In this document: piece after piece, positions 1 to 64,000 of the stretch | Layout of the letters: the number at the start of each line of letters is the position of its first letter | Numbering within the stretch: position 1 is the first letter of the stretch | Assembly (NCBI GenBank): GCA_017625535.1 | Contig: JAGAKR010000017.1 | Coordinates: forward strand, 103,204 to 167,203 | DNA: 64,000 nucleotides | Direction: 5' to 3' | From: Bacteroidales bacterium | Lineage (GTDB): Bacteria > Bacteroidota > Bacteroidia > Bacteroidales > UBA932 | Program-made: the position numbers and the translations under genes | Notes under the pieces: generated by a model | Seen by the model: only the letters and a program-made list of their open reading frames with translations | Told to the model about the DNA's origin: nothing | Database searches by the model: none

Positions 1-2
1 AT

Positions 3-554
3 TTCATATGGTATTTGTGGTGCGGTCCGGTATCACCTCCGTTTGACAAGGACAAGATGGCTACTTTTGAACGCTACTTCTTGGCCGACAAGGAGATACA
101 GAAGGAACACAAAGGGTGGTACAATGTCCTTAAGAACAACAGGGAGATTTGTGAGATGATTCTTAAGGAGTTTGGTGTTGAGGGAGAGCCTTCACACATA
201 ATAAACGGACATATTCCTGTAAAGACATCAAAAGGGGAGAGCCCTATAAAGGCTGGAGGCAAACTCCTTATGATAGACGGCGGTTACTCCAAGGCTTACC
301 AGCAGGAGACAGGTATTGCCGGATATACACTCATCTATAACTCTTACGGGTTGAGGCTTGTCCAGCACGAGTCGTTTGAATCTACCCAAAAGGCCATAGA
401 GGAAGGGAAGGATATCATATCGGAAACCAAAGTTGTGGAGTTCCTTGACAAGAGGAAAATGGTTAGGGACACCGATATGGGCAAACAGCTTAAGGTGCAG
501 ATAGATGACCTGAAACAACTCCTGGTGGCGTTTAGAAAGGGACTTATCAGATAG
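3..554 (+). CDS. fbp: Class III fructose-1,6-bisphosphatase, C-terminal part
   Basis: The frame is open from the window edge, so the gene is cut by the window rather than by mutation; about 184 residues remain of a family usually near 650. Class III FBPases hydrolyse fructose 1,6-bisphosphate in gluconeogenesis. The visible part has the W-C-G-P-x-S-P-x-F stretch at its start, a metallophosphatase-like I-I-N-G-H-I-P-V histidine motif near base 200, and the conserved family tail. The stop is followed within about 15 bases by a GC-rich hairpin that overlaps the promoter of the next gene. Confidence 0.88.
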
Positions 555-564
555 TGGACATACT

Positions 565-594
565 TTTGTGGGGGCAAAAAATATATTACCTTTG
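565..594 (+). promoter_or_regulatory. Bacteroidetes-type promoter of the AspT-like permease gene
   Basis: TTTG at 565-568 and TACCTTTG at 587-594 are separated by 18 bases, which fits the Bacteroidetes -33/-7 consensus. Transcription should start near 600, giving a leader of about 33 bases. The perfect arms GGGGGCAAA (570-578) and TTTGCCCCC (591-599) lie across the spacer and the -7 box. Confidence 0.75.
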
Positions 595-609
595 CCCCCG
601 CATTTTTTA
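570..609 (+). terminator. Probable fbp terminator overlapping the next promoter
   Basis: A 9-base-pair stem (570-578 with 591-599, 12-base loop) is followed by a T-rich run at about 603-609. It lies just after the fbp stop, so it can act as its intrinsic terminator. The 3' arm is also part of the -7 box of the following promoter. Confidence 0.55.
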
Positions 610-633
610 TAGGACAAATAAATTTTAAACATT

Positions 634-2304
634 ATGGACTGGTTCAGTGAATTGATGACAGGCACTTCAATTGCGCATGCGGTACTGGTTTTGTCGGGAG
701 TTGTGGCATTGGGTGTTCTTTTGAGCAGAATCAAGATCTGCGGTGTCTCTCTTGGGGTAACCTGGATACTTTTTGTAGGTATTGTGGCGGGTCATTTCGG
801 ACTTTCTGTAAACGCGGATATCCTCAATTTCATAAAGGAGTTCGGACTTATTCTGTTTGTATATTCTGTGGGTCTTCAGGTTGGCCCGGGTTTCTTCTCT
901 TCATTCAAGAAGGGAGGACTTACTCTTAACGGTGTGGCAGTAATTACAGTATTTATAAGTGTGCTGCTGGCATATATAATACATCTTGTAACCGGCACCA
1001 GCCTCATTACAATGGCAGGCGTGCTATGTGGTGCAGTAACCAATACTCCAGGTCTTGGTGCAGCACAGCAGTCATATGTTGAGGCAACCGGAGTGGCGGA
1101 TCCGTCAATTGCCATGGGCTATGCGGTTGCTTATCCTCTTGGAGTGGTTGGCATTGTAATGTCCATTGTGCTTGTAAAGGGGCTTTTTGGAATGACAATG
1201 GAGAAGGAACTGGAGAAGGCTACCGGTGCAAGTGCTGATGCATCAAAGATGGCAACCAAATACTCTGTTGTTGTAAGAGGCGGCAATATAATAGGGAAAA
1301 CCATTGAGACTCTGCACGGTATGATAGACAAGGATTTTGTGGTTTCAAGATTGTGCAGGGCAAACGGCAAGGTGGAGATTCCTACATCTTCAACCACACT
1401 TTCTGAAGGGGACAGGATACTTGTCATTTCTGTAGAGGCCAATAAAGAGGCTGTGACAAATTTCTTTGGGCAGGAGATAGAGATGAGCGAAGAGGAGTGG
1501 AAGGATATGGACAGCCAGATGGCATCAAGGAAAATAATTGTAACAAAACATAATATAAACGGCAAAACTCTGGGAGAACTTAAGATAAGGTCTGTTTTCG
1601 GACTGAATGTAACAAGGGTTACCAGAGCCGGCATAGACCTTATGGCAACACCAGACCTTGAACTCCAGGTGGGAGACAGGGTACGTGTGGTAGGTGACGA
1701 GAAGAATATAGCGAGTCTGGCAAATGCTTTGGGCAACTCTTCCAAACAGTTGAGTTCCCCTAATCTGCTGGCAATATTCCTTGGCATTGCTGTTGGTGTG
1801 GTGTTCGGTTCAATACCGTTTATGCTTCCTGGTATGCCATCTCCTATAAAGATGGGTCTGGCAGGTGGTCCGCTCATCATCTCCATCCTTATGGGAAGGT
1901 TCGGACACAAGTTCAAAGTTGTTACATATACCACTTTCAGCGCCAATATGATGCTCAGGGAGGTTGGTATCTCACTTTTCCTTGCTGCAGTGGGTATTGC
2001 TTCAGGAGCAGGATTTGTTGATACTGTAGTGAACAAGGGCGGTTTTGCCTGGATAGGATATGGACTTATAATAACTTTTGTTCCTATGATAGCCGGTGCT
2101 GCAATTGGAAGATTCTGTTTCAATTTCAATTATTTCCAGATAATGGGACTGATTGCAGGATGTGGCACAAATCCGTCGGGACTTGCATATTCAAACTCAA
2201 TTTCACCAATAAACCAGCAGGCTGTATCTTATGCAACAATTTATCCGCTGGTAATGTTCCTGAGGGTGCTTACTCCTCAGTTGCTTGTAATTATGGCTTT
2301 GTAG
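634..2304 (+). CDS. AspT/YidE-family permease with two RCK_C (TrkA-C) domains
   Basis: 556 residues with the layout of the aspartate:alanine exchanger family: about five hydrophobic segments in residues 10-190, two cytoplasmic TrkA-C modules at about 205-290 and 290-370, then a second membrane block to the C-terminus. The internal duplication is visible as repeated G-x-x-x-G-x-N-T/P-x-G-L-x-A motifs (A-V-T-N-T-P-G-L-G-A and G-C-G-T-N-P-S-G-L-A). Members are inner-membrane antiporters; the substrate cannot be read from sequence, and AspT itself exchanges aspartate and alanine. It has its own promoter and is single-gene by spacing. Confidence 0.85.
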   Translation: MDWFSELMTGTSIAHAVLVLSGVVALGVLLSRIKICGVSLGVTWILFVGIVAGHFGLSVNADILNFIKEFGLILFVYSVGLQVGPGFFSSFKKGGLTLNGVAVITVFISVLLAYIIHLVTGTSLITMAGVLCGAVTNTPGLGAAQQSYVEATGVADPSIAMGYAVAYPLGVVGIVMSIVLVKGLFGMTMEKELEKATGASADASKMATKYSVVVRGGNIIGKTIETLHGMIDKDFVVSRLCRANGKVEIPTSSTTLSEGDRILVISVEANKEAVTNFFGQEIEMSEEEWKDMDSQMASRKIIVTKHNINGKTLGELKIRSVFGLNVTRVTRAGIDLMATPDLELQVGDRVRVVGDEKNIASLANALGNSSKQLSSPNLLAIFLGIAVGVVFGSIPFMLPGMPSPIKMGLAGGPLIISILMGRFGHKFKVVTYTTFSANMMLREVGISLFLAAVGIASGAGFVDTVVNKGGFAWIGYGLIITFVPMIAGAAIGRFCFNFNYFQIMGLIAGCGTNPSGLAYSNSISPINQQAVSYATIYPLVMFLRVLTPQLLVIMAL

Positions 2305-2337
2305 AGGGGATTTTTTTCTCTTTTTAAAAATATCCCG

Positions 2338-2398
2338 TTTCCGCTTTTCCTGAAAAAGAAATTTTTTTGTGGGAAGCGGAAATTTTTTCTTTTTCAGG
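2338..2398 (+). promoter_or_regulatory. Two interleaved stems between permease and lipoprotein genes
   Basis: Arm A (TTTCCGCTT, 2338-2346) pairs with 2374-2382, and arm B (CCTGAAAAAGAAA, 2349-2361) pairs perfectly with 2386-2398. The arms alternate A-B-A'-B', so the two stems compete or form a pseudoknot. A' runs straight into a T-rich tract (2383-2394), so stem A looks like an intrinsic terminator while stem B would bury that tract. This may be simply the permease terminator or an attenuator for the lipoprotein gene. Confidence 0.45.
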
Positions 2399-2441
2399 AT
2401 TCCGTCCTGAGCGGCAATCCTTATCATTGCGGAAAAAAGTC

Positions 2442-3668
2442 ATGTGTAAATTGTTTCTCCTTTTTGCCGCTTTTGCCGCCTTGCAGGGATGTGCTGATTT
2501 TCTTCCCGACAATTCCCGTACTGAGGGAAAGTTGGGGTTGAGTTTTGTTGAGGATGGGCCTTATACCAAAGGCGGAACCTCCATACCCGAAGGGGTTGTG
2601 GAGGATGTAAATGTGTATGTTTTTGGAGAGGGTGGTGAATTGCTTTGCAGCAGGTTTTTCAGAGGGGAGGATGCCTTTATCGGTGACCTGCAGGTTTCAC
2701 CGGGGAAGGAATATTCTGTTTACGCCGTTGCCAATTGGGGCAGTGAATGCATTGTGGAGGATAAGGCAGCAATAGAGGCCCTCACCTACAGTGCAGATAA
2801 TCCGGCAGATCTGTATTCAGACCGGGGAAGTGCCATAATGTGCGGTAAGGTGGAGGATGTACACTTTCCGCTGGATGGGGATATGCTGGAGATTGGACTC
2901 AGGAGGCTTTATTGCAATGTGCGGCTGAAATTTAATTTTGCCAATGTAAATACCGGCATAGAGTTGTCGGTGAACAGGATAAGTGTAAAGAACATCCCTC
3001 TCAGTGTTGCCCTTTTTTCAGACAATGTTGCAGGGTATGTGGCTGACGGACCTGTGTTTGAGGGCGATGCATTGTCTTTGCTGGATTCGGAGGGGGTGTC
3101 TTTTCCCATTTTTGAAAATATGCAGGGTGAGGTGGCCGGATCTTCCTCAAACAAAGGGAAAGCTTCCCTCTTGTCGCAGGAGCGGCAGCAGGTATGCAGT
3201 TTTGTGGAAATGGAGTGCAGTTACCACTCTGCAGAACGTACAGGTACCATAATATACAGGTTCTTTTTGGGTACGGGCCATTCAGACTGCAATGTGCCCA
3301 GAAATACTGCACAGACAGTTACGGTAAAGTTCAATGGAAGTGTCTCCCAAAATGAAAACAGCGTGAGTGTAGATAATTCCGCTCTTCTATACAGGCCCAC
3401 AAGAATAAGGGTTTCCCCAACTTACATACAGTTCATTTCATCCGAAAAGACTTCCAGACAATGTGTCCATACCATTGTCCCTTCATATGCATATGATACA
3501 AGGGTGGTGTGGAAAACTTCAAATGCCCGTGTCGCATCAGTTGACCAGAACGGTCTTATAACTACAGAAGGGAAGGGAAATTGTGTGGTTACCGTATCAT
3601 CTGTAGACAGACCGGATGTATATGCGCAGATAACCGTTAAAGTTGCCAAATATACCGGAGGAAGTTGA
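2442..3668 (+). CDS. Surface lipoprotein: fimbrillin-associated-like N-terminus, BIG_2 Ig-like C-terminus
   Basis: Start placed at ATG 2442 because it is followed by a short hydrophobic segment and the lipobox L-Q-G-C (Cys about residue 16); the frame runs 25 codons further upstream but without a signal. 408 residues. The region with E-D-V-N-V-Y-V-F resembles Mfa2/FimB or DUF4906-type anchor proteins of Bacteroidales surface fimbriae. The last 85 residues form a bacterial Ig-like group 2 domain (V-x-W-x-T-S-N, V-A-S-V-D, G-L-I-T-x-x-G-x-G). Likely exported and lipid-anchored; an adhesin or fimbrial accessory role is inferred. No fimbrial major-subunit gene is adjacent. Confidence 0.7.
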   Translation: MCKLFLLFAAFAALQGCADFLPDNSRTEGKLGLSFVEDGPYTKGGTSIPEGVVEDVNVYVFGEGGELLCSRFFRGEDAFIGDLQVSPGKEYSVYAVANWGSECIVEDKAAIEALTYSADNPADLYSDRGSAIMCGKVEDVHFPLDGDMLEIGLRRLYCNVRLKFNFANVNTGIELSVNRISVKNIPLSVALFSDNVAGYVADGPVFEGDALSLLDSEGVSFPIFENMQGEVAGSSSNKGKASLLSQERQQVCSFVEMECSYHSAERTGTIIYRFFLGTGHSDCNVPRNTAQTVTVKFNGSVSQNENSVSVDNSALLYRPTRIRVSPTYIQFISSEKTSRQCVHTIVPSYAYDTRVVWKTSNARVASVDQNGLITTEGKGNCVVTVSSVDRPDVYAQITVKVAKYTGGS

Positions 3669-3695
3669 CAATTTGCGCCAAGTTGGGTATTTTTG
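3664..3695 (+). promoter_or_regulatory. Promoter of the YfcC-like permease gene
   Basis: GTTG (3664-3667) and TATTTTTG (3688-3695) are separated by 20 bases. The -33 box overlaps the stop codon of the preceding lipoprotein gene. Transcription should start near 3702, about 23 bases before ATG 3725, which supports that start over the longer open frame from 3665. Confidence 0.65.
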
Positions 3696-3724
3696 CACCT
3701 CAAACTTTTAATACATTGAGGATT

Positions 3725-5311
3725 ATGGGCAAAAAGAAGAGGGAGTTTCCCAACACATATGTCATTATTTTTGGAATCATACTTGTCTGTGCACTGGCCA
3801 CATGGTTTGTACCTGGCGGTGAGTATGTGAAGGATGCTGCGGCAGGTGAGGTTGCCCAGTTCAGGGAAGTTGAGGCCCAGGGGCAGTGGTGGAGGATTAT
3901 GGAGGCATTCTACAACGGATTCACCAGGCAGTCGGGAATAATATGCTTCATTCTGGTAATTGGGGCTGCGTTCTGGGTTGTGAACAAGAGCAGGGCCATT
4001 GATGCGGGGATATTTTCATTCCTCAAATTTGTAACACGTCTGGAGAAGAACAGGGCTTTGGCCAAAGTGGGTGTGAATAATATTGTAATTGTGCTCATAA
4101 TGCTTATGTTCAGCCTGTTCGGTGCAGTGTTCGGGATGAGTGAGGAGACAATTGCTTTTGTGGTGATTCTGGTACCGCTTGCAATATCAATGGGATATGA
4201 TTCCATTGTTGGTGTATGTCTGGTTTATGTGGCGGCACACGTGGGGTTTGCAGGGGCAGTGCTCAACCCTTTTACAATAGGCATTGCACAGGATCTGGCA
4301 GGGCTGCCGCTGTTCTCGGGAATTGAATACAGGTTTTTCTGCTGGGTGGTACTTAATGTAATTACCATTTCATTTGTACTCATTTATGCCGGCAAGGTAA
4401 AGCGCAATCCGCAAAAATCCCCTATGTATGAGATTGATGCCCATTGGAGGAACCATATTGCCCAACAGGGGGAAGGGGTTGAGTATTACAGGAACAGGGC
4501 TTCCTGGGTGTCTTTTGCCATTGCTGCAGTTGTTGTGCTGCTGTTTACTGTTGGGTATAGCGGAGAAACCTGGCTATCGGTAGGTGCACAGAAATACCAT
4601 ACCGTATGGCTCCTTCCTGCAGTTGCCCTGGCATTCATTTTAACTTCGGTTGCTGCGCTCCGCAAGTCGGTACATTTCTATATATTGTCATTGCTGGGGT
4701 ATACAATAGTATATCTTGTGGTTGGAGTGCTTGGGTTCAGCTGGTACATCGGGGAGATTTCCGCGCTGTTCCTCACCCTTGGTGTGCTGTCGGGAATAGC
4801 AATGGGACTCTCAGGGAACTCAATTGTAAAGGAACTGATGGACGGGGCAAAGGATATCCTCAGTGCTGCACTTATTGTGGGACTTGCAGCAGGTATAGTG
4901 TATATATTGCAGGAGGGAAGGATAATTGATACAATCCTCCATTCTATGGCAAGCAGCCTCGGCCAGGCTGGAGAAACAGGTTCGCTGGGGCTGATGTATA
5001 TGATACAGACCGTAATAAACCTGGTGATACCTTCTGCCAGTGCAAAAGCAGCCATTACAATGCCGATTATGGCTCCGTTTGCAGATATAATAGGTGTAAG
5101 CAGACAGGCTACGGTTATGGCATTCCAGTTTGGGGACGGTTTCACCAATATGATAACCCCAACATCGGGTGTGCTCATTGCTGTGCTGGGCATTGCCAGA
5201 ATCCCATACGGGAAGTGGTTCAAATGGGCTCTTCCATTTATTCTGACACTCATTGCAATAGGATTCCTGCTGCTGCTCCCTACCGTATATATGCAGTTGA
5301 ACGGATTTTAG
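3725..5311 (+). CDS. YfcC/AbgT-DcuC-like membrane permease
   Basis: 528 residues from ATG 3725; the upstream in-frame extension lies inside the promoter. The protein has about 12 hydrophobic segments. It opens with the basic K-K-K-R-E-F-P-N-T-Y segment and the A-T-W-F-V-P-G-G-E-Y motif typical of YfcC, and ends with an I-P-S-A-S-A-K-A-A-I-T-M-P motif and the N-M-I-T-P-T-S-G motif shared with the C4-dicarboxylate (DcuC) and AbgT groups. Inner-membrane transporter; substrates in the family include dipeptides, basic amino acids and dicarboxylates, so the substrate here is open. Confidence 0.82.
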   Translation: MGKKKREFPNTYVIIFGIILVCALATWFVPGGEYVKDAAAGEVAQFREVEAQGQWWRIMEAFYNGFTRQSGIICFILVIGAAFWVVNKSRAIDAGIFSFLKFVTRLEKNRALAKVGVNNIVIVLIMLMFSLFGAVFGMSEETIAFVVILVPLAISMGYDSIVGVCLVYVAAHVGFAGAVLNPFTIGIAQDLAGLPLFSGIEYRFFCWVVLNVITISFVLIYAGKVKRNPQKSPMYEIDAHWRNHIAQQGEGVEYYRNRASWVSFAIAAVVVLLFTVGYSGETWLSVGAQKYHTVWLLPAVALAFILTSVAALRKSVHFYILSLLGYTIVYLVVGVLGFSWYIGEISALFLTLGVLSGIAMGLSGNSIVKELMDGAKDILSAALIVGLAAGIVYILQEGRIIDTILHSMASSLGQAGETGSLGLMYMIQTVINLVIPSASAKAAITMPIMAPFADIIGVSRQATVMAFQFGDGFTNMITPTSGVLIAVLGIARIPYGKWFKWALPFILTLIAIGFLLLLPTVYMQLNGF

Positions 5312-5356
5312 GGAATCCCCATTTTCTTCCCGACAGATGAAAATTTTCCATAATTG

Positions 5357-5387
5357 TTTGTACTTTAAGAAATTAATTATACCTTTG
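5357..5387 (+). promoter_or_regulatory. Promoter of the rpsL-rpsG-fusA-rpsJ operon
   Basis: TTTG (5357-5360) and TACCTTTG (5380-5387) are separated by 19 bases, a near-perfect Bacteroidetes promoter. Predicted start near 5394; leader about 46 bases before rpsL at 5440. Confidence 0.85.
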
Positions 5388-5439
5388 CAAGCCGATTTAT
5401 AATCGGGTATTTGTATAAAGTTAAGATTAACAACAAATT

Positions 5440-5823
5440 ATGCCAACAATTCAACAGTTAGTACGCAACGGTCGCGAGGTGATTGTAGAGAAATCAAAAT
5501 CACGCGCACTGGATGCTTGTCCTCAAAGACGTGGAGTTTGTGTACGTGTTTACACTACAACTCCTAAGAAACCTAACTCTGCTATGCGTAAAGTAGCACG
5601 TGTTAGATTGACAAATCAGAAAGAGGTGAATGCCTACATCCCAGGAGAAGGACACAACTTGCAGGAGCACTCAATTGTTCTTGTTAGAGGTGGCAGGGTA
5701 AAAGACCTTCCTGGAGTACGTTATCACATTCTTAGAGGAGCTTTGGATACAGCAGGTGTTGACGGACGTAAGAAATCACGTTCACTATACGGCACCAAGA
5801 GACCAAAAGCAGCTAAGAAGTAA
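5440..5823 (+). CDS. rpsL: 30S ribosomal protein S12
   Basis: 127 residues, full length. S12 lies at the 30S decoding centre and controls accuracy. The conserved loop T-P-K-K-P-N-S-A is present with lysines 43 and 44 intact, as is the P-G-V-R-Y-H loop, so none of the common streptomycin-resistance substitutions is seen. It is first in the operon, followed by rpsG after 29 bases. Confidence 0.98.
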
Positions 5824-5852
5824 GTCATTAATTTTTTAAAATTTCTATTGAA

Positions 5853-6329
5853 ATGAGAAAAGCAAAGCCTAAAAAGAGGATTCTACTTCCTGATCCAAAA
5901 TTCCACGATGTGTTGGTAACACGTTTCGTGAATAACTTGATGTTGCAGGGGAAGAAGAGTATCGCTTACGCTATTTTTTATGACGCAATCGACATGATTG
6001 GCGAGAAGATGAAAGATTCTGACAAGGCTCCACTTGAAATTTGGAAGAAAGCTCTTGAGAATGTAACCCCACAGGTTGAGGTAAAAAGCCGCAGAGTGGG
6101 TGGTGCAAACTTCCAGGTTCCAACTGAGGTACGCCCAGAGAGAAAGATTTCACTTTCTATGAAGAATATGATTCTTTACGCTCGCAAGAGATCTGGTCGT
6201 TCAATGGCTGAAAAATTAGCTGCAGAGATACTGGCTGCATACAATAATGAAGGTGCTGCCTTCAAAAGAAAAGAGGATATGCACAAGATGGCTGAGGCCA
6301 ACAAAGCATTTGCTCACTTCCGTTTTTAG
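5853..6329 (+). CDS. rpsG: 30S ribosomal protein S7
   Basis: 158 residues. S7 starts assembly of the 30S head by binding the 3' major domain of 16S rRNA and contacts the E-site tRNA. The basic N-terminus (R-K-A-K-P-K-K-R), the [15 protein letters not shown]-x-E-V segment and the C-terminal A-F-A-H-F-R-F are all typical. It lies between rpsL and fusA with 17 bases to the latter. Confidence 0.98.
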
Positions 6330-6346
6330 TATCCAGATAGAACAAA

Positions 6347-8464
6347 ATGGCAAGAGATTTAAAGTATACTAGAAATATCGGTATCATGGCACATATTGAT
6401 GCCGGTAAGACAACAACTTCCGAGAGGATTTTGTTCTACACAGGTAAAACCCACAAAATTGGTGAGGTACATGAGGGTGGTGCCACCATGGACTGGATGG
6501 TTCAGGAGCAGGAGAGAGGTATTACAATTACTTCTGCCGCTACTACAGCTTTCTGGAAATACAATGGTGACCAGTACCAGATTAACCTTATCGATACCCC
6601 GGGCCACGTGGATTTTACTGTAGAGGTAGAGAGATCATTGCGTGTTCTTGATGGTACAGTTGCCACTTTCTGTGCTGTAGGACGTGTACAACCACAGTCT
6701 GAGACAGTATGGAGACAGGCAGACAAACATAGAGTTCCAAAAATTGCATACGTAAACAAGATGGACCGCGTAGGTGCGGACTTCCTTGCAGTTGTTTCTG
6801 AGATGAAGGAGAAATTGGGTGCAAACGCAGTTCCAATCGCTCTTCCAATCGGTGCAGAGGACAAGTTCCAGGGTATCGTAGACCTTATAGCAATGAAAGG
6901 CTACTTCTACGATCAGGAGAGCAAGGAGCTTGTAAACTACGAGGTAAGGGACATTCCTGAGAATATGGTTGCAGAGTGCGAGGAGTGGAGAGGCAAACTC
7001 ATTGAGGCTGCCGCTGAGTACGACGAGGCACTTATGGAGAAATTCTTCGAGGATCCTGATTCAATCACTCCAGAGGAGATTATCGCTGCCATCAGAAAAG
7101 CAACAATTGATATGGCAATTGTTCCTGTTACTTGTGGTTCATCATTCAAGAATAAAGGTGTACAGTTCCTTTTGGATGCTGTAATGAGATATCTTCCATC
7201 TCCACTTGACAAAGGCCAGGTAGAGGGTACAAACCCTAATACCGGTGAGACAGAGGTAAGGAAGTTCAATGTTAAGGAGCCTTTCTGTGCATTGGTGTTC
7301 AAGATTGCTACAGACCCATTTGTAGGCCGTCTTGCATTCATGAGGGCTTATTCTGGTAAACTTGAGGCAGGTTCATACGTTTTGAATACACGTTCAGGCA
7401 AAAAAGAGCGTATTTCACGTCTGTTCCAGATGCACTCAAACAAACAGAACCCTATTGAGTTCGTTGAGGCTGGTGACATCTGCGCTGCAGTAGGTTTCAA
7501 AGAGTTGAGGACAGGTGATACAGTTTGTATTGAGTCCAACCCTCTTGTACTTGAGCAGATGACTTTCCCTGATCCTGTAATTGGATTGGCAGTGGAGCCT
7601 AAGACTCAGAAAGACCTTGACAAATTGGGTATTGCACTTGGCAAACTTGCTGAGGAGGACCCTACATTTACAGTTAAGGCAGACCACGAGACAGGTCAGA
7701 CCGTTATCAGCGGTATGGGTGAGCTTCACCTGGATATTATTGTAGACCGTTTGAGAAGAGAGTTCGGCGTAGAGATCAACCAGGGTGCACCTCAGGTTAA
7801 CTACAAAGAGGCTATCCGCTCTACAGTACAGCACAGGGAGGTATTCAAGAAACAGTCTGGTGGTAAAGGTAAATTTGCTGATATCATTGTTGAGATTGGA
7901 CCTGCAGACGAGGGTGTTACCGGACTTCAGTTCATTGACGAGGTTAAAGGTGGTAACGTTCCTAAAGAGTTCATCCCAGCTGTTGAGAAAGGTTTCAAAT
8001 CTGCAATGGCAAATGGTGTATTGGCAGGTTATGAGGTTACTTCACTTAAGGTTAAACTTAAAGACGGTAGCTTCCACCCAGTAGACTCTGATGCCCTTTC
8101 ATTTGAGATTGCTGCAAGACAGGCATTCCGTAAAGCGCTTCCTAAAGCAACTCCTGTAATTATGGAGCCTATCATGGCCCTTGAGGTTGTAACTCCAGAG
8201 GATTATATGGGAGACATCATCGGTGACTTGAACAAACGTAGAGGTCAGATCACCAGCATGGATGCCAACGGTAACGCAAGAGTTGTAAAAGCCAATGTTC
8301 CATTGTCTGAGCAGTTCGGTTATGTTACTATCCTAAGAACAATCTCTTCTGGTAGAGCAACCAGCACAATGCAGTTCTCACACTATGCAGACCTTCCTGC
8401 AGCTCTTGCAAAAGACGTTATTGAGCAGTCTGGCAACAAGAGAATTGGTGATGACGAAGAGTAA
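6347..8464 (+). CDS. fusA: Elongation factor G
   Basis: 705 residues, normal length. EF-G is the GTPase that drives translocation and, with RRF, ribosome recycling. G1 is A-H-I-D-A-G-K-T at residues 15-22; the switch region (R-G-I-T-I-T-S-A), G3 (D-T-P-G-H-V-D-F) and G4 (N-K-M-D-R) follow. Domains II to V are present, including G-E-L-H-L-D-I-I and the domain IV loop. The codon style is that of a highly expressed gene. Third gene of the str operon. Confidence 0.98.
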
Positions 8465-8498
8465 TAATGAATTATAAATTGGTTAACAATTATATACA

Positions 8499-8804
8499 AT
8501 GAGCCAAAAAATAAGAATTAAACTAAAATCTTACGATCACGCTTTGGTAGACAAATCTGCCGACAAGATTGTAAAAACAGTTAAAGCTACTGGCGCTGTT
8601 GTAAGCGGTCCTATTCCACTTCCTACAGACAAGAAGATCTTTACTGTAAACCGCTCAACTTTCGTTAACAAGAAATCACGCGAGCAGTTTGAGCTAAATT
8701 CTTTCCGCCGTCTTTTGGATATCTACAGCTCTACTCCTAAAACTGTAGACGCTCTTATGAAACTTGAGCTTCCTAGCGGTGTTGAGGTTGAGATCAAAGT
8801 TTGA
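8499..8804 (+). CDS. rpsJ: 30S ribosomal protein S10
   Basis: 101 residues. S10 belongs to the 30S head and also acts with NusB in antitermination. The body [10 protein letters not shown], the G-P-I-P-L-P-T motif and the C-terminal [11 protein letters not shown] are typical. It follows fusA by 34 bases. In Bacteroides-type chromosomes rplC follows directly; here a hairpin and a tRNA gene follow instead, and the cluster resumes only at rplP, 43 kb downstream. Confidence 0.97.
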
Positions 8805-8812
8805 TAATATAG

Positions 8813-8851
8813 CCTGCAAGGCCCTCAACCTATGATTTGAGGGCCGGCAGG
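8813..8851 (+). terminator. Strong hairpin ending the rpsL-rpsJ transcript
   Basis: A 9-base-pair stem (8820-8828 with 8837-8845) is extended by CCTGC/GCAGG (8813-8817 with 8847-8851) around small bulges. It has no good T-run, so it may be a 3'-end stabiliser or processing site rather than a classical intrinsic terminator. It begins 8 bases after the rpsJ stop. Confidence 0.55.
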
Positions 8852-8864
8852 TATATCATAAAAT

Positions 8865-8895
8865 TTTGCAGGTGTAAAAATTTTAATTATTTTTG
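8865..8895 (+). promoter_or_regulatory. tRNA-Met promoter
   Basis: TTTG (8865-8868) and TATTTTTG (8888-8895) are separated by 19 bases. The predicted start near 8902 is about 6 bases before the mature tRNA 5' end. Confidence 0.8.
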
Positions 8896-8907
8896 CATTC
8901 TCATTCG

Positions 8908-8982
8908 GGTCCTATAGCTCAGTTGGTTAGTAGCACCTGACTCATAATCAGGGGGTCGCTGGTTCAAGCCCAGCTGGGACCA
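8908..8982 (+). tRNA. tRNA-Met (anticodon CAT), probably elongator
   Basis: 75 bases. The acceptor arm pairs GGTCCTA with TGGGACC, the anticodon stem is CCTGA/TCAGG around loop CTCATAA, and the T stem is GCTGG/CCAGC. CCA is not encoded. The anticodon stem lacks the three G-C pairs of initiator tRNA, so elongator Met is likelier; an Ile tRNA with a lysidine-modified CAT cannot be excluded. It has its own promoter and terminator and sits exactly where the ribosomal cluster is interrupted. Confidence 0.92.
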
Positions 8983-9000
8983 CTTAAATGAGCAACAAAA

Positions 9001-9028
9001 AGCCTTGCAGAAATGCAGGGCTTTTTTT
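9001..9028 (+). terminator. Intrinsic terminator of tRNA-Met
   Basis: Stem AGCCTTGCA/TGCAGGGCT (9001-9009 with 9014-9022, one G-U), loop GAAA, then a T-run to 9028. The rest of the gene-free stretch 9029-9349 holds repeat copy A and otherwise nothing I can identify. Confidence 0.88.
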
Positions 9029-9085
9029 GTATCCAATTAGTTCAGTCTGTCGTTTGCCTGTCAGCCGGAGCCTGAACAGTAACTT

Positions 9086-9251
9086 CCCAAGAGGTTGTTC
9101 CACTCAACCCGCTCTACAGGCTTCCTGGTGCGCATTGCATACCCTAACCTCATCATTTAACTTGAGGTTAAGAATCTCCCTTAGCCACAAACAGGTTCTA
9201 CAGAGCGTACAAAGCCATTCCTGGCAAATCAAGCTCGCTTAACCTCTTGGG
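9086..9251. repeat. 166-base inverted-repeat element, copy A
   Basis: Bounded by perfect 11-base terminal inverted repeats CCCAAGAGGTT (9086-9096) and AACCTCTTGGG (9241-9251). An internal hairpin TAACCTC/GAGGTTA lies near the middle and CGCTCT/AGAGCG forms a further stem. It matches copy B at 12792-12957 in opposite orientation, the same length with about 13 differences by eye (roughly 92 percent). There is no open frame of note. A MITE-like non-autonomous element or a structured RNA repeat are the two readings; no target-site duplication is obvious. Confidence 0.8.
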
Positions 9252-9349
9252 GAACGGGAAAGTGAATGGAATATGAAACATCATTACTCAAAATGAAAAA
9301 CAGCCCATACTCATCTGAATATGGGCTGCAGTTTTTCTTTCAAGAAGTT

Positions 9350-10870
9350 TTACTCCACCTTGCACTCTACTGTAACAACCTTGTTTTTGGCCAGGTTGTT
9401 TGTGATTGAGAGTTCTGCAGATTTGCCGTCTGCCGCAAATTTCCATTGGATGTGTATTGAGGTTACCCAGTTCACATAGTGGAATGAGGTGTTGAGGGTG
9501 TTTTTCTCCCAACCGTAGCTTGCAGAGGCATAGAATGGCCCCTCAAGTCCTTTCTTCCAATCTATAGGGTTCAAGGAGTATGGAGGGTACCCTGCAATTT
9601 CCGATGTTTCCCAGTTCCTGTAACCAAGTTTCTGGGTGTAAGTTGAGCCATCCTGCATAACAATGTGCATAAGCATCTGCTGTTTGCCCACTTTCTCCAG
9701 TGAAACCTCTTTCCAGCCATAATTTGCAATAGGTACATTTTTGCCCGGAATAACTATTTTCTTCCCGACAATTTTTTTCTCAACAGATGAAGCGGCCTTT
9801 CCTGCAGGAAGTTCAAGGGTATAGGCAGCCTGTTTTTTCTTCAGCAACTCATAATCCTTGCTTGCAGGGAGCGGACCATCTGCCAAGGCAGGAAGGAATT
9901 TGTCCCAGATAAGTCCTCTCTGAGGCTTGCCGTTGGTAAATGAAGCCTCTGTAAGTACTATAACCACATCTTTCTGAGGAACTACAATCACATACTGGCC
10001 AAGGGCGCCGTCAGCCCTTACTGCACTTGGATATTTGCACATCCAAACCTGATATCCATAGCCGTAGTCACCACCGTTGGCGTGTTTTGTACCCATCTGC
10101 TCAATCCATTCTTTTGATACCAGTTGTTTGCCGTCCCATACACCGCCATCGAGCCACATCTGGCCCACTTTGGCAAGTGATTCACTCTGGATATGCAAAC
10201 CCCAGCCACCGGTATTTATCCCCTCAGGGCTTATCTCCCAGTTCACCTCTGTAATGCCCATTGGACCAAAAAGTTTCTCCTTAAGGTATTCAAGTACGGT
10301 TTTGCCGGTAACCTTCTGCACAATTGCAGAGATCATATAGGTAACCATAGAATCGTATGCAAATACTTCTCCCGGTTTGTTTACTACAGGTTTTGAGAGG
10401 AATGTTTCCACCCAGTTGGTAACTTTTGCACGCATTCCCCAATCGGGTTTTATGCCCGACTGCATGGTAAGAAGGTCCTCCAGGGTCATTGCTGCAAGGT
10501 TTGTAGAGATACTGTCGGGAAGATGCTCAGGGAAAAATGCTGCAACCCTGTCTGTGAGGCGGAGCCTGTTCTCATCTATGGCAATTCCCACTGCAAGGCT
10601 CACAAGGGTCTTTGAACTTGAGTATTGGGTATGCCGGTACTCCGGTGCAAACGGTGCAGGATAGAATTCTCCCACAACTTTGCCGTGGCGCATTACAATC
10701 ATACTGTGAATGTCTGTGCCGGGCATTACGTGCAATGAGTCAAACAGGACAACAAGGGCCTTGGAAGGGACACCCTGCTCCTCTGGGGTGGAACGTGGAA
10801 GTTCATTTATCTGTGCATTTGCACCAATGGCCGTACAGGCCAGCAGAAGTATCAGAAAGAATCTTTTCAT
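9350..10870 (-). CDS. Secreted serine hydrolase, class C beta-lactamase/esterase fold
   Basis: 506 residues with an N-terminal signal peptide ending near A-N-A-Q (residue 20). The serine beta-lactamase-like module has the S-x-x-K motif at Ser84-Lys87 and the second-motif tyrosine in Y172-D-S174. About 150 extra residues follow the catalytic domain, as in many Bacteroidales 'serine hydrolase' proteins. Likely periplasmic or outer-membrane facing; members act as esterases, D-amino-acid peptidases or penicillin-binding enzymes, so the substrate is unknown. It is divergent from the MATE gene and lies inside the segment flanked by the inverted repeats. Confidence 0.85.
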   Translation of the reverse strand: MKRFFLILLLACTAIGANAQINELPRSTPEEQGVPSKALVVLFDSLHVMPGTDIHSMIVMRHGKVVGEFYPAPFAPEYRHTQYSSSKTLVSLAVGIAIDENRLRLTDRVAAFFPEHLPDSISTNLAAMTLEDLLTMQSGIKPDWGMRAKVTNWVETFLSKPVVNKPGEVFAYDSMVTYMISAIVQKVTGKTVLEYLKEKLFGPMGITEVNWEISPEGINTGGWGLHIQSESLAKVGQMWLDGGVWDGKQLVSKEWIEQMGTKHANGGDYGYGYQVWMCKYPSAVRADGALGQYVIVVPQKDVVIVLTEASFTNGKPQRGLIWDKFLPALADGPLPASKDYELLKKKQAAYTLELPAGKAASSVEKKIVGKKIVIPGKNVPIANYGWKEVSLEKVGKQQMLMHIVMQDGSTYTQKLGYRNWETSEIAGYPPYSLNPIDWKKGLEGPFYASASYGWEKNTLNTSFHYVNWVTSIHIQWKFAADGKSAELSITNNLAKNKVVTVECKVE

Positions 10871-10895
10871 GTTAAGATGTGTTTTATGTCAAACA

Positions 10896-10927
10896 CAAAT
10901 TTAGCCAGAAATTGGATTTGATTCAAG
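10896..10927 (-). promoter_or_regulatory. Promoter of the serine hydrolase gene
   Basis: On the minus strand: CTTG (complement of 10924-10927) and TAAATTTG (complement of 10896-10903), 20 bases apart. Predicted start near 10889, about 19 bases before the ATG at 10870. Confidence 0.6.
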
Positions 10928-10929
10928 TA

Positions 10930-10964
10930 TTTGGAGCCAATAATGGGCTTTTTTTGTACCTTTG
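10930..10964 (+). promoter_or_regulatory. Promoter of the MATE exporter gene, nearly leaderless
   Basis: TACCTTTG at 10957-10964 with TTTG at 10930-10933 (spacer 23, longer than usual). Transcription should start near 10970, leaving only about 3 bases before ATG 10973. This rules out the longer frame that begins inside the promoter. Confidence 0.6.
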
Positions 10965-10972
10965 CGCCCCGT

Positions 10973-12313
10973 ATGAACAGAGACGCCATAGATTTTCAGA
11001 ATGCACCGGTTTCCAGACTTTTCAGGAAACTGCTGTTGCCAACACTGCTGGGAACACTCTCAATTGCAGCTGTTACGGCAATAGACGGCATATTTATAGG
11101 CCACGGTGTGGGGGCTGATGGTGTTGCGGCTGTGAACATTGCAGTACCTATATACCAGATAATGTCGGGAATAGGATTGATGGTTGGAGTGGGATGTTCT
11201 GTGGCCGCGTCTATACATCTTTCGCAGGGGAAGGCCAAAGTTGCAAGATATAATGTTACCCAGGCAATTGTATCTACATCCATTCTGGCAGCCGTTGCGT
11301 GCGCGCTGGTATGGTGTTTCCCAAAGCAGACCGCATTGTTGCTGGGCTCTTCCCAAACACTGCTGCCGCAGGTGAAGGATTATCTTGTGTGGATAATGCC
11401 AAGTTTCATTTTTGAGATGTGGAGCCTTATAGGACTGTTTATAATAAGGCTTGACGGCTCGCCCCGCTATGCAATGTGGTGCAACGTAATAAATTCCATC
11501 CTTAATGCGGTTATGGACTGGGTGTTCATCTTCCCTTTGGATATGGGTGTAAAAGGGGCTGCCATTGCTACGGCAATAAGCATATCTGCCGGAGGAGTGA
11601 TGGCTCTGGCATACCTGCTGTTCTCAAAAGGAAAATTGAACCTTATACCCCTCAAGGCCAGTACCAAGAGCCTCATGCTGGCTTTGCGCAATGTAGGGTA
11701 CCATTGCAGGATAGGCTCTTCAACCCTGCTGGGGGAACTTACACTGGCAGTGTTCTTCTTTATCGGGAATCAGGTATTTATGCGTTACCTTGGGGACAAC
11801 GGAGTGGGGGCATTCGGCATTGCCTGTTATTATGCGCCGTTTTTCTTTATGGTAGGCAACTCAATAGCCCAATCTGCACAGCCCATAATAAGCTACAACT
11901 ACGGCATCTCCAGATGGGGCCACATTGCCCAGGCAAGAAGGCTGCTCCTTGGCACCTCTGCCCTGTTCGGGGTGGCAGTATCCCTGCTCTTCATTTTTAT
12001 TCCCGACAGCCTGGTGGCCCTTTTCATAGCCCCTTCAACCCCCGCGGCAAGGATAGCCATTGAAGGGTTCCCCTATTTTGCCGCGGGAATCATATTCTTT
12101 ATCCTGAATGTGGCAATCATTGGATACTACCAAAGCATAGAACAGGTAAAACGGGCCACTGTGATGGTTTTTCTGCGTGGACTGGTATTTCTGCTGCCAA
12201 GTTTCATTATGCTGCCCAAATTGCTTGGAATACCTGGAATATGGCTTGCAATGCCTCTTGCGGAGGCCCTTACCCTTGCCGTAATCACCTACATTCTCCT
12301 TGCAAAGAAATAA
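10973..12313 (+). CDS. MATE-family multidrug efflux transporter
   Basis: 446 residues from ATG 10973, chosen because the promoter -7 box ends 8 bases upstream. About 12 hydrophobic segments form two homologous halves. The N-terminal region has P-T-L-L-G-T-L-S-I-A-A-V-T-A-I-D-G-I-F-I-G, typical of the MATE DinF/NorM-like group. Such proteins export cationic drugs or metabolites using Na+ or H+ gradients. Its 3' end overlaps the convergent DoxX gene by 25 bases. Confidence 0.9.
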   Translation: MNRDAIDFQNAPVSRLFRKLLLPTLLGTLSIAAVTAIDGIFIGHGVGADGVAAVNIAVPIYQIMSGIGLMVGVGCSVAASIHLSQGKAKVARYNVTQAIVSTSILAAVACALVWCFPKQTALLLGSSQTLLPQVKDYLVWIMPSFIFEMWSLIGLFIIRLDGSPRYAMWCNVINSILNAVMDWVFIFPLDMGVKGAAIATAISISAGGVMALAYLLFSKGKLNLIPLKASTKSLMLALRNVGYHCRIGSSTLLGELTLAVFFFIGNQVFMRYLGDNGVGAFGIACYYAPFFFMVGNSIAQSAQPIISYNYGISRWGHIAQARRLLLGTSALFGVAVSLLFIFIPDSLVALFIAPSTPAARIAIEGFPYFAAGIIFFILNVAIIGYYQSIEQVKRATVMVFLRGLVFLLPSFIMLPKLLGIPGIWLAMPLAEALTLAVITYILLAKK

Positions 12314-12705
12314 TCGGCTGCAATTGAACCCGGCCCAAGGATGTACATTATAATGAAAATGAACAGATAAAGCAGGGCCATCTCCTTGGCTGAGAACGGA
12401 TCATTTGCGTGTACCACAAATGCAGCTATAATCATTGTGAAAATCATAGGAATCATTGAGAGCCTGTAGAGGAATCCTGTAATGAACCCCAATGTACAGA
12501 ACACCTCTGCAAAGATTGCCAGAGCCAGGGATACTGAACTGTTAAGCCCCATAACCCTTGGAAAAGAGTGTGACATTGCCCCAAAATTTGCCAGTTTCTG
12601 GAGTCCGTGGGTAAGGAACATTGCCCCAAAGGCAATCCTTGCCATTACAAGCATAACTGAAAGTCCAAAATTGTGGTAAGCCGGAAATAGAAAATCTCTT
12701 AACAT
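12289..12705 (-). CDS. DoxX-family membrane protein
   Basis: 138 residues from ATG 12705; an in-frame TTG eight codons upstream is possible but less likely. Four hydrophobic segments with R-I-A-F-G-A-M-F-L-T-H-G-L-Q-K-L in the first and a conserved A-E-V-F-C-T-L-G-F-I-T-G segment mark the DoxX family. Members are small membrane proteins linked to oxidative-stress and thiol metabolism in some bacteria; the reaction here is unknown. It overlaps the MATE gene tail-to-tail. Confidence 0.85.
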   Translation of the reverse strand: MLRDFLFPAYHNFGLSVMLVMARIAFGAMFLTHGLQKLANFGAMSHSFPRVMGLNSSVSLALAIFAEVFCTLGFITGFLYRLSMIPMIFTMIIAAFVVHANDPFSAKEMALLYLFIFIIMYILGPGSIAADYFFARRM

Positions 12706-12791
12706 AACTGGGTTTTCTTTCCCAAACAATCGGATATATGGGATTGTTCATCAGCTGTCTCACTCCACCCCCCCCGGTCTCCGGCCGCCTA

Positions 12792-12957
12792 CCCAAGAGG
12801 TTAGGCGAGTTGGGTTTGCCAGGAATGGCTTTGTACGCTCTATGGAGCCTGTTTGTGGCTAAGGGAGATTCTTAACCTCAAGTTAAATGATGAGGTTAGG
12901 GGATGCAATGCGCGCCAGAAAGCCTGTAGAGCGGTTTGAGTGGAACAACCTCTTGTT
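12792..12957. repeat. 166-base inverted-repeat element, copy B
   Basis: The reverse complement of copy A. One end reads CCCAAGAGGTT (12792-12802); the other, AACCTCTTG (12947-12955), has lost the final GGG. The internal TAACCTC/GAGGTTA hairpin and the CGCTCT(A)/(T)AGAGCG stem are kept. Copies A and B flank 3.5 kb holding exactly three genes. The gene-free stretch 12706-13139 contains this copy, a terminator hairpin (13050-13091) and a small AACAATC/GATTGTT inverted repeat at about 12725-12751. Confidence 0.8.
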
Positions 12958-13049
12958 AAAGCCTACAGAGTATATGGTGCGCAATTGAACTTTTTATTCA
13001 TGGCATTGTTATTTATATGAAATAGTTTTTTAAGTTAGGTTAAGTCGGG

Positions 13050-13091
13050 CAAACCCTGCAGCTTCGGGATGAGGTTGCGGGGTTTGTTTTT
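13050..13091 (+). terminator. Orphan intrinsic terminator
   Basis: Stem CAAACCCTGCA/TGCGGGGTTTG (13050-13060 with 13076-13086), a 15-base loop, then T-rich sequence on the plus strand. No plus-strand gene lies between the MATE stop (12313) and this site, so either a short RNA is made from about 12958-13050 or the terminator is left over from a lost gene. Confidence 0.6.
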
Positions 13092-13139
13092 GCACCTGCG
13101 CAAAATTGTCCCTATCTTCACATCCTCAATTTTAAGGTT

Positions 13140-13871
13140 ATGGAGAGTCTTTTCAGCAAGGTAAAATGTATTGCATTTGATGCGGATGATACCCTTTGGG
13201 TGAATGAACCATATTTCCGCAAAGCGGAGGAGGAATATTGTGCTGTATTGGAGCGTTTTGCCGGCAGGGAAGAGATCATTGATACCCTGTATGGGATTGA
13301 GATGAAGAACCTGGCCCCATACGGCTACGGAGCCAAGGCATTTACCCTTTCCCTTATGGAAACCGCAATCCTTTTCAGCAACAAAAGTGCTGTTCCACCA
13401 CTCACCCCATCAGAAATGCTGCGGATAATTGAAATAGGTACATCCCTGATAAATATCCCTATGGAAATCCTCCCCGGTGTGGAAGAGGTGTTGGAAGATT
13501 TGTCGGGAAGCGGGAAATATACCCTTGTGGTGGCCACCAAGGGGGATTTGCTGGACCAGCAGAGGAAACTGGAGCGTTCAGGTCTGGCAAAGTATTTTCA
13601 CCACATTGAGGTGATGAGCAACAAGGATGAAGCTGCCTTCAGCAGGCTTCTGGAGCACTTGGGCTGCCGCAATGATGAATTCCTTATGATTGGAAATTCC
13701 ATGAAATCAGACATCCTCCCCGTTCTTAATATTGGGGGGAATGCCATCTATATCCCGTTCCATTCAACGTGGGAGCACGAAAAGGTTGATGGGGAAGTGC
13801 AGCATCCAAACCTTTATGAATGCAATTCGTGCACAGAACTTAGAACTTCAGTTCCACTCCAAAGTTTATGA
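13140..13871 (+). CDS. HAD-superfamily hydrolase
   Basis: 243 residues. Motif I is D14-A-D16-D-T with the flanking I-A-F and L-W expected of HAD phosphatases; motif II is the T of V-A-T-K-G-D, and motif IV is in I-G-N-S-M-K-S-D-I. The cap insertion between residues 25 and 115 is helical (C1 type). Soluble phosphatase; substrate unknown. Its last 32 bases overlap the convergent DUF5686 gene. Confidence 0.87.
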   Translation: MESLFSKVKCIAFDADDTLWVNEPYFRKAEEEYCAVLERFAGREEIIDTLYGIEMKNLAPYGYGAKAFTLSLMETAILFSNKSAVPPLTPSEMLRIIEIGTSLINIPMEILPGVEEVLEDLSGSGKYTLVVATKGDLLDQQRKLERSGLAKYFHHIEVMSNKDEAAFSRLLEHLGCRNDEFLMIGNSMKSDILPVLNIGGNAIYIPFHSTWEHEKVDGEVQHPNLYECNSCTELRTSVPLQSL

Positions 13872-16380
13872 CCCAGGCGGTGGTTTTCTCGCCAAGGTAG
13901 TTGTGCCTGTGGTTGAGGCGCCAGTAGCTGTCTACCCTAAAGAGGCGGAAGATGTTGGTAATTCCAACTCCGGCTTCAAAGTAGGGTTTGCTTACTCCGC
14001 TCATTCCGGCAGGGAAGAGGAGATATGGCTGTGCAGCTCCCGGTGCAAATTGTCCGGTGGCAGGATCAGTATGGGATGAGATGTATTCTGCGCTTCCGTT
14101 GTTTTTGTCTTCCAGGGTTCCCACAACACCCCTGAATGATACCACTTCCCTCCATTTGAGTTTCTTGAGGAGCGGAATTTTGCCCAGGAAGAATCCTTTG
14201 AAGTTGTGTTCCCAGAACCATTGTACCCAGGTGTCTGATGCAAATTCGTAGAAATCCATACAGGCAAATGCACCTTCTGAGTTGAAGTAGGTACCGTTGC
14301 CTTCGTGCAATTTGAGGAACGGATATGGTACTTTGCCCCAAATTTTTCCTGCCTGAATCCTGAAGTATGATGTGCCAAGAGGTGGGAGGGCCAAGTCATA
14401 TCCAATCCCTATTTCACCCCTCAGGTAGTTGTAACTCCCTTTCCACAAATCTTTGAGCCCGGCCCTGATGTTGGCGGTGATTATAGGATAATCCGAGCCC
14501 AGATACATTTTGTCAAAATGGTCTCGGTTTACCATTTCATTCCAGCTGAGTCTGGCACCAAATCCTATGGAGGCGCTCCGTACGGCATTTACAATAGTGC
14601 TGTCGGGAGTATACATCTCCACATATCTGTTGCCGGCAATGCGGTTGATATCTGCGCTCCATATTGTGGTTATGCCGTCTGTCCACTCGTGTTCGTATGA
14701 AAGGCTGCCCCGGTTAACCATACTCAGGCGCTGGCTGTTCCCTTTGGAGAGGAGAGAGCCCATTATGTTTCCCTCTGTAAAGGCATCCGAACCGGCTCCC
14801 AACTGCAGGGCATCCCGGCGGTATGTTGCGGTAAGTTTGCGGGTGGGCTGCTTGCCAAGCATATATTCTACTGTTCCTCCACCTTTCCACTCTTTGTCTT
14901 TTGTGCCGTATGCGGCATATCCTCCAAGCCGTATCTTTTTGCTCCAGTCTGAGGTTGTGCGGATGCCGGCCTGAAATCTGGCCCCTTCAAGATTATTGAA
15001 ACTGAAGAGCTTGTAGTATGGGCCCAGTTCTATTTCCCCAAACTCATAATAGCCGCCAAACAGGGCGGAAACAATATTGTAGAGCGTGTTGTAGATCGGC
15101 ACATTCTGAATGGAATCCACCATATTGTATATGTTCTGCTCTTTTTGGGTAAGTGCATACGGGCGCTCCTTTTCCCAGTAGGCGGGGTCATTCTGCAACA
15201 CATTTTCATCAATCACCACATTTGTGTTGAGTTTTAGCACCTCTTTTGGAGTGGGCTGGTTAATGGCCACATCTGAGTAGCTTACCTCCCTGTGCCCAAG
15301 GAATGAGACAATCTTTGAGGAATCGCTCATTGTAACGGAGAAATCTGCATAGAGTTTCTCCCTTTTGTTGAACCAGGTGGAATCATTTACAAGCTGGTTT
15401 TCCACATCAATTGCCAAATCCCTTACCCAGTTTACGTTAAGCCCCTTTACCATCTTTACGTGGGCATCACGCAGGGCCATTGTGGTTGAGTCTATTGTAA
15501 ATTCACCGTCAAGCACCGGAGCGGATTTCATCTTTGGATGGAAACGGAGCTTGTAGGTCTTGCGTCCATCCACCTTCAGACTGTCTATAAGGTAATAGTT
15601 ATAGTACATGAAGCCGTGCTCGCTCAGGGGAGAGGCAAACTTTATGTAGAAGATGTCTATGTAGTTGTCATACAGGTTCACATTGGCATGCAGATGCCCG
15701 GTAAATTGGGCCAAAGAGTAATCTTCCTCTATTCCCGATATCCTGCTGGCATCTATGATTTCCCTGGAAAGGGGAGGGTCCTTCTGCCTGTAGTGCCTTG
15801 CCGATGACTCAGTAATCATTATGGGAAGGTATGGTATTCCCGATATGGCAGAAGTATCCATATAATCCTCCACAAACCCAAAGTTCTTCTTCAGGAACTT
15901 TATCTTCAGCAGGGGATCCACATTGGCAATGTCAAGTTCCATTTTGCTGTAGACTTTGCTCCGGGAACTCTCATATTCGTCGGGATTATTATATTTTTTC
16001 CTCTCATAGACCTTCTGCATAAAGGCCCTTACCTTCTTGTCATCTGCCTTTACGGTTACCCCTTCCAGCATTATGGAGAGGGGCTTGAGGACAAAATTAA
16101 GTTCTGTAAAGCCTCCTGGGGTTATCTTGCCTTCTGAACCCTCATACCCCATCATCTCTGCCTTTAATGTTGCAGGGACACTCTGGCGGGTCTCAATGGT
16201 GTACACCCCGTCAAAATCTGTGGTAACTCCCACAGTGGTGCCGGGAAACCATACATTCACAAAGGGGAGGGGCTCACCTGTAGTTGCATCCTTAACCGTA
16301 CCCTTAACCTTTGTGGTCTGGGCAATGGCCGCAGTGCTTATCAGCAGCAGAGACAATATGTAAAAAAAATACTTTTGCAT
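13840..16380 (-). CDS. DUF5686/carboxypeptidase-regulatory-like outer-membrane protein
   Basis: 846 residues with a signal peptide (about 20 residues, ending A-I-A-Q). Residues 22-105 form a carboxypeptidase-regulatory-like beta-sandwich (K-V-K-G-T-V-K-D-A-T-T-G-E-P-L-P-F-V-N-V) of the kind that precedes SusC-type barrels. The remaining long region, rich in alternating and aromatic residues and ending with a phenylalanine-terminated strand (E-L-K-F), suggests an outer-membrane beta barrel of the DUF5686 family. There is no TonB plug. It follows the thioesterase gene in the same direction but has a -7 box (TACTTTTG, complement of 16400-16407) of its own. Confidence 0.75.
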   Translation of the reverse strand: MQKYFFYILSLLLISTAAIAQTTKVKGTVKDATTGEPLPFVNVWFPGTTVGVTTDFDGVYTIETRQSVPATLKAEMMGYEGSEGKITPGGFTELNFVLKPLSIMLEGVTVKADDKKVRAFMQKVYERKKYNNPDEYESSRSKVYSKMELDIANVDPLLKIKFLKKNFGFVEDYMDTSAISGIPYLPIMITESSARHYRQKDPPLSREIIDASRISGIEEDYSLAQFTGHLHANVNLYDNYIDIFYIKFASPLSEHGFMYYNYYLIDSLKVDGRKTYKLRFHPKMKSAPVLDGEFTIDSTTMALRDAHVKMVKGLNVNWVRDLAIDVENQLVNDSTWFNKREKLYADFSVTMSDSSKIVSFLGHREVSYSDVAINQPTPKEVLKLNTNVVIDENVLQNDPAYWEKERPYALTQKEQNIYNMVDSIQNVPIYNTLYNIVSALFGGYYEFGEIELGPYYKLFSFNNLEGARFQAGIRTTSDWSKKIRLGGYAAYGTKDKEWKGGGTVEYMLGKQPTRKLTATYRRDALQLGAGSDAFTEGNIMGSLLSKGNSQRLSMVNRGSLSYEHEWTDGITTIWSADINRIAGNRYVEMYTPDSTIVNAVRSASIGFGARLSWNEMVNRDHFDKMYLGSDYPIITANIRAGLKDLWKGSYNYLRGEIGIGYDLALPPLGTSYFRIQAGKIWGKVPYPFLKLHEGNGTYFNSEGAFACMDFYEFASDTWVQWFWEHNFKGFFLGKIPLLKKLKWREVVSFRGVVGTLEDKNNGSAEYISSHTDPATGQFAPGAAQPYLLFPAGMSGVSKPYFEAGVGITNIFRLFRVDSYWRLNHRHNYLGEKTTAWVINFGVELKF

Positions 16381-16441
16381 CCCAAGTTATAAAGAGCTGC
16401 AAAAGTATTTCATTTTCTCCAAATTCAGTGGTCTCAAATGG

Positions 16442-16897
16442 CTAAATTATATTCCATTTTTCTTTCCACTTTATGAAAAATTCCGGTGTGTTTATCTCTA
16501 TTTCGTTGTCTTCAACGCGGGTGAAGACCTGAAGGCTGCGGCCGAGGGCGGTTATGGCCATGTCGGATTCCCTGTAGATGACATATTCCATAAGGATTTT
16601 GGCCCCTTTGGTGTTTACAAAGCGGGTCTCCACAATGGCGGTGTCGCCGTGTTTGAGGGGCATTATGTAGTCCACCTCAAGTTTTACAATTGGGATGTAG
16701 TACCCTTCGTCTGTAATTGTGGTGTAGCTGAGTCCCCCGAATTCGCGTCCGAAGGCCTCGCGTCCGTCTTCAAAGTAGCGGGTGTATTCCCCGTGCCATA
16801 CAACGCGCATGGCGTCAACTTCGCTGAACCTTACCCTGAATGAGTGCCTGTTCACAAGCGATGGTTCCTGAAGTTCCAATCTGTGAATTCTTGCCAT
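16442..16897 (-). CDS. Hot-dog acyl-CoA/acyl-ACP thioesterase (YbgC/4HBT type, ApeK-like)
   Basis: 151 residues from ATG 16897; a TTG at 16942 directly after the LolA stop would add 15 residues without similarity. The 4HBT catalytic stretch V-D-A-M-R-V-V-W-H-G-E-Y-T-R-Y-F-E-D is clear near residues 20-40. Family members hydrolyse thioesters of CoA or ACP. As the last member of a ketosynthase/ACP/LolA/MMPL operon it matches the thioesterase position of aryl-polyene clusters, where it would release or edit the chain. Confidence 0.85.
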   Translation of the reverse strand: MARIHRLELQEPSLVNRHSFRVRFSEVDAMRVVWHGEYTRYFEDGREAFGREFGGLSYTTITDEGYYIPIVKLEVDYIMPLKHGDTAIVETRFVNTKGAKILMEYVIYRESDMAITALGRSLQVFTRVEDNEIEINTPEFFIKWKEKWNII

Positions 16898-16942
16898 AAT
16901 TTCTTTTTTACCCGGAACAATCCAAAGGGGCGGATTGTTCAA

Positions 16943-17539
16943 TTATTTGAACTCCTTTACAGGGGTGTCATATACGGTGTAGTTGCCGTTTGGCTCCACC
17001 ATCTTCATTACGCACAAAGAGAAGTCCTTTTTGCTGTAACTGAGCACCAATTCAACATACTGGCTCTTTGCCCCTTTTCCTTTGGCAAGGGTGAAGGTGT
17101 AGTATTTTGGGGTATCCTCAAATTTTATTGTGGCGTTGTTCTCTGCTGCTACAGCCGCCACATCACCGCCCACACTGTAAAGGAGGGTGTTCTTGAGGGT
17201 TGCCATACGGCCGTCACCTTTTACATTTGATGAGCGTTTCTGTTTGCCGCTTATCATTGTAAGTGCATCGCCGTTGATGTCAAGCAGGTCGCCTGCAGGG
17301 GTGGTGTATTCCATCTTCAATTTGTCGGGACGGGTATATGTAAGGTTTCCTTCAGATACCAGTTCCTTCTCCATCATTACCATGTTTGCAGTTTTGGTAA
17401 ATTTGCAGGTAATGGTGCTGTATTTTGCATTTGCATCTGCAATCTTCTTTATTGCAGCGTCACACTCAGGTGAGTTCTGTGCATTTGCAGCAAATACCGC
17501 TGCAAAAAGCATTGCTATACAGGTAATAATACTTTTCAT
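16943..17539 (-). CDS. LolA-like periplasmic lipoprotein/lipid carrier
   Basis: 198 residues from ATG 17539, with a signal peptide ending A-N-A-Q. LolA half-barrel features are visible: an initial helix with D-A-A-I-K-K-I-A-D-A, the F-T-K-T segment, G-x-L-T-Y-T-R-P-D-K-L-K-M-E-Y, and the central L-D-I-N-G-D-A-L-T-M. In aryl-polyene operons a LolA homologue (ApeL) is thought to carry the lipid-like product from inner to outer membrane. It is separated from fabG by a 139-base palindromic element. Confidence 0.82.
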   Translation of the reverse strand: MKSIITCIAMLFAAVFAANAQNSPECDAAIKKIADANAKYSTITCKFTKTANMVMMEKELVSEGNLTYTRPDKLKMEYTTPAGDLLDINGDALTMISGKQKRSSNVKGDGRMATLKNTLLYSVGGDVAAVAAENNATIKFEDTPKYYTFTLAKGKGAKSQYVELVLSYSKKDFSLCVMKMVEPNGNYTVYDTPVKEFK

Positions 17540-17578
17540 CTGCATTTATGTTTGATCACTTCTATTGTTTATGTTTTG

Positions 17579-17717
17579 TTGCACAATGTCTTTTGCCGGC
17601 AAAGTTTGAAGCCACGGCTTGCAGTCTCCTCTGCTTCGTCATTGCGCAAGCGCAATAACTCGCAACCGTCGAGTGATGCCGCGGCAGTTCAAACTTATGC
17701 CTTATGACATTGTGCAA
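17579..17717. repeat. 139-base palindromic element inside the operon
   Basis: Perfect 12-base terminal inverted repeats TTGCACAATGTC (17579-17590) and GACATTGTGCAA (17706-17717). Pairing continues inward with GGCAAAGTTTGAA against TTCAAACTTATGCC and GCCACGGC against GCCGCGGC, so almost the whole element folds on itself. The centre holds TTGCGC-AA-GCGCAA. It is unrelated to the 166-base repeats. Best read as a MITE/REP-like insertion between fabG and lolA; it could also process or attenuate the transcript. Confidence 0.75.
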
Positions 17718-17722
17718 TAATA

Positions 17723-18451
17723 TTATGAATACAATCCTCCGTTTATTGAGATAACCTCACCGGTAATGTATGAGGCATCCTTTGAGCAGAGGAATCCAAC
17801 AAGTGCAGCAACCTCCTCAGGATTGCCAAAGCGTCCTGCAGGAATCTGTGCAACAAGCTCCTCCTCATTCAACCCCTCAACCATATCGGTCTTTATGAAG
17901 CCCGGAGCAACGGCATTTACAGTAACACCCCTCTTTCCAACCTCCTGTGCAAGCGCCTTTGTAGCGGCAATTATACCACCTTTGGCAGCAGAATAGTTGG
18001 TCTGGCCCGGCAAGCCCTTTAATCCCGACAGCGATGCCATATTGATCACCCTGCCGAATTTTTTCCTCAACATTGGCTGGATGAGCGGCTGGGTAACATT
18101 GTAGAAGGCATTAAGGCCCGTACCGATAACTTTGTACCAGTCATCTGAAGGCATAAGCGGAAGGATGTTGTCTTTCCTTATTCCGGCATTGTTCACCACC
18201 ACCTCAATGTATTCACCTTTGTGGGCAGCCTGCCACCCAGTGATTGCAGCGGCAGTCTCATCAAGGTTTGAGACGTCAAACTTAAGGAGTTCTCCGGTGC
18301 TTCCTGCCTCCTCAATCATTTTGAGGGTATCCAGGGCGTGAGCCTCGTTAGAAACGTAATTTACAATTACATGGTATCCCATAGTGGCCAGTTTTACACT
18401 AACTGCCCTGCCTATTCCGCGGCTTCCGCCTGTTACAAGTGCATATTTCAT
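17723..18451 (-). CDS. fabG: 3-oxoacyl-ACP reductase (FabG-like SDR, ApeQ position)
   Basis: 242 residues. Short-chain dehydrogenase with the NADPH motif T-G-G-S-R-G-I-G (7-14), N-N-A-G (87-90) and catalytic Ser140/Ser142, Tyr153 and Lys157 (Y-S-A-A-K). It reduces beta-ketoacyl-ACP to 3-hydroxyacyl-ACP. Its place among ketosynthase, ACP and dehydratase genes suggests service to the polyene-like pathway rather than general fatty acid synthesis, though it could act in both. Confidence 0.92.
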   Translation of the reverse strand: MKYALVTGGSRGIGRAVSVKLATMGYHVIVNYVSNEAHALDTLKMIEEAGSTGELLKFDVSNLDETAAAITGWQAAHKGEYIEVVVNNAGIRKDNILPLMPSDDWYKVIGTGLNAFYNVTQPLIQPMLRKKFGRVINMASLSGLKGLPGQTNYSAAKGGIIAATKALAQEVGKRGVTVNAVAPGFIKTDMVEGLNEEELVAQIPAGRFGNPEEVAALVGFLCSKDASYITGEVISINGGLYS

Positions 18452-18464
18452 AGTCTTCTAAAAA

Positions 18465-19994
18465 TTAAAATTCCAAATCTTTTGTTGCCGCCTCCATTCC
18501 AATTATCTGGGCGCATGTAAAGAAGGAGGTCATGCTTACTCCAAGCACTCCGTGCAGGTTCAATGACTGTCCTGTAAGGAACAGGTTCTCCAGCGGAGTT
18601 TTTGGCGTGAGGAGCGTCTGCATAAGGTTTGTGCAGTCTTTCCTTATTCCGTAGGCACTTCCGCAGAATGTGCCTGTATAATCTTTGTATGTAAGTGGAG
18701 TGCTGGTATAAACCTTTTCTACAGCATTGCCAAGCCCAGGAACCACCCTCTCTGCCAGTGCAAGGCATTCTGCCAGTTTGGCCTCTTTAAGGGCATTGTA
18801 TTCTGCCGGTCTGTTCCCAACTCGTGAGCCTTCAAAGGCTGCAACCTCCCCCCAATCCATAGGTGCAAGCAAATCCAGGGCCAAAGCGCAGTTTCCCCCT
18901 CCAATAGGATTCCTAACTCCGCAACCTTGGGCACTTTTGCGGTTATAATAACTTACCAGTACACCGTTGGTGCCGTTCCCCCTCATAGGGTTCCACAGGC
19001 TCTCCCCCTCCTCCAGCGAGTATACATACTGGTTGCGGTTCAGGTATGGCACCATCCCCGGTTTCAGGGCTATGTTGGCTGTAAACATTCCAAATGTGTT
19101 CTCCAGCCTGTTTATCCTGTTGCGGTAAACTTTGCGCAGTCCGGCACTCTCCCCCACAAGGTTCATTGTGGTTGCAGGGTGCAGGTTGGAGATTATATAT
19201 TTTGCGGGGAAAAACTCCTCGCCGCAGAATACCCCGTCGGGAAGAATCTCTGTAACCTCCTTGCCGGTATATACTCTGCCTCCCATACTTTCAATCCCCT
19301 TTACAAGTGCTTCTGCAATTAGGTTTCCCCCTCCGCAAAGCCTCCAGGCGCTCTCTATGAATGAGTTGTTTATCTGGGCAAATGTGTAGAGGGGAAGGTT
19401 GGCACCAAGTTCCATCTTAAGGGATGTGCCGCTCAGCACCTCGCGCAGCAGCGGGTCTGTAATGGTTTCACAAAGGAACTCCTGTGCGCTGCGGGCAAAC
19501 AGGGAACCGGTGAAAACATCTTCTGCGGCTTTTGGAGAGAGGCTGCGGGGCAATGATTCCCCAACCTCCTTAAGGAATGCCACATATCTGTTCAGATTTT
19601 CCCTCTGTGCAGGGAAATACTCGCACATCTTCTCCACAAATTCTGTGTGGCCGTTGGCAAACATATAGCTTTTGCCGTTTATGTTCACCTCATCAAACGC
19701 CTGCGGATCCATCTTCTCCCACGGAAGGTCCAGCAGCCCGAAATAGCGGAACAGCGAGTTCAACGGCTGCCCTTCATCCAAACCTCCCACATAGTGCATA
19801 CCGGCATCAAACTCCAGCACCCCCTCTGCACCTTTTCTGCAGTAACTCTGCAGACACCCTCCCGGAAGGGGGTTCTTCTCCAGCACGCATACATCCATTC
19901 CGTTCTTTGCCAGAATGTATCCGCACTGCAGTCCGCCAAGGCCCGCACCTATAATGACGACGTTATTATTTCCAACTTTCTGATTCTCAGCCAT
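18465..19994 (-). CDS. FAD-dependent oxidoreductase, phytoene desaturase/isomerase-like
   Basis: 509 residues from ATG 19994, two bases past the MMPL stop; a GTG seven codons earlier is possible. The N-terminal Rossmann motif I-I-G-A-G-L-G-G (about 14-21) followed by L-E-K-N identifies an FAD/NAD(P)-binding protein, and the G-A-N-L-P-L-Y and C-terminal L-F-L-T-G-Q-S-L-N-L-H-G-V-L-G segments match the CrtI/CrtISO/retinol saturase group. Such enzymes desaturate, saturate or isomerise conjugated chains, which suits a polyene product. It is not part of the classical E. coli aryl-polyene set. Confidence 0.85.
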   Translation of the reverse strand: MAENQKVGNNNVVIIGAGLGGLQCGYILAKNGMDVCVLEKNPLPGGCLQSYCRKGAEGVLEFDAGMHYVGGLDEGQPLNSLFRYFGLLDLPWEKMDPQAFDEVNINGKSYMFANGHTEFVEKMCEYFPAQRENLNRYVAFLKEVGESLPRSLSPKAAEDVFTGSLFARSAQEFLCETITDPLLREVLSGTSLKMELGANLPLYTFAQINNSFIESAWRLCGGGNLIAEALVKGIESMGGRVYTGKEVTEILPDGVFCGEEFFPAKYIISNLHPATTMNLVGESAGLRKVYRNRINRLENTFGMFTANIALKPGMVPYLNRNQYVYSLEEGESLWNPMRGNGTNGVLVSYYNRKSAQGCGVRNPIGGGNCALALDLLAPMDWGEVAAFEGSRVGNRPAEYNALKEAKLAECLALAERVVPGLGNAVEKVYTSTPLTYKDYTGTFCGSAYGIRKDCTNLMQTLLTPKTPLENLFLTGQSLNLHGVLGVSMTSFFTCAQIIGMEAATKDLEF

Positions 19995-19996
19995 AT

Positions 19997-22471
19997 TTAT
20001 TTTCGTTCTTTCCACTTTTTGTAAATGTTGAACAGGAACGGCTCAAGTATGTAAGTTATGGAGATTGTAGAAGCCATACCTATAAGGGTTGAGAGTCCTA
20101 TTGAACTTATTGCAGGGTGGGTTGCAAACATAAGGGATGCAATGCTCAGGATGAGGACAACAGCAGAGAAGAAGATTGCTGTCTTGTGGTAAGTGAGCAG
20201 TTTGGGATTGTCACGTCCAAGCAGCCCGTCCATTACAAATATGCTGTAGTCTACACCTATTCCAAAGATGAATGTGGATATTACAATGTTTATGAGGTTG
20301 AATTCAAGACCAAACAAACCCATAACCCCCAGCACAATGTACCAGCTCATGCTCATAGGGAGGAATGCAATGAGTGCAATTGCAATGTTGCGGAAAGAGA
20401 GGAGCAGCACCACAAGTACAAAGAGTGATGATATTCCCAGCACCACATTGAAATCATCATTGAGCAGTTCCACCATATTCTGGGTATAGAAGAACGGATC
20501 TGCAACAATTATGGCGTTTGAAGGGATTCCCTCTGTACCCTTAACCAGGGCGTTGCTCACCGCCAGCATATCCTCAGGCAATGCCTGAGCGGAGGTGAAC
20601 ACGAGATATGTGCTGTCTGTATACTCCACAAGGTTTGCCAGAAGCCCATCAGGGATTATCCCTGCATCCACAAGGGAATTCACCTCAAACTCCCCTTCCA
20701 CAAGCCCCATAAACGGCTCAAACATCCCCTCCTTGAATCCCTGTTTCTTTCCTGCGGCAGAGAGCATCTTCTCTGTGCGGGCAACTTTCTTGGCGCTCCA
20801 GAACTCCTGCCACTGTGCTATCCTCGCCTCTGTTACATCAGATGGGAGGAGCAGCATTGCAGAGTTTGTATATTTCTTTATAAGCCCACTGTCTGCCAAT
20901 GCCTTGCAGTGCTTTTCAAGTGCAATGTTGTAGGCAAGTGCGCTGTCAAGGTCTTTAGAGAGAACAGCAAAGTATTTGCTCTCCATACCCGGCATTGTCT
21001 TTCGGGCCATAATCTGCCCCGAGCGCACAACGTCAGGCTCATTGTAACCTATGTTCTTTAAGTTTGAATCAAAACCTACGTTCCTTCCGGTAAAGAGTGA
21101 AACGGCAAAAACAACCAGTACCAGCGCCACAAGCCATTTCTTTTTCTCAAAAGGATATGTGTTCAGTTTCTCTATAAAATCAAACGCCTTCCTGTTCATC
21201 CTGTTGTTCTCAGGCCTGAAGAAATGCGGCAGGAACACCAGACAGAACACTGTTGTGCCCACCATTCCAAGCGAGGCAAACAGTCCGAAGTCTGAAAGCA
21301 ACTCTGATTTTGTAAACAGAAGCCCCATAAATGCACCAATGGTGGTGAGGCTTCCCATAATTACCGGTTTGGTCTGTTCGCGCAGAACCCTCTCCGGATC
21401 ACTTACATATTTGTAATGGGTAAGCACGTGCAGGCAGTAACTCAAAGCCACACCCAGTACAATGGCCCCAATGCCCAGAGCCATAAGGGACATGCCACCC
21501 TTTATGATGTATATTCCCGACAGAGCAAAAAATGCCCCGTACACTACAGGGAGCAGCAGCATTGCCAGGGTGCTCTTGTTCCTGAAACAGAACCATATGA
21601 TAAGGCATATGAGCACCAGTGAGAAACTTAGGGTTGTGGCAAGGTCGCTCTTTATCTGCCTTGAGTTGAACACACTTTGTACAGGTGCTCCGTGGAAGAG
21701 TACCTCAATCTCAGGGTTCGCCGCCTCAAATTTATCAATCTCCCTCTCCAGCATCTCTACAAGGAAGGTTCCCTGCTGCGAGTCAAATGCCTTGAAGTTG
21801 GGGGAGAGGAATGCAAGGGCTACGGTGCTGTCGGGAGTGAAGAAATGCCCCTCCACAACTTTGTAGGTGCCTCCCATCATACCTGCAATGTCCTTGTTCT
21901 GCTCCATGAATATCTTGCGCATTGCAAGCGGGTCTGTCCTTACTATATCGTACCAGAACATTCCCTGTGCAGAGTAGAGCAACTCCACATTCTCTGCCAT
22001 AACCTCATCTGCATACGCAGGGTTGAGGATTGAATCCAGGGCAGGGTAGAAGCGCCCGTCCAGGAACTGGGGCACATTCTCAAACAGGTAGCCGAGGGCA
22101 TCCTGCAGGATGTAGTCATCCAGTCTCCAGGTAAGGTCCGCTATATAGTTTGTAGCAGTATCCTGTAATAAAAGCGAGTCTGCAAAGGCATCGGATGCCT
22201 CTGCCAAGGTGTATAAACTCTCCTCATTGTATGCAGTTGTATCCTTGAGGAGGAACTCCAGGAATATCTTGTCCTTTACTTTAAGGTTGTTGAATGCAAA
22301 GCCGGCAGATTTGCTCTCATCTGTAGAGGGAAGGAGTTTGGAAATGTCCTCTTCGTATACAACTTTGCTCCCCAAAAATACAAACAGCAGGGAGGATGCA
22401 ACCAGCAGGGTATAAAATAGAGCGCGGTTCTTGCCCAGCGCCCTATACAGTTTTATTACAAGATCTGTCAT
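19997..22471 (-). CDS. MMPL/RND-family exporter (ApeM-like)
   Basis: 824 residues from ATG 22471; the frame extends 13 codons further upstream without membrane or family character. Two repeats each begin with one hydrophobic segment, then a large periplasmic domain, then five or six clustered segments (about residues 260-430 and 690-815), the MMPL/RND plan. Members export lipids and polyketide-lipids. In aryl-polyene operons the homologous protein works with LolA to place the product in the outer membrane. Confidence 0.87.
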   Translation of the reverse strand: MTDLVIKLYRALGKNRALFYTLLVASSLLFVFLGSKVVYEEDISKLLPSTDESKSAGFAFNNLKVKDKIFLEFLLKDTTAYNEESLYTLAEASDAFADSLLLQDTATNYIADLTWRLDDYILQDALGYLFENVPQFLDGRFYPALDSILNPAYADEVMAENVELLYSAQGMFWYDIVRTDPLAMRKIFMEQNKDIAGMMGGTYKVVEGHFFTPDSTVALAFLSPNFKAFDSQQGTFLVEMLEREIDKFEAANPEIEVLFHGAPVQSVFNSRQIKSDLATTLSFSLVLICLIIWFCFRNKSTLAMLLLPVVYGAFFALSGIYIIKGGMSLMALGIGAIVLGVALSYCLHVLTHYKYVSDPERVLREQTKPVIMGSLTTIGAFMGLLFTKSELLSDFGLFASLGMVGTTVFCLVFLPHFFRPENNRMNRKAFDFIEKLNTYPFEKKKWLVALVLVVFAVSLFTGRNVGFDSNLKNIGYNEPDVVRSGQIMARKTMPGMESKYFAVLSKDLDSALAYNIALEKHCKALADSGLIKKYTNSAMLLLPSDVTEARIAQWQEFWSAKKVARTEKMLSAAGKKQGFKEGMFEPFMGLVEGEFEVNSLVDAGIIPDGLLANLVEYTDSTYLVFTSAQALPEDMLAVSNALVKGTEGIPSNAIIVADPFFYTQNMVELLNDDFNVVLGISSLFVLVVLLLSFRNIAIALIAFLPMSMSWYIVLGVMGLFGLEFNLINIVISTFIFGIGVDYSIFVMDGLLGRDNPKLLTYHKTAIFFSAVVLILSIASLMFATHPAISSIGLSTLIGMASTISITYILEPFLFNIYKKWKERK

Positions 22472-22510
22472 AATTTCAATTTGTGCAAAAATGCCTGCGG
22501 AAGGCTCCAA

Positions 22511-22915
22511 TTACTTTATTGGAGAGAGTTCTGCAGATATTTCAAAGAATTTCATCTCCGGGTCGCCAAGTTTGCTTCCGGTTGCCTTCATCTTGTAGAT
22601 GAGGCCGGTCCCCTCTTTCTCCTCCTGGTTCAGATGTATCTCCACCATAAGGTTAGGATGCTCCTGTGGGGTAATTACGGAGAGGAGCCTGTACTGCTTT
22701 ATGTAGCTTATAAGGAGCTGTTCGTGTGCCATTATCTGGGCACACTCCTTCACCATCTGCAATGTACACACTCCAGGACATACCGGTTCACCGGGGAAAT
22801 GCCCTTCATACACAGGGTGTGTAGGGATAAGGTCTATCTTGAACTTCCCGTGGCGGGTATCCGAGTTGGGATATGATATTTTCCTTATGTTAAAATAACT
22901 TTCCTGCAGTTTCAT
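22511..22915 (-). CDS. FabZ/ApeI-like hot-dog dehydratase subunit with altered acid position
   Basis: 134 residues. The G-H-F-P-G-E-P-V-x-P-G-V motif holds the FabZ-type catalytic His39. The acidic residue that FabZ has 14 positions later is Gln53 here, followed by M-V-K-E. The upstream gene encodes a second hot-dog protein and the two reading frames touch (TAATG), suggesting coupled translation and a heterodimer like ApeI/ApeP of aryl-polyene systems. Dehydration of 3-hydroxyacyl-ACP is the likely role of the pair; this subunit alone may not be active. Confidence 0.78.
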   Translation of the reverse strand: MKLQESYFNIRKISYPNSDTRHGKFKIDLIPTHPVYEGHFPGEPVCPGVCTLQMVKECAQIMAHEQLLISYIKQYRLLSVITPQEHPNLMVEIHLNQEEKEGTGLIYKMKATGSKLGDPEMKFFEISAELSPIK

Positions 22916-23334
22916 TACTGTTCTTCTCTTATGAATATTTTCATCTGGCAGGTTGCTGCCACTTCTCCACCAACAGATGTTGAGGCATTTATAAGGGTAA
23001 TGCCCATAGCCTCTGAAACAACACTTATGGTTGTCTCCATTGTCTCCTCAATCTTTGGAAGGAAATTGAGGGTAAACTTCTTAACCTCCCCAATGAACCC
23101 TACCGGTGCAGGTTTCCCTGCAACCCTGCAATTGTAGCCGGCCATTGCAGATGCACTCTGGGCCATATGCTCAATTATGCCCGCTTCTGCAATATGCCCG
23201 TGGTGGCAGAACATATTCTCCCTGCTTATAAACAAAGATGTAGTGGCACCCGCAGGGGATGCACTACATAATTTGTCTACCATTACAATAGGATTGCGTT
23301 GAGGGATAAGGTCATTAATTGTCCATTCTCTCAT
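22915..23334 (-). CDS. ApeP-like hot-dog 3-hydroxyacyl-ACP dehydratase subunit
   Basis: 139 residues from ATG 23334; it overlaps the ACP gene by 20 bases, and the alternative TTG at 23358 seems unlikely. The N-terminal L-I-P-Q-R-N-P-I-V-M-V-D is the ApeP/FabZ opening, with Gln12 in the usual histidine position. The active-site helix A-G-I-I-E-H-M-A-Q-S (Glu55) follows a histidine cluster at 44-47. Likely partner of the next gene product in a heterodimeric dehydratase. Confidence 0.8.
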   Translation of the reverse strand: MREWTINDLIPQRNPIVMVDKLCSASPAGATTSLFISRENMFCHHGHIAEAGIIEHMAQSASAMAGYNCRVAGKPAPVGFIGEVKKFTLNFLPKIEETMETTISVVSEAMGITLINASTSVGGEVAATCQMKIFIREEQ

Positions 23335-23560
23335 AAACAAAATCGTATAGCTGGCCAAAGTTTTTGATAGAAGCTACCTCTGTACCTTTAATCTTAACGC
23401 CAAAAGTCTCCTCAATAAGGGCAACCATATCTACAAGGCTAAGGCTGTCGAGGTCCAAAGTCTTTTTGATGTCAGCCTCAGGAACAATCACTTCAGTCTC
23501 TACCTCAAATTCCTCTGCAAGAACCTCAATGGTTTTTGCAATCATTTCGTCTTTAGTCAT
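23315..23560 (-). CDS. Acyl carrier protein
   Basis: 81 residues, acidic, with the phosphopantetheine attachment motif L-D-L-D-S39-L-S at the start of helix 2. It carries the growing chain as a thioester. This is a pathway-specific ACP: it lies 22 bases after the ketosynthase gene and overlaps the dehydratase gene, unlike the housekeeping ACP that normally sits with fabF and rnc. No phosphopantetheinyl transferase gene is in the cluster. Confidence 0.92.
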   Translation of the reverse strand: MTKDEMIAKTIEVLAEEFEVETEVIVPEADIKKTLDLDSLSLVDMVALIEETFGVKIKGTEVASIKNFGQLYDFVYERMDN

Positions 23561-23582
23561 TTTTTTAAGTTTAATTAGGTTA

Positions 23583-24803
23583 TTACAAGTTTCTTACAAT
23601 CAATGTTGAGTTTGTGCCTCCAAAACCGAATGAGTTTGATAGGAATGTGTCAAACTTCTTCTCAATCCTCTTGCCCGGAATGTTCAATCTTGCAGAATCC
23701 TCATCTGGGTTCTCAAAGTTGATGTTTGCACCAATGAAATCATTCTTCATCATAAGTGTAGAGTAGATGATCTCAGAAGCACCTGCCATCCACATCTCGT
23801 GTCCGGTCTGTGATTTTGTAGAGGTAACCTCAGGCATATTGTCGCCAAACACCTGGTAGATTGCCTTTGCCTCATTTGCATCACCCTTAGGGGTTGAAGT
23901 TGCGTGGGCATTTATGTAGCCAATCTCCTTCTTGTCTATTCCGGCAAGTCTCAGTGCCATCTCCAGTGAGCGTGCAGGACCGTCTACATTAGGTACTGAA
24001 ATATGGTCTCCGTTAGAAGAGAAACCATAACTCAAAACCTCTGCAATTATAGGGGCACCCCTTCTTACAGCGCTCTCGTAACTCTCAATTATTACAGTTG
24101 CGGCACCACCGCCAGGTACAAGACCGTCTCGGTCCCTGTCAAAAGGCCTTGAAGCCTTTGTAGGGTCACTCTCCCTTATAGAGAATGCGCTTATGCCGTC
24201 AAAACTTCCAATTGAGAAAGGATTCACCTCCTGTGCACCTCCGCAGATGACCATCTCCTGAAGGCCGTTCTTAATGAGCATTGCACCCAGGCCAATTGCG
24301 TGCGAACCGCTGGCGCAGGCACCTGAAACAGTAAGGTTCATACCTTTCAGTTTGAAGATGCAGGCAAGGTTCATTGTAACTGTAGAGTTCATGCTCTGGA
24401 AAATTGCTCCGGAACCAACAAGGGTAGTGTCTTTCTTCTCCCTCATTGTATCCACGCTCTTCACTACAGGATCTGCACTGCTGTCGTTTCCATAAAGGAT
24501 ACCAACCTCGTGGCTGTTAAGGTAATCCTGATCTATGCCGGCATGTCTGAGTGCATCAACAGTTGCACAATATGCATATTTTGCCTGCTCAGGCATATAT
24601 ACCCTCTGGCTTCTGCTCAGTTCCTTTTTAAGATCGGGAATCTCAAGATGTGCTGTAAGGGCAGATCTGAAACCCATCTCCTTGCGGACAGGGTCAAAAA
24701 TGATTCCACTCTTTCCGTAATAAAGGGAATCCCTTACCTCGTCCAAAGTCTTTCCAAGGCACGAATAGATACCCATTCCGGTAATTACAACTCTTCTTTC
24801 CAT
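23583..24803 (-). CDS. Beta-ketoacyl-ACP synthase (FabF/KS, ApeO/ApeR-like)
   Basis: 406 residues. A complete type II ketosynthase triad is visible: Cys163 (S-G-A-C-A-S-G-S-H), His300 (I-N-A-H-A-T-S-T-P) and His335 (K-S-Q-T-G-H-E). It condenses malonyl-ACP with an acyl primer. Classical aryl-polyene clusters have several KS genes including a chain-length factor lacking the cysteine; only this single active KS is present. Start at 24803 is 18 bases downstream of the acyltransferase stop. Confidence 0.93.
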   Translation of the reverse strand: MERRVVITGMGIYSCLGKTLDEVRDSLYYGKSGIIFDPVRKEMGFRSALTAHLEIPDLKKELSRSQRVYMPEQAKYAYCATVDALRHAGIDQDYLNSHEVGILYGNDSSADPVVKSVDTMREKKDTTLVGSGAIFQSMNSTVTMNLACIFKLKGMNLTVSGACASGSHAIGLGAMLIKNGLQEMVICGGAQEVNPFSIGSFDGISAFSIRESDPTKASRPFDRDRDGLVPGGGAATVIIESYESAVRRGAPIIAEVLSYGFSSNGDHISVPNVDGPARSLEMALRLAGIDKKEIGYINAHATSTPKGDANEAKAIYQVFGDNMPEVTSTKSQTGHEMWMAGASEIIYSTLMMKNDFIGANINFENPDEDSARLNIPGKRIEKKFDTFLSNSFGFGGTNSTLIVRNL

Positions 24804-24821
24804 ATTGTCTGTTATATTATT

Positions 24822-26177
24822 TTACTTTATATTCTTCAATTTGCTCCACAATTCATTGTGCATCTGCTGCAGTTCTTTCCCCTTTGCGGAATTCATACCG
24901 CGCAGCCACCTCAAATCCTTGAATGTATTCCCCACACATTTTGTATAGTTCCATGCAAAAATGCAAAGCAGAGGAATAATGGCCACGTGCGCAAGTCCCA
25001 TCCACCACAAACCTGTTCCAAAATAAGTTATGAGGAACACGGCCAAAGAGAAAATAGGGATAAGGAACAGCACATTGAACGCATAAATGAATGTACCCTG
25101 GAACATCATATCTCTACTCAACTTGCTGTGCACAAATTTGGGAATTCCATACAGGAACAATGCAGGCCACAAAGAGAAAATGTAGAGTTCAACCAGCAAA
25201 AAGGCCAGTACAAGTTTCAATGCTGCCATTATTCCCGACGGCTTTTTCTCCAATGCCCCGCTCCTGGTCCCGAACATTTCCACGCCCTCCTGCACTTGCT
25301 GTGCCAATGTGAAAATCTCCTGTGCCCCGGCAGGATCCTTCTCCTTCATCCCCTCCAGTTTGGCGCAAAGTTTCTTGTCGCTCACAAGCATATCGGGAAG
25401 AGAATCTGTATCAACCCCATTCTGAGCGGCATATGCTTTGCCGTATGTTGTGCGGATATAATCTATGCTGTTGTAGTTCTCCAGATCCTCCACATTAAGC
25501 ATAAGGCTGCTTATCTGCTCCCTTACAAGTGCATTCACCTGCCTTTTTGCCGTACGTGGTTTGGTCTTGTAGAGTTCGTAGAAAGGTTTCAGGGAGATTG
25601 GAGTGCCGAATTTTACCATAAACTGCCCCTGTATCTCAAAATAGTTGCGGTAGTGGTTGCAGGATGGGAGGACAAAAATCTCTGTATTGAAATTGTCCAT
25701 CTCTGCAGCCTCAAAGGCAAGTTTCAGGTATCCCATGGAGAAAGTGCCAAGCCATCTCTTGTCCTGGTGGCCGGCCTCCGGATACATTACAATTGTGCGG
25801 CCGTTTACAAGTTCCCTCTCTGTAATCTTGAAAGTTTCGTCATTCTTCCCAAGAGCACCCTCACCCTCATAATCAAGACGGAATGCAGGGAGCAGGCCTA
25901 TTGACCTGAGGAACTTGTTTGCAATTGGATGCAATGCAAACACATCTGCCCTGGTAATGAAGTTGGGCTTGCGGTCCCTGAATGTGAACAACACGCCAAG
26001 AGGGTCGTTCAGGCAGTTCTGGTGGTTTGAAACCACCAGGGTAGGGACACCGTCTGCCGGAATGTTCTCCTGATTTATGCTGTATGTCTTTTTATAGTAT
26101 ATCTTGTCGTGTACAAAACGCAGGTATGTCTTGAAAATTTTATAGACAATGCCCGGTTTTCCAGTCTCTTTTCCCAT
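24822..26177 (-). CDS. PlsC-type acyltransferase with C-terminal membrane region
   Basis: 451 residues. The N-terminal acyltransferase domain has N-H-Q-N-C-L-N-D (His52, Asp58), a H-x5-D form of the usual H-x4-D motif, and the Y-P-E-A-G-H motif near 130. Residues 310-410 contain about four hydrophobic segments. First gene of the operon, with its own promoter. In aryl-polyene clusters an acyltransferase attaches the chain to a lipid head; here a glycerophosphate or related acceptor is inferred, not shown. Confidence 0.83.
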   Translation of the reverse strand: MGKETGKPGIVYKIFKTYLRFVHDKIYYKKTYSINQENIPADGVPTLVVSNHQNCLNDPLGVLFTFRDRKPNFITRADVFALHPIANKFLRSIGLLPAFRLDYEGEGALGKNDETFKITERELVNGRTIVMYPEAGHQDKRWLGTFSMGYLKLAFEAAEMDNFNTEIFVLPSCNHYRNYFEIQGQFMVKFGTPISLKPFYELYKTKPRTAKRQVNALVREQISSLMLNVEDLENYNSIDYIRTTYGKAYAAQNGVDTDSLPDMLVSDKKLCAKLEGMKEKDPAGAQEIFTLAQQVQEGVEMFGTRSGALEKKPSGIMAALKLVLAFLLVELYIFSLWPALFLYGIPKFVHSKLSRDMMFQGTFIYAFNVLFLIPIFSLAVFLITYFGTGLWWMGLAHVAIIPLLCIFAWNYTKCVGNTFKDLRWLRGMNSAKGKELQQMHNELWSKLKNIK

Positions 26178-26218
26178 TGCTTTCCCTTAAATTCTGTAAA
26201 GCGCCATTTTTAGCCACG

Positions 26219-26249
26219 CAAAGTTATAAAATAATGCGCACTTGACAAA
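26219..26249 (-). promoter_or_regulatory. Promoter of the aryl-polyene-like operon
   Basis: On the minus strand: TTTG (complement of 26246-26249), 19 bases, TAACTTTG (complement of 26219-26226). Predicted start near 26212 with a leader of about 35 bases. The next genes downstream to 18465 are tightly spaced or overlapping, so they likely form one transcript. Confidence 0.8.
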
Positions 26250-26324
26250 ATCTGCCTGCGCTGAGTGAAATTTTATTTCCTTGTGGAACAACAGGATAAG
26301 GAGAGTTTCCGAACGGATTGAGAA

Positions 26325-26358
26325 AAAGAAAAAAGGCTCTCAATTTCTTGAAAGCCTT
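26325..26358 (-). terminator. Intrinsic terminator of tRNA-Glu
   Basis: On the minus strand, AAGGCTTTCAA/TTGAGAGCCTT (complement of 26348-26358 and 26333-26343) with a 4-base loop, followed by a T-run. It separates the tRNA from the biosynthetic operon promoter. Confidence 0.88.
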
Positions 26359-26360
26359 TG

Positions 26361-26432
26361 TACGGGATAGGAGAATCGAACTCCTATTTGAAGAATGAGA
26401 ATCTTCCGTCCTAACCGTTAGACGAATCCCGC
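26361..26432 (-). tRNA. tRNA-Glu (anticodon CTC)
   Basis: 72 bases. Acceptor GCGGGAT pairs with ATCCCGT (one G-U at the end), D stem GTCT/GGAC, anticodon stem GAAGA/TCTTC around loop TTCTCAT (CTC at 34-36), and T stem GGAG(A)/(T)CTCC. CCA is not encoded. It reads GAG codons; the TTC isoacceptor must be elsewhere. Confidence 0.92.
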
Positions 26433-26451
26433 ATCTTGTTGTTTGGGATTG

Positions 26452-26482
26452 CAAAGGTATGAATAAATTTTAAACTTCCAAA
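26452..26482 (-). promoter_or_regulatory. tRNA-Glu promoter
   Basis: On the minus strand: TTTG (complement of 26479-26482), 19 bases, TACCTTTG (complement of 26452-26459). Start expected near 26445, about 13 bases before the mature tRNA. Confidence 0.82.
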
Positions 26483-26536
26483 CTTTTTTCAAAAAAAGTT
26501 GTAAAAATTTTTAAAAAAGTAAAAAATCAGGGTTTA

Positions 26537-26568
26537 TTTGCATTTTTAATTTATAATTATTATTTTTA
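26537..26568 (+). promoter_or_regulatory. Likely fhs promoter
   Basis: TTTG (26537-26540), 20 bases, TATTTTTA (26561-26568), one base off the -7 consensus, in an AT-rich region ahead of ATG 26591. Confidence 0.55.
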
Positions 26569-26590
26569 CGAAAAATTTAAAATAAAGATT

Positions 26591-28318
26591 ATGAGTTCGG
26601 ATATACAAATAGCAAGAGAGCACAAGATGCTCCATATAGAGAAAATTTCAGAGAAATTGAATATAGACAAAGAGGATCTGGAACTGTACGGCAAGTACAA
26701 GGCTAAAATTCCCCTTACTTATAAAGAGAAGAAAACCGGCAAGAAAGGGGCGTTGATACTTGTTTCTGCAATTTCCCCTACACCTGCAGGTGAGGGGAAG
26801 ACCACGGTTTCCATTGGATTGGCACAGGGAATGAACAGACTGGGGCACCAGGCAACCGTAGTGCTCAGGGAGCCTTCATTGGGCCCTGTGTTTGGAATAA
26901 AGGGAGGTGCAACCGGAGGCGGTTACTCGCAGGTGGTACCTATGGAGGATATAAACCTCCACTTTACCGGAGATTTCTCTGCGGTGGAAAAGGCCCATAA
27001 CCTGCTGGCTGCAATTATAGACAACAATATCCAGAGCAAAAAGCGCTCCCTCAACATAGATCCGCGCACCATCTCCTGGAAAAGGGTTATGGATATGAAC
27101 GACCGTTCCCTCAGGCACGTGGTTGTGGGATTGGGCGGCACTTCGTCGGGAATACCAAGGGAAACCGGGTTTGACATCACTGCGGCATCTGAAATTATGG
27201 CAATCCTCTGCCTGAGTGAGGACCTGCAGGATTTGAAGCGGAGGCTTGGGAATATCTTTGTGGGGTATACATTTGACAAGAAGCCTATCTATGCGCGTGA
27301 CTTGAATGCCCACGGGGCTATGGCTGCCCTCCTTAAGGATGCCATAAAGCCAAATCTGGTGCAGACTCTGGAGCACACTCCGGCCATTATCCACGGCGGT
27401 CCGTTTGCAAACATAGCGCAGGGTACAAATACCGTAATTGCCACAAAAACATCACTTGCATTAAGCGACTACACAATTACAGAGGCCGGTTTCGGATTTG
27501 ACCTGGGTGCGGAGAAATTCCTTGATATCAAATCCCGCATTGCAGGGCTCAATCCGCAGGCAGTAGTGCTTGTGGCAACTGTAAGGGCCCTCAAATATCA
27601 CGGAGGAATGGCCCTGAAAACCCTTAAAGAGGAGACAACCGCCTGTGCAGAGGGGGTATGCCCTATAGAGGAGATAACCGGCAGGGTAGATTCACTTAAA
27701 GCCGGCATTGGCAACCTGCAGAAACATATAGAGAACATAAAACAGTTTAACCTTACCCCTGTTGTGGCAATAAACCGCTTTACAACAGATGCACAGGAGG
27801 AGATAGACTTCATAAAACAGAGCTGTGCAGAACTTGGCGTGGAGTGCGCCCTGGCAGAAGTTTGGGCCAAGGGTGGTGAAGGTGCCATTGAACTGGCGGA
27901 GAAAGTTGTTAAGGCAGTGGATGCGAGCCTTGCTGCTGGGAATAAGTTTGTACCTATGTACGAACTTACAGAGAGCGTAGAGGCCAAGATAGAGAAGATA
28001 TCCAAGAAAATATACGGCGCAGAGGCGGTTGACTACACCCCTAAAGCCAAGGCAGACCTTAAGAAAATCTATGACCTTGGGCTGCAGGATCTGGCAATCT
28101 GCATGGCCAAAACCCAAAAATCCCTCTCAGACAACCCGGCACTGCTGGGCCGCCCGAAAGACTTCATAATAACAGTAAGGGAGATAGAAATAGCCGCAGG
28201 AGCAGGTTTCCTTATCCCGATAACCGGTGAAATTATGCGTATGCCCGGCCTCCCTGAAACCCCAGCCTCCGAGGCAATGGACATCACCGCCGAGGGTGAG
28301 ATTACAGGATTGTTCTGA
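26591..28318 (+). CDS. fhs: Formate-tetrahydrofolate ligase
   Basis: 575 residues, slightly above the usual 555-560. Converts formate, ATP and tetrahydrofolate to 10-formyl-THF. The P-loop-like P-T-P-A-G-E-G-K-T-T is at about residues 62-71, followed by the conserved L-R-E-P-S-L-G-P-V-F-G-I-K-G-G-A-T-G-G-G-Y and the H-F-T-G-D-F motif. Together with metK elsewhere in this window it belongs to one-carbon metabolism, but it stands alone in its transcript. Confidence 0.97.
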   Translation: MSSDIQIAREHKMLHIEKISEKLNIDKEDLELYGKYKAKIPLTYKEKKTGKKGALILVSAISPTPAGEGKTTVSIGLAQGMNRLGHQATVVLREPSLGPVFGIKGGATGGGYSQVVPMEDINLHFTGDFSAVEKAHNLLAAIIDNNIQSKKRSLNIDPRTISWKRVMDMNDRSLRHVVVGLGGTSSGIPRETGFDITAASEIMAILCLSEDLQDLKRRLGNIFVGYTFDKKPIYARDLNAHGAMAALLKDAIKPNLVQTLEHTPAIIHGGPFANIAQGTNTVIATKTSLALSDYTITEAGFGFDLGAEKFLDIKSRIAGLNPQAVVLVATVRALKYHGGMALKTLKEETTACAEGVCPIEEITGRVDSLKAGIGNLQKHIENIKQFNLTPVVAINRFTTDAQEEIDFIKQSCAELGVECALAEVWAKGGEGAIELAEKVVKAVDASLAAGNKFVPMYELTESVEAKIEKISKKIYGAEAVDYTPKAKADLKKIYDLGLQDLAICMAKTQKSLSDNPALLGRPKDFIITVREIEIAAGAGFLIPITGEIMRMPGLPETPASEAMDITAEGEITGLF

Positions 28319-28368
28319 TAACATTGTACATTTTTCAGTAAATTTGTGGCTGTTTAACGGTATCCGGT

Positions 28369-29289
28369 ATGAACAATAAGGCAAAAGGGTATTTGTTGGC
28401 AGCCATTTCTTCTGCCACGTATGGTATGAATCCGCTTTTCTCCCTGCCGCTGTATGCAGACGGGATGGGGGTGGATTCTGTACTTTTTTTCAGATATATG
28501 TTTGCTGTCCCTATGGTGGCGCTTATGGTAAAGAGCAGGGGACGGAGTTTTTCTGTTGCCAGGAATGAAGTGTTTCCGCTGCTTATGGTGGGGGTGTTCT
28601 TTGTCCTCTCTTCCATTACCCTTTTCCGCAGTTACCAGTATATGGATTCAGGGATAGCCTCCACAATTCTGTTTGTGTATCCGGTTATGGTGGCCCTCAT
28701 TATGGCCACATTCTTTAAGGAGAAGATTTCCCTGCAGACCTGGTGCTGCATTGCCCTGGCTCTGGCAGGAGTGGGATTGTTGTATAAGGCTCCCGATGGG
28801 GCAACGCTCAGTCTTGTGGGAACCCTGTTTGTAATGGGATCTGCATTGGCTTATACCCTGTACATAGTGGCCATAAACAAGACGGTACTTAAGGATGTGC
28901 CGTCGGTGAAGGTTACATTTTATGTGATTCTGCTCGGATTTTTCATTTTTGGGGCACTTGTACTTATGGGAGGTGAACTTCAGACTCCAACTAAGTGGTA
29001 TCTGTGGCTTGATATTTTTGCTTTTGCATTGTTGCCTACGGTGCTTTCTATGTATTGCGCAACAAAGGCAATTGTGTACATAGGTTCTACTGCAACAGCA
29101 ATCCTTGGGGCTCTGGAACCGCTTACAGCAGTATTTTTTGGAATTACAATATTTGGTGAAACACTTGGCGGCAGGGATATTGCAGGTTTGGTGCTTATTA
29201 TTGTTTCTGTTACCTTTGTGGTGGCAGGAGGCAGCATCTCGGCACCGCTTGTGCGCATAAAGAAACTTTTTCCAAAGTTGCGCAAGTGA
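28369..29289 (+). CDS. EamA-family (DMT) transporter
   Basis: 306 residues with about ten hydrophobic segments in two EamA repeats (about 5-145 and 155-290), the second containing the conserved A-I-L-G-A-L-E-P-L-T-A-V-F-F-G. Drug/metabolite transporter superfamily inner-membrane carrier, substrate unknown. A -7 box TAAATTTG (28339-28346) lies 22 bases before the ATG; no clear -33 box is seen. Confidence 0.87.
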   Translation: MNNKAKGYLLAAISSATYGMNPLFSLPLYADGMGVDSVLFFRYMFAVPMVALMVKSRGRSFSVARNEVFPLLMVGVFFVLSSITLFRSYQYMDSGIASTILFVYPVMVALIMATFFKEKISLQTWCCIALALAGVGLLYKAPDGATLSLVGTLFVMGSALAYTLYIVAINKTVLKDVPSVKVTFYVILLGFFIFGALVLMGGELQTPTKWYLWLDIFAFALLPTVLSMYCATKAIVYIGSTATAILGALEPLTAVFFGITIFGETLGGRDIAGLVLIIVSVTFVVAGGSISAPLVRIKKLFPKLRK

Positions 29290-29290
29290 A

Positions 29291-29340
29291 AATACCAAAA
29301 ACTTGGTATTGCAACAAACGGCTTAAGCCTGTTATCTTTG
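29291..29340 (+). promoter_or_regulatory. Operator-like palindrome and promoter of the hemerythrin-LuxR gene
   Basis: A perfect inverted repeat AATACCAA-N4-TTGGTATT (29291-29310) abuts and overlaps the weak -33 region (ATTG, 29308-29311) of a promoter whose -7 box is TATCTTTG (29333-29340). Start expected near 29347. The position fits a repressor or activator site; it could also be the end hairpin of the EamA gene, but it has no T-run. Confidence 0.5.
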
Positions 29341-29390
29341 CAACAGTAGAAGAAGATATTAGATTAAGCCATTTATTATTGTTTGTTAGA

Positions 29391-29422
29391 GCAGGCTGCC
29401 AGGTGATAACACGGCAGCCTGC
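29391..29422 (+). promoter_or_regulatory. Leader stem-loop upstream of the hemerythrin-LuxR gene
   Basis: A perfect 10-base-pair GC-rich stem, GCAGGCTGCC/GGCAGCCTGC (29391-29400 with 29413-29422), has a 12-base loop. It is followed after 9 bases by GGAGG (29432-29436), a strong Shine-Dalgarno sequence of a kind rare in this phylum, ahead of ATG 29444. There is no T-run, so it is a leader structure rather than a terminator. Confidence 0.55.
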
Positions 29423-29443
29423 GCTGCATATGGAGGAATTATT

Positions 29444-30388
29444 ATGGAATACAGGGATTACAGAATCTTTACAGCAAGGGACCGTATGGAGTCCCTCATT
29501 ACAACAAACTACAGGCTTTTGAATATGCTCAGCCGTTTTGGCATCTCTTTGGGTGTGGGAGACAAGAGTGTTGAGGAGGTGTGCAGGATGAACGGTGTTG
29601 ACTGCAGCACTTTCCTGGCGGTGGTGAATCTGTTCAATAATCCCGATACCCCACAGGAGAATGTGCAGTTCTCTATGGAAGACCTTATAATCTATCTGCA
29701 GAAATCACACGCGTATTACCTCGATTACAAACTGCCTGCAATAAGGGTGGCCCTGGAGAAGGCTATAGAGGGGGGCGGCAAGGATATGCAGTATCTTATC
29801 CTCAATTATTTTGATGATTATGCCGCCGAGGTGGCCCGCCATATGAACCAGGAGAATGAGGAGGTTTTCCCTTATATAAGCAAGCTTATAGAGAGCCATA
29901 GGAAGGGTGAGCCGCTGCAAGGGGGGAAGAATCCGCATATTTTCAGCGAGCAGCACAATTCCATAGATGTAAGGCTGGGTGAACTTATAGACATTATAGT
30001 GAAGTATTACCCGGGCGGTGCAACAAATGACCTCAACACAGTGCTGTATGATATTTTCGTATGCCAGCAGGATCTGGAGAACCATAACCTTATAGAGGAT
30101 GTGCTTCTGGTGCCAAAAGTTAAGGAGATTGAGGAGGAACTGAAGGAGAGCCAGGAGAAGAAGAGTGAGGAGGAGACCCTCAGCGAGAGGGAGATTGATG
30201 TGCTTGTACACATTGTACGCGGACTTACCAACAAGGAGATAGCCGCCAAAATGTTCCTCTCTGTACATACAGTAAACACCCACAGGAAGAACATAATGAA
30301 CAAACTCAAGATCCACAGCCCGGCGGGCCTTACAATCTATGCAATTGTAAACAAGTTGGTGTCTATAGAGGATCTGGATATAAAATAG
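29444..30388 (+). CDS. Hemerythrin-domain LuxR-type transcriptional regulator
   Basis: 314 residues. Residues 28-65 resemble the ScdA/DUF542 N-domain of RIC/YtfE iron-sulfur repair proteins (G-I-S-L-G-V-G-D, E-E-V-C). The central four-helix hemerythrin-like part offers metal ligands His89, His133, Glu137, His171, His214 and Glu218. A charged linker (227-246) leads to a LuxR helix-turn-helix at 247-300 (L-S-E-R-E-I-D-V-L, N-K-E-I-A, S-V-H-T-V-N-T-H). Likely a di-iron sensor of oxygen or nitric oxide controlling transcription; the signal is inferred. It is convergent with a membrane ferredoxin gene. Confidence 0.85.
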   Translation: MEYRDYRIFTARDRMESLITTNYRLLNMLSRFGISLGVGDKSVEEVCRMNGVDCSTFLAVVNLFNNPDTPQENVQFSMEDLIIYLQKSHAYYLDYKLPAIRVALEKAIEGGGKDMQYLILNYFDDYAAEVARHMNQENEEVFPYISKLIESHRKGEPLQGGKNPHIFSEQHNSIDVRLGELIDIIVKYYPGGATNDLNTVLYDIFVCQQDLENHNLIEDVLLVPKVKEIEEELKESQEKKSEEETLSEREIDVLVHIVRGLTNKEIAAKMFLSVHTVNTHRKNIMNKLKIHSPAGLTIYAIVNKLVSIEDLDIK

Positions 30389-31258
30389 TTACAGGGAAAG
30401 TATCCACATTGCCACGGCAATGAGCACAATTGTAATGAGGGGGGCAAACCATATCCCCCTTATTCTGTTCTGGTCCGGGCGGGTGTTGCAGATTCCCACC
30501 TTAAGGGCATCATTGTCGCACTCCCTCACACACTCTCCGCACAGATTGCAGTCTATGTCCGTAACCCTTTTGACTTTAAGCAAATCTACCTTGAAAGGGC
30601 AGGATGCGGAGCAGTTTCCGCAGCCGGTACATTTGGCTGTGTCCCTGTGGATATGCAGCAGTGATACATTGAACTCCGCCTTGCGTGCAACAATTTCAAG
30701 TATATAGCCCCCAACAGACAACGCTCCAACCAGCACCCACAGCGGCAGATCAATTCCCGCCATATAGAGCCCCCAATTGGCCAGCAGCACCATCATAAGC
30801 ATTACTGTAAGCCTGAAGATATTGCTTGCGGCATTAACCGGGCAGAGGTATTTGCAGAAGAACATATTTCCCACAATTATTATGGATAGCACCACAATGG
30901 CAATTGTAACATTGAGCAGGAAAATGTGGTAATCTATGAAAAGCACTGTAAGGAGGATGTACTTTATGCCCCGGAGAATCTTGTCTGCGGCAGACCAGCG
31001 CACAATATGTGAGTATTCTCTCCGTCTGCGTTGGGTAATCCATTCCTGTACAAGCCCCAGAGGGCACAGATTGCTGCAGAAAAGTTTTCCGAAAAGCAGG
31101 TTCCCCACCCCCACAAGCACCAGAAGGAGCACCTTTATTGCCTCTGTATTGCGCAAGGCCCCCCCGTTATATGCAATAACAATCACTGCACATAAAGAAC
31201 ACAGCTGCAGAACATCCCTCAGCCTGTCCAGAACGGAAGTTTTACTTATGGTTGCCAT
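30389..31258 (-). CDS. NapH/NosR-like membrane 4Fe-4S protein
   Basis: 289 residues from ATG 31258; the frame extends 58 codons upstream across the neighbouring promoter and gene and is not used. About five or six hydrophobic segments, two cytoplasmic C-x3-C-P motifs (C-S-N-L-C-P and C-K-Y-L-C-P), then two ferredoxin clusters (C-T-G-C-G-N-C-S-A-S-C-P and C-N-L-C-G-E-C-V-R-E-C) and a final membrane segment. This is the NapH/NosR/RdxA type electron-transfer protein. Its partner is not in the window. It stops directly at the end of the convergent hemerythrin-LuxR gene. Confidence 0.83.
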   Translation of the reverse strand: MATISKTSVLDRLRDVLQLCSLCAVIVIAYNGGALRNTEAIKVLLLVLVGVGNLLFGKLFCSNLCPLGLVQEWITQRRRREYSHIVRWSAADKILRGIKYILLTVLFIDYHIFLLNVTIAIVVLSIIIVGNMFFCKYLCPVNAASNIFRLTVMLMMVLLANWGLYMAGIDLPLWVLVGALSVGGYILEIVARKAEFNVSLLHIHRDTAKCTGCGNCSASCPFKVDLLKVKRVTDIDCNLCGECVRECDNDALKVGICNTRPDQNRIRGIWFAPLITIVLIAVAMWILSL

Positions 31259-31263
31259 TGGTA

Positions 31264-31289
31264 CAAAGGTATTAAATTTTCTATCTTTG
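31264..31289. promoter_or_regulatory. Back-to-back divergent promoters of the ferredoxin and PHP genes
   Basis: Plus strand: TATCTTTG at 31282-31289, only 4 bases before ATG 31294. Minus strand: TACCTTTG (complement of 31264-31271), only 5 bases before ATG 31258. Neither has a good -33 box; each upstream region reads TGG(C/T). Both transcripts should start at or within the start codon. The two promoters share one 35-base gap. Confidence 0.6.
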
Positions 31290-31293
31290 CGCC

Positions 31294-32127
31294 ATGAATT
31301 TTTTTGACAACCATACACACAGCACTTTTTCTCCCGACAGTTCTGCAACCGTTGAGGCGGCAGTCCGCACAGCCCTGCAGCAGAACCTGATGGGAATTGC
31401 CATAACAGACCATTACGATACCGATGCCCCAAGCAGGGACCAGGAGTTCCTCTTCAACCCGGCAGACCAGCAGGCAGAGATAAGGAGGGTATGTGAACTT
31501 TTGGGGGATGAGATGCAGGCAAGGGATTTTCAGGTGATGAGGGGTATTGAGGTGGGGCTGCAGCCCCAGATTATAGGGAAGATAAAGGATTTTACCTCGC
31601 AGTTCCAGTTTGATACCGTTATTGCATCAATCCATTTTGTGGATGGTACAGATCCTTATCTGGGAACATATTACGGAGACAAAGATTATAAATATGCCTA
31701 CAGCCACGCCCTTGAGATAATGTATGAGACTGCAGTGGCTTACCGCGATTTTGACATTCTTGGGCATTATGATTATGTGTCAAGGTATTCACCGTATGGC
31801 GAGGGGTGCCGCGACATTACCCTTGCCCAGTTCGGCGACTGGCTGGAGCCTATACTCAAGTTTCTGGCACAGGAGGGGAAAACTCTGGAACTGAATACCA
31901 AAACCTATATGAACCACAAGGGGTACATTCCGCAGCTTGATACTGCAATCCTCCGCAGGTTCAGGGAGTTTGGAGGTGAGGCACTCAGCCTGGGTTCCGA
32001 TTCCCACAACACACTCCGCTACGGAGACAGTTTTGAGAAATATGCCCATATTGCAAAGGAGTGCGGGTTCAGATACCTTGTCTGGTTCAAGAACCGCAAG
32101 CCGCAATATTATAAAATAGACCTATAA
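31294..32127 (+). CDS. PHP-domain phosphoesterase, HisJ-type histidinol-phosphatase-like
   Basis: 277 residues. The N-terminal metal motif D-N-H-T-H-S-T-F-S-P-D and I-T-D-H-Y-D (about residue 43) are typical of the PHP fold, with further ligands in R-G-I-E-V-G, A-S-I-H-F-V, G-H-Y-D and S-D-S-H. HisJ-type enzymes hydrolyse histidinol phosphate, but many homologues act on other phosphates, and no his genes are near. Likely leaderless mRNA. Confidence 0.85.
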   Translation: MNFFDNHTHSTFSPDSSATVEAAVRTALQQNLMGIAITDHYDTDAPSRDQEFLFNPADQQAEIRRVCELLGDEMQARDFQVMRGIEVGLQPQIIGKIKDFTSQFQFDTVIASIHFVDGTDPYLGTYYGDKDYKYAYSHALEIMYETAVAYRDFDILGHYDYVSRYSPYGEGCRDITLAQFGDWLEPILKFLAQEGKTLELNTKTYMNHKGYIPQLDTAILRRFREFGGEALSLGSDSHNTLRYGDSFEKYAHIAKECGFRYLVWFKNRKPQYYKIDL

Positions 32128-32155
32128 AAAAATCCCGCTCTGTGGCGGGATTTTT
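32128..32155. terminator. Bidirectional intrinsic terminator
   Basis: AAAAATCCCGC (32128-32138) pairs with GCGGGATTTTT (32145-32155) around a 6-base loop; it has A/T runs on both sides and lies between two convergent genes. Confidence 0.9.
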
Positions 32156-32158
32156 CAT

Positions 32159-33865
32159 TTATTTCTCTATGGGTTTTATAAGAAGCCTCTCTCCGGCATC
32201 TTCTGCAACCTTGCGTTTCCAGTGTTCGCTGTAGCCAGGCTGGATAGGGCTTGCAGGGATATTCTTGCCTGCACCGTTGTCTTTGAATGAGCCGTCCGGA
32301 TTCTGGCGTTTCACATTGCCGTCTATGAATTTCACAAGCAGGTACTCATCAAGTTCTTTCCATTTCTTGAACATACGGTCTGCAAATTTCTCGCTCCATA
32401 CGGTAAGGTACTCCTTAACCTCTCCCGGTTTGGTCTTGTAGAGCCTCAATGCCTCTGCATCTACGGTAGGGATAATCTGCAATGCTCCAAGTTCGTGGTC
32501 TGCAGCAGCCTTCTGCACTTCAGGGGCAATTATGTTGTATCTCAGATATGCGAATTGTGCAACTCTGTTGAAGAGCCAGAAAGCGGATGTAGGTGAATAC
32601 TCTGTAAGGTGTCCGTTTCCTACCTCAAAGCATTTTGGAGCCCTCAGGCCGCTTGAGTAGATAGGGGTAAGGCAAGATGTTGCAGCATCATCAACTCCAA
32701 ACCACAGGATACCGCCAATCTCATCAGGCAGCCAGCTGCGAGCCTGGCCAAGGAGCCAGAAACCGGTCTGCTGGGTGGCAATCGCGCGCTCGTTGGTGTA
32801 ACGGAGGCTGTCTACCTGGAATGAAGAAGGCCTCCAGCGGTATGGAAGTTCAAAACCGCCTGCTCCAATATCTTTTCTCATATCAAGAGGGGTATTCTCA
32901 TAGTGGTCCCTCATTACATCTGCAACCTCTTTTACAGTTACTTTATGTGCAGGTTTTATGTACAAAGGCATTTTGTTGGCAGGGTTTGCACCGCTTGCAA
33001 AATCAAAGTAGTCCATTGCAGGCTTGTCGCCAATCATACCTCCTCCAAGGATATTGAATGCTGCCCATACACGTGCCTCGCAGGCTCTCAATGCACTGAA
33101 ATCTGCTGGGGCGTATGTGTCGCAGAAGCTGAAATCCTCATCGGTACCCTCATACAGGCCGGCTTCCCTTGCAAATGAAACAACATCTTTTGCATAGATG
33201 CAGTTCTCTGTGTCTGAGAATGGGATCTTGTCTATGCGCGACTGGTTTGCGTGTGCAGATACATATCCGTCGGGAATACGGATTGCAACCCATACTGCAC
33301 CTTTGTTCTCATTCTGTCCTTTGGCATTGAGTTTTGTACCCTTGCCAATCATCTCCATTATCCATACCTCATTTTTGTCTGCAATTGAGAATGATTCTCC
33401 GCTTGAGGCATATCCGTACTCGGCTACAAGGTCTGTCATAACCTTAATGGCCTCACGGGCAGTCTTTGCACGCTGCAGGGTAATGTAGATGAGCGAGCCG
33501 TAGTCTATGATACCTGTAGTGTCTACAAGTTCGTAGCGTCCGCCAAAAGTGGTTTCTGTAATGATAAGCTGGTGCTCATTCATATTTCCCATTGTAGAGT
33601 ATGTGCGTGGCACCTGGGCAATCTCTCCAAGGAAGTGCCCGCCGTCCCATTCAAACACCTTAAGTTTGCTCCCTTTTGGGAAAATTCCTGCAGGGGTAAA
33701 GTAAAGTTCGCCATACAGGACGTGTGAGTCTGCAGAATAAGTTACCATAACGGAACCGTCTTTGCTGGCTCCTTTGGTTATGAGCAGGTTGCTGCACGCT
33801 TCAGATACATTTACCGAAAGCATAAGGGCTGCAGCCGCCAGAAATGATTTTAAAAGCAGTTTCAT
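32159..33865 (-). CDS. Secreted C69-family dipeptidase
   Basis: 568 residues. A signal peptide is followed at once by Cys24 in A-C-S-N-L-L-I-T-K-G-A-S, the N-terminal nucleophile context of peptidase family C69 (U34, PepD-like). The cysteine becomes the free N-terminus after signal cleavage, so export and activation are linked. Other conserved stretches are D-G-S-V-M-V-T-Y-S-A-D-S-H and E-M-I-G-K-G. Likely periplasmic or outer-membrane dipeptidase, in keeping with amino-acid-fermenting Bacteroidales. Confidence 0.9.
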   Translation of the reverse strand: MKLLLKSFLAAAALMLSVNVSEACSNLLITKGASKDGSVMVTYSADSHVLYGELYFTPAGIFPKGSKLKVFEWDGGHFLGEIAQVPRTYSTMGNMNEHQLIITETTFGGRYELVDTTGIIDYGSLIYITLQRAKTAREAIKVMTDLVAEYGYASSGESFSIADKNEVWIMEMIGKGTKLNAKGQNENKGAVWVAIRIPDGYVSAHANQSRIDKIPFSDTENCIYAKDVVSFAREAGLYEGTDEDFSFCDTYAPADFSALRACEARVWAAFNILGGGMIGDKPAMDYFDFASGANPANKMPLYIKPAHKVTVKEVADVMRDHYENTPLDMRKDIGAGGFELPYRWRPSSFQVDSLRYTNERAIATQQTGFWLLGQARSWLPDEIGGILWFGVDDAATSCLTPIYSSGLRAPKCFEVGNGHLTEYSPTSAFWLFNRVAQFAYLRYNIIAPEVQKAAADHELGALQIIPTVDAEALRLYKTKPGEVKEYLTVWSEKFADRMFKKWKELDEYLLVKFIDGNVKRQNPDGSFKDNGAGKNIPASPIQPGYSEHWKRKVAEDAGERLLIKPIEK

Positions 33866-33925
33866 ATACGTTAATTTATGTGATTTTATTATCTTAGCGG
33901 TGTAATTACAAATATAAGGAAAATA

Positions 33926-34351
33926 ATGAAATACGCACTAACTTGCATCATAGCCATAGCGGCCTTCTTCTGTTGCAGCAACGCATATGCACAGCAGCAG
34001 GAAGAGCAGAAATCTCCGGAGGAGATGGCCATAATTGAGGCCGACAAACTGGAAAAGGAACTGCTCCTTACCGGAACACAACTTTTTTATGTAGATTCAA
34101 TCCTTCGCCACAACTTTGTTGCATTGGGTGATGATATGGCACTGCTCAAGGCCAGGGGAAGCCAGGACATTGACTCTTACAACACAACCCGCGAGAAGTG
34201 GATACAGAAAACCATTGATGCCTTTAAGATTGTGCTTGATGAGCAGCAATACATAAAGTATCTGAAATATCTTGGCAAAGGGCAGGAATACAAGAAAGGC
34301 AAAGACGGCAAATACCATCTTAAAGAAGATTTGAAGAAAAAGAAGAAATAA
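33926..34351 (+). CDS. Small exported protein of unknown function
   Basis: 141 residues. A signal peptide (about 22 residues, ending A-Y-A-Q) precedes a helical, charged body with an E-E-Q-K-S-P-E-E-M-A-I-I-E-A-D-K-L-E segment and a very lysine-rich C-terminus (G-K-D-G-K-Y-H-L-K-E-D-L-K-K-K). The pattern recalls small periplasmic helical proteins of Bacteroidales resembling Spy/CpxP-like proteins, but I do not assign a function. It has its own terminator. Confidence 0.75.
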   Translation: MKYALTCIIAIAAFFCCSNAYAQQQEEQKSPEEMAIIEADKLEKELLLTGTQLFYVDSILRHNFVALGDDMALLKARGSQDIDSYNTTREKWIQKTIDAFKIVLDEQQYIKYLKYLGKGQEYKKGKDGKYHLKEDLKKKKK

Positions 34352-34354
34352 AAG

Positions 34355-34380
34355 AAAATCCCGCTCCAAGGCGGGATTTT
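34355..34380. terminator. Bidirectional intrinsic terminator
   Basis: AAAATCCCGC (34355-34364) and GCGGGATTTT (34371-34380) with loop TCCAAG, between convergent genes. The stem matches the terminator at 32128-32155 apart from the loop. Confidence 0.88.
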
Positions 34381-34386
34381 TTATGC

Positions 34387-35559
34387 TCAGTCTTCTTTCA
34401 CGCAGGCGTGGTATATGGAATTTGTAATGCATTGGAGGAAACTTTTCCCTTCTATAGGAACCAGTCCGGTGGCCATTGCAACAATACCCCATTTGTCTGA
34501 AGGGCTCCATATCATAATGCCGCTGAGTCCGTAAGATCCGGCAGAGTGTCCTATAAGATAATTGCCGGGAACATTGTATTTGGGGTCATCTGTCTGGTAT
34601 GGCAACTCTCCAAGTCCAAGGCAGTATGTGTTTATCGCGCCCTCTCTGGTAAAAGGTACAGGAGTCCTCATTGCCTTTGCACTCTCCGGAGAGATTATCC
34701 TCACGCCATCCAGTTCTCCGTCATTTATATGCATCATCATATATCTGGCCAGATCCTCTACAGACATCTTTACACCACCTGTAGGGGAGAAAATAGGGGC
34801 AGAATAACCAATTATATAGCCCGGCATATCTTCTGCCCTGCTTTTGTACGGGCCGTCAGACTCCACCCACACGCCATCCGTCTTCCTGTATATTGAGGCA
34901 AATCTTGATGCATCAAGTGAATCCACATTATGCCCTCCATACAGCCCCAGTTCATTTATTATATGGTCCCTTATGTAATTGTCAAATCTTTCTCCCGACA
35001 ATTTCTCAAGGATTGCCCCAGCAAGGTTTATGGCCATATTGGAGTAGTTGTACTGCTCCCCGGGGGCATAAGTGTAATAAGAATCGGCACAATCCCCGTT
35101 TTTGCCTGGATTGATGTGGTCCAATGTAAAGTAGTCATCCTCCTTGTCCATTATGCTGGATGTATGGGAAAGGATCATCTTCAATGTGATTGGAATATCG
35201 GGATAATGGGGATTCCTTACCTTGAACCCTATGAGGTCACTCACATCATCATCCAATGAAATTACCCCTTTGTCCACAAACTGCATAAGGGCGGTGGCGG
35301 TAAAGGATTTTGAAACCGATGCAATCCTCACAATATCTCCATTTGCAAGCGGTGTCCCGCTTTCCAGATTCTTGTACCCGAAAGACTTGTTGTAGATTAT
35401 CTCACCATCCTTCACAACTGTGGCGGCAAGCCCCACAATCTGAAATTCGTCAATAATGGCCTTTATGGCCTCATCTGTCTGCTTCTCCCTGTTTGGGGTG
35501 CAGGATGCAAAGGCAATGAAAAAAGTGGCAACAGCCAGGAAAAACTTTGAAGCGCGCAT
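34387..35559 (-). CDS. Lipoprotein serine hydrolase (beta-lactamase/AmpC fold)
   Basis: 390 residues from ATG 35559, chosen because it opens a lipoprotein signal (F-A-S-C, Cys20). The catalytic S-x-x-K is S-V-S-K-S-F-T-A-T-A, the Y-x-N is in Y-N-Y-S-N, and an H-S-A-G near the C-terminus replaces K-T-G. Probably an envelope-anchored esterase or peptidase. It is a distinct family member from the 9350-10870 hydrolase, with little similarity outside the motifs. Confidence 0.87.
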   Translation of the reverse strand: MRASKFFLAVATFFIAFASCTPNREKQTDEAIKAIIDEFQIVGLAATVVKDGEIIYNKSFGYKNLESGTPLANGDIVRIASVSKSFTATALMQFVDKGVISLDDDVSDLIGFKVRNPHYPDIPITLKMILSHTSSIMDKEDDYFTLDHINPGKNGDCADSYYTYAPGEQYNYSNMAINLAGAILEKLSGERFDNYIRDHIINELGLYGGHNVDSLDASRFASIYRKTDGVWVESDGPYKSRAEDMPGYIIGYSAPIFSPTGGVKMSVEDLARYMMMHINDGELDGVRIISPESAKAMRTPVPFTREGAINTYCLGLGELPYQTDDPKYNVPGNYLIGHSAGSYGLSGIMIWSPSDKWGIVAMATGLVPIEGKSFLQCITNSIYHACVKED

Positions 35560-35668
35560 AGTGTAATGTATTGGTTTTGTTTGCGCCATAAATTTACACA
35601 ATTATTCCTATTCCACATACGCCAGCGTGGCAATGTAAGAAATGGCTTACTTCTTCCTGCCATTATTT

Positions 35669-35698
35669 TTTGCAAATCAGGAAATTGTATTACCTTTG
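35669..35698 (+). promoter_or_regulatory. metK promoter
   Basis: TTTG (35669-35672), 18 bases, TACCTTTG (35691-35698). The start near 35705 gives a leader of about 188 bases. The gene-free stretch 35560-35892 holds this promoter, the riboswitch, and about 125 further bases without an open frame or a clear second promoter. Confidence 0.8.
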
Positions 35699-35713
35699 CG
35701 CCCGCTTTAGGCA

Positions 35714-35766
35714 ATAGTGGAAGGATTTGACTGCTTGCAACCACATTAAAAAATGCTAAAACGATT
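35714..35766 (+). ncRNA. SAM-II riboswitch
   Basis: The order of conserved elements matches SAM-II: P1 GTGG (35717-35720) with CCAC (35741-35744), a loop containing GATTTGA and CTTGCAA, then the A-rich linker and GCTAAAACG (about 35755-35763) that forms the pseudoknot. Binds S-adenosylmethionine. It precedes the SAM synthetase gene, a logical feedback target. Unusually it lies more than 120 bases from the start codon, whereas SAM-II usually acts close to the ribosome-binding site. Confidence 0.8.
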
Positions 35767-35892
35767 CCAATCATTTCAGCACAAAGTCAAAATCTTACAC
35801 TAAATTTTGTTAATCGGTATACATTTTGCGGCGTCAGTTGCAGAGCCGGAATTTGTTATCGGGAGTATTAATTTAATTTAGTTTTTAGAGTT

Positions 35893-37149
35893 ATGTCTTA
35901 TTTGTTTACTTCAGAGTCTGTTTCAGAGGGACATCCCGATAAAGTTGCAGACCAGATTTCAGATGCAATCCTTGATGAGTTCCTGCGCCAGGACCCTGAG
36001 AGCAAGGTGGCTTGCGAGACTTTTGTGAGCACCGGCCTTGTGGTTGTTGGAGGTGAGGTAAGGAGCGAGGATGCTTATGTAGATATCCAGCAGGTGGCCC
36101 GCAGGGTTATAAACAAGATTGGTTATACCAAGGCAGAGTATATGTTCGACGGCAACTCTTGCGGTATCCTTTCTGCCCTTCACGAGCAGTCTCCCGACAT
36201 CAACCGCGGTGTGGTTGTTGAGGACAAGGATGAGCAGGGTGCAGGAGACCAGGGTATGATGTTCGGCTATGCCTGTACAGATACCCAGGAGTATATGCCT
36301 CTTGCAATTTATCTTTCACACCTTGCACTTACAGAGTTGGCGGATATAAGGAAGAACACTTCACTTATGCCTTACCTGAGACCGGATGCAAAATCACAGT
36401 TTACAATTGAGTACGCAGATGATGATACCCCTGTACGCATCCATACAATTGTAATCTCTACCCAGCACGATGAGTTTGATTCAGACATTGCAATGCAGCA
36501 GAGGATAAAGAGCGACATAAAGAACATCCTTATTCCAAGAATGCTCAAGAAACTTCCTGCAGAGACTGCAGCATTGTTCAAAGGTGACTATATCCTGCAC
36601 GTAAACCCTACCGGCAAGTTTGTAATTGGTGGCCCTCACGGAGATACAGGTCTTACAGGACGTAAGATTATTGTAGATACCTACGGCGGAAGGGGAGCAC
36701 ATGGTGGTGGAGCATTTTCAGGTAAAGATTCAAGCAAGGTAGACCGCTCTGCAGCATATGCAGCCCGTTACATTGCAAAGAATCTTGTGGCAGCAGGTGT
36801 ATCTAAAGAGATTCTTGTACAGTTGGCATATGCAATTGGTGTGGCAAAACCTGTGAGTATCTTTGTAAATACCCGCGGAACCTGCAACCTCAACGGTGTA
36901 ACTGACGGTGAAATTGCACGCAAGATTGGAGAACTTTTTGATCTCCGTCCTGCAAAAATCATTGAAAAGTTTGATCTCAAGAACCCTATCTTTGAGGAGA
37001 CCGCAGCATACGGCCACTTTGGAAGGGCTCCTTACACAAAAGAGGTTGATGTAAGGGTAAACGGCCAGATGGTAAAGAAAGAGGTCCAGTTCTTCGGTTG
37101 GGAAAAACTTGATGCAGTTGAGAAAATAAAGGAGGCATTCAATCTGTAA
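35893..37149 (+). CDS. metK: S-adenosylmethionine synthetase
   Basis: 418 residues. Makes SAM from methionine and ATP. Conserved E-G-H-P-D-K (about 13-18) for ATP binding, G-E-V-R, the flexible loop [21 protein letters not shown] and the P-loop-like G-G-G-A-F-S-G-K-D are all seen. Slightly longer than the E. coli enzyme (384), normal for Bacteroidetes. Under SAM-II control by position. Confidence 0.97.
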
Positions 37150-37181
37150 AGAGAGCGGCAGTTTGTGGCAGGAGGGGAGAG

Positions 37182-37871
37182 ATGAAGTGGTGGAGATTGC
37201 TGTTCGATTTATGCTTTCCAAAGATATGTGCTGTTTGTGGTAATACACTCAATTACCACGAACAGCATTTTTGTTTGCACTGCTATGCAGACATGCCCCT
37301 TACCCATTTCTGGAACGTTGTGGAAAACCCTGCAGAGAGGGTATTCTGGGGCCGGTGCAAAGTGGAGAGGGTATACTCCCTCTTCTACTACACAAACAAC
37401 TGGCGCAACCCTGTGCACCAGCTCAAATACAAAGGGAACACCCCAATTGGCCTTTATCTTGGAGAAATGCTGGGAAACAAGCTCCCTCTTCCCGACAGTT
37501 TTGATTACATTGTCCCCCTACCTCTGCACTGGAGGAAACAGATGAAAAGGGGTTACAACCAGGCAGAAACCATTGCCCGTGGATTGCAGAAGGGACTTGC
37601 TCTTCCCGATGAGGCAGTTCTCCCCAATCTCCTGCGCAGGCGCACATTTACCGGAACCCAGACAGCCAGGGACCGTATGGAGAGATGGCACAACGTAAAG
37701 GATGCCTTTGAACCCAATCCCAGATGCAGGAGAATTCCCCCTGCCGGAAGCCACATCCTCCTTGTGGATGATGTTCTGACAACAGGCGCCTCGCTGGAAG
37801 CCTGCGCCTCAATTCTGGTGGAGCAACTGGAGTGCAGGGTGAGTATTGCCACGTTGGCGTATGTGGAGTGA
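37182..37871 (+). CDS. comF: ComF-family phosphoribosyltransferase-like protein
   Basis: 229 residues. An N-terminal zinc-finger-like cysteine cluster (C-F-P-K-I-C-A-V-C-G and C-L-H-C-Y) is followed by a PRTase domain with V-P-L-P-L-H-W-R-K-Q-M-K-R-G-Y-N-Q and the PRPP loop L-L-V-D-D-V-L-T-T-G-A-S. ComF is needed for DNA uptake in competent species; the role in Bacteroidales is uncertain. Its last 101 bases are repeated after the Fic gene, so the reading frame here may be a hybrid whose tail was supplied by an inserted segment. Confidence 0.9.
   Translation: MKWWRLLFDLCFPKICAVCGNTLNYHEQHFCLHCYADMPLTHFWNVVENPAERVFWGRCKVERVYSLFYYTNNWRNPVHQLKYKGNTPIGLYLGEMLGNKLPLPDSFDYIVPLPLHWRKQMKRGYNQAETIARGLQKGLALPDEAVLPNLLRRRTFTGTQTARDRMERWHNVKDAFEPNPRCRRIPPAGSHILLVDDVLTTGASLEACASILVEQLECRVSIATLAYVE
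37771..37825 (+). repeat. 55-base direct repeat, left copy (in comF)
   Basis: Identical over 55 bases to 39115-39169, covering the PRPP loop and following codons. Beyond 37825 the two copies diverge yet remain alignable to the stop codon. The unit length between copies is 1344 bases and contains only the Fic gene. Confidence 0.92.
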
Positions 37872-37914
37872 GATAAAAAATCATATTTGAGTCTTACAGA
37901 AATTTGACGGAAAT

Positions 37915-37970
37915 TTTGCAATCTGTCAAAAAATTAATAATTTTGACAGAAGAGTTAAAATCTGTCAAAA
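37915..37970 (+). promoter_or_regulatory. Fic promoter with three operator-like repeats
   Basis: TTTG (37915-37918), 19 bases, TAATTTTG (37938-37945). The decamer TCTGTCAAAA occurs at 37922-37931 (in the spacer), inverted as TTTTGACAGA at 37941-37950 (over the -7 box), and again at 37961-37970 (between start site and ATG 37973). This layout is typical of repressor sites. Confidence 0.72.
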
Positions 37971-37972
37971 TT

Positions 37973-39079
37973 ATGGTGCCATACGATAGAAACGTTCCAC
38001 ATAACAATTTGCCGCCTTTGCCTCCGGCGTTGGAGTGCTATAATACACCCGAGCTGATGCGCAAGCTTACAGATGCCAGCAGAAAGTTGGCAGAGCTCAA
38101 AGGTTTGGCATCAATGCTTCCAAATCAGTCAATCTTTGTAAATACAATATCGCTGCGTGAGGCAAAAGCCAGTAGTGCTATTGAAAATATCTTTACTACA
38201 GATGATGAGCTGTACCGTGCACTGACTTTTCAGGATGAGGAATATGTGCAGGGGCCTGCAAAGGAGATTCTACACTATAGGGAAGCACTTTGGGAAGGTT
38301 TTAACAATCTGGCTGTAACAGGCAAGATAACCCAGCAGTCTTTAATAGACATTTATAGAAAAGTTAATCAGACGTATGACGGAATTCGTCCGTATCAGGC
38401 TGAAATTGTCATAAAGAAAAGGGGCTGGGGGTCACTTATAGGGGAAACTGTATATACTCCACCCAGAGGAAAGGGTGTAGTTGAAAAAATGCTGGCAGAT
38501 TTAGTGGAATTCTTGAATGATGATATAAAATTCCCAATTGATCCGCTGCTTAAGATGATTATGGCACACTATCAGTTTGAGGCAATCCACCCTTTCCGTG
38601 ATGGAAATGGTAGAACTGGAAGAATTTTATGTATTCTCTACCTTATTCAAAAGAGGTTGCTGGATATGCCTATTCTGTATATAAGTTCATACATTCTTCA
38701 GAACAAAGACAGTTATTATTTTAATTTGAGTAATGTTACAGGCCTGCATAACTGGAATTCGTGGATACTTTTTATGCTGGATGCGGTTATTCAGACATCG
38801 GAATATACTATTTATAAGATAAACAGGATGCGTTCGCTTATATCCAAGACTGAAGGTATAATTCCAAAATCATTACTTGCAAAGATGGATGTGTCAAAGC
38901 TGTTTGAACAACCATATATACGGCCAAAGAACCTTTTGTCTGAAAAAATAAAGAGTATTAACACAGCCAAGAAATATCTTGCAGAATTGGAGGGGTTAGG
39001 GTTGTTGTCCAAGGAGAAGATAGGTAAAGAATTTGTCTGGTTCAATACAGAACTCATGGATATTCTTTCTACAGAATAA
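37973..39079 (+). CDS. Fic-family AMP transferase with N-terminal inhibitory motif
   Basis: 368 residues from ATG 37973; the frame opens earlier but inside the promoter. The active site H206-P-F-R-D-G-N-G-R-T-G-R217 is complete. An inhibitory S/T-x3-E-G/N motif (Ser67 to Glu71-Asn72) precedes it, marking a class II Fic protein regulated in cis. The C-terminal 80 residues look like a winged helix. Family members transfer AMP from ATP to hydroxyl side chains; the target is unknown. AT-richer than its neighbours and bracketed by comF repeats, so probably acquired. No antitoxin-like small gene is adjacent. Confidence 0.9.
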   Translation: MVPYDRNVPHNNLPPLPPALECYNTPELMRKLTDASRKLAELKGLASMLPNQSIFVNTISLREAKASSAIENIFTTDDELYRALTFQDEEYVQGPAKEILHYREALWEGFNNLAVTGKITQQSLIDIYRKVNQTYDGIRPYQAEIVIKKRGWGSLIGETVYTPPRGKGVVEKMLADLVEFLNDDIKFPIDPLLKMIMAHYQFEAIHPFRDGNGRTGRILCILYLIQKRLLDMPILYISSYILQNKDSYYFNLSNVTGLHNWNSWILFMLDAVIQTSEYTIYKINRMRSLISKTEGIIPKSLLAKMDVSKLFEQPYIRPKNLLSEKIKSINTAKKYLAELEGLGLLSKEKIGKEFVWFNTELMDILSTE

Positions 39080-39114
39080 CACACAATTTGATATTCTTAT
39101 ATCACTCTAATGTT

Positions 39115-39216
39115 ATGTTCTGACAACAGGCGCCTCGCTGGAAGCCTGCGCCTCAATTCTGGTGGAGCATTACGGATATAAGGGTAAGCATTGCCACGCT
39201 GGCGTATGTGGAATAG
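39115..39216 (+). pseudogene. Duplicated comF 3' end, frameshifted
   Basis: Repeats the last third of the comF PRTase domain. After the 55 identical bases the sequence drifts, and one extra base (in the run near 39180) shifts the frame; correcting it gives a tail H-Y-G-Y-R-V-S-I-A-T-L-A-Y-V-E plus stop, close to but different from the tail of the intact gene. This looks like the displaced original end, or a second allele, of comF. It stops 12 bases before the convergent cdaA stop codon. Confidence 0.85.
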
Positions 39217-39228
39217 GAATGTTGCAGA

Positions 39229-40014
39229 TTATTCCTTGTATGAATTCTCAATGGCAAGGCGTAGTTCGGAGATTGAACCCATTGTCTTTATCTCCCCGTC
39301 CTTTACAAATGAGATGTTGCCGGTCTCCTCTGAAACCACAATTACACAGGCGTCTGTCTCTTCAGAAAGGCCGGTGGCAGCCCTGTGGCGCATGCCGTAG
39401 TGGGCAGGGATGTTAGGGTTCTCACTTATGGGGAGGGTGCATCTTGCAGCAACAATACGGTCATCTGCAATTACCATTGCCCCGTCGTGAAGTGGTGAGT
39501 TCTTGAAGAACAGATTCTCTATAAGGCGGCGGTTTATTCTGGCGTCAATGGTATCGCCTGTCTCAATCACAAAATCCATTGAAGATGAGTGTGCAATTAC
39601 AATAAGGGCACCGGTCTTTGTCTCGCTCATCTTTCTGCAGGCCTCTGTAATTTCATCAAGTGCCGCCAATTCCATACCGTTCTCCTTGCGGCCTAAAAGC
39701 CTGTTCATGAACTTGAGGTGTTTGTTGTTCAGCAGATATGTGCTTCCCAGGCGGAGGAGGAATTTCCTTATCTCCTGCTGGAACAATACAATTATGGCAA
39801 TAACTCCAACACCCAGCACCTGTCCCATAAGGGCGGAAAGGAGGCTCATATTAAGGGCCTTTACAACAGCCCATACTATGTACAGGATAATGATGCCAAG
39901 GAAGATGCTTATGGCTGCTGTTCCCCTTATGAGTTTGTATACATAAAATACCAGCAGGCCAACAAGCAGGATGTCCAGGATGTCTATGAATTGTATGTCA
40001 ATGATTTCAAACAT
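39229..40014 (-). CDS. cdaA: Diadenylate cyclase CdaA
   Basis: 261 residues. Three N-terminal hydrophobic segments (about 12-80), then a DAC domain with D177-G-A179 and R209-H-R211 motifs. Makes cyclic di-AMP from two ATP at the inner membrane, a signal for potassium, osmotic and wall homeostasis. Convergent with the Fic/comF region and separated from plsY by 90 bases. Confidence 0.94.
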   Translation of the reverse strand: MFEIIDIQFIDILDILLVGLLVFYVYKLIRGTAAISIFLGIIILYIVWAVVKALNMSLLSALMGQVLGVGVIAIIVLFQQEIRKFLLRLGSTYLLNNKHLKFMNRLLGRKENGMELAALDEITEACRKMSETKTGALIVIAHSSSMDFVIETGDTIDARINRRLIENLFFKNSPLHDGAMVIADDRIVAARCTLPISENPNIPAHYGMRHRAATGLSEETDACVIVVSEETGNISFVKDGEIKTMGSISELRLAIENSYKE

Positions 40015-40104
40015 ATGCTGCGGTTTACAAACAATCCCAAAGTTAAGAATTATTGTATGAATTGTCTTCCGGCAGGGGAAAAATTTGTCGGGATGAGAGG
40101 CTTG

Positions 40105-40809
40105 TCAGGATTTCTTTGATGGTTCCCTTGGGGGCAGAGGACAGGATTTCTCCTTAAGGGGCTTCTTTATTATGAATTTCTCCTCTTTGCCGTGGTAAAG
40201 TCTCTTGAGGTTGCTTATGTGGCTGAGCCATATGGTACAGCCTGCCACAATGCTGAATATCTTTATTACAAGTGTCTCTTTGGGATCGAGCCAAAGGGCA
40301 AAGAGAGTGTTCACAAGGAATGGAAAGCAGGTTACCGCTGCAATTACACTAACAGAAACATACCTTGTAACAAAGAGTGTAACGCAGAAGATGGCGGTAC
40401 AGATGAGTACTGCAAACGGGTGTATTGCAAGGAGCACTCCGCACATTGTGGCAACTCCTTTGCCACCCTTGAACTTGTGGAAAACAGGGAATACGTGTCC
40501 CAGAATGGCGGCAAAGCCGAATACAATCTGTGTACCTACAAAACCGTTTGTTTCACGCGGGAACGGAAGGAAGAATACCAGCGATGCCGCCGCCGCACCT
40601 TTTATTATGTCAAAGGCCAGTACAAGCAGCCCCATCTTCCAGCCGAGCACCCTCTGGGTGTTGTTTGCCCCCGGATTCTTGCTCCCATATTCACGCACAT
40701 CAATGCCGTACACCAGCCTTCCAAGTATTATGGAACTGGATACGGATCCCATCAGATATGCCAGGATTATGAAAAATATATATAGGGCAATCCCCAGCGG
40801 CAGTGTCAT
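40105..40809 (-). CDS. plsY: Acyl-phosphate:glycerol-3-phosphate acyltransferase PlsY
   Basis: 234 residues from ATG 40809; the open frame upstream runs into the mutS2 gene and is discarded. Five hydrophobic segments with the PlsY motifs: G-S-V-S-S-S-I-I-L-G-R, G-S-K-N-P-G-A-N-N-T and the cytoplasmic F-K-G-G-K-G-V-A-T. It catalyses the first acylation in phospholipid synthesis. It shares the divergent region with mutS2; a -7 box TATATTTG lies upstream on the minus strand. Confidence 0.94.
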   Translation of the reverse strand: MTLPLGIALYIFFIILAYLMGSVSSSIILGRLVYGIDVREYGSKNPGANNTQRVLGWKMGLLVLAFDIIKGAAAASLVFFLPFPRETNGFVGTQIVFGFAAILGHVFPVFHKFKGGKGVATMCGVLLAIHPFAVLICTAIFCVTLFVTRYVSVSVIAAVTCFPFLVNTLFALWLDPKETLVIKIFSIVAGCTIWLSHISNLKRLYHGKEEKFIIKKPLKEKSCPLPPREPSKKS

Positions 40810-40870
40810 AAAACTTAATTTCTCAATTGCAAATATATAAATTATCTTTGCCCCGGAAAAAATTATATAA

Positions 40871-43378
40871 ATGGAGAACTCTGCAAAAATAGAACAGAAA
40901 CTTGGTTTTGAGAAGATAAGGGAGCAGCTCAAGCTCCGCTGTTCTACCAATTATGCCAAAGGGCGTGTAGATGCAGAGAAGGTTTCCCATAATCCCAGAA
41001 TCATAGAGAAGAGGCTCCAGCTTACAGACGAGATGCGTCTTGTGTGTATGTTTGAGAGCAGTTTCCCCCAGAACGGATTCATAGACAGCATAGATTTCCT
41101 CAAGCCTCTGGAAGTTGAATACTCTTCAATAACCCTTGAGAATATGAACAGACTCTACACATTTGTAGAGAACCTGAAGGGGGTGCTCAACTTCTTCCGA
41201 AACAGCAAGGAGGGTTCTTATGTTGCACTTAAGGAGATGGCCTCCCCAATTACATTCTTCCCGGAGGTTTCAAGACGTATAGAATCTATAGTTGACCGTT
41301 TTGGAGAGGTAAGGGACAACGCCACACCGGAGCTTTTCAATATCCGCAAATCGTTGAGGGAAAAGGAGAACTCCATTTCAAGAAAAATACAGCAGATACT
41401 CCGCAAGGCGCAGGAAGAGGGGCTGGCAGATGAGGATGCAAGCATCTCTGCCAGGGACGGCCGACTTCTCATACCGGTAAGCGCGGTAAACAAACGCAAG
41501 TTGCCGGGATTTGTATATGACGAATCGGCAACCGGAAAGACCGTCTTCATAGAGCCTATGGAGGTTGTGGAGCTCAATAACCAGGTAAAGGAGCTCATCT
41601 TTGCCCAGCAGAGGGAGATACTCCGTATCCTTAGGGAATTCTCGGATTTCCTCCGTCCATACCTTCCGGAACTCATAGCCGGAGCAAAATTCATAGGCGA
41701 GATAGATTTCATAAGGGCCAAGGCACTTGTTGCAATGCAGATGGAGGCAGGCAAACCCATCCTTTCCCAGGACGATACCCTTAAAATAATAAAGGGAAGG
41801 CACCCAATCCTTGAGGCGGCCCTCAAAAAGGAGAAGAAACCCATTGTCCCCCTTACCCTCACCCTTACTCCCGACAAACATATCCTTGTAATTTCGGGCC
41901 CCAATGCAGGCGGAAAATCGGTATGTCTTAAAACTGTGGGGATGCTGCAGTATATGTTCCAGTGGGGTATGCTGGTTCCGGCAAGCGAGGTGAGCGAGTT
42001 CAGGATATTTGATGACATCTTTATAGATATAGGAGATGAGCAGTCTCTTGAAAATGACCTGAGTACCTACAGTTCCCACCTTACAAACATGAAGGAGGTG
42101 CTGCAGAAGGCAACGGACAACTCTCTGGTGCTTATAGATGAGTTCGGAACAGGAACAGAGCCTACAGCGGGTGGTGCCATAGCATTGGCTATACTGGAGA
42201 ACATAGAGATAAAGGGTGTGTTTGGGATAATTACCACACACTATACAAACCTCAAGTTTTATGCAGAGAAGGTGAATGGGGCAATAAACGGTGCAATGCT
42301 CTTTGATGTGGCAAAAATACAGCCGCTCTATAAACTGGAGGTGGGGCTTCCAGGCAACTCCTTTGCATTTGAACTGGCCCGCAAGATAGGGCTTCCAGAG
42401 CACATAATAAGGGTGGCAGAAGCGAATGCCGGTACCGGATATGTGGATATGGAGAAACAGTTGAGGAAGATTTCCCGTAACCGAAGGGCTTTGGACGAGA
42501 AACTTGCCAGGATAAAGAACACAGACCGCACACTGGAGAGCATAACTGAAAAATATGAGAAAGAACTTACAGATATCCAGTCTGTAAAGAAACAGATACT
42601 TGAAGAGGCCCGCAGGGAGGCAAAGGAGATAATAGACCAGGCCAACCGCAAGGTTGAGGCAACAATAAAGGCCATCAAGGAGGCACAGGCAGAGAAAGAG
42701 AAGACAAGGGCAGCCCGCAAGGAGCTGGAGCAGTTCAACAAGGCAATGGAGGAGAGGGAAGGAAGCGAGACAGACCGCAAGATAGAGGCTAAGATGCAGA
42801 AACTCCTTGAGAGGAAGAAGAGGAAAGAGGAGAGGCTGTCAAGAGGTGCCAAAGGTGCGGCAGCAGGGGATGGGGCTCTGCAGCAGAAAGAGGTAATGGT
42901 GGAAAAAGGGGAACTCAAAGTTGGCGACAAAGTGAAGATAAAGGGGGGAGACCTTATGGGAGAGGTGATGCAGATTGGCGGCAACTGGGTAAGTGTAGCG
43001 GTAGGAAGCATCATAAGCAAGCAGGCTAAGGCAAATGTGGAGAAGATATCCAATAATGAATACTCGGCATCGGTAAAGAATATGCCAAAGAGGATGAGCA
43101 TACAGTCTGAGGGGATTACAGAGAGGAAACTCAACTTCAAGCCAAACATTGATATAAGGGGTGAGAGGCTTATGGATGCGCTGGATATTGTAAGCAGGTT
43201 CATTGATGATGCCCTTATGGTTGGAATAGGGGAAGTGAAGATATTGCACGGCAAAGGGAACGGTATCCTTAAGGAGGAGATAAGAAAATATCTCAAGACT
43301 GTTCCAGGTGTTGTAAGCTGCAAGGATGAGGATATACAATTCGGTGGTTCCGGTATAACCGTGGTAAAGATGGATTAA
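40871..43378 (+). CDS. mutS2: MutS2 endonuclease
   Basis: 835 residues. MutS core and clamp regions, then Walker A G343-P-N-A-G-G-K-S350, Walker B-like L-V-L-I-D-E-F-G-T-G-T-E-P, a long charged coiled coil (about 520-650) and a C-terminal Smr nuclease domain (about 760-835) with D-I-R-G-E-R and H-G-K-G-N-G. MutS2 lacks the mismatch-recognition domain and acts on recombination intermediates or stalled ribosomes. A -7 box TATCTTTG (40845-40852) precedes it. Confidence 0.95.
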   Translation: MENSAKIEQKLGFEKIREQLKLRCSTNYAKGRVDAEKVSHNPRIIEKRLQLTDEMRLVCMFESSFPQNGFIDSIDFLKPLEVEYSSITLENMNRLYTFVENLKGVLNFFRNSKEGSYVALKEMASPITFFPEVSRRIESIVDRFGEVRDNATPELFNIRKSLREKENSISRKIQQILRKAQEEGLADEDASISARDGRLLIPVSAVNKRKLPGFVYDESATGKTVFIEPMEVVELNNQVKELIFAQQREILRILREFSDFLRPYLPELIAGAKFIGEIDFIRAKALVAMQMEAGKPILSQDDTLKIIKGRHPILEAALKKEKKPIVPLTLTLTPDKHILVISGPNAGGKSVCLKTVGMLQYMFQWGMLVPASEVSEFRIFDDIFIDIGDEQSLENDLSTYSSHLTNMKEVLQKATDNSLVLIDEFGTGTEPTAGGAIALAILENIEIKGVFGIITTHYTNLKFYAEKVNGAINGAMLFDVAKIQPLYKLEVGLPGNSFAFELARKIGLPEHIIRVAEANAGTGYVDMEKQLRKISRNRRALDEKLARIKNTDRTLESITEKYEKELTDIQSVKKQILEEARREAKEIIDQANRKVEATIKAIKEAQAEKEKTRAARKELEQFNKAMEEREGSETDRKIEAKMQKLLERKKRKEERLSRGAKGAAAGDGALQQKEVMVEKGELKVGDKVKIKGGDLMGEVMQIGGNWVSVAVGSIISKQAKANVEKISNNEYSASVKNMPKRMSIQSEGITERKLNFKPNIDIRGERLMDALDIVSRFIDDALMVGIGEVKILHGKGNGILKEEIRKYLKTVPGVVSCKDEDIQFGGSGITVVKMD

Positions 43379-43389
43379 CTATTTATAAT

Positions 43390-43788
43390 ATGAAAAAGAT
43401 ACTTTTTATTTTGGCAGTTTGCCTGCTTGCAGGATGCACAGGCAATGAGAAACAGGCACAGCAGGGGGCACAGCAGTTTTTGGATGCCTTCCTGGCAAAC
43501 GATTACGACAAGGCTGCCGGATTCTGTACAGATGATTTCCAGATAGATTTTGAGAAAGTTGTGGCAAACTTCAAGACTCTGGATACTAACGTACGTGCGT
43601 TGCTTGTTTCAGAGTGCTCACAGTATAAGGCAGAGATTCTTTCTGCACAGAGCATAAACGGAACAGATACTTTTAAGGTTGATTACAGGATTGTAAAGGC
43701 CCAGGCAGACACAGCATCTGCAAACAACGGTTTCATTGAGAGTTCCCTTAAAGTTGTAGACGGAAAAGTTTACAGGTTGGGAGAGTAA
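43390..43788 (+). CDS. Small lipoprotein with NTF2/DUF4878-like fold
   Basis: 132 residues with a clear lipobox L-L-A-G-C (Cys16). The following A-x-Q-F-L-D-A-F-L-A-N-D-Y-D-K-A-A-G-F-C and the ending beta-rich part with V-V-D-G-K-V-Y-R-L-G-E resemble DUF4878-type accessory lipoproteins. Function unknown. It starts 11 bases after mutS2 and is probably cotranscribed. Confidence 0.78.
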   Translation: MKKILFILAVCLLAGCTGNEKQAQQGAQQFLDAFLANDYDKAAGFCTDDFQIDFEKVVANFKTLDTNVRALLVSECSQYKAEILSAQSINGTDTFKVDYRIVKAQADTASANNGFIESSLKVVDGKVYRLGE

Positions 43789-43809
43789 TTACAAAAACCG
43801 GAGACAAAA

Positions 43810-43839
43810 AAAGAGGGAGTCCTTATGGATTCCCTCTTT
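43810..43839. terminator. Bidirectional intrinsic terminator
   Basis: AAAGAGGGAGTCC (43810-43822) pairs with GGATTCCCTCTTT (43827-43839), loop TTAT, one G-U. It lies between the convergent lipoprotein genes. Confidence 0.9.
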
Positions 43840-43856
43840 CTCATTTTCTTACCCAC

Positions 43857-45218
43857 CTATTCATCCAGTACCGAGTATACCAGCCTGAGTTTAGGCCTCC
43901 TTTCTGCAGCAGGTCCATTGATTTTTCCATTAAAGTATGTGCTGCAGTCCAATGAATATGTTGTTGTGTTGTAATACGAATCTGTCTGGGAAGCGGTAGG
44001 CATCAGCCACAAATCGTAAGTCTCATCAATCTCAGACTTCTCTTTGCTTATCATATCCTGTACATATGAAGGGACATCCATTGCATATCTGCACAATGAC
44101 CTGTCAATTGCACCCACGCTGTAGCCTGTTACATTCACATCCTCAAGTGGATAATAGAACAGGGCATTATATGCTGTATCCAACTCCCTGTTGCAAGGGT
44201 ATATTGAAGAAGGGTATTTTGTCATATCCATATCTTCCGGTATCTCAAACGGGAAAATGAGTTCACCTTTTGCAACTATCACAGTCTTGTCTGCCAGCCC
44301 CATCTCAGATTTCCAGTTGTCTATTGCATTCTTCATATCAGTATGGCTGATGAAAGGCTTCACACCTGCAATACCCTCATAAGGGATAGTCTCACCCGGC
44401 TCTGTTGTCTCAAGTGATGCACTTTCATACTCCGAAATGTTCACACAATAATTGTATCCCCACGAGAGGGTGAAGATTGTGTCCTTTCTGGCAAGGCCCT
44501 CTGCCCAGGTAGGCTGATAGTCAACACGCATATATATGGCACCTGAGCCATATGACAAAAAGTTCTCCCTGCCGCCGTATATCCCCTCTTCAGGTGCGGA
44601 ACATTTCAGGATCATCCCCTTGAACTTCTCCACAAACAGGTTCAAAGAGTCCCTTTCTGCCTGTGACGATGCCAATATCTCCTCGCCCAATGATTTGCGC
44701 AGATATATGCGGAGCGAGTCACCACCAAAATACAGGTACTCCGATTCATTCAACGGCTCCGGATCATAGTCTGCCGCTGTTATTGAATTGTTGAATACGG
44801 TTGTTGTATCTATCCTTTTCTTTGTCCTGTGGAGTGTGAGGATCTGCGGGATACCTTTCTGGTCATCCTCTATTGTATAGGTGCTTGTGATAGGAGCCAT
44901 AAAATATATCTCCTTCAACACAGGGTCCTTTCCGAAATCCCATCTTGACATATTTGGACTTATGTCTGCCATTGTGGAGAACTGTACAAGTCCGAACTCC
45001 TCAGTCCTGATTGCACCGAATATGCTCTCACCTGCCGAAATGGTCTGTACCGGGCTGGATGATTTGACCTGCACGGGCAGATCAATTTCTGCCGAATGTA
45101 TAGGAAGGTCCTGGTTTTCAGGAACCATCCCCTCTCCCAAAGTCTTATCTACTGTAATACACGAAACGGCCATGAATATGGCCACGAAAGCAAATACAAT
45201 TGTATGTTTAAACTGCAT
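43857..45218 (-). CDS. DUF4270 lipoprotein
   Basis: 453 residues. Lipobox A-V-S-C (Cys20); beta-rich throughout, with the family start S-C-x-x-x-D-K-T-L-G-E-G-M-V-P. DUF4270 proteins are Bacteroidetes envelope lipoproteins of unknown function and frequently follow the half-length glycogen synthase gene, as here, where the frames overlap by 11 bases. Confidence 0.85.
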   Translation of the reverse strand: MQFKHTIVFAFVAIFMAVSCITVDKTLGEGMVPENQDLPIHSAEIDLPVQVKSSSPVQTISAGESIFGAIRTEEFGLVQFSTMADISPNMSRWDFGKDPVLKEIYFMAPITSTYTIEDDQKGIPQILTLHRTKKRIDTTTVFNNSITAADYDPEPLNESEYLYFGGDSLRIYLRKSLGEEILASSQAERDSLNLFVEKFKGMILKCSAPEEGIYGGRENFLSYGSGAIYMRVDYQPTWAEGLARKDTIFTLSWGYNYCVNISEYESASLETTEPGETIPYEGIAGVKPFISHTDMKNAIDNWKSEMGLADKTVIVAKGELIFPFEIPEDMDMTKYPSSIYPCNRELDTAYNALFYYPLEDVNVTGYSVGAIDRSLCRYAMDVPSYVQDMISKEKSEIDETYDLWLMPTASQTDSYYNTTTYSLDCSTYFNGKINGPAAERRPKLRLVYSVLDE

Positions 45219-46035
45219 CTTCCCCTAGAATTTTGTCGTAAAACTGGTTATACTCCTTTATGTATGCAGGATCAGACTGGTCTGTAAATGGCAATACCGG
45301 CAATTTGGATGCCGCAACAAAACTTTCAAGTTCTCCAGGGAGTTCCTGGCTGCCACAGATTATGCCGTCCGCATTCTGGATAGCGAGTTTAGCAAGATTT
45401 ATGCCATTGGCCGGCTTGAGTACCTCAAGATCCTTGCTTTTAATGCCGGGAAGAATCATCTTGCTGCCCATATCCTCTGCAAATGTTTCATCTGCAATCT
45501 CATTGTAAAGGGAAAGTACAACCTTGCAATCTGTGAATATAGGGTCGTCCTTGTATGCTTTCTTAAGATAAATTGGCAGAATGTGCGAAATCCATCCCTG
45601 GCAATGGATGATGTCCGGTTTCCATCTCAGTTTCTTTACGGTTTCCAGAACACCGCGTGCAAAAAAGATGGCACGCTCATCGTTGTCCTCAAAAAATTTG
45701 CCGTCCTCGCCGGTATAGACAAACTTCCTGTGGAAATAATCATCATTGTCTATGAAATAGACCTGCATCCTGGCAGATGATATTGACGCCACTTTTATGA
45801 TAAGCGGACGGTCTATGTCATTCACCACTATGTTCATTCCCGACAGGCGGATTACCTCATGCAACTGGTTTCTCCTCTCATTGATGTTGCCGTATCTTGG
45901 CATAAAGGAGCGGATCTCTTTTCCGCTCTCCTGAATTCCCTGCGGCAGGTAACGGCCTACGCAAGAAATTGTACTCTCAGGGAGGTAAGGGGTAATCTCC
46001 GAGTTGACGAACAATATTTTTTTGGTCTCCTTCAT
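45208..46035 (-). CDS. Short GT5-type glycogen/starch synthase domain protein
   Basis: 275 residues, about the N-terminal half of GlgA. It starts M-K-E-T-K-K-I-L-F-V-N-S-E-I-T-P-Y, but the ADP-glucose-binding K-x-G-G-L motif is replaced by S-T-I-S-C-V-G. The C-terminal Rossmann half is missing. Bacteroidetes carry this short form next to DUF4270; whether it is an active synthase is doubtful. Divergent from ftsX. Confidence 0.83.
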   Translation of the reverse strand: MKETKKILFVNSEITPYLPESTISCVGRYLPQGIQESGKEIRSFMPRYGNINERRNQLHEVIRLSGMNIVVNDIDRPLIIKVASISSARMQVYFIDNDDYFHRKFVYTGEDGKFFEDNDERAIFFARGVLETVKKLRWKPDIIHCQGWISHILPIYLKKAYKDDPIFTDCKVVLSLYNEIADETFAEDMGSKMILPGIKSKDLEVLKPANGINLAKLAIQNADGIICGSQELPGELESFVAASKLPVLPFTDQSDPAYIKEYNQFYDKILGEDAV

Positions 46036-46104
46036 AGAAATGGATATTTAACGCACAAAGATAATAAAAAATAATTAAACATTTTTAAATATGCATTTTG
46101 TGTT

Positions 46105-46112
46105 TATCTTTG
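46105..46112 (+). promoter_or_regulatory. ftsX operon -7 box
   Basis: TATCTTTG, with TTTT (46082-46085) 19 bases upstream as an imperfect -33 box. The start near 46119 gives a leader of only about 5 bases before ATG 46124. Confidence 0.5.
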
Positions 46113-46123
46113 AAGGTTAATTT

Positions 46124-47002
46124 ATGGGCAGAAAAGAGAAAAATATAATAGCCAGGAGGTTGCTGCATTCATACCTCTCCTCAATAATAAGCATTGCACT
46201 GGTTCTGCTGCTGATAGGGATTTTCGGAATCCTGGCGGTAAATGCAGGTTCTGTGCAGAATTATTTCAAGGAGAACGTGAAGATCTCTGCAATACTCAAG
46301 GAGAGTGCATCCGAGCAGCAGGCAAGGAAACTCCTGAGGCAGTTCGGGCAGTTGCCGGCAGTGAAGGAGACCCATTACATTTCAAAGGAGCAGGGTACAA
46401 GGGAGATGCAGGAGCTGCTGGGGCAGAATTTCCTTGATGCATTTGATTCCAACCCTATCCCAATCTCCATAGAACTGAACCTGAACGGGGAGTATTTTCA
46501 TCCCGACAGTATCCGTAACCTGTCGGTACAGTTGATGAAGGAGCCTCTGGTTGAGGAGGTGGCATACCAGGAGTCACTTCTGGAACTTCTCAACAACAAC
46601 ATGGAGAGGATCGCCTACTTTTTCATGGTATTTATAGCACTCCTTATGTTTATCTCTTTTGTCCTCATAAACAATACAGTAAGGCTCAATGTGTATTCCA
46701 AGAGGTTCTCAATCTATACAATGAGGCTTGTGGGTGCAAAACGGAGTTTCATAAGGGCACCGTTCCTTGTGAAATCAATTTTCCAGGGGATGTTGTCGGG
46801 ATTATTGGCAGCATTGGCCCTGTTGGGGATACTTTATCTTGTGAGGAATGAGTTCCAGCAGATGTTCTCCATTTTCAATATGGAGCTTGTGGCAATGGTG
46901 CTTGGAGGGGTAGTGGTGCTTGGGGCTTTCATATGCCTTGTGTGCACATTTTTTGTAGTGAACAGGCTTGTTTCACTCAGTAATGATGAATTGTATTATT
47001 AA
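46124..47002 (+). CDS. ftsX: Cell-division ABC transporter permease FtsX
   Basis: 292 residues. One N-terminal hydrophobic segment, a periplasmic domain (about 45-160) and three C-terminal segments match FtsX. With FtsE it controls peptidoglycan hydrolases at the septum; ftsE is not adjacent, which is usual in Bacteroidetes. First gene of ftsX-DUF3098-uppP-lpxH. Confidence 0.93.
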   Translation: MGRKEKNIIARRLLHSYLSSIISIALVLLLIGIFGILAVNAGSVQNYFKENVKISAILKESASEQQARKLLRQFGQLPAVKETHYISKEQGTREMQELLGQNFLDAFDSNPIPISIELNLNGEYFHPDSIRNLSVQLMKEPLVEEVAYQESLLELLNNNMERIAYFFMVFIALLMFISFVLINNTVRLNVYSKRFSIYTMRLVGAKRSFIRAPFLVKSIFQGMLSGLLAALALLGILYLVRNEFQQMFSIFNMELVAMVLGGVVVLGAFICLVCTFFVVNRLVSLSNDELYY

Positions 47003-47011
47003 AAGATTGAT

Positions 47012-47269
47012 ATGAAAGAGAAATTGGAAGGGACGGGCTTTGCAATGCCCAAGAAAAATATCCTGTATATAATTGCAGGCTTTGTAGTTATGCTTCTCGG
47101 CTATGCACTTATGGCTGGCGGAGGAAGTGATGACCCAAATGTGTTTGATGAAGGGATGTTCAGTTTCCGCAGGATTGTGGTTGCCCCTGTAGTGATAATA
47201 GTCGGAATTGTTGTGGAGATATGGGCAATTATGCATATAGGTAAAAACGGCGGGGAGGAGAGGAAATGA
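47012..47269 (+). CDS. DUF3098 small membrane protein
   Basis: 85 residues with two hydrophobic segments (about 19-37 and 56-76) around G-G-S-D-D-P-N-V-F-D-E-x-M-F-S-F-R-R, the DUF3098 signature. It is conserved between ftsX and uppP in Bacteroidetes, suggesting an envelope or division role, but the function is unknown. Its last 4 bases overlap uppP. Confidence 0.88.
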   Translation: MKEKLEGTGFAMPKKNILYIIAGFVVMLLGYALMAGGGSDDPNVFDEGMFSFRRIVVAPVVIIVGIVVEIWAIMHIGKNGGEERK

Positions 47270-48066
47270 GCTGGATTGAAGCAATACTCCTTGGACTGGT
47301 ACAGGGGCTTACAGAGTTCCTGCCTGTAAGCAGCAGCGGCCACCTTACTATTGCAAAGGAACTGTTCGGGATAGAGACATCCAATTTGAGTTTTGAGGTT
47401 ATGGTGCATGCTGCAACAGTGTGCAGCACCATTGTGGCTTTCAGAAAAGAGATTTGGGACCTGCTGTGCGGTCTGTTCAATGCAAAAATGAATCCGCAGA
47501 AGGAGTATATCCTTAAGATAGCAGTATCAATGATTCCTATCTTTATTGTGGGTGTGTTCTTCAAGGACCACGTGGAGGCTGTTTTCGGCGGAGGCCTGCT
47601 TGTGGTGGGATGTATGCTTCTCATTACAGCCGTGCTCCTCACTCTTAGCGAGTATCTTTCAAACAAGATGAACGGCGAAGGGCATCCTGTCCGTTTCAAG
47701 GATGCAATAATCATAGGCCTGGCACAGGCTTGTGCCGTGCTTCCCGGGCTTTCACGCTCAGGCACTACAATTTCAACCGGCCTAATGCTGGGTGTAAAGA
47801 AGGAGGATGTGGCACAGTTCTCGTTCCTTATGGTGCTGGTCCCTATTCTTGGAGAGGCCTTCCTGGAACTTGTGGGAGGTGATTTCTCAGGCGCGGCATC
47901 GGGTATTCCGGCCCTTTCAATGGCGTTGGGGTTTGTGAGCGCATTTTTGTCGGGATTATTTGCCTGTACCCTTATGATAAATATTGTAAAGAGGGCCAAG
48001 TTGTGGCTGTTTGCAATATATTGTGTAATTGCAGGTATGGCCTGCATCATAAGTACTTTGTTGTAG
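47266..48066 (+). CDS. uppP: Undecaprenyl-diphosphatase
   Basis: 266 residues, about eight hydrophobic segments. The BacA motifs are present: G-L-V-Q-G-L-T-E-F-L-P-V-S-S-S-G-H near the start and L-P-G-L-S-R-S-G-T-T-I-S in the middle. It recycles undecaprenyl pyrophosphate to the monophosphate carrier for wall and surface polysaccharides, and such proteins give bacitracin tolerance. Confidence 0.96.
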   Translation: MSWIEAILLGLVQGLTEFLPVSSSGHLTIAKELFGIETSNLSFEVMVHAATVCSTIVAFRKEIWDLLCGLFNAKMNPQKEYILKIAVSMIPIFIVGVFFKDHVEAVFGGGLLVVGCMLLITAVLLTLSEYLSNKMNGEGHPVRFKDAIIIGLAQACAVLPGLSRSGTTISTGLMLGVKKEDVAQFSFLMVLVPILGEAFLELVGGDFSGAASGIPALSMALGFVSAFLSGLFACTLMINIVKRAKLWLFAIYCVIAGMACIISTLL

Positions 48067-48067
48067 G

Positions 48068-48808
48068 ATGAGCCTTTATTACTTTGTTTCGGATGTGCAT
48101 CTGGGACTGGATTATAAGGATCCGGTTGCAAGGGAGAGGAGATTTGCCTCTTTCCTGAAGGGATTGCCTTCGGATACAAAGGCACTTTTTCTGCTGGGGG
48201 ATATTTTTGATTTCTGGTATGAGTATAAAAATGTTGTGCCAAGGAATTTTACCCGTACTTTGGGGGCTCTTGCAGATCTTGCAGACAAAGGGGTTGAGGT
48301 TTATTTTTTCAACGGTAACCACGATATCTGGACCTACGGCTATTTTGAGAAGGAGCTTGGCCTAAAGATACTTACCCAGCCGTATGTTGTGGAACTGGAG
48401 GGGAAGAGGTTCTGCCTTGGACACGGAGACGGGCTTGGTGAGGGTGATTTTGGGTACAGACTGCTCAATTGGGGCTTCAAGAACCGTTTCCTGCAGTGGC
48501 TTTTCAGTGGACTGCATCCCCGCTGGGCCTTTGGGCTTGCCCATTTGTGGAGCAGGCACAATAGGCTTACGCACGAAGACAACCCTTGGGAGTGGAGAGG
48601 TGAGGATGAGAGGATTGTGAAGTTTGCAAATTCATTCCAGAAGGGAAGGGATGAAAAGATGGATTATTTCATCTTCGGACATTTCCACTATAAGACACAT
48701 GTGAATCTTTCAGCGGGGGGCGAGATGTTCCTGCTTGGCGACTGGATACACAATCCCGGCTATCTGGTGTTCGACGGCTATACGTGCCAGTCTCCGAATA
48801 TTGAGTGA
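48068..48808 (+). CDS. lpxH: UDP-2,3-diacylglucosamine diphosphatase, LpxH-like
   Basis: 246 residues. Calcineurin-type metallophosphoesterase with S-D-V-H-L-G (about 8-13), L-G-D-I-F-D-F-W, G-N-H-D-I-W, G-H-G-D-G-L and G-H-F-H. LpxH hydrolyses UDP-diacylglucosamine to lipid X in lipid A synthesis. It starts one base after uppP. Its final 31 bases overlap the convergent DUF4294 gene. Confidence 0.9.
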   Translation: MSLYYFVSDVHLGLDYKDPVARERRFASFLKGLPSDTKALFLLGDIFDFWYEYKNVVPRNFTRTLGALADLADKGVEVYFFNGNHDIWTYGYFEKELGLKILTQPYVVELEGKRFCLGHGDGLGEGDFGYRLLNWGFKNRFLQWLFSGLHPRWAFGLAHLWSRHNRLTHEDNPWEWRGEDERIVKFANSFQKGRDEKMDYFIFGHFHYKTHVNLSAGGEMFLLGDWIHNPGYLVFDGYTCQSPNIE

Positions 48809-49416
48809 TAGAGGAACCAGAAGCGGCCGTCGTGGTACATCTGCCGGAGTTCTTCTATGAGTTTGTCCTCCCCAAACCGGTCGTATTGCTTTTTCAGGTC
48901 CGAGCCGAACAGTTTTGCAACACCCTGCCAGAATCCTGCGGCAGCACCACCCTTGTAGTTCCGTATAACATAATACGATGATATTCCCATCTCCCTGTCC
49001 ATAAGTTTGAGCAGGAGTTTCCCCTGGGTTATGGTGAGGTTCCTCAGCGGCTTTTCAAACTCCCTGAAGAGCCTTTTTTCATACTCTTTTATGTATTTGT
49101 CCCTCTCTTTTGGAGTGAAGTTTGATCGGGCTATAGTGCTGTCGGCATCCTGCATTATCTCTTTTGCCTTAAGGGCATATGGGTATACTTTGGCAAAATT
49201 GTGCACAGTGCGGTAGAATTTGCGCCACTCTTTGCTCTCCTTTACCCTGTCGGGACGATTATATATATAGGCCGGCCTTATTTTGTCTACGTACAGGGTG
49301 TCGCCGTCCACTATCTCGTATCCTATGGCATAACCCGGCTTCTGCGCATGTGAGATATTGCACAGAAGCATTGCCAACAGTGGCAAAACGCAATATTTTA
49401 AATATTTTTTGGCCAT
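48778..49416 (-). CDS. DUF4294 exported protein
   Basis: 212 residues from ATG 49416, which opens a signal peptide ending S-H-A-Q. The family core is G-D-T-L-Y-V-D-K-I-R-P-A-Y-I-Y and the basic Y-x-x-x-x-R-L-F-R-E-F-E-K-P-L-R-N-L-T-x-x-Q-G-K-L-L-L-K-L-M-D-R-E segments. Function unknown; periplasmic by signal. Confidence 0.85.
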   Translation of the reverse strand: MAKKYLKYCVLPLLAMLLCNISHAQKPGYAIGYEIVDGDTLYVDKIRPAYIYNRPDRVKESKEWRKFYRTVHNFAKVYPYALKAKEIMQDADSTIARSNFTPKERDKYIKEYEKRLFREFEKPLRNLTITQGKLLLKLMDREMGISSYYVIRNYKGGAAAGFWQGVAKLFGSDLKKQYDRFGEDKLIEELRQMYHDGRFWFLYHSIFGDWHV

Positions 49417-49484
49417 AAGTGATGCAAAATTACTAACTTTACAGATACTGCAAAAAACGTACACTAAACTTAACAATCTGAAAA

Positions 49485-50831
49485 ATGTTCAATACAGAAA
49501 TTTTCACACCCTGGGTGCTCCTTTCAGACCTGGGAATCATATCTGCCCTGCTTCTTGTAGGTAAACTTATAAGGGTAAAGGTAAAACTCATACAGAAACT
49601 CTTTATACCGCCTAGCCTCATTGCCGGTGTTCTGGGACTTGCGTTCGGCCCTAATGGTTTGGGATGGCTCCCTTTGTCGGGAAGCATGGGAACATATGCT
49701 GCGGTTCTTATTGCACTTGTTTTTGGTGCACTTCCGCTTTCTTCTCCAAAGTTCTCTGCCAAAGAAGTTGCGGGCAGAGTGGGCCCGATGTGGGCGTTTG
49801 CCCAGTTGGGTATGCTTGTGCAATGGGGACTCGCCGGCCTGTTCGGCATTTTTGTGCTCAAGTTGTTCTGGCCGGAGTTGAATGATGCGTTTGGCGTTAT
49901 GCTCTCTACAGGTTTTTATGGAGGACACGGAACAGCGGCTGCAATTGGAGAAGCTTTCAACGGCCTTGGTTGGGATGAAGCTGCAAGTCTTGGAATGACA
50001 ACTGCAACAATGGGTGTGATTTGTGCAATCATTGGAGGCCTTATTATGATCAAATGGGCGGCCAAGAACAAGCAGACCGCTTTCATTGCAGATTTTGCAG
50101 ATCTTCCAAATGAGTTAAGGTCTGGTCTGGTTCCGGAAGAAAAAAGAGATTCTATAGGTAGTGCAACCACTTCTGCAATCTCAATAGAGCCACTTACATT
50201 CCATCTGGCCCTGGTGCTGCTTGTTGCATTTCTGGGATATTCAATGAGTGTGGGCGTAAAACAGCTGTATCCGCAACTTGAACTCCCTGTGTTCAGTTGT
50301 GCATTCATTATAGGTCTTCTGCTCAAGAAAGCATTTGACGCTACAGGTGTTACCAATTATATATGCCCCCAGACAACCCAAAGGATTGGAAGTATGGCTA
50401 CAGACCTGCTTGTTGCATTTGGAGTTGCTTCAATCAAACTGGGCGTGGTGGTAAAATATGCCATTCCATTGGTGGTACTTATCATTGCAGGTGCCTTGAT
50501 GGTATTTGCAGTTACATTCTTCTTTGGAAGGAGACTGTCAAAGACATACTGGTTTGAGCGTACAATTTTCGCATGGGGATGGTGGACAGGAACTATGGCA
50601 ATGGGTATTGCCCTCATAAGGATTGTAGACCCTAAACTGGCCAGCAAGGCTATGGATGATTATGCGCTTGCATATCTTCCTATTGCACCTGTAGAGATAA
50701 TACTTATAACATTTGTTCCAATCATGTTTGTTAACGGAATGGGTGTGTGGCTCTCTTTGGGATGTCTTCTATTGTCTGCCCTTATTGTGTTGCTTGCTGT
50801 AAAGATGGGCTGGTGGATAAAAAAGAAATAA
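49485..50831 (+). CDS. gltS: Sodium/glutamate symporter
   Basis: 448 residues, ten or more hydrophobic segments. GltS features: G-L-A-F-G-P-N-G-L-G in the N-half, S-T-G-F-Y-G-G-H-G-T-A-A-A-I and a G-W-W-T-G-T-M-A-M-G repeat in the C-half. Imports glutamate with Na+. A variant -7 box (TAACTTTA, about 49433-49440) precedes it. It is followed after 6 bases by a dipeptidase gene, a pairing that suggests amino-acid scavenging. Confidence 0.9.
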   Translation: MFNTEIFTPWVLLSDLGIISALLLVGKLIRVKVKLIQKLFIPPSLIAGVLGLAFGPNGLGWLPLSGSMGTYAAVLIALVFGALPLSSPKFSAKEVAGRVGPMWAFAQLGMLVQWGLAGLFGIFVLKLFWPELNDAFGVMLSTGFYGGHGTAAAIGEAFNGLGWDEAASLGMTTATMGVICAIIGGLIMIKWAAKNKQTAFIADFADLPNELRSGLVPEEKRDSIGSATTSAISIEPLTFHLALVLLVAFLGYSMSVGVKQLYPQLELPVFSCAFIIGLLLKKAFDATGVTNYICPQTTQRIGSMATDLLVAFGVASIKLGVVVKYAIPLVVLIIAGALMVFAVTFFFGRRLSKTYWFERTIFAWGWWTGTMAMGIALIRIVDPKLASKAMDDYALAYLPIAPVEIILITFVPIMFVNGMGVWLSLGCLLLSALIVLLAVKMGWWIKKK

Positions 50832-50837
50832 AAGTAT

Positions 50838-51938
50838 ATGAAAAAGATTTTTATGTTTGCGGCTGCACTGCTTTTGGCATATGGGGCAGGCGCACAGACC
50901 TCAGATGAGGCCTACAGGAAAAAGGCGGATGAAATACACGCCAAATACATTACAATAGACACCCATAATGATACAGCAATGTATCTGAATCATCCCGACA
51001 GCGATGACTGGAGTGTAACCAAAGGACAGGTTTCTTTCCCCAAAATGAAGGAGGGTGGGCTTGATGCGGCATTTTTTGCCATATTCCTTGACCAGGGCCC
51101 TTTGAGGGATTCTTCCAGAGATTCTGTATATGCCTATGCAATGAACGAGGTAAACACGTTCAAGGATTATGTTTCGCGCCATTCTGATGAGGCTGCCCTG
51201 GCTTTTTCACCGGAGGATGTGAAGAAATTGAAGAAGAGCGGTAAAAGGATTGTCATTTTGGCCATTGAGAACGGCTATGCAATTGGTACAGACCTTGATA
51301 AAATAGATGCATTCTACAATGCAGGCTGCAGGTACATTACCTTGTGTCACAACTACACAAATGACATTTGTGATGCTTCACGTTATGAGAATCCCAACGG
51401 ACACGGAGGGTTGTCGGCTTTTGGTGAGCAGGTTGTGAAGAGGATGAATGAACTTGGTATGCTTGTGGATGTTTCCCACGCCAGCACCTCTACACTTTAC
51501 GATGTAATAAAACTCAGCAAGGCTCCAATTTTTGCTTCTCACTCTGCAGTAAGGGCAATAAAGGATCATCCAAGGAATCTTACAGATGAGGAGATAAAGG
51601 CAATTGCTGCAACAGGGGGAGTGATTCAGGTAGCAACAGGCAGATGGTGTCTTACAAATGCACCAAAGTCTGAAACCAGTGTGAAACATCTGGCAGACCA
51701 TATAGACCGCATAAAGGGTCTTGTAGGTCCTGAGCATATAGGTTTGGGTACAGACTTTGACGGTGGTGGAGGAATGATTGACCTGAAGGATTGTTCACAG
51801 ATGAAGAACATCACTGTAGAGCTTTTGAAAAGGGGATACACAGAGAAGGAACTTGCAATGTTCTGGGGAGGCAACTTCATGAGGGTTTGGAAAGAGACCA
51901 TAAAGATTGCTGAAGACATTGCAAAAGGGAAAAAATAA
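50838..51938 (+). CDS. Membrane dipeptidase, family M19 (renal dipeptidase-like)
   Basis: 366 residues with a signal peptide (Y-G-A-G-A-Q, about residue 20). Zinc ligands in I-D-T-H-N-D-T, the bridging Glu in I-E-N-G-Y-A, and His in L-C-H-N and V-S-H-A-S, plus G-T-D-F-D-G. Cleaves dipeptides, often with D- or dehydro residues at the second position. Probably cotranscribed with gltS. Confidence 0.92.
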   Translation: MKKIFMFAAALLLAYGAGAQTSDEAYRKKADEIHAKYITIDTHNDTAMYLNHPDSDDWSVTKGQVSFPKMKEGGLDAAFFAIFLDQGPLRDSSRDSVYAYAMNEVNTFKDYVSRHSDEAALAFSPEDVKKLKKSGKRIVILAIENGYAIGTDLDKIDAFYNAGCRYITLCHNYTNDICDASRYENPNGHGGLSAFGEQVVKRMNELGMLVDVSHASTSTLYDVIKLSKAPIFASHSAVRAIKDHPRNLTDEEIKAIAATGGVIQVATGRWCLTNAPKSETSVKHLADHIDRIKGLVGPEHIGLGTDFDGGGGMIDLKDCSQMKNITVELLKRGYTEKELAMFWGGNFMRVWKETIKIAEDIAKGKK

Positions 51939-52097
51939 CTTGTTTCCGTTCAGGAAATTTATCAGTGAGTTCCGCACTTTCCAATTTCGTCCAAATTGGG
52001 GGTGCGGAATTTTTTTTGATTCTTGTAACTGCGTGAGAATGCACATGTTGGGAGTATGATTTTTTTGACTAAAATTGCTGAAATTCTCAAAAAAATA

Positions 52098-52127
52098 TTT
52101 GCATATTAAAAATAATGTGTATCTTTG
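52098..52127 (+). promoter_or_regulatory. Promoter of the rplP-headed ribosomal operon
   Basis: TTTG (52098-52101), 18 bases, TATCTTTG (52120-52127). Start near 52134; leader about 58 bases. It gives the truncated S10/spc cluster its own promoter directly ahead of rplP. Confidence 0.82.
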
Positions 52128-52191
52128 CAACCCAGCAAATGGGCTCCGTTACAGCCAAATAGCTGAGAATCAATAATTTATATTAAGAGTT

Positions 52192-52611
52192 ATGTTACAA
52201 CCAAAGAAAACCAAATTTAGAAGACAGCAGAAAGGCCGTATGAAGGGCGTTGCCCAGAGGGGCAATCAGTTGGCATTTGGATCATTCGGTATCAAAACAT
52301 TGGAGAGTTGCTGGATGACAGGACAACAGATTGAGGCTGCACGTCAGGCCGTAGTTCGTTATATGAAACGTGAGGGTAAGATTTGGATCCGTATTTTCCC
52401 TGACAAACCATTCACCAAGAAACCTGCTGAGGTGCGTATGGGTAAAGGTAAAGGTGCACCGGAGGGATTCGTAGCACCGGTTACTCCAGGCAGAATGCTT
52501 ATTGAGATTGAGGGTGTTCCAATGGAGATTGCAAAAGAGGCTCTTCGCCTTGGTGCCCAGAAATTGCCTGTTACTACAAAATTTGTAGTTCGTAGGGATT
52601 ATGTTGAATAA
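52192..52611 (+). CDS. rplP: 50S ribosomal protein L16
   Basis: 139 residues, normal. Binds 23S rRNA near the A-site and shapes the peptidyl-transferase region. [17 protein letters not shown] and R-M-G-K-G-K-G are typical. It is normally the eighth gene after rpsJ; here it is the first gene of its operon. Confidence 0.97.
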
Positions 52612-52628
52612 TTAATGGAGAAAGAAAG

Positions 52629-52826
52629 ATGAAAATTACTGAAATACGTGAATTGTCTGCGACAGATTTGAGAGAGCGTCTGGATGCTGAGAGAGCTAAT
52701 CTGGACCAACTTAAGATGAATCATGCGATCTCTCCATTAGAGGATTCATCTAAGATTAAGAAAGCAAGAAAAAATATTGCCAGAATGCTTACAGTGTTGA
52801 GCCAACTGGAAAACCAGAACAAATAA
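52629..52826 (+). CDS. rpmC: 50S ribosomal protein L29
   Basis: 65 residues, two helices, near the tunnel exit where it helps dock trigger factor and SRP. E-I-R-E-L-S at the start and I-K-K-A-R-K-N-I-A-R are the family marks. 17 bases after rplP. Confidence 0.95.
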   Translation: MKITEIRELSATDLRERLDAERANLDQLKMNHAISPLEDSSKIKKARKNIARMLTVLSQLENQNK

Positions 52827-52836
52827 TTAAGGGTTC

Positions 52837-53091
52837 ATGGAAAGAAGACTTCGTAAAGAAAGAATTGGTATAGTGGTTAGCAACAAAATGGAGAAATCTA
52901 TCGTAGTTGCTGTAAAAACTAAAGAGAAACACCCTATTTACGGAAAGTTCGTAAATAAAACCACTAAGTTTGTAGCTCACGACGAGAAGAACGAGTGCAG
53001 CGAGGGAGACACTGTAAGAATAATGGAGACACGTCCATTGAGCAAAACAAAATGCTGGAGATTAGTAGAAATCGTAGAAAAAGTTAAATAA
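52837..53091 (+). CDS. rpsQ: 30S ribosomal protein S17
   Basis: 84 residues; primary 16S rRNA binding protein. [18 protein letters not shown] and E-T-R-P-L-S-K-T-K are conserved. It starts 10 bases after rpmC. Confidence 0.96.
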
Positions 53092-53094
53092 GCC

Positions 53095-53460
53095 ATGATA
53101 CAACAGGAATCAAGATTATTGGTAGCAGATAACAGTGGTGCAAAGGAAGTTCTTTGTATTCGTGTGTTGGGCGGTACACGCCGTCGCTACGCTAGCGTTG
53201 GGGACAAGATTGTAGTTGCTGTAAAAAGCGCTATCCCTGGAGCTGATGCAAAGAAAGGATCAGTTTCTAAAGCAGTTGTAGTTCGTACTAAAAAAGAGAT
53301 TCGTCGTGCAGATGGCTCTTATATCAGATTTGATGAGAACGCTTGCGTTCTTTTGAATAACCAGGGTGAGGTTCGCGGAACCCGTATCTTCGGCCCAGTT
53401 GCCAGAGAGTTGCGCGACAACTATATGAAAATTGTTTCCTTAGCTCCAGAGGTACTATAA
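53095..53460 (+). CDS. rplN: 50S ribosomal protein L14
   Basis: 121 residues. Forms an intersubunit bridge and is the docking site of Rsf[15 protein letters not shown] and the C-terminal F-G-P-V-A-R-E-L-R are canonical. It begins 3 bases after rpsQ, suggesting translational coupling. Confidence 0.97.
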
Positions 53461-53476
53461 AAACAAGGACGGTATT

Positions 53477-53800
53477 ATGAATAAGAAGTTACATATTAAG
53501 AAAGGCGATATGGTTTTTGTAAACGCTGGTAACGAGAAGGGTAAAACCGGTAAAGTTCTTAGCGTGGATAAGGATAACAATCGCGCCATTGTTGAAGGTC
53601 TCAACATGGTAAGTAAACATACCAAACCTAATGCACAGAACCCACAGGGTGGTATCATCAAGCAAGAGGCTGGTATTCACATTTCTAATTTGCAGGTTGT
53701 AGATCCAGTTAAAGGCGGTCCTACAAAGATCGGCCGCAGACTCAACGAGAAAGGTAAGCTGGTTCGCTATGCTAAAAAATCTGGGGAGGAAATCAAATAA
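53477..53800 (+). CDS. rplX: 50S ribosomal protein L24
   Basis: 107 residues with the KOW motif ([19 protein letters not shown]) at 8-26. Early assembly protein at the tunnel exit. Its stop overlaps the rplE start by one base (TAATG). Confidence 0.96.
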
Positions 53801-54387
53801 TGGCAAAAGAGACTAAAAACGCAGCAGCAAGCGTGTCGCTGGAGGGCTATGTTCCTTCACTACAAAAGAAATATAAAGAGGAGATCGTTGCTAAATTGAT
53901 GAAGGACTTCGGTTTCAAATCAATTATGCAGGTTCCTGTTCTTGAGAAGATCACCATCAACCAGGGTATGGGCCAGGCTACTCAGGACAAGAAACTTATT
54001 GAGGTTGCACAGCAGGAGCTTACCCTTATCACAGGTCAGAAAGCAATGCTTACCTACTCAAGAAAAGATATCTCAAACTTCAAATTGCGTAAAGGCATGC
54101 CAATTGGTGTTAAAGTTACTTTGCGTGGTGCAAGAATGTATGAGTTCCTTGAGAGACTTATCGCAGTATCACTTCCTCGTATCAGAGACTTCAAAGGTAT
54201 CAACCAGAAATTGGATGGCAGAGGAAACTATACTCTAGGTGTTAAAGAGCAGATCATCTTCCCTGAGATTGACATTGACAAAATCACCAAAGTTCTTGGT
54301 ATGGAGATTACCTTCACTACTTCAACTGAGAAAGACGAGGAGGCTTTGGCACTTCTACGTGAGTTTGGTTTGCCTTTTAAAAAATAG
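53800..54387 (+). CDS. rplE: 50S ribosomal protein L5
   Basis: 195 residues, with a short N-terminal extension relative to the 179-residue E. coli protein. Binds 5S r[19 protein letters not shown] and the C-terminal [10 protein letters not shown] are family segments. Translationally coupled to rplX. Confidence 0.97.
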
Positions 54388-54412
54388 TACGAATAACTAA
54401 AGAGGATAGATA

Positions 54413-54682
54413 ATGGCAAAAGAATCAATGAAGGCACGCGAGGTAAAACGCGCTAAACTATGTGCCAAATATGCTGAGAAACGTAAACAGTTGAAAGAGG
54501 CAGGTGATTATGCCGCTCTTGACAAACTACCTAAGAACTCAAGCCCAGTACGTTTGCACAACCGTTGTTCACTTACTGGCAGACCAAAAGGTTATATGCG
54601 TATTTTCGGTATCAGCCGTATTCAGTTCCGTGAAATGGCCAGCAAAGGTTTGATCCCTGGCGTTCACAAGGCTAGCTGGTAG
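54413..54682 (+). CDS. rpsN: 30S ribosomal protein S14 (long, zinc-free type)
   Basis: 89 residues without the paired C-x2-C motifs of the short zinc form; C-terminal R-F[21 protein letters not shown]. Late-binding protein of the 30S head. It is followed by the longest gap in the operon. Confidence 0.96.
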
Positions 54683-54691
54683 CAGACATAT

Positions 54692-54779
54692 AGGAGTGCA
54701 CTGTATTTCGGTATGGTGCACACCTTCTGTATATAAAAAAAGTATTAACATTGGATATCGGGCTCCTGAGGGAGTCGAT
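54692..54779 (+). promoter_or_regulatory. Two hairpins in the gap before rpsH, candidate r-protein leader
   Basis: Hairpin 1: GTGCAC (54696-54701) with GTGCAC (54716-54721), extended by AGG/CCT past an A-A mismatch. Hairpin 2: 54757-54766 with 54771-54779, nine pairs and one bulged G, loop TGAG. The 119-base gap is unusual among neighbours spaced by 1-44 bases. In E. coli S8 represses this operon by binding a nearby mRNA structure, so autoregulation is plausible; neither hairpin ends in a T-run. Confidence 0.45.
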
Positions 54780-54801
54780 TTCAAACAAAAACAATTTAAC
54801 A

Positions 54802-55197
54802 ATGACTGATCCAATAGCAGACTTTTTGACAAGAATCCGTAATGCATCTATGGCAGGCCACAAAGTGGTTGAGATTCCTTCGTCAAAGATGAAAGTAGAG
54901 ATGACCCGCGTTCTTCACGAGAAGGGTTACATCCTAAGTTACAAAGTTGTAGAGGGTACTCCTTTCAACACAATCAAAATCGCTCTCAAATATCATCCGG
55001 AGAGCAAAAAGGCAGCAATCAAAAAGATTATCCGTATCAGTAAACCTGGTCTAAGACAGTACACTGGCGTTGCAGAGATGCCAAGAGTATTGAACGGCTT
55101 GGGTATTGCTATCCTTTCAACTAACAAAGGTATCATTACCGACAAAGAGGCAAGAAACCTTAACGTTGGTGGCGAGGTACTTTGCTATGTTTACTAA
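54802..55197 (+). CDS. rpsH: 30S ribosomal protein S8
   Basis: 131 residues from ATG 54802; the open frame begins 17 codons earlier inside the hairpin region. M-T-D-P-I-A-D-F-L-T-R-I-R-N-A opens the family, and the C-terminal I-L-S-T-N-K-G-I-I-T-D-K-E-A binds 16S helix 21. A likely translational repressor of its own operon by analogy with E. coli. Confidence 0.97.
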   Translation: MTDPIADFLTRIRNASMAGHKVVEIPSSKMKVEMTRVLHEKGYILSYKVVEGTPFNTIKIALKYHPESKKAAIKKIIRISKPGLRQYTGVAEMPRVLNGLGIAILSTNKGIITDKEARNLNVGGEVLCYVY

Positions 55198-55228
55198 TTT
55201 AAAAACCAATTAATAACAATTTCTTAAA

Positions 55229-55789
55229 ATGTCAAGAATAGGAAAATTACCTGTAAGCCTTCCACAGGGAGTGACAGTTACAGTAGGTAACGATAATGTG
55301 GTTAAGGTCAAAGGCCCGCTAGGCGAGTTGAGTCAGAAAGTTGACGCAGACATTAAAGTAGCCGTAGAGGGAGGCGTAGTGACAGTAAGCAGACCAACTG
55401 ATCAGCCGCGCCATCGTTCATTGCATGGTTTGTACCGTGCACTTATCAACAACATGGTTGTTGGTGTTTCAACCGGTTTCCAGACAAGACAGGAGCTTGT
55501 TGGTGTAGGTTTCCGTGTTGAGGTTAAAGGCCAGATCCTTGAGTTCAACCTTGGATTCTCACACGACATCCACTTTGAACTTCCTGCTGAGATCAAGGGT
55601 GAGGCAGAGCCTGTTAAGAAAGGTGCCAACCCTATCCTGGTTCTAAAAAGCTGTGACAAACAGTTGCTTGGAATGGTAGCAGCAAAGATTCGCTCATTGC
55701 GTAAACCTGAGCCATATAAAGGTAAAGGTATCAAGTTTGTTGGTGAACAACTTCGTCGTAAGGCTGGTAAGTCAGCTGGCGCTAAATAA
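55229..55789 (+). CDS. rplF: 50S ribosomal protein L6
   Basis: 186 residues, two related domains. [11 protein letters not shown] at the start and the C-terminal [11 protein letters not shown] are typical. Located near the GTPase centre. 31 bases after rpsH. Confidence 0.97.
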
Positions 55790-55803
55790 AAAGGAGAAGG
55801 TTT

Positions 55804-56166
55804 ATGGCTATTAATAAAATTGAAAGAAGAAAGAGAATACATTATCGCATTCGTAAAGTGGTTAATGGTACTGCTCAGAAACCAAGAATGTGCGTATTTA
55901 GAAGCAACTGCCAGATTTACGTGCAGTTGATAGATGATGTAAACGGTGTTACTTTGGCTGCTGCATCATCAAGAGACAAAGCAATTGCTGAGCAGACTGC
56001 AGGCAAAACCAAAGTTGAGATTGCTGCTTTGGTAGGTAAGGCTGCTGCTGAGCGTGCCCTTGCAAAAGGTATTACCGAGGTTGCATTTGACCGTGGAGGT
56101 AACCTTTATCATGGTAGAGTAAAAAGTTTGGCTGATGCCGCTCGCGAGGGTGGACTTAAATTCTAA
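55804..56166 (+). CDS. rplR: 50S ribosomal protein L18
   Basis: 120 residues; carries 5S rRNA into the 50S subunit with L5. [12 protein letters not shown] and [12 protein letters not shown] are the conserved ends. 14 bases after rplF. Confidence 0.97.
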
Positions 56167-56172
56167 GAGACT

Positions 56173-56691
56173 ATGGCAAATATGAATGTAAAAAAGGTAA
56201 AAACTACCGAACTAGAGCTAAAAGATAGACTAGTTGCAGTAAGAAGGGTTACTAAAGTAACAAAAGGTGGTCGTCACTTCAGTTTTGCAGCAATAGTTGT
56301 TGTAGGCGATGAGAATGGCGTTGTAGGTTACGGTTTGGGTAAAGCAAACGAGGTTACTACAGCCATTTCAAAAGGAATTGAGGACGCAAAGAAGAATCTT
56401 GTTAAGGTTCCTGTACTTAACGGTACTATTCCACACGAGCAGACTGCCAAATTTGGTGGTGCAAGCGTATTCATGAAACCAGCTGCTGCCGGTACCGGAG
56501 TTAAAGCGGGTGGTGCGATGCGTGCAGTATTCGAGTCAGTAGGTGTACATGACGTATTGGCTAAATCAAAAGGTTCTTCTAACCCTCACAACTTGGTGAA
56601 GGCTACTGTTTCTGCTCTTGCAGAGTTGAGGGATGCCTACACAATTGCAGGTTTGAGAGGTGTTCATATGAACAAAGTATTTAATGGTTAA
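56173..56691 (+). CDS. rpsE: 30S ribosomal protein S5
   Basis: 172 residues. Accuracy (ram) protein on the back of the 30S. The double-stranded-RNA-like N-domain has [19 protein letters not shown] and the loop G-K-A-N-E-V is intact. 6 bases after rplR. Confidence 0.97.
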
Positions 56692-56704
56692 GGAGGAAAT
56701 GATT

Positions 56705-56887
56705 ATGGCAAAAGTTAGAGTAACTCAGATCAAAAGCAAGAACGGAGCTTCTAAAAATCAGATTGCATGTTTGCAGTCATTAGGTATCCGCCGTATCAGA
56801 CACTCTGTAGAATTGGAACTTACTCCTGTATACAAAGGAATGATAGAGAAAGTTCTACACCTTGTTAAAGTAGAAGAAATCAACTAA
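56705..56887 (+). CDS. rpmD: 50S ribosomal protein L30
   Basis: 60 residues from ATG 56705, preceded by GGAGG; an ATG 7 codons upstream overlaps the rpsE end and is less likely. V-R-V-T-Q-I-K-S and L-G-I-R-R-I-R-H-S are family segments. Followed by rplO, the conserved order. Confidence 0.94.
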   Translation: MAKVRVTQIKSKNGASKNQIACLQSLGIRRIRHSVELELTPVYKGMIEKVLHLVKVEEIN

Positions 56888-56903
56888 TTAAGAGGATTTA
56901 GCA

Positions 56904-57350
56904 ATGAAATTACATACATTGAAACCTTCAGAAGGTTCTATTGGAAGAGAGAAAAGAATTGGTCGTGGTGAGGGTTCTGGTCACGGTGGAACATCTACAC
57001 GTGGTCACAAGGGTGCTCAGTCACGTTCAGGATATTCTCGCAAAATTGGTTTTGAGGGTGGTCAGATGCCTATCCAGAGGCGTCTGCCTAAATTTGGATT
57101 CAACAACCCTAATAAAGTAGAGTACAAGGCAATCAACCTTTCTAACCTACAGGCTTTGAGTGAGAAGACTGGTCTTACAACAATCACTGTTGACACTATG
57201 ATTGAGAATGGTCTTATCGCCAAGAAGGATTTGGTAAAGGTATTGGGTAACGGAGAACTCACAATCAAATTGGATGTTACTGCAAATGCTTTCTCTAAAT
57301 CTGCTGTAGCAAAGATTGAGGCAGTTCAAGGTTCTACTACTATAATCTAA
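56904..57350 (+). CDS. rplO: 50S ribosomal protein L15
   Basis: 148 residues. A basic glycine-rich N-arm (G-R-G-E-G-S-G-H-G-G-T, R-G-H-K-G-A-Q-S-R-S-G) reaches into the 50S. Late assembly protein. It lies directly before secY, as in most bacteria. Confidence 0.97.
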   Translation: MKLHTLKPSEGSIGREKRIGRGEGSGHGGTSTRGHKGAQSRSGYSRKIGFEGGQMPIQRRLPKFGFNNPNKVEYKAINLSNLQALSEKTGLTTITVDTMIENGLIAKKDLVKVLGNGELTIKLDVTANAFSKSAVAKIEAVQGSTTII

Positions 57351-57358
57351 CAAAATCA

Positions 57359-58678
57359 ATGAAAAAATTAATTGAAACTATAAAGAACATTTTCAAGATT
57401 GAAGAGCTCCGCAACAGGATAGGCTATACTGTCATGTTGCTGTTGATCTACAGGCTGGGAAGTTTTGTTGTTGTCCCAGGTATAGATCCTACACAGCTCG
57501 CAAATCTGGAAGCACAGACACAGGACGGCCTTATGGGCTTATTGAACATGTTTTCCGGTGGTGCTTTTGGAAATGCTTCGATTTTTGCACTTGGTGTAAT
57601 GCCTTACATCTCTGCATCAATCGTAATTCAGCTCTTGGGAATTATGATTCCATACTTCCAGAGGTTGCAGCGCGAAGGCGAAAGCGGCCGCAGGAAGATG
57701 AATCAGTGGACCCGTTATCTGACAATTGTCATTCTGGCTTTGCAAGGTCCTGCTTACCTTACAAACCTGCATACACAGTTGCCGGAGACAGCATTCCTGA
57801 TTAAAGGATTTTCATTCAACCTATTTGCAACTATAGTTCTTATTGGTGGTACCATGTTCATCATGTGGTTGGGTGAGAGAATTACAGACCGCGGCTTAGG
57901 AAATGGTATTTCTCTTATCATCATGGTTGGTATCATTGCAAGATTGCCATACGCTTTGGTGGCAGAGGTGGGAACAAGATTGAGCCAGACTACAGGTGGT
58001 CTTCTTATGCTTATCGTGGAGATCATCATCCTCTTCTTCGTTTTCGTTGCAACTATCGCCCTTGTACAGGGTACAAGAAAGATTCCTGTACAGTATGCAA
58101 AAAGAATTGTAGGCAACAAACAGTATGGTGGAGTACGTCAGTACATTCCTCTCAAAGTTAATGCAGCAGGTGTTATGCCAATTATCTTTGCACAGGCTCT
58201 GATGTTGTTCCCTATTATATTCGCAAACTTTGACGCTACCCGTGGATTAGCCGCCACTCTTGGTAACTACACAGGTTTCTGGTATAATTTCATATTCGGT
58301 TTGTTGGTTGTGGCATTTACATACTTCTACACCGCAGTAACTGTAAATCCTACAATGATGGCAGAGGATATGAAGAAAAATGGCGGTTTCATTCCTGGCA
58401 TCAAACCTGGAAAGAAAACAGCCGAGTATCTGGATGCAGTTATGTCCCGCATCACCTTGCCTGGATCCATTTTCCTTGCATTGGTGGCAATCATGCCTGC
58501 TTTCGCTATGAAATTGGGTATCAACAACCAGTTTGCACAGTTCTACGGTGGAACAAGTTTGTTGATCCTTGTTGGAGTAGTTCTTGATACCCTTCAACAG
58601 ATTGAGAGTCATCTGTTGATGCGCCACTACGACGGTTTGATGAAGACAGGACGTCTCAAAGGCCGTTCGGGAATGTAA
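57359..58678 (+). CDS. secY: Protein translocase subunit SecY
   Basis: 439 residues, ten membrane segments. Channel of the Sec translocon. The N-terminal R-I-G-Y-T-V-M-L-L-L-I-Y-R-L-G, the plug-region G-G-A-F-G-N-A-S-I-F-A-L-G-V-M-P-Y-I-S-A-S-I-V and the cytosolic loop G-E-R-I-T-D-R-G-L-G-N-G are canonical. Its place in the spc operon links translocon and ribosome production. Confidence 0.98.
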   Translation: MKKLIETIKNIFKIEELRNRIGYTVMLLLIYRLGSFVVVPGIDPTQLANLEAQTQDGLMGLLNMFSGGAFGNASIFALGVMPYISASIVIQLLGIMIPYFQRLQREGESGRRKMNQWTRYLTIVILALQGPAYLTNLHTQLPETAFLIKGFSFNLFATIVLIGGTMFIMWLGERITDRGLGNGISLIIMVGIIARLPYALVAEVGTRLSQTTGGLLMLIVEIIILFFVFVATIALVQGTRKIPVQYAKRIVGNKQYGGVRQYIPLKVNAAGVMPIIFAQALMLFPIIFANFDATRGLAATLGNYTGFWYNFIFGLLVVAFTYFYTAVTVNPTMMAEDMKKNGGFIPGIKPGKKTAEYLDAVMSRITLPGSIFLALVAIMPAFAMKLGINNQFAQFYGGTSLLILVGVVLDTLQQIESHLLMRHYDGLMKTGRLKGRSGM

Positions 58679-58699
58679 TTTTTTGATAGTTCTTTTGAA

Positions 58700-59467
58700 A
58701 TGATAAGACTGAAAACCAACGAGGAGATAGAAATCCTTAGAGAAAATGCCATTTTGGTTTCCAAAACTTTGGCTGAAGTTGGTAAAGCTATTGCCCCGGG
58801 AGTTGTAACCAGCTCCCTGGACAAAATAGCCGAGACCTTCATCAGGGACAACGGAGCGGTACCGGGTTTTCTCGGGTATGGCGGTTTTCCATATACATTG
58901 TGCATCTCTGTAAATGATTATGTAGTGCATGGCTTTCCAGGCGACTATGTATTGAAGGAAGGGGATATAGTTTCGGTGGATTGTGGAACCATATACAAAG
59001 GATTTTACGGCGACTCGGCCTATACTTTCCCTGTGGGTGAAATAGATGCTGAATCTGCAAAACTTTTAAAAGTTACAAAAGAATCCCTATATTTGGGGGT
59101 TCAAAAGGCAGTTGCCGGTAACAGGATTGGAGATATTGGCGCGGCAGTGCAGCAATATGCTGAACAGGCTGGTTTTTCGGTAGTAAGGGAAATGGTAGGA
59201 CATGGCATAGGTAAAAATATGCACGAGTCTCCTGAGGTACCAAACTACGGCAAACAGGGTAAGGGCAAAAAATTGTCTGAAGGTATGGTAATCTGTATTG
59301 AGCCTATGATAAACGCAGGCAAAAAGGACATCTACCTTCACAATAATGGTTGGGAGGTTAGCACTGCAGATAAAAAGCGATCAGCTCACTTTGAGTTCAT
59401 GGTTGCAGTGAGAGCCGGAAAACCTGATGTCTTGACAACATTTGATTATATCGAAAATAACTTTTAA
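58700..59467 (+). CDS. map: Methionine aminopeptidase, type I
   Basis: 255 residues. Removes the N-terminal methionine of new proteins. The five metal ligands lie in V-S-V-D-C-G, Y-G-D-S-A, H-G-I-G, I-C-I-E-P and the C-terminal A-H-F-E-F. 21 bases after secY. Confidence 0.96.
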
Positions 59468-59493
59468 TAACATTAAATTGTAAGGAAAAACAT

Positions 59494-59712
59494 ATGGCAA
59501 AACAATCTGCTATAGAAAAGGATGGAACAATAATTGAGGCGTTGTCCAACGCCATGTTCAGGGTTGAACTTGACAATGGACACGTGATTATCGCACATAT
59601 ATCGGGAAAAATGAGGATGCATTACATCAGAATTTTGCCAGGCGATAAGGTTAGAGTTGAAATGTCCCCTTATGATTTAACAAAGGGAAGGATTTCTTTC
59701 AGATACAAATAA
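59494..59712 (+). CDS. infA: Translation initiation factor IF-1
   Basis: 72 residues, one OB fold ([20 protein letters not shown]). Blocks the A-site during initiation. Between map and rpmJ. Confidence 0.97.
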
Positions 59713-59724
59713 AAACTAAATACA

Positions 59725-59841
59725 ATGAAAGTAAAAGCATCCATTAAGAAGCGTAGTGAAGACTGCAAAATAGTTAAACGCAAAGGCCGTTTATATGTAA
59801 TTTGCAAAAAGAACCCTAAGTTCAAAATGCGCCAGGGATAA
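59725..59841 (+). CDS. rpmJ: 50S ribosomal protein L36
   Basis: 38 residues, too short for most ORF screens: starts [10 protein letters not shown] and ends K-M-R-Q-G. Only two of the four zinc ligands of the C+ form remain (Cys14 and Cys27); the first cysteine is Ser and the histidine is Phe, so it should fold without zinc. 12 bases after infA. Confidence 0.95.
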
Positions 59842-59879
59842 TTTCCAATTGTAAACTATAAAAGAAAAAAAAGATAATT

Positions 59880-60257
59880 ATGGCACGTATAGCCGGAGTA
59901 GATTTACCAAAAAACAAACGTGGAGAGATAGGTTTGACCTATATCTTTGGAATTGGTCACAGTTCTGCCAAAAAAATCCTTAGCAAGAACGGTATAGATT
60001 TCAATACTAAGGTGCAAGATTGGACAGACGACCAAATCGCTGCAATTCGTGCAACAATTGCAGAAGAGTATAAAATAGAGGGCGAGCTTCGTTCTACTAT
60101 TCAATTGAACATCAAACGTCTTATGGACATTGGATGCTACAGAGGTATCCGTCACAGACTTGGTCTTCCTGTAAGGGGCCAGAGCACCAAGAACAATGCC
60201 CGTACCCGTAAAGGTAAGAAGAAGACAGTGGCTAACAAGAAGAAAGCAACTAAATAA
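59880..60257 (+). CDS. rpsM: 30S ribosomal protein S13
   Basis: 125 residues. Head protein contacting P-site tRNA and the 50[16 protein letters not shown] and the basic tail [14 protein letters not shown] are conserved. First of the alpha-operon part. Confidence 0.97.
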
Positions 60258-60271
60258 TAGAACCTAAGAAT

Positions 60272-60661
60272 ATGGCAAAGAAAACAGTATCAAATAAAAA
60301 GAGAGTTGTTAAAGTTGACGCATATGGCGAGGCTCATATCTCATCAACATTCAACAACGTAATCGTAACCTTGACAAACAGCATTGGTCAGGTTATCAGC
60401 TGGTCTTCTGCTGGTAAAATGGGATTCAGAGGTTCTAAGAAGAACACTCCTTATGCAGCTCAGGTTGCTGCAGCAGATTGTGCTAAAGTAGCTTTTGATT
60501 TAGGATTGCGTAAAGTTAAGGCTTATGTAAAAGGCCCGGGTGCCGGTCGTGAGTCTGCTATTCGTACTATTCACGGTGCAGGTATTGAGGTAACAGAGAT
60601 CATTGACGTTACTCCACTTCCTCACAACGGTTGTAGACCAAAAGGTCGCCGTAGAGTATAA
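60272..60661 (+). CDS. rpsK: 30S ribosomal protein S11
   Basis: 129 residues; platform protein. [27 protein letters not shown] and the end [11 protein letters not shown] are canonical. Confidence 0.97.
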
Positions 60662-60693
60662 TTCCTGATAATTTAAATTTAATTTGATTTAGT

Positions 60694-61299
60694 ATGGCAA
60701 GATATACTGGGCCTTCTACAAAAATCGCCCGCAAATTTGGAGAGCCAATCTTTGGTCCTGACAAGAGTTTTGAGCGTAAAAATTATCCTCCAGGACAGCA
60801 TGGTTTGGCTAAGAAGAGAAAGAAATCTTCTGAGTATGGTATCCAGCTGAAAGAGAAACAGAAAGTAAAATATACATACGGCTTGTTGGAGAGACAGTTC
60901 CGCAACTTGTATGAGAAAGCAGCAAAAATGAAAGGTAAGACTGGTGAGAACCTTATCCTGTTGCTTGAGTCACGTTTGGACAACTTGGTATACAGAATGG
61001 GTATTGCCCCTACACGTGCTGCTGCAAGACAGCTTGTTTCACACTGTCACATTGTATTGAACGGTGATACTATGAATATCCCTTCTACAATTGTTAAGCC
61101 TGGTGATGTTATTGGTGTAAGAGAGAGGTCAAAGAGCCTTGAAGTAGTTCAGGAAAGTTTGGCTGCTTCTGCAAACAAATATTCTTGGTTGGAGTGGGAT
61201 TCTGCTTCATTGTCGGGAAAATTCTTGAGTCTTCCTGAGAGAACTGAGATCCCTGAGACTATCAACGAGCAGCTTATCGTTGAGTTGTACTCTAAGTAA
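60694..61299 (+). CDS. rpsD: 30S ribosomal protein S4
   Basis: 201 residues with the S4 RNA-binding domain at about 92-155 ([17 protein letters not shown]). 16S assembly initiator and, in E. coli, repressor of this operon. The gene carries the only TGTCGGGA octamer (61211-61218) within the ribosomal-protein genes. Confidence 0.97.
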
Positions 61300-61343
61300 T
61301 GAATTCTTGCTTATAAGCGTAACACTAATAAAAATTAAAGAAA

Positions 61344-62336
61344 ATGGCAATTTTAGCATTTCAAAAACCGGATAAGGTAATAATGCTCGACTCAACCGAG
61401 ACCTTTGGTAAATTCGAATTCAGACCTTTGGAGCCTGGATATGGCATTACAATAGGTAACGCGTTGCGTAGAATATTGTTGTCTTCACTTGAGGGTTTTG
61501 CTATCACTTCAATTAAGATCATGGGTGTGGACCACGAGTTTGCAACAATCCCTGGTGTCATTGAGAGTGTTATCGACATCGTCCTTAATCTTAAACAAGT
61601 ACGTTTCAAGAGAATGATTGAGGGTGAGGATAGCGAAGTGATAACTGTAACTGTTAGTGGTAAGCAAGATTTTACTGCCGAGGATATTTCAAAGCATCTA
61701 TCTTCATTCAAAGTCCTCAATCCTGAACTTCACATCTGTTCAATGGAGCCTTCTGTTAAACTTTCCATTGATATGAGAATAGGCAAAGGTAGAGGATTCG
61801 TTCCTGCAGATGAAAACAAAGTTGAGGGAGCACCATTTGGAACTATTCCAATTGATTCTATTTACACTCCAATCAAAAACGTTATGTTCAACGTTGAGAA
61901 CTGGCGTGTAGAGCAGAAGACTGACTACGAGAAGTTGAATCTTGAGATCACTACTGATGGTTCCATCCATCCTAAGGATGCTCTCAAAGAGGCAGCAAAA
62001 ATTCTGATCCACCACTTTATGTTGTTCTCAGATGAGAAGATCAGCCTTGAGACTGCTCCTGAGGTAGTAAGCAACGAGTTGGATGAGGAGTCATTGCGTA
62101 TGCGTCATCTGCTTCTTACTAAATTGTCTGACATGGAACTTTCGGTTAGGGCTCTTAACTGCCTTAAAGCAGCCGAGATTGAGACATTTGCAGACTTGGT
62201 TTCTCACCAGCGTGCAGAACTTATGAAGTTCAGAAACTTTGGTAAGAAATCTCTAACCGAAATTGATATGTTGATTGACAGGTTGAAACTGTCATTTGGC
62301 ATGGATGTTACCAAGTATAATATTGAAAAAAAGTAA
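61344..62336 (+). CDS. rpoA: RNA polymerase alpha subunit
   Basis: 330 residues. The N-terminal dimerisation domain ([14 protein letters not shown][14 protein letters not shown]) and the C-terminal DNA-contacting domain from about 250 ([20 protein letters not shown]) are complete. Alpha-operon position between rpsD and rplQ. Confidence 0.98.
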
Positions 62337-62342
62337 TACAAA

Positions 62343-62810
62343 ATGAGGCACAATAAGGCAATCAACCATTTGGGAAGAAAAAGTGGTCACCGTAAGGCAA
62401 TGTTGGCTAACATGGCTTGTTCTCTCTTGCTTCACAAACGCATTGAGACTACTGTTGCTAAAGCTAAGGCATTGCGTACATACGTTGAGCCGCTTATCAC
62501 AAAGTCTAAAGATGACAGCACCCACTCTAGACGTACTGTATTCAGCTACCTGAAACAGAAAGAGGCTGTTACCGAACTATTCAGGACAATTGCTCCTAAA
62601 ATTGCAGAGCGTCCGGGCGGATATACCAGAATCCTTAAGACTGGTTTCCGTGTAGGTGATGCTGCAGATATGGCAATCATTGAGTTGGTAGATTTCAACG
62701 AGGCAGCTTTGGCTTCTGCTCCTAAGAAAGAGGCTAAGAAACCAGCTACACGTAGAAGCCGCTCAAAGAAAGCTCAAGAGGCTCCAGCAGCTGAGGAGAA
62801 GGCTGAGTAA
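62343..62810 (+). CDS. rplQ: 50S ribosomal protein L17
   Basis: 155 residues: the conserved 115-residue core ([17 protein letters not shown]) plus an alanine/lysine/glutamate-rich tail of about 35 residues, seen in Bacteroidetes. Last gene of the cluster, followed by a terminator. Confidence 0.97.
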
Positions 62811-62829
62811 TTTTTACTCTATATATAAA

Positions 62830-62866
62830 AGGGAGACATCGGGCTATGATGTCTCTCTTTTTTTTT
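62830..62866 (+). terminator. Intrinsic terminator after rplQ
   Basis: AGGGAGACATC (62830-62840) pairs with GATGTCTCTCT (62848-62858) around a 7-base loop, followed by a run of T to 62866. Confidence 0.92.
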
Positions 62867-62879
62867 AAATTAAGATACA

Positions 62880-63131
62880 ATGAAAGTTTATGAGTATGTT
62901 CCACAAGGGGTATGTTCCCGATTGATTCACGTGGAAATAAATGAAAACAATGAGATAGCAGAAGCATATTTTGTGGCGGGATGTTCAGGAAATACCCAGG
63001 GAGTATGCTCTCTTGCCAAAGGAATGAAAGTGGAAGAAGTGATTGGGCGCCTGAAAGGTATCCGTTGTGGCAACAAATCCACTTCGTGTCCGGATCAGTT
63101 GGCTAAAATGCTGGAAGAGATAGAGAAGTAA
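62880..63131 (+). CDS. TSCPD-domain protein (TIGR03905 family)
   Basis: 83 residues. The name-giving T-S-C-P-D-Q-L-A lies near the C-terminus, and cysteines recur at C12, C35, C43, C63 and C70. The domain also occurs in ribonucleotide reductases and is thought to bind metal; the function of the stand-alone form is unknown. It starts 14 bases past the rplQ terminator with no promoter seen, so it may be read through. Confidence 0.88.
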   Translation: MKVYEYVPQGVCSRLIHVEINENNEIAEAYFVAGCSGNTQGVCSLAKGMKVEEVIGRLKGIRCGNKSTSCPDQLAKMLEEIEK

Positions 63132-63149
63132 AAATCTTTCAAAAATAAT

Positions 63150-63180
63150 TTTGGCGGATAAGAAAAAGTTCCTACCTTTG
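63150..63180 (+). promoter_or_regulatory. rRNA promoter P1
   Basis: TTTG (63150-63153), 19 bases, TACCTTTG (63173-63180). The core and about 45 surrounding bases recur as P2 about 104 bases downstream. The gene-free stretch 63132-63501 is the rRNA promoter and leader region. Confidence 0.85.
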
Positions 63181-63253
63181 CGCTCCGCAAACGGGAAGGG
63201 CAGAGGGGTTGGCGTTGGTGAAGAAAAATTTTTTCAAAAAAGTTGAGAAAAAA

Positions 63254-63284
63254 TTTGGAGGATAAGAAAAAGTTAGTACCTTTG
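63254..63284 (+). promoter_or_regulatory. rRNA promoter P2
   Basis: TTTG (63254-63257), 19 bases, TACCTTTG (63277-63284). Nearly identical to P1, including the spacer core GGATAAGAAAAAGTT and the downstream AAACGGGAAGG. Tandem promoters are usual for rRNA operons. About 210 bases of leader follow before 16S. Confidence 0.85.
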
Positions 63285-63501
63285 CGGTCCCAAACGGGAA
63301 GGACGGTCAAAGCCGGTTCCTGAACGGGGTGGAAAAATAGAAAGTTCATTGAAAATAATAGAAAGACAAGCAGCATAGTTTAGAAGACTATGATTTCAAT
63401 ACTTGTTGTATTGAAAGAGCGTAATTCCTTTAGAAGTTAACACTTCAGAAAAACAGGGAAATCACGAGTTACAGGAGCAAGAGATTTAAAGTAAATATAT
63501 A

Positions 63502-64000
63502 CAATGAAGAGTTTGATCCTGGCTCAGGATGAACGCTAGCGGCAGGCTTAACACATGCAAGTCGAGGGGCAGCGGTATGTAGCAATACATAGCCGGCGAC
63601 CGGCGCAAGGGTGCGTAACGCGTGAGCAACATGCCCGTCACAGGAGGATAATCCATGGAAACGTGGTCTAATACTCCATAGTATCTTGGAGAGGCATCTT
63701 TTTGAGATTAAAGCTTCGGTGGTGACGGATTGGCTCGCGTGACATTAGCTAGATGGAGAGGTAACGGCTCACCATGGCGACGATGTCTAGGGGAACTGAG
63801 AGGTTTATCCCCCACACTGGTACTGAGACACGGACCAGACTCCTACGGGAGGCAGCAGTGAGGAATATTGGACAATGGATGGAAATCTGATCCAGCCATG
63901 CCGCGTGCAGGACGACGGCCCTATGGGTCTTAAACTGCTTTTGTACGGGAGCAATAAGCTCTACGCGTAGAGTGATGAGAGTACCGTACGAATAAGCATC
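63502..64000 (+). rRNA. 16S ribosomal RNA, 5' part
   Basis: Begins near GAAGAGTTTGATCCTGGCTC (about 63507) and contains AACGCTAGCGGCAGGC, the AACACATGCAAGTCGA segment and ACTCCTACGGGAGGCAGCAG near 63840. About 500 of 1500 bases are in the window; the rest is cut by the edge. The 5' end is placed by analogy with E. coli and may be off by a few bases. The variable regions look Bacteroidales-like. Confidence 0.97.

Follow-up and report, generated by a model that had tools for sequence, protein, structure and literature searches.

Gene Organization of the Split S10 Cluster

The window, which is the whole stretch of 64,000 nucleotides analysed, carried two pieces of the S10-spc-alpha ribosomal protein cluster. 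Both were on the forward strand, and the end of rpsJ (8804) was separated from the start of rplP (52192) by 43,387 bases. The features were as follows.

5440–8804, +: first cluster piece, with rpsL (5440–5823), rpsG (5853–6329), fusA (6347–8464), and rpsJ (8499–8804), from open reading frames and protein clusters; S10 by PF00338
8807–8856, +: hairpin 3′ of rpsJ, terminator-like by its predicted fold (−28.7 kcal/mol, z −6.7 against 100 shuffles)
8865–8895, +: promoter-like site 5′ of the tRNA gene, TTTG-N19-TATTTTTG, read by eye
8908–8983, +: tRNA gene with CAU anticodon at the left joint, common to most of the split clade
8985–51938: unrelated genes of the rpsJ–rplP interval (eight window proteins scanned), including
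9350–10870: beta-lactamase-family protein
10931–12313: MatE
46124–47002: FtsX-like protein
47266–48066: BacA
50838–51938: M19 dipeptidase
52098–52127, +: promoter match 5′ of rplP, TTTG-N18-TATCTTTG, from the motif scan
52128–52191, +: rplP leader, containing a hairpin (52142–52156) whose loop, CCGTTAC, is conserved across the genus
52192–62810, +: third cluster piece, rplP through rplQ (rest of S10, spc, and alpha, with secY, map-like, infA-like, and rpoA); L16 by PF00252
Outside the window, contig C29 of the same genome, 90502–94399 (8502–12399 of locus L003), −: second cluster piece, rplC through rpsC

The earlier note had described the first piece as ending at 8804 with a strong hairpin, and rplP as resuming at 52192 in the same orientation behind a TTTG promoter of its own; both descriptions held. 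It had also reported that rplC, rplD, rplW, rplB, rpsS, rplV, and rpsC were absent from the window, and had suggested locating them in the complete genome. All seven genes were indeed found in the open reading frame list of C29, intact and in order. L3, S19, and S3 each had one match in the whole genome, on this contig, and none inside the window.

Distribution of the Split among Relatives

The same layout as in the window was found in a genome assembled as a single contig (G034), and also in G011 and G020. In three same-genus genomes with all pieces on one contig, the rplC–rpsC block lay 331–400 kb from rpsJ on the opposite strand; rpsJ and rplP shared a strand and were 38–62 kb apart in eight genus genomes. 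None of the 38 same-genus relatives had either junction intact, with 9 of the 39 genus genomes lacking a gene required for judging both junctions. Among the other family genera, the former neighbors were non-adjacent in 16 of 21 and intact in 5, and other families were intact where testable. The split genera numbered 17 including the window's own, and flanks were available at the broken ends except at the rpsJ end of G049; at least 211 bases past each broken end did not contain the old neighbor (22–23 representatives). A comparison of gene order in the nearest relatives, as proposed in the earlier note, showed that the split was common to the genus and most family genera. It is an old trait across this large clade of uncultured Bacteroidales and not a peculiarity of the window's genome.

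Trees on three gene sets, drawn from block genes and other genes, supported the split as one change (SH-aLRT 100). G050, G054, and G058 with their relatives form the earliest branches of the split clade. Candidatus Coprenecus merdigallinarum fell within the split clade, and the genus Coprenecus has been placed in UBA932 (PMC8035907, in excerpt). By this kinship, the split family is most likely UBA932 of the GTDB. The ancestral neighbors lay apart in the genome with the genes otherwise intact, and this state was inherited by a clade beside intact sister lineages, as in a natural disruption of the S10-spc-alpha cluster.

Putative Promoters, Hairpins, and Leaders at the New Ends

The housekeeping promoter motif of Bacteroidota is TTTG / TAnnTTTG. 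Both boxes stood at the proper spacing before rplC and rplP, which are thus predicted to have promoters of this class. A match was present before rplC in 23 of 23 split versus 1 of 10 intact genomes and before rplP in 23 of 23 versus 0 of 10, at a motif score (≥9) that 5–9% of shuffled upstream sequences also reached. With 20 more genomes, both matches were found in all 43 split genomes scanned. As controls, rpsL had a match in 20/20 split and 7/8 intact genomes, and rplN, rplE, and secY had none; rplB had one in 5/23.

The promoters of rpsL, rplC, and rplP were nearly alike in the basal split genus G050. Promoter duplication in this genus was considered and dropped: its motif, searched with ≤3 mismatches allowed, occurred at 35 places in G050 and the reversed control at none, so the near-identical promoters reflect the general promoter style of that genome. 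The same search gave one place in the window's genome, one in G047, and none in G044.

A hairpin followed rpsJ in 14 of 22 split versus 0 of 10 intact loci when 60 nt were folded, a count that is partly tRNA because the folded stretch took in part of the tRNA in 8 of the 22. After rpsC, hairpins were found in 14/23 split versus 1/10 intact loci.

Conserved leader elements that had no Rfam counterpart preceded rplC and rplP in the window's genus. The rplC leader gave no match up to an E-value of 1, the rplP leader gave two weak matches far below the gathering scores, and at gathering scores no leader was found in the window and four loci. In covariation and structure the rplC leader exceeded all shuffles in three of five measures and did not in two, its arms having been picked by pattern; the rplP leader hairpin has four pairs and a weak energy of −1.8 kcal/mol. 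We tentatively suggest, as a rather speculative reading of these sequences, that after the split this genus may have evolved separate rplC and rplP leader RNAs. They would be two undescribed autoregulatory RNAs, through which ribosomal proteins would control both orphaned pieces.

Origin of the Split

We propose that the S10 operon was cut between rpsJ and rplC and between rpsC and rplP by a true rearrangement, a single event in the ancestor shared by most of the family genera sampled, and that this state has since been inherited (probability about 0.9). The data show the locations of the pieces, the presence of the split across the clade, the single change on the family tree, and the promoter motifs. 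The first of two alternatives raised in the earlier note, a true rearrangement with new transcription signals, is supported by the layout in the relatives and the promoter matches before rplC and rplP. Three units would have resulted: rpsL-rpsG-fusA-rpsJ, then the hairpin and tRNA gene; rplC–rpsC elsewhere in the chromosome; and rplP through rplQ. We infer that the promoters and the hairpins are functional, and that rplC and rplP acquired the housekeeping promoter of the kind already on rpsL, so the three units could be expressed together via one promoter class in place of one transcript.

Inversions, or else insertion then separation, are the most probable moves, all inside one chromosomal neighborhood. 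Layouts varied among clade members, and the comparison revealed no intermediate of the invasion-separation model, in which genes are first inserted between the pieces and later moved apart (PMC8046335, in excerpt). The data did not show a simple inversion around the origin of replication: the GC skew of G034 was noisy, with a flat minimum from ~0.08 to 0.69 Mb (29 samples of 20 kb), and dnaA lay at 76.6 kb. Such a skew would allow for an origin near 0.65 Mb with the pieces on either side of it. The cluster 30 gene, which now precedes rplP, was looked up in 12 genomes, and its surroundings in nine intact ones (five family genera and four outgroups) had no helpful shared order; nor did the surroundings of the serine hydrolase after rpsC in two genomes have a helpful order in common with the split genomes. 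No ancestral adjacency at the junctions was recovered among the intact relatives compared.

Another route is duplication, in which a segment bearing the cluster was copied and the copies then shed different genes, so that rpsJ, the block, and rplP ended up apart. For other phyla it has been put forward as an explanation of rearrangements of this cluster (PMC8046335, in excerpt), and it would suit the position of rpsJ and rplP on one strand, 38–62 kb apart, in the eight genus genomes. However, no second copy was seen; L3, S3, and L16 were single in every matching family genome, and S10 was single except in G028. This argument is weak because old relics would be gone, and we regard duplication as possible, if unlikely.

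The tRNA gene and a 166-base repeat had been named in the earlier note as plausible recombination sites, and both lie <450 bases from rpsJ. The repeat exists, but as an inverted pair of 164 nt with 93% identity (9088–9251 and 12792–12955). None of the other loci compared contained it, apart from the window's own contig, and it is therefore younger than the break; its further genomic copies were 72–75% alike. It was thus rejected as a cause, being young and unrelated. The tRNA gene is common across the clade, abutting rpsJ in 19 of 22 split versus 0 of 10 intact loci, but it may be a consequence of the break, and the basal genus G050 had no tRNA in 646 nt after rpsJ (the shared gene before rplP was absent there as well). 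It is improbable that either element beside rpsJ triggered the break by recombination.

Several independent splits inside the family might merely resemble one event. L031, a distant Bacteroidales genome outside the family, showed a separate break at the same two joints, so these joints can break more than once, and the junction neighbors were not universal (16/23 before rplP, 13/23 after rpsC). However, the single change obtained with all three gene sets at a support of 100 and the tRNA gene common to the clade at the rpsJ joint make repeated splitting very improbable.

An assembly or binning error, with chimeric contigs or C29 from another organism, has a negligible probability: the source genome is a draft (31 contigs, 88.6% complete), but the wrong assembly posed as the second alternative in the earlier note is excluded because the same split occurs in the single-contig G034 and in 17 genera with flanks available at the broken ends, and the rplC proteins encoded on C29 cluster with those of the window's genus. 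The S10 gap in this genome is a real inherited rearrangement and no assembly mistake.

Comparison with Known Arrangements and Significance

Few bacterial gene orders are as conserved as that of the S10 operon. The S10-spc-alpha locus of Leptospira reportedly has an unusual organization that is conserved in the genus (PMC2481283). A survey counted 163 natural rearrangement events of the cluster, for which duplication, transposon-directed inversion, and invasion-separation were the proposed routes (PMC8046335, in excerpt). Those breaks, too, arose naturally in this cluster and were inherited, but they belong to other phyla, and Bacteroidetes are unmentioned in the main text of the survey; 75 of 115 rearrangements spare the operons themselves, whereas here the S10 operon was cut twice internally. 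In Aquifex aeolicus the cluster operons likewise lie at different places in the genome, but in that phylum mostly whole operons were separated (PMC3879981, in excerpt). Work on Vibrio cholerae in which S10-spc-alpha was relocated in the laboratory also concerns the chromosomal place of these genes, but there the whole locus was moved by hand, and the internal break described here is natural (PMC4395360, PMC5347342, PMC10127744, in excerpt). Among open-licence papers, no report of this Bacteroidales split was found.

A gap in the S10 operon of a draft genome need not mean an assembly fault. The clade has lived on with both joints broken while sister genera keep the operon whole; it offers a natural experiment on whether balanced ribosomal-protein supply requires a single transcript, and on how new promoters and leaders make good lost co-transcription. 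If the rplC and rplP leader RNAs are autoregulatory, they would replace the feedback formerly given by the single transcript.

Organization of the S10 cluster in the genome

The window corresponded to C11:103204–167203 of a draft genome of 2.18 Mb (31 contigs, 88.6% complete). The gap between rpsJ and rplP was present as described in the earlier note, with both genes on the forward strand. The seven genes rplC to rpsC were not lost from the rest of the genome: a profile search gave one match each for L3 (PF00297) and S19 (PF00203), both on contig C29, where the genes formed an ordered block.

Window, end at 8804, + strand: rpsL-rpsG-fusA-rpsJ
Window, start at 52192, + strand: rplP
C29:90502–94399, – strand: rplC, rplD, rplW, rplB, rpsS, rplV, and rpsC, in this order
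L003:12400–12524 (L003 being the C29 locus with the block): rplC leader element, covarying arms with a variable loop of 11 to 102 bases

Upstream of the block, there was a divergent gene that we take to be purF-like. Downstream, the block was flanked by a lysine-exporter (LysO) gene and a beta-lactamase-family gene. A short tandem-repeat-like stretch with ORFs of repeating residues lay directly after rpsC (L003:8161–8500), and an FMN riboswitch (L003:5624–5750, – strand, 103.5 bits) preceded a large ORF, presumably outer-membrane-receptor-like. In the window, a SAM-II riboswitch (35711–35769, 65.1 bits) was located ahead of the ORF at 35893–37149, and a 164-nt inverted repeat (9088–9251 and 12792–12955, 93% identical) had three diverged copies (72–75%) elsewhere in the genome. 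The 16S rRNA gene began ~0.7 kb past rplQ (63501–64000); because the contig ends within this gene, the contig break is at the rRNA operon adjoining the alpha genes.

Distribution of the split and verification of the breaks

L3, S10, L16, and S3 were searched for in 100 genomes (the genome itself, 38 congeneric genomes, 21 from other genera in the family, and 40 from other families in the order), and were found in 96, 92, 97, and 97 of them, respectively. Neither junction (rpsJ–rplC or rpsC–rplP) was intact in any of the 39 genomes of the genus: 30 were non-adjacent at both, and nine lacked a needed gene among those found. The partners of both junctions were on different contigs in 25 of these 30; in the other five, those of at least one junction lay far apart on one contig. 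Among the other genera of the family, 16 of 21 genomes were non-adjacent (rpsJ was not found in one, G049), and five (G043, G044, G045, G056, and G057) were intact at both junctions. In other families of the order, 35 of 40 were intact at both, four had a single judged junction, which was intact, and one was without the genes. The comparison of gene order proposed earlier showed non-adjacency in all judgeable genomes of the genus, including the single-contig genome G034, in which rpsJ was at 825,793 (+), rplP at 864,578 (+), and rplC at 425,957 (–). G011 and G020 had the same geometry on one contig: the block and rpsJ were on opposite strands, separated by 372 and 331 kb, respectively.

Partners on different contigs prove nothing by themselves, and the broken ends were therefore read in 23 representatives (seven of the genus and 16 of other genera). 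At least 211 bases without rplC followed rpsJ (22 loci), at least 2,507 without rpsJ preceded rplC, at least 417 without rplP followed rpsC, and at least 2,325 without rpsC preceded rplP (23 loci each). In 10 intact genomes, the gaps were only 23 to 131 bases (rpsJ–rplC) and –13 to 106 bases (rpsC–rplP). The flanks exceed the intact gaps without reaching the old neighbor; the breaks at both junctions are real. The alternative of a wrong assembly, raised in the earlier note, is contradicted by these sequences and by G034.

Evolution of the split

In a tree built on 26 proteins concatenated for 33 genomes (G045 with 42% of columns filled), the split mapped as a single change, with all 23 split genomes in one clade (SH-aLRT 100). 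Trees of the seven block proteins alone and of 17 proteins outside the block gave an identical result. Shared junctions agreed with one change in the family. A CAU tRNA gene lay 14–208 nt past rpsJ in 19 of 22 split loci vs. none of 10 intact loci; it was 1.7 kb past rpsJ in G046 and 4.8 kb in G053, and absent from the 646 nt examined after rpsJ in G050. A cluster 30 gene, often preceded by a run of starch-synthase-like, ftsX-like, bacA/uppP-like, and metallophosphatase-like genes, was found shortly before rplP in 16 of the 23 genomes, and a beta-lactamase-family gene in the fetched stretch past rpsC in 13. No gene was generally shared before rplC among the 23 loci. G050, the first branch of the clade, had neither the tRNA nor the cluster 30 gene, so these two junctions may have formed after the break.

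Among the best 80 named matches to the rpsC protein, 54 were intact at both junctions, 10 were intact at the only judgeable one, and 16 were split. Fifteen of the 16 fell in the family clade, including Candidatus Coprenecus merdigallinarum, a member of a genus that PMC8035907 places in GTDB family UBA932; NCBI places Candidatus Coprenecus in Rikenellaceae. The 16th (L031, isolate Gx481_bin90; only 850 bases follow rpsC) fell outside the clade on a starred branch (97). In this distant member of the Bacteroidales, the block was apparently cut off separately at the same two joints, and an ATTG-N19-TACCTTTG site was seen by eye before rplC.

The three pieces stayed in one region with varied layouts. 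Eight genomes of the genus had rpsJ and rplP on one strand at a distance of 38–62 kb. In G002, 46 kb separated rpsJ from the block, again on one strand, and in G039, 21.5 kb separated the block from rplP; all pieces lay within ~278 kb in G052 and within 337 kb in G047. These layouts fit repeated inversions, or insertion then separation, which PMC8046335 describes for the S10 cluster elsewhere. Disruptions of the S10-spc-alpha cluster are already known from that source and from PMC3879981, and our search of open-licence papers found no description of this particular split.

Putative transcription signals and leaders of the separated pieces

The best match to TTTG-N18–21-TAnnTTTG in the 200 bases before each gene was scored and counted at 9 or 10 of 10 positions. 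Matches preceded rplC in 23/23 split vs. 1/10 intact genomes and rplP in 23/23 vs. 0/10; with 20 further genus members, each reached 43/43. Shuffled split upstream sequences reached the threshold in 5% (rplC) and 8.5% (rplP) of cases. The controls (split, intact) were rpsL (20/20, 7/8), rpsJ (0/22, 1/9), rplB (5/23, 1/10), and rplN, rplE, and secY (0/23, 0/10 each). Hairpins (z < –2) were found past rpsJ in 14/22 split vs. 0/10 intact loci, the folded 60 nt extending into the tRNA in eight rpsJ loci, and past rpsC in 14/23 vs. 1/10. From these counts, every piece begins with a promoter-like site, and a terminator-like structure follows most of them. The new transcription signals suggested earlier are present as motif and hairpin matches; their use in the cell we infer. 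In G050, 35 places across the genome carried a promoter-like motif whose spacer was nearly constant.

The rplC leader carried the elements ARYYGUAnCCA and near-UGGCnAUGCRRYU, 11–102 bases apart, in 26 of 27 genus genomes (G014 deviated); by inspection, the 16 other split genera had a short leader instead. The arms (13 distinct rows), chosen by a pattern written after inspection and thus biased towards pairing, formed eight pairs with 99% of cells paired and three pairs changed on both sides. Their covariation was 0.324 vs. 0.185 in shuffles (0/500 as high) and was lower when the arms were slid; two further measures were within the shuffles (61/500 and 431/500). In rplP leaders (24 of the genus and one of G046), CCGUUAC lay in a small hairpin in 24 of 25 distinct sequences (exception G008); RNAalifold gave four pairs, three with kept changes on both sides, at a weak energy of –1.8 kcal/mol. 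An Rfam search of both leaders gave no match at the gathering score. We conjecture that the rplC and rplP leaders may be autoregulatory.
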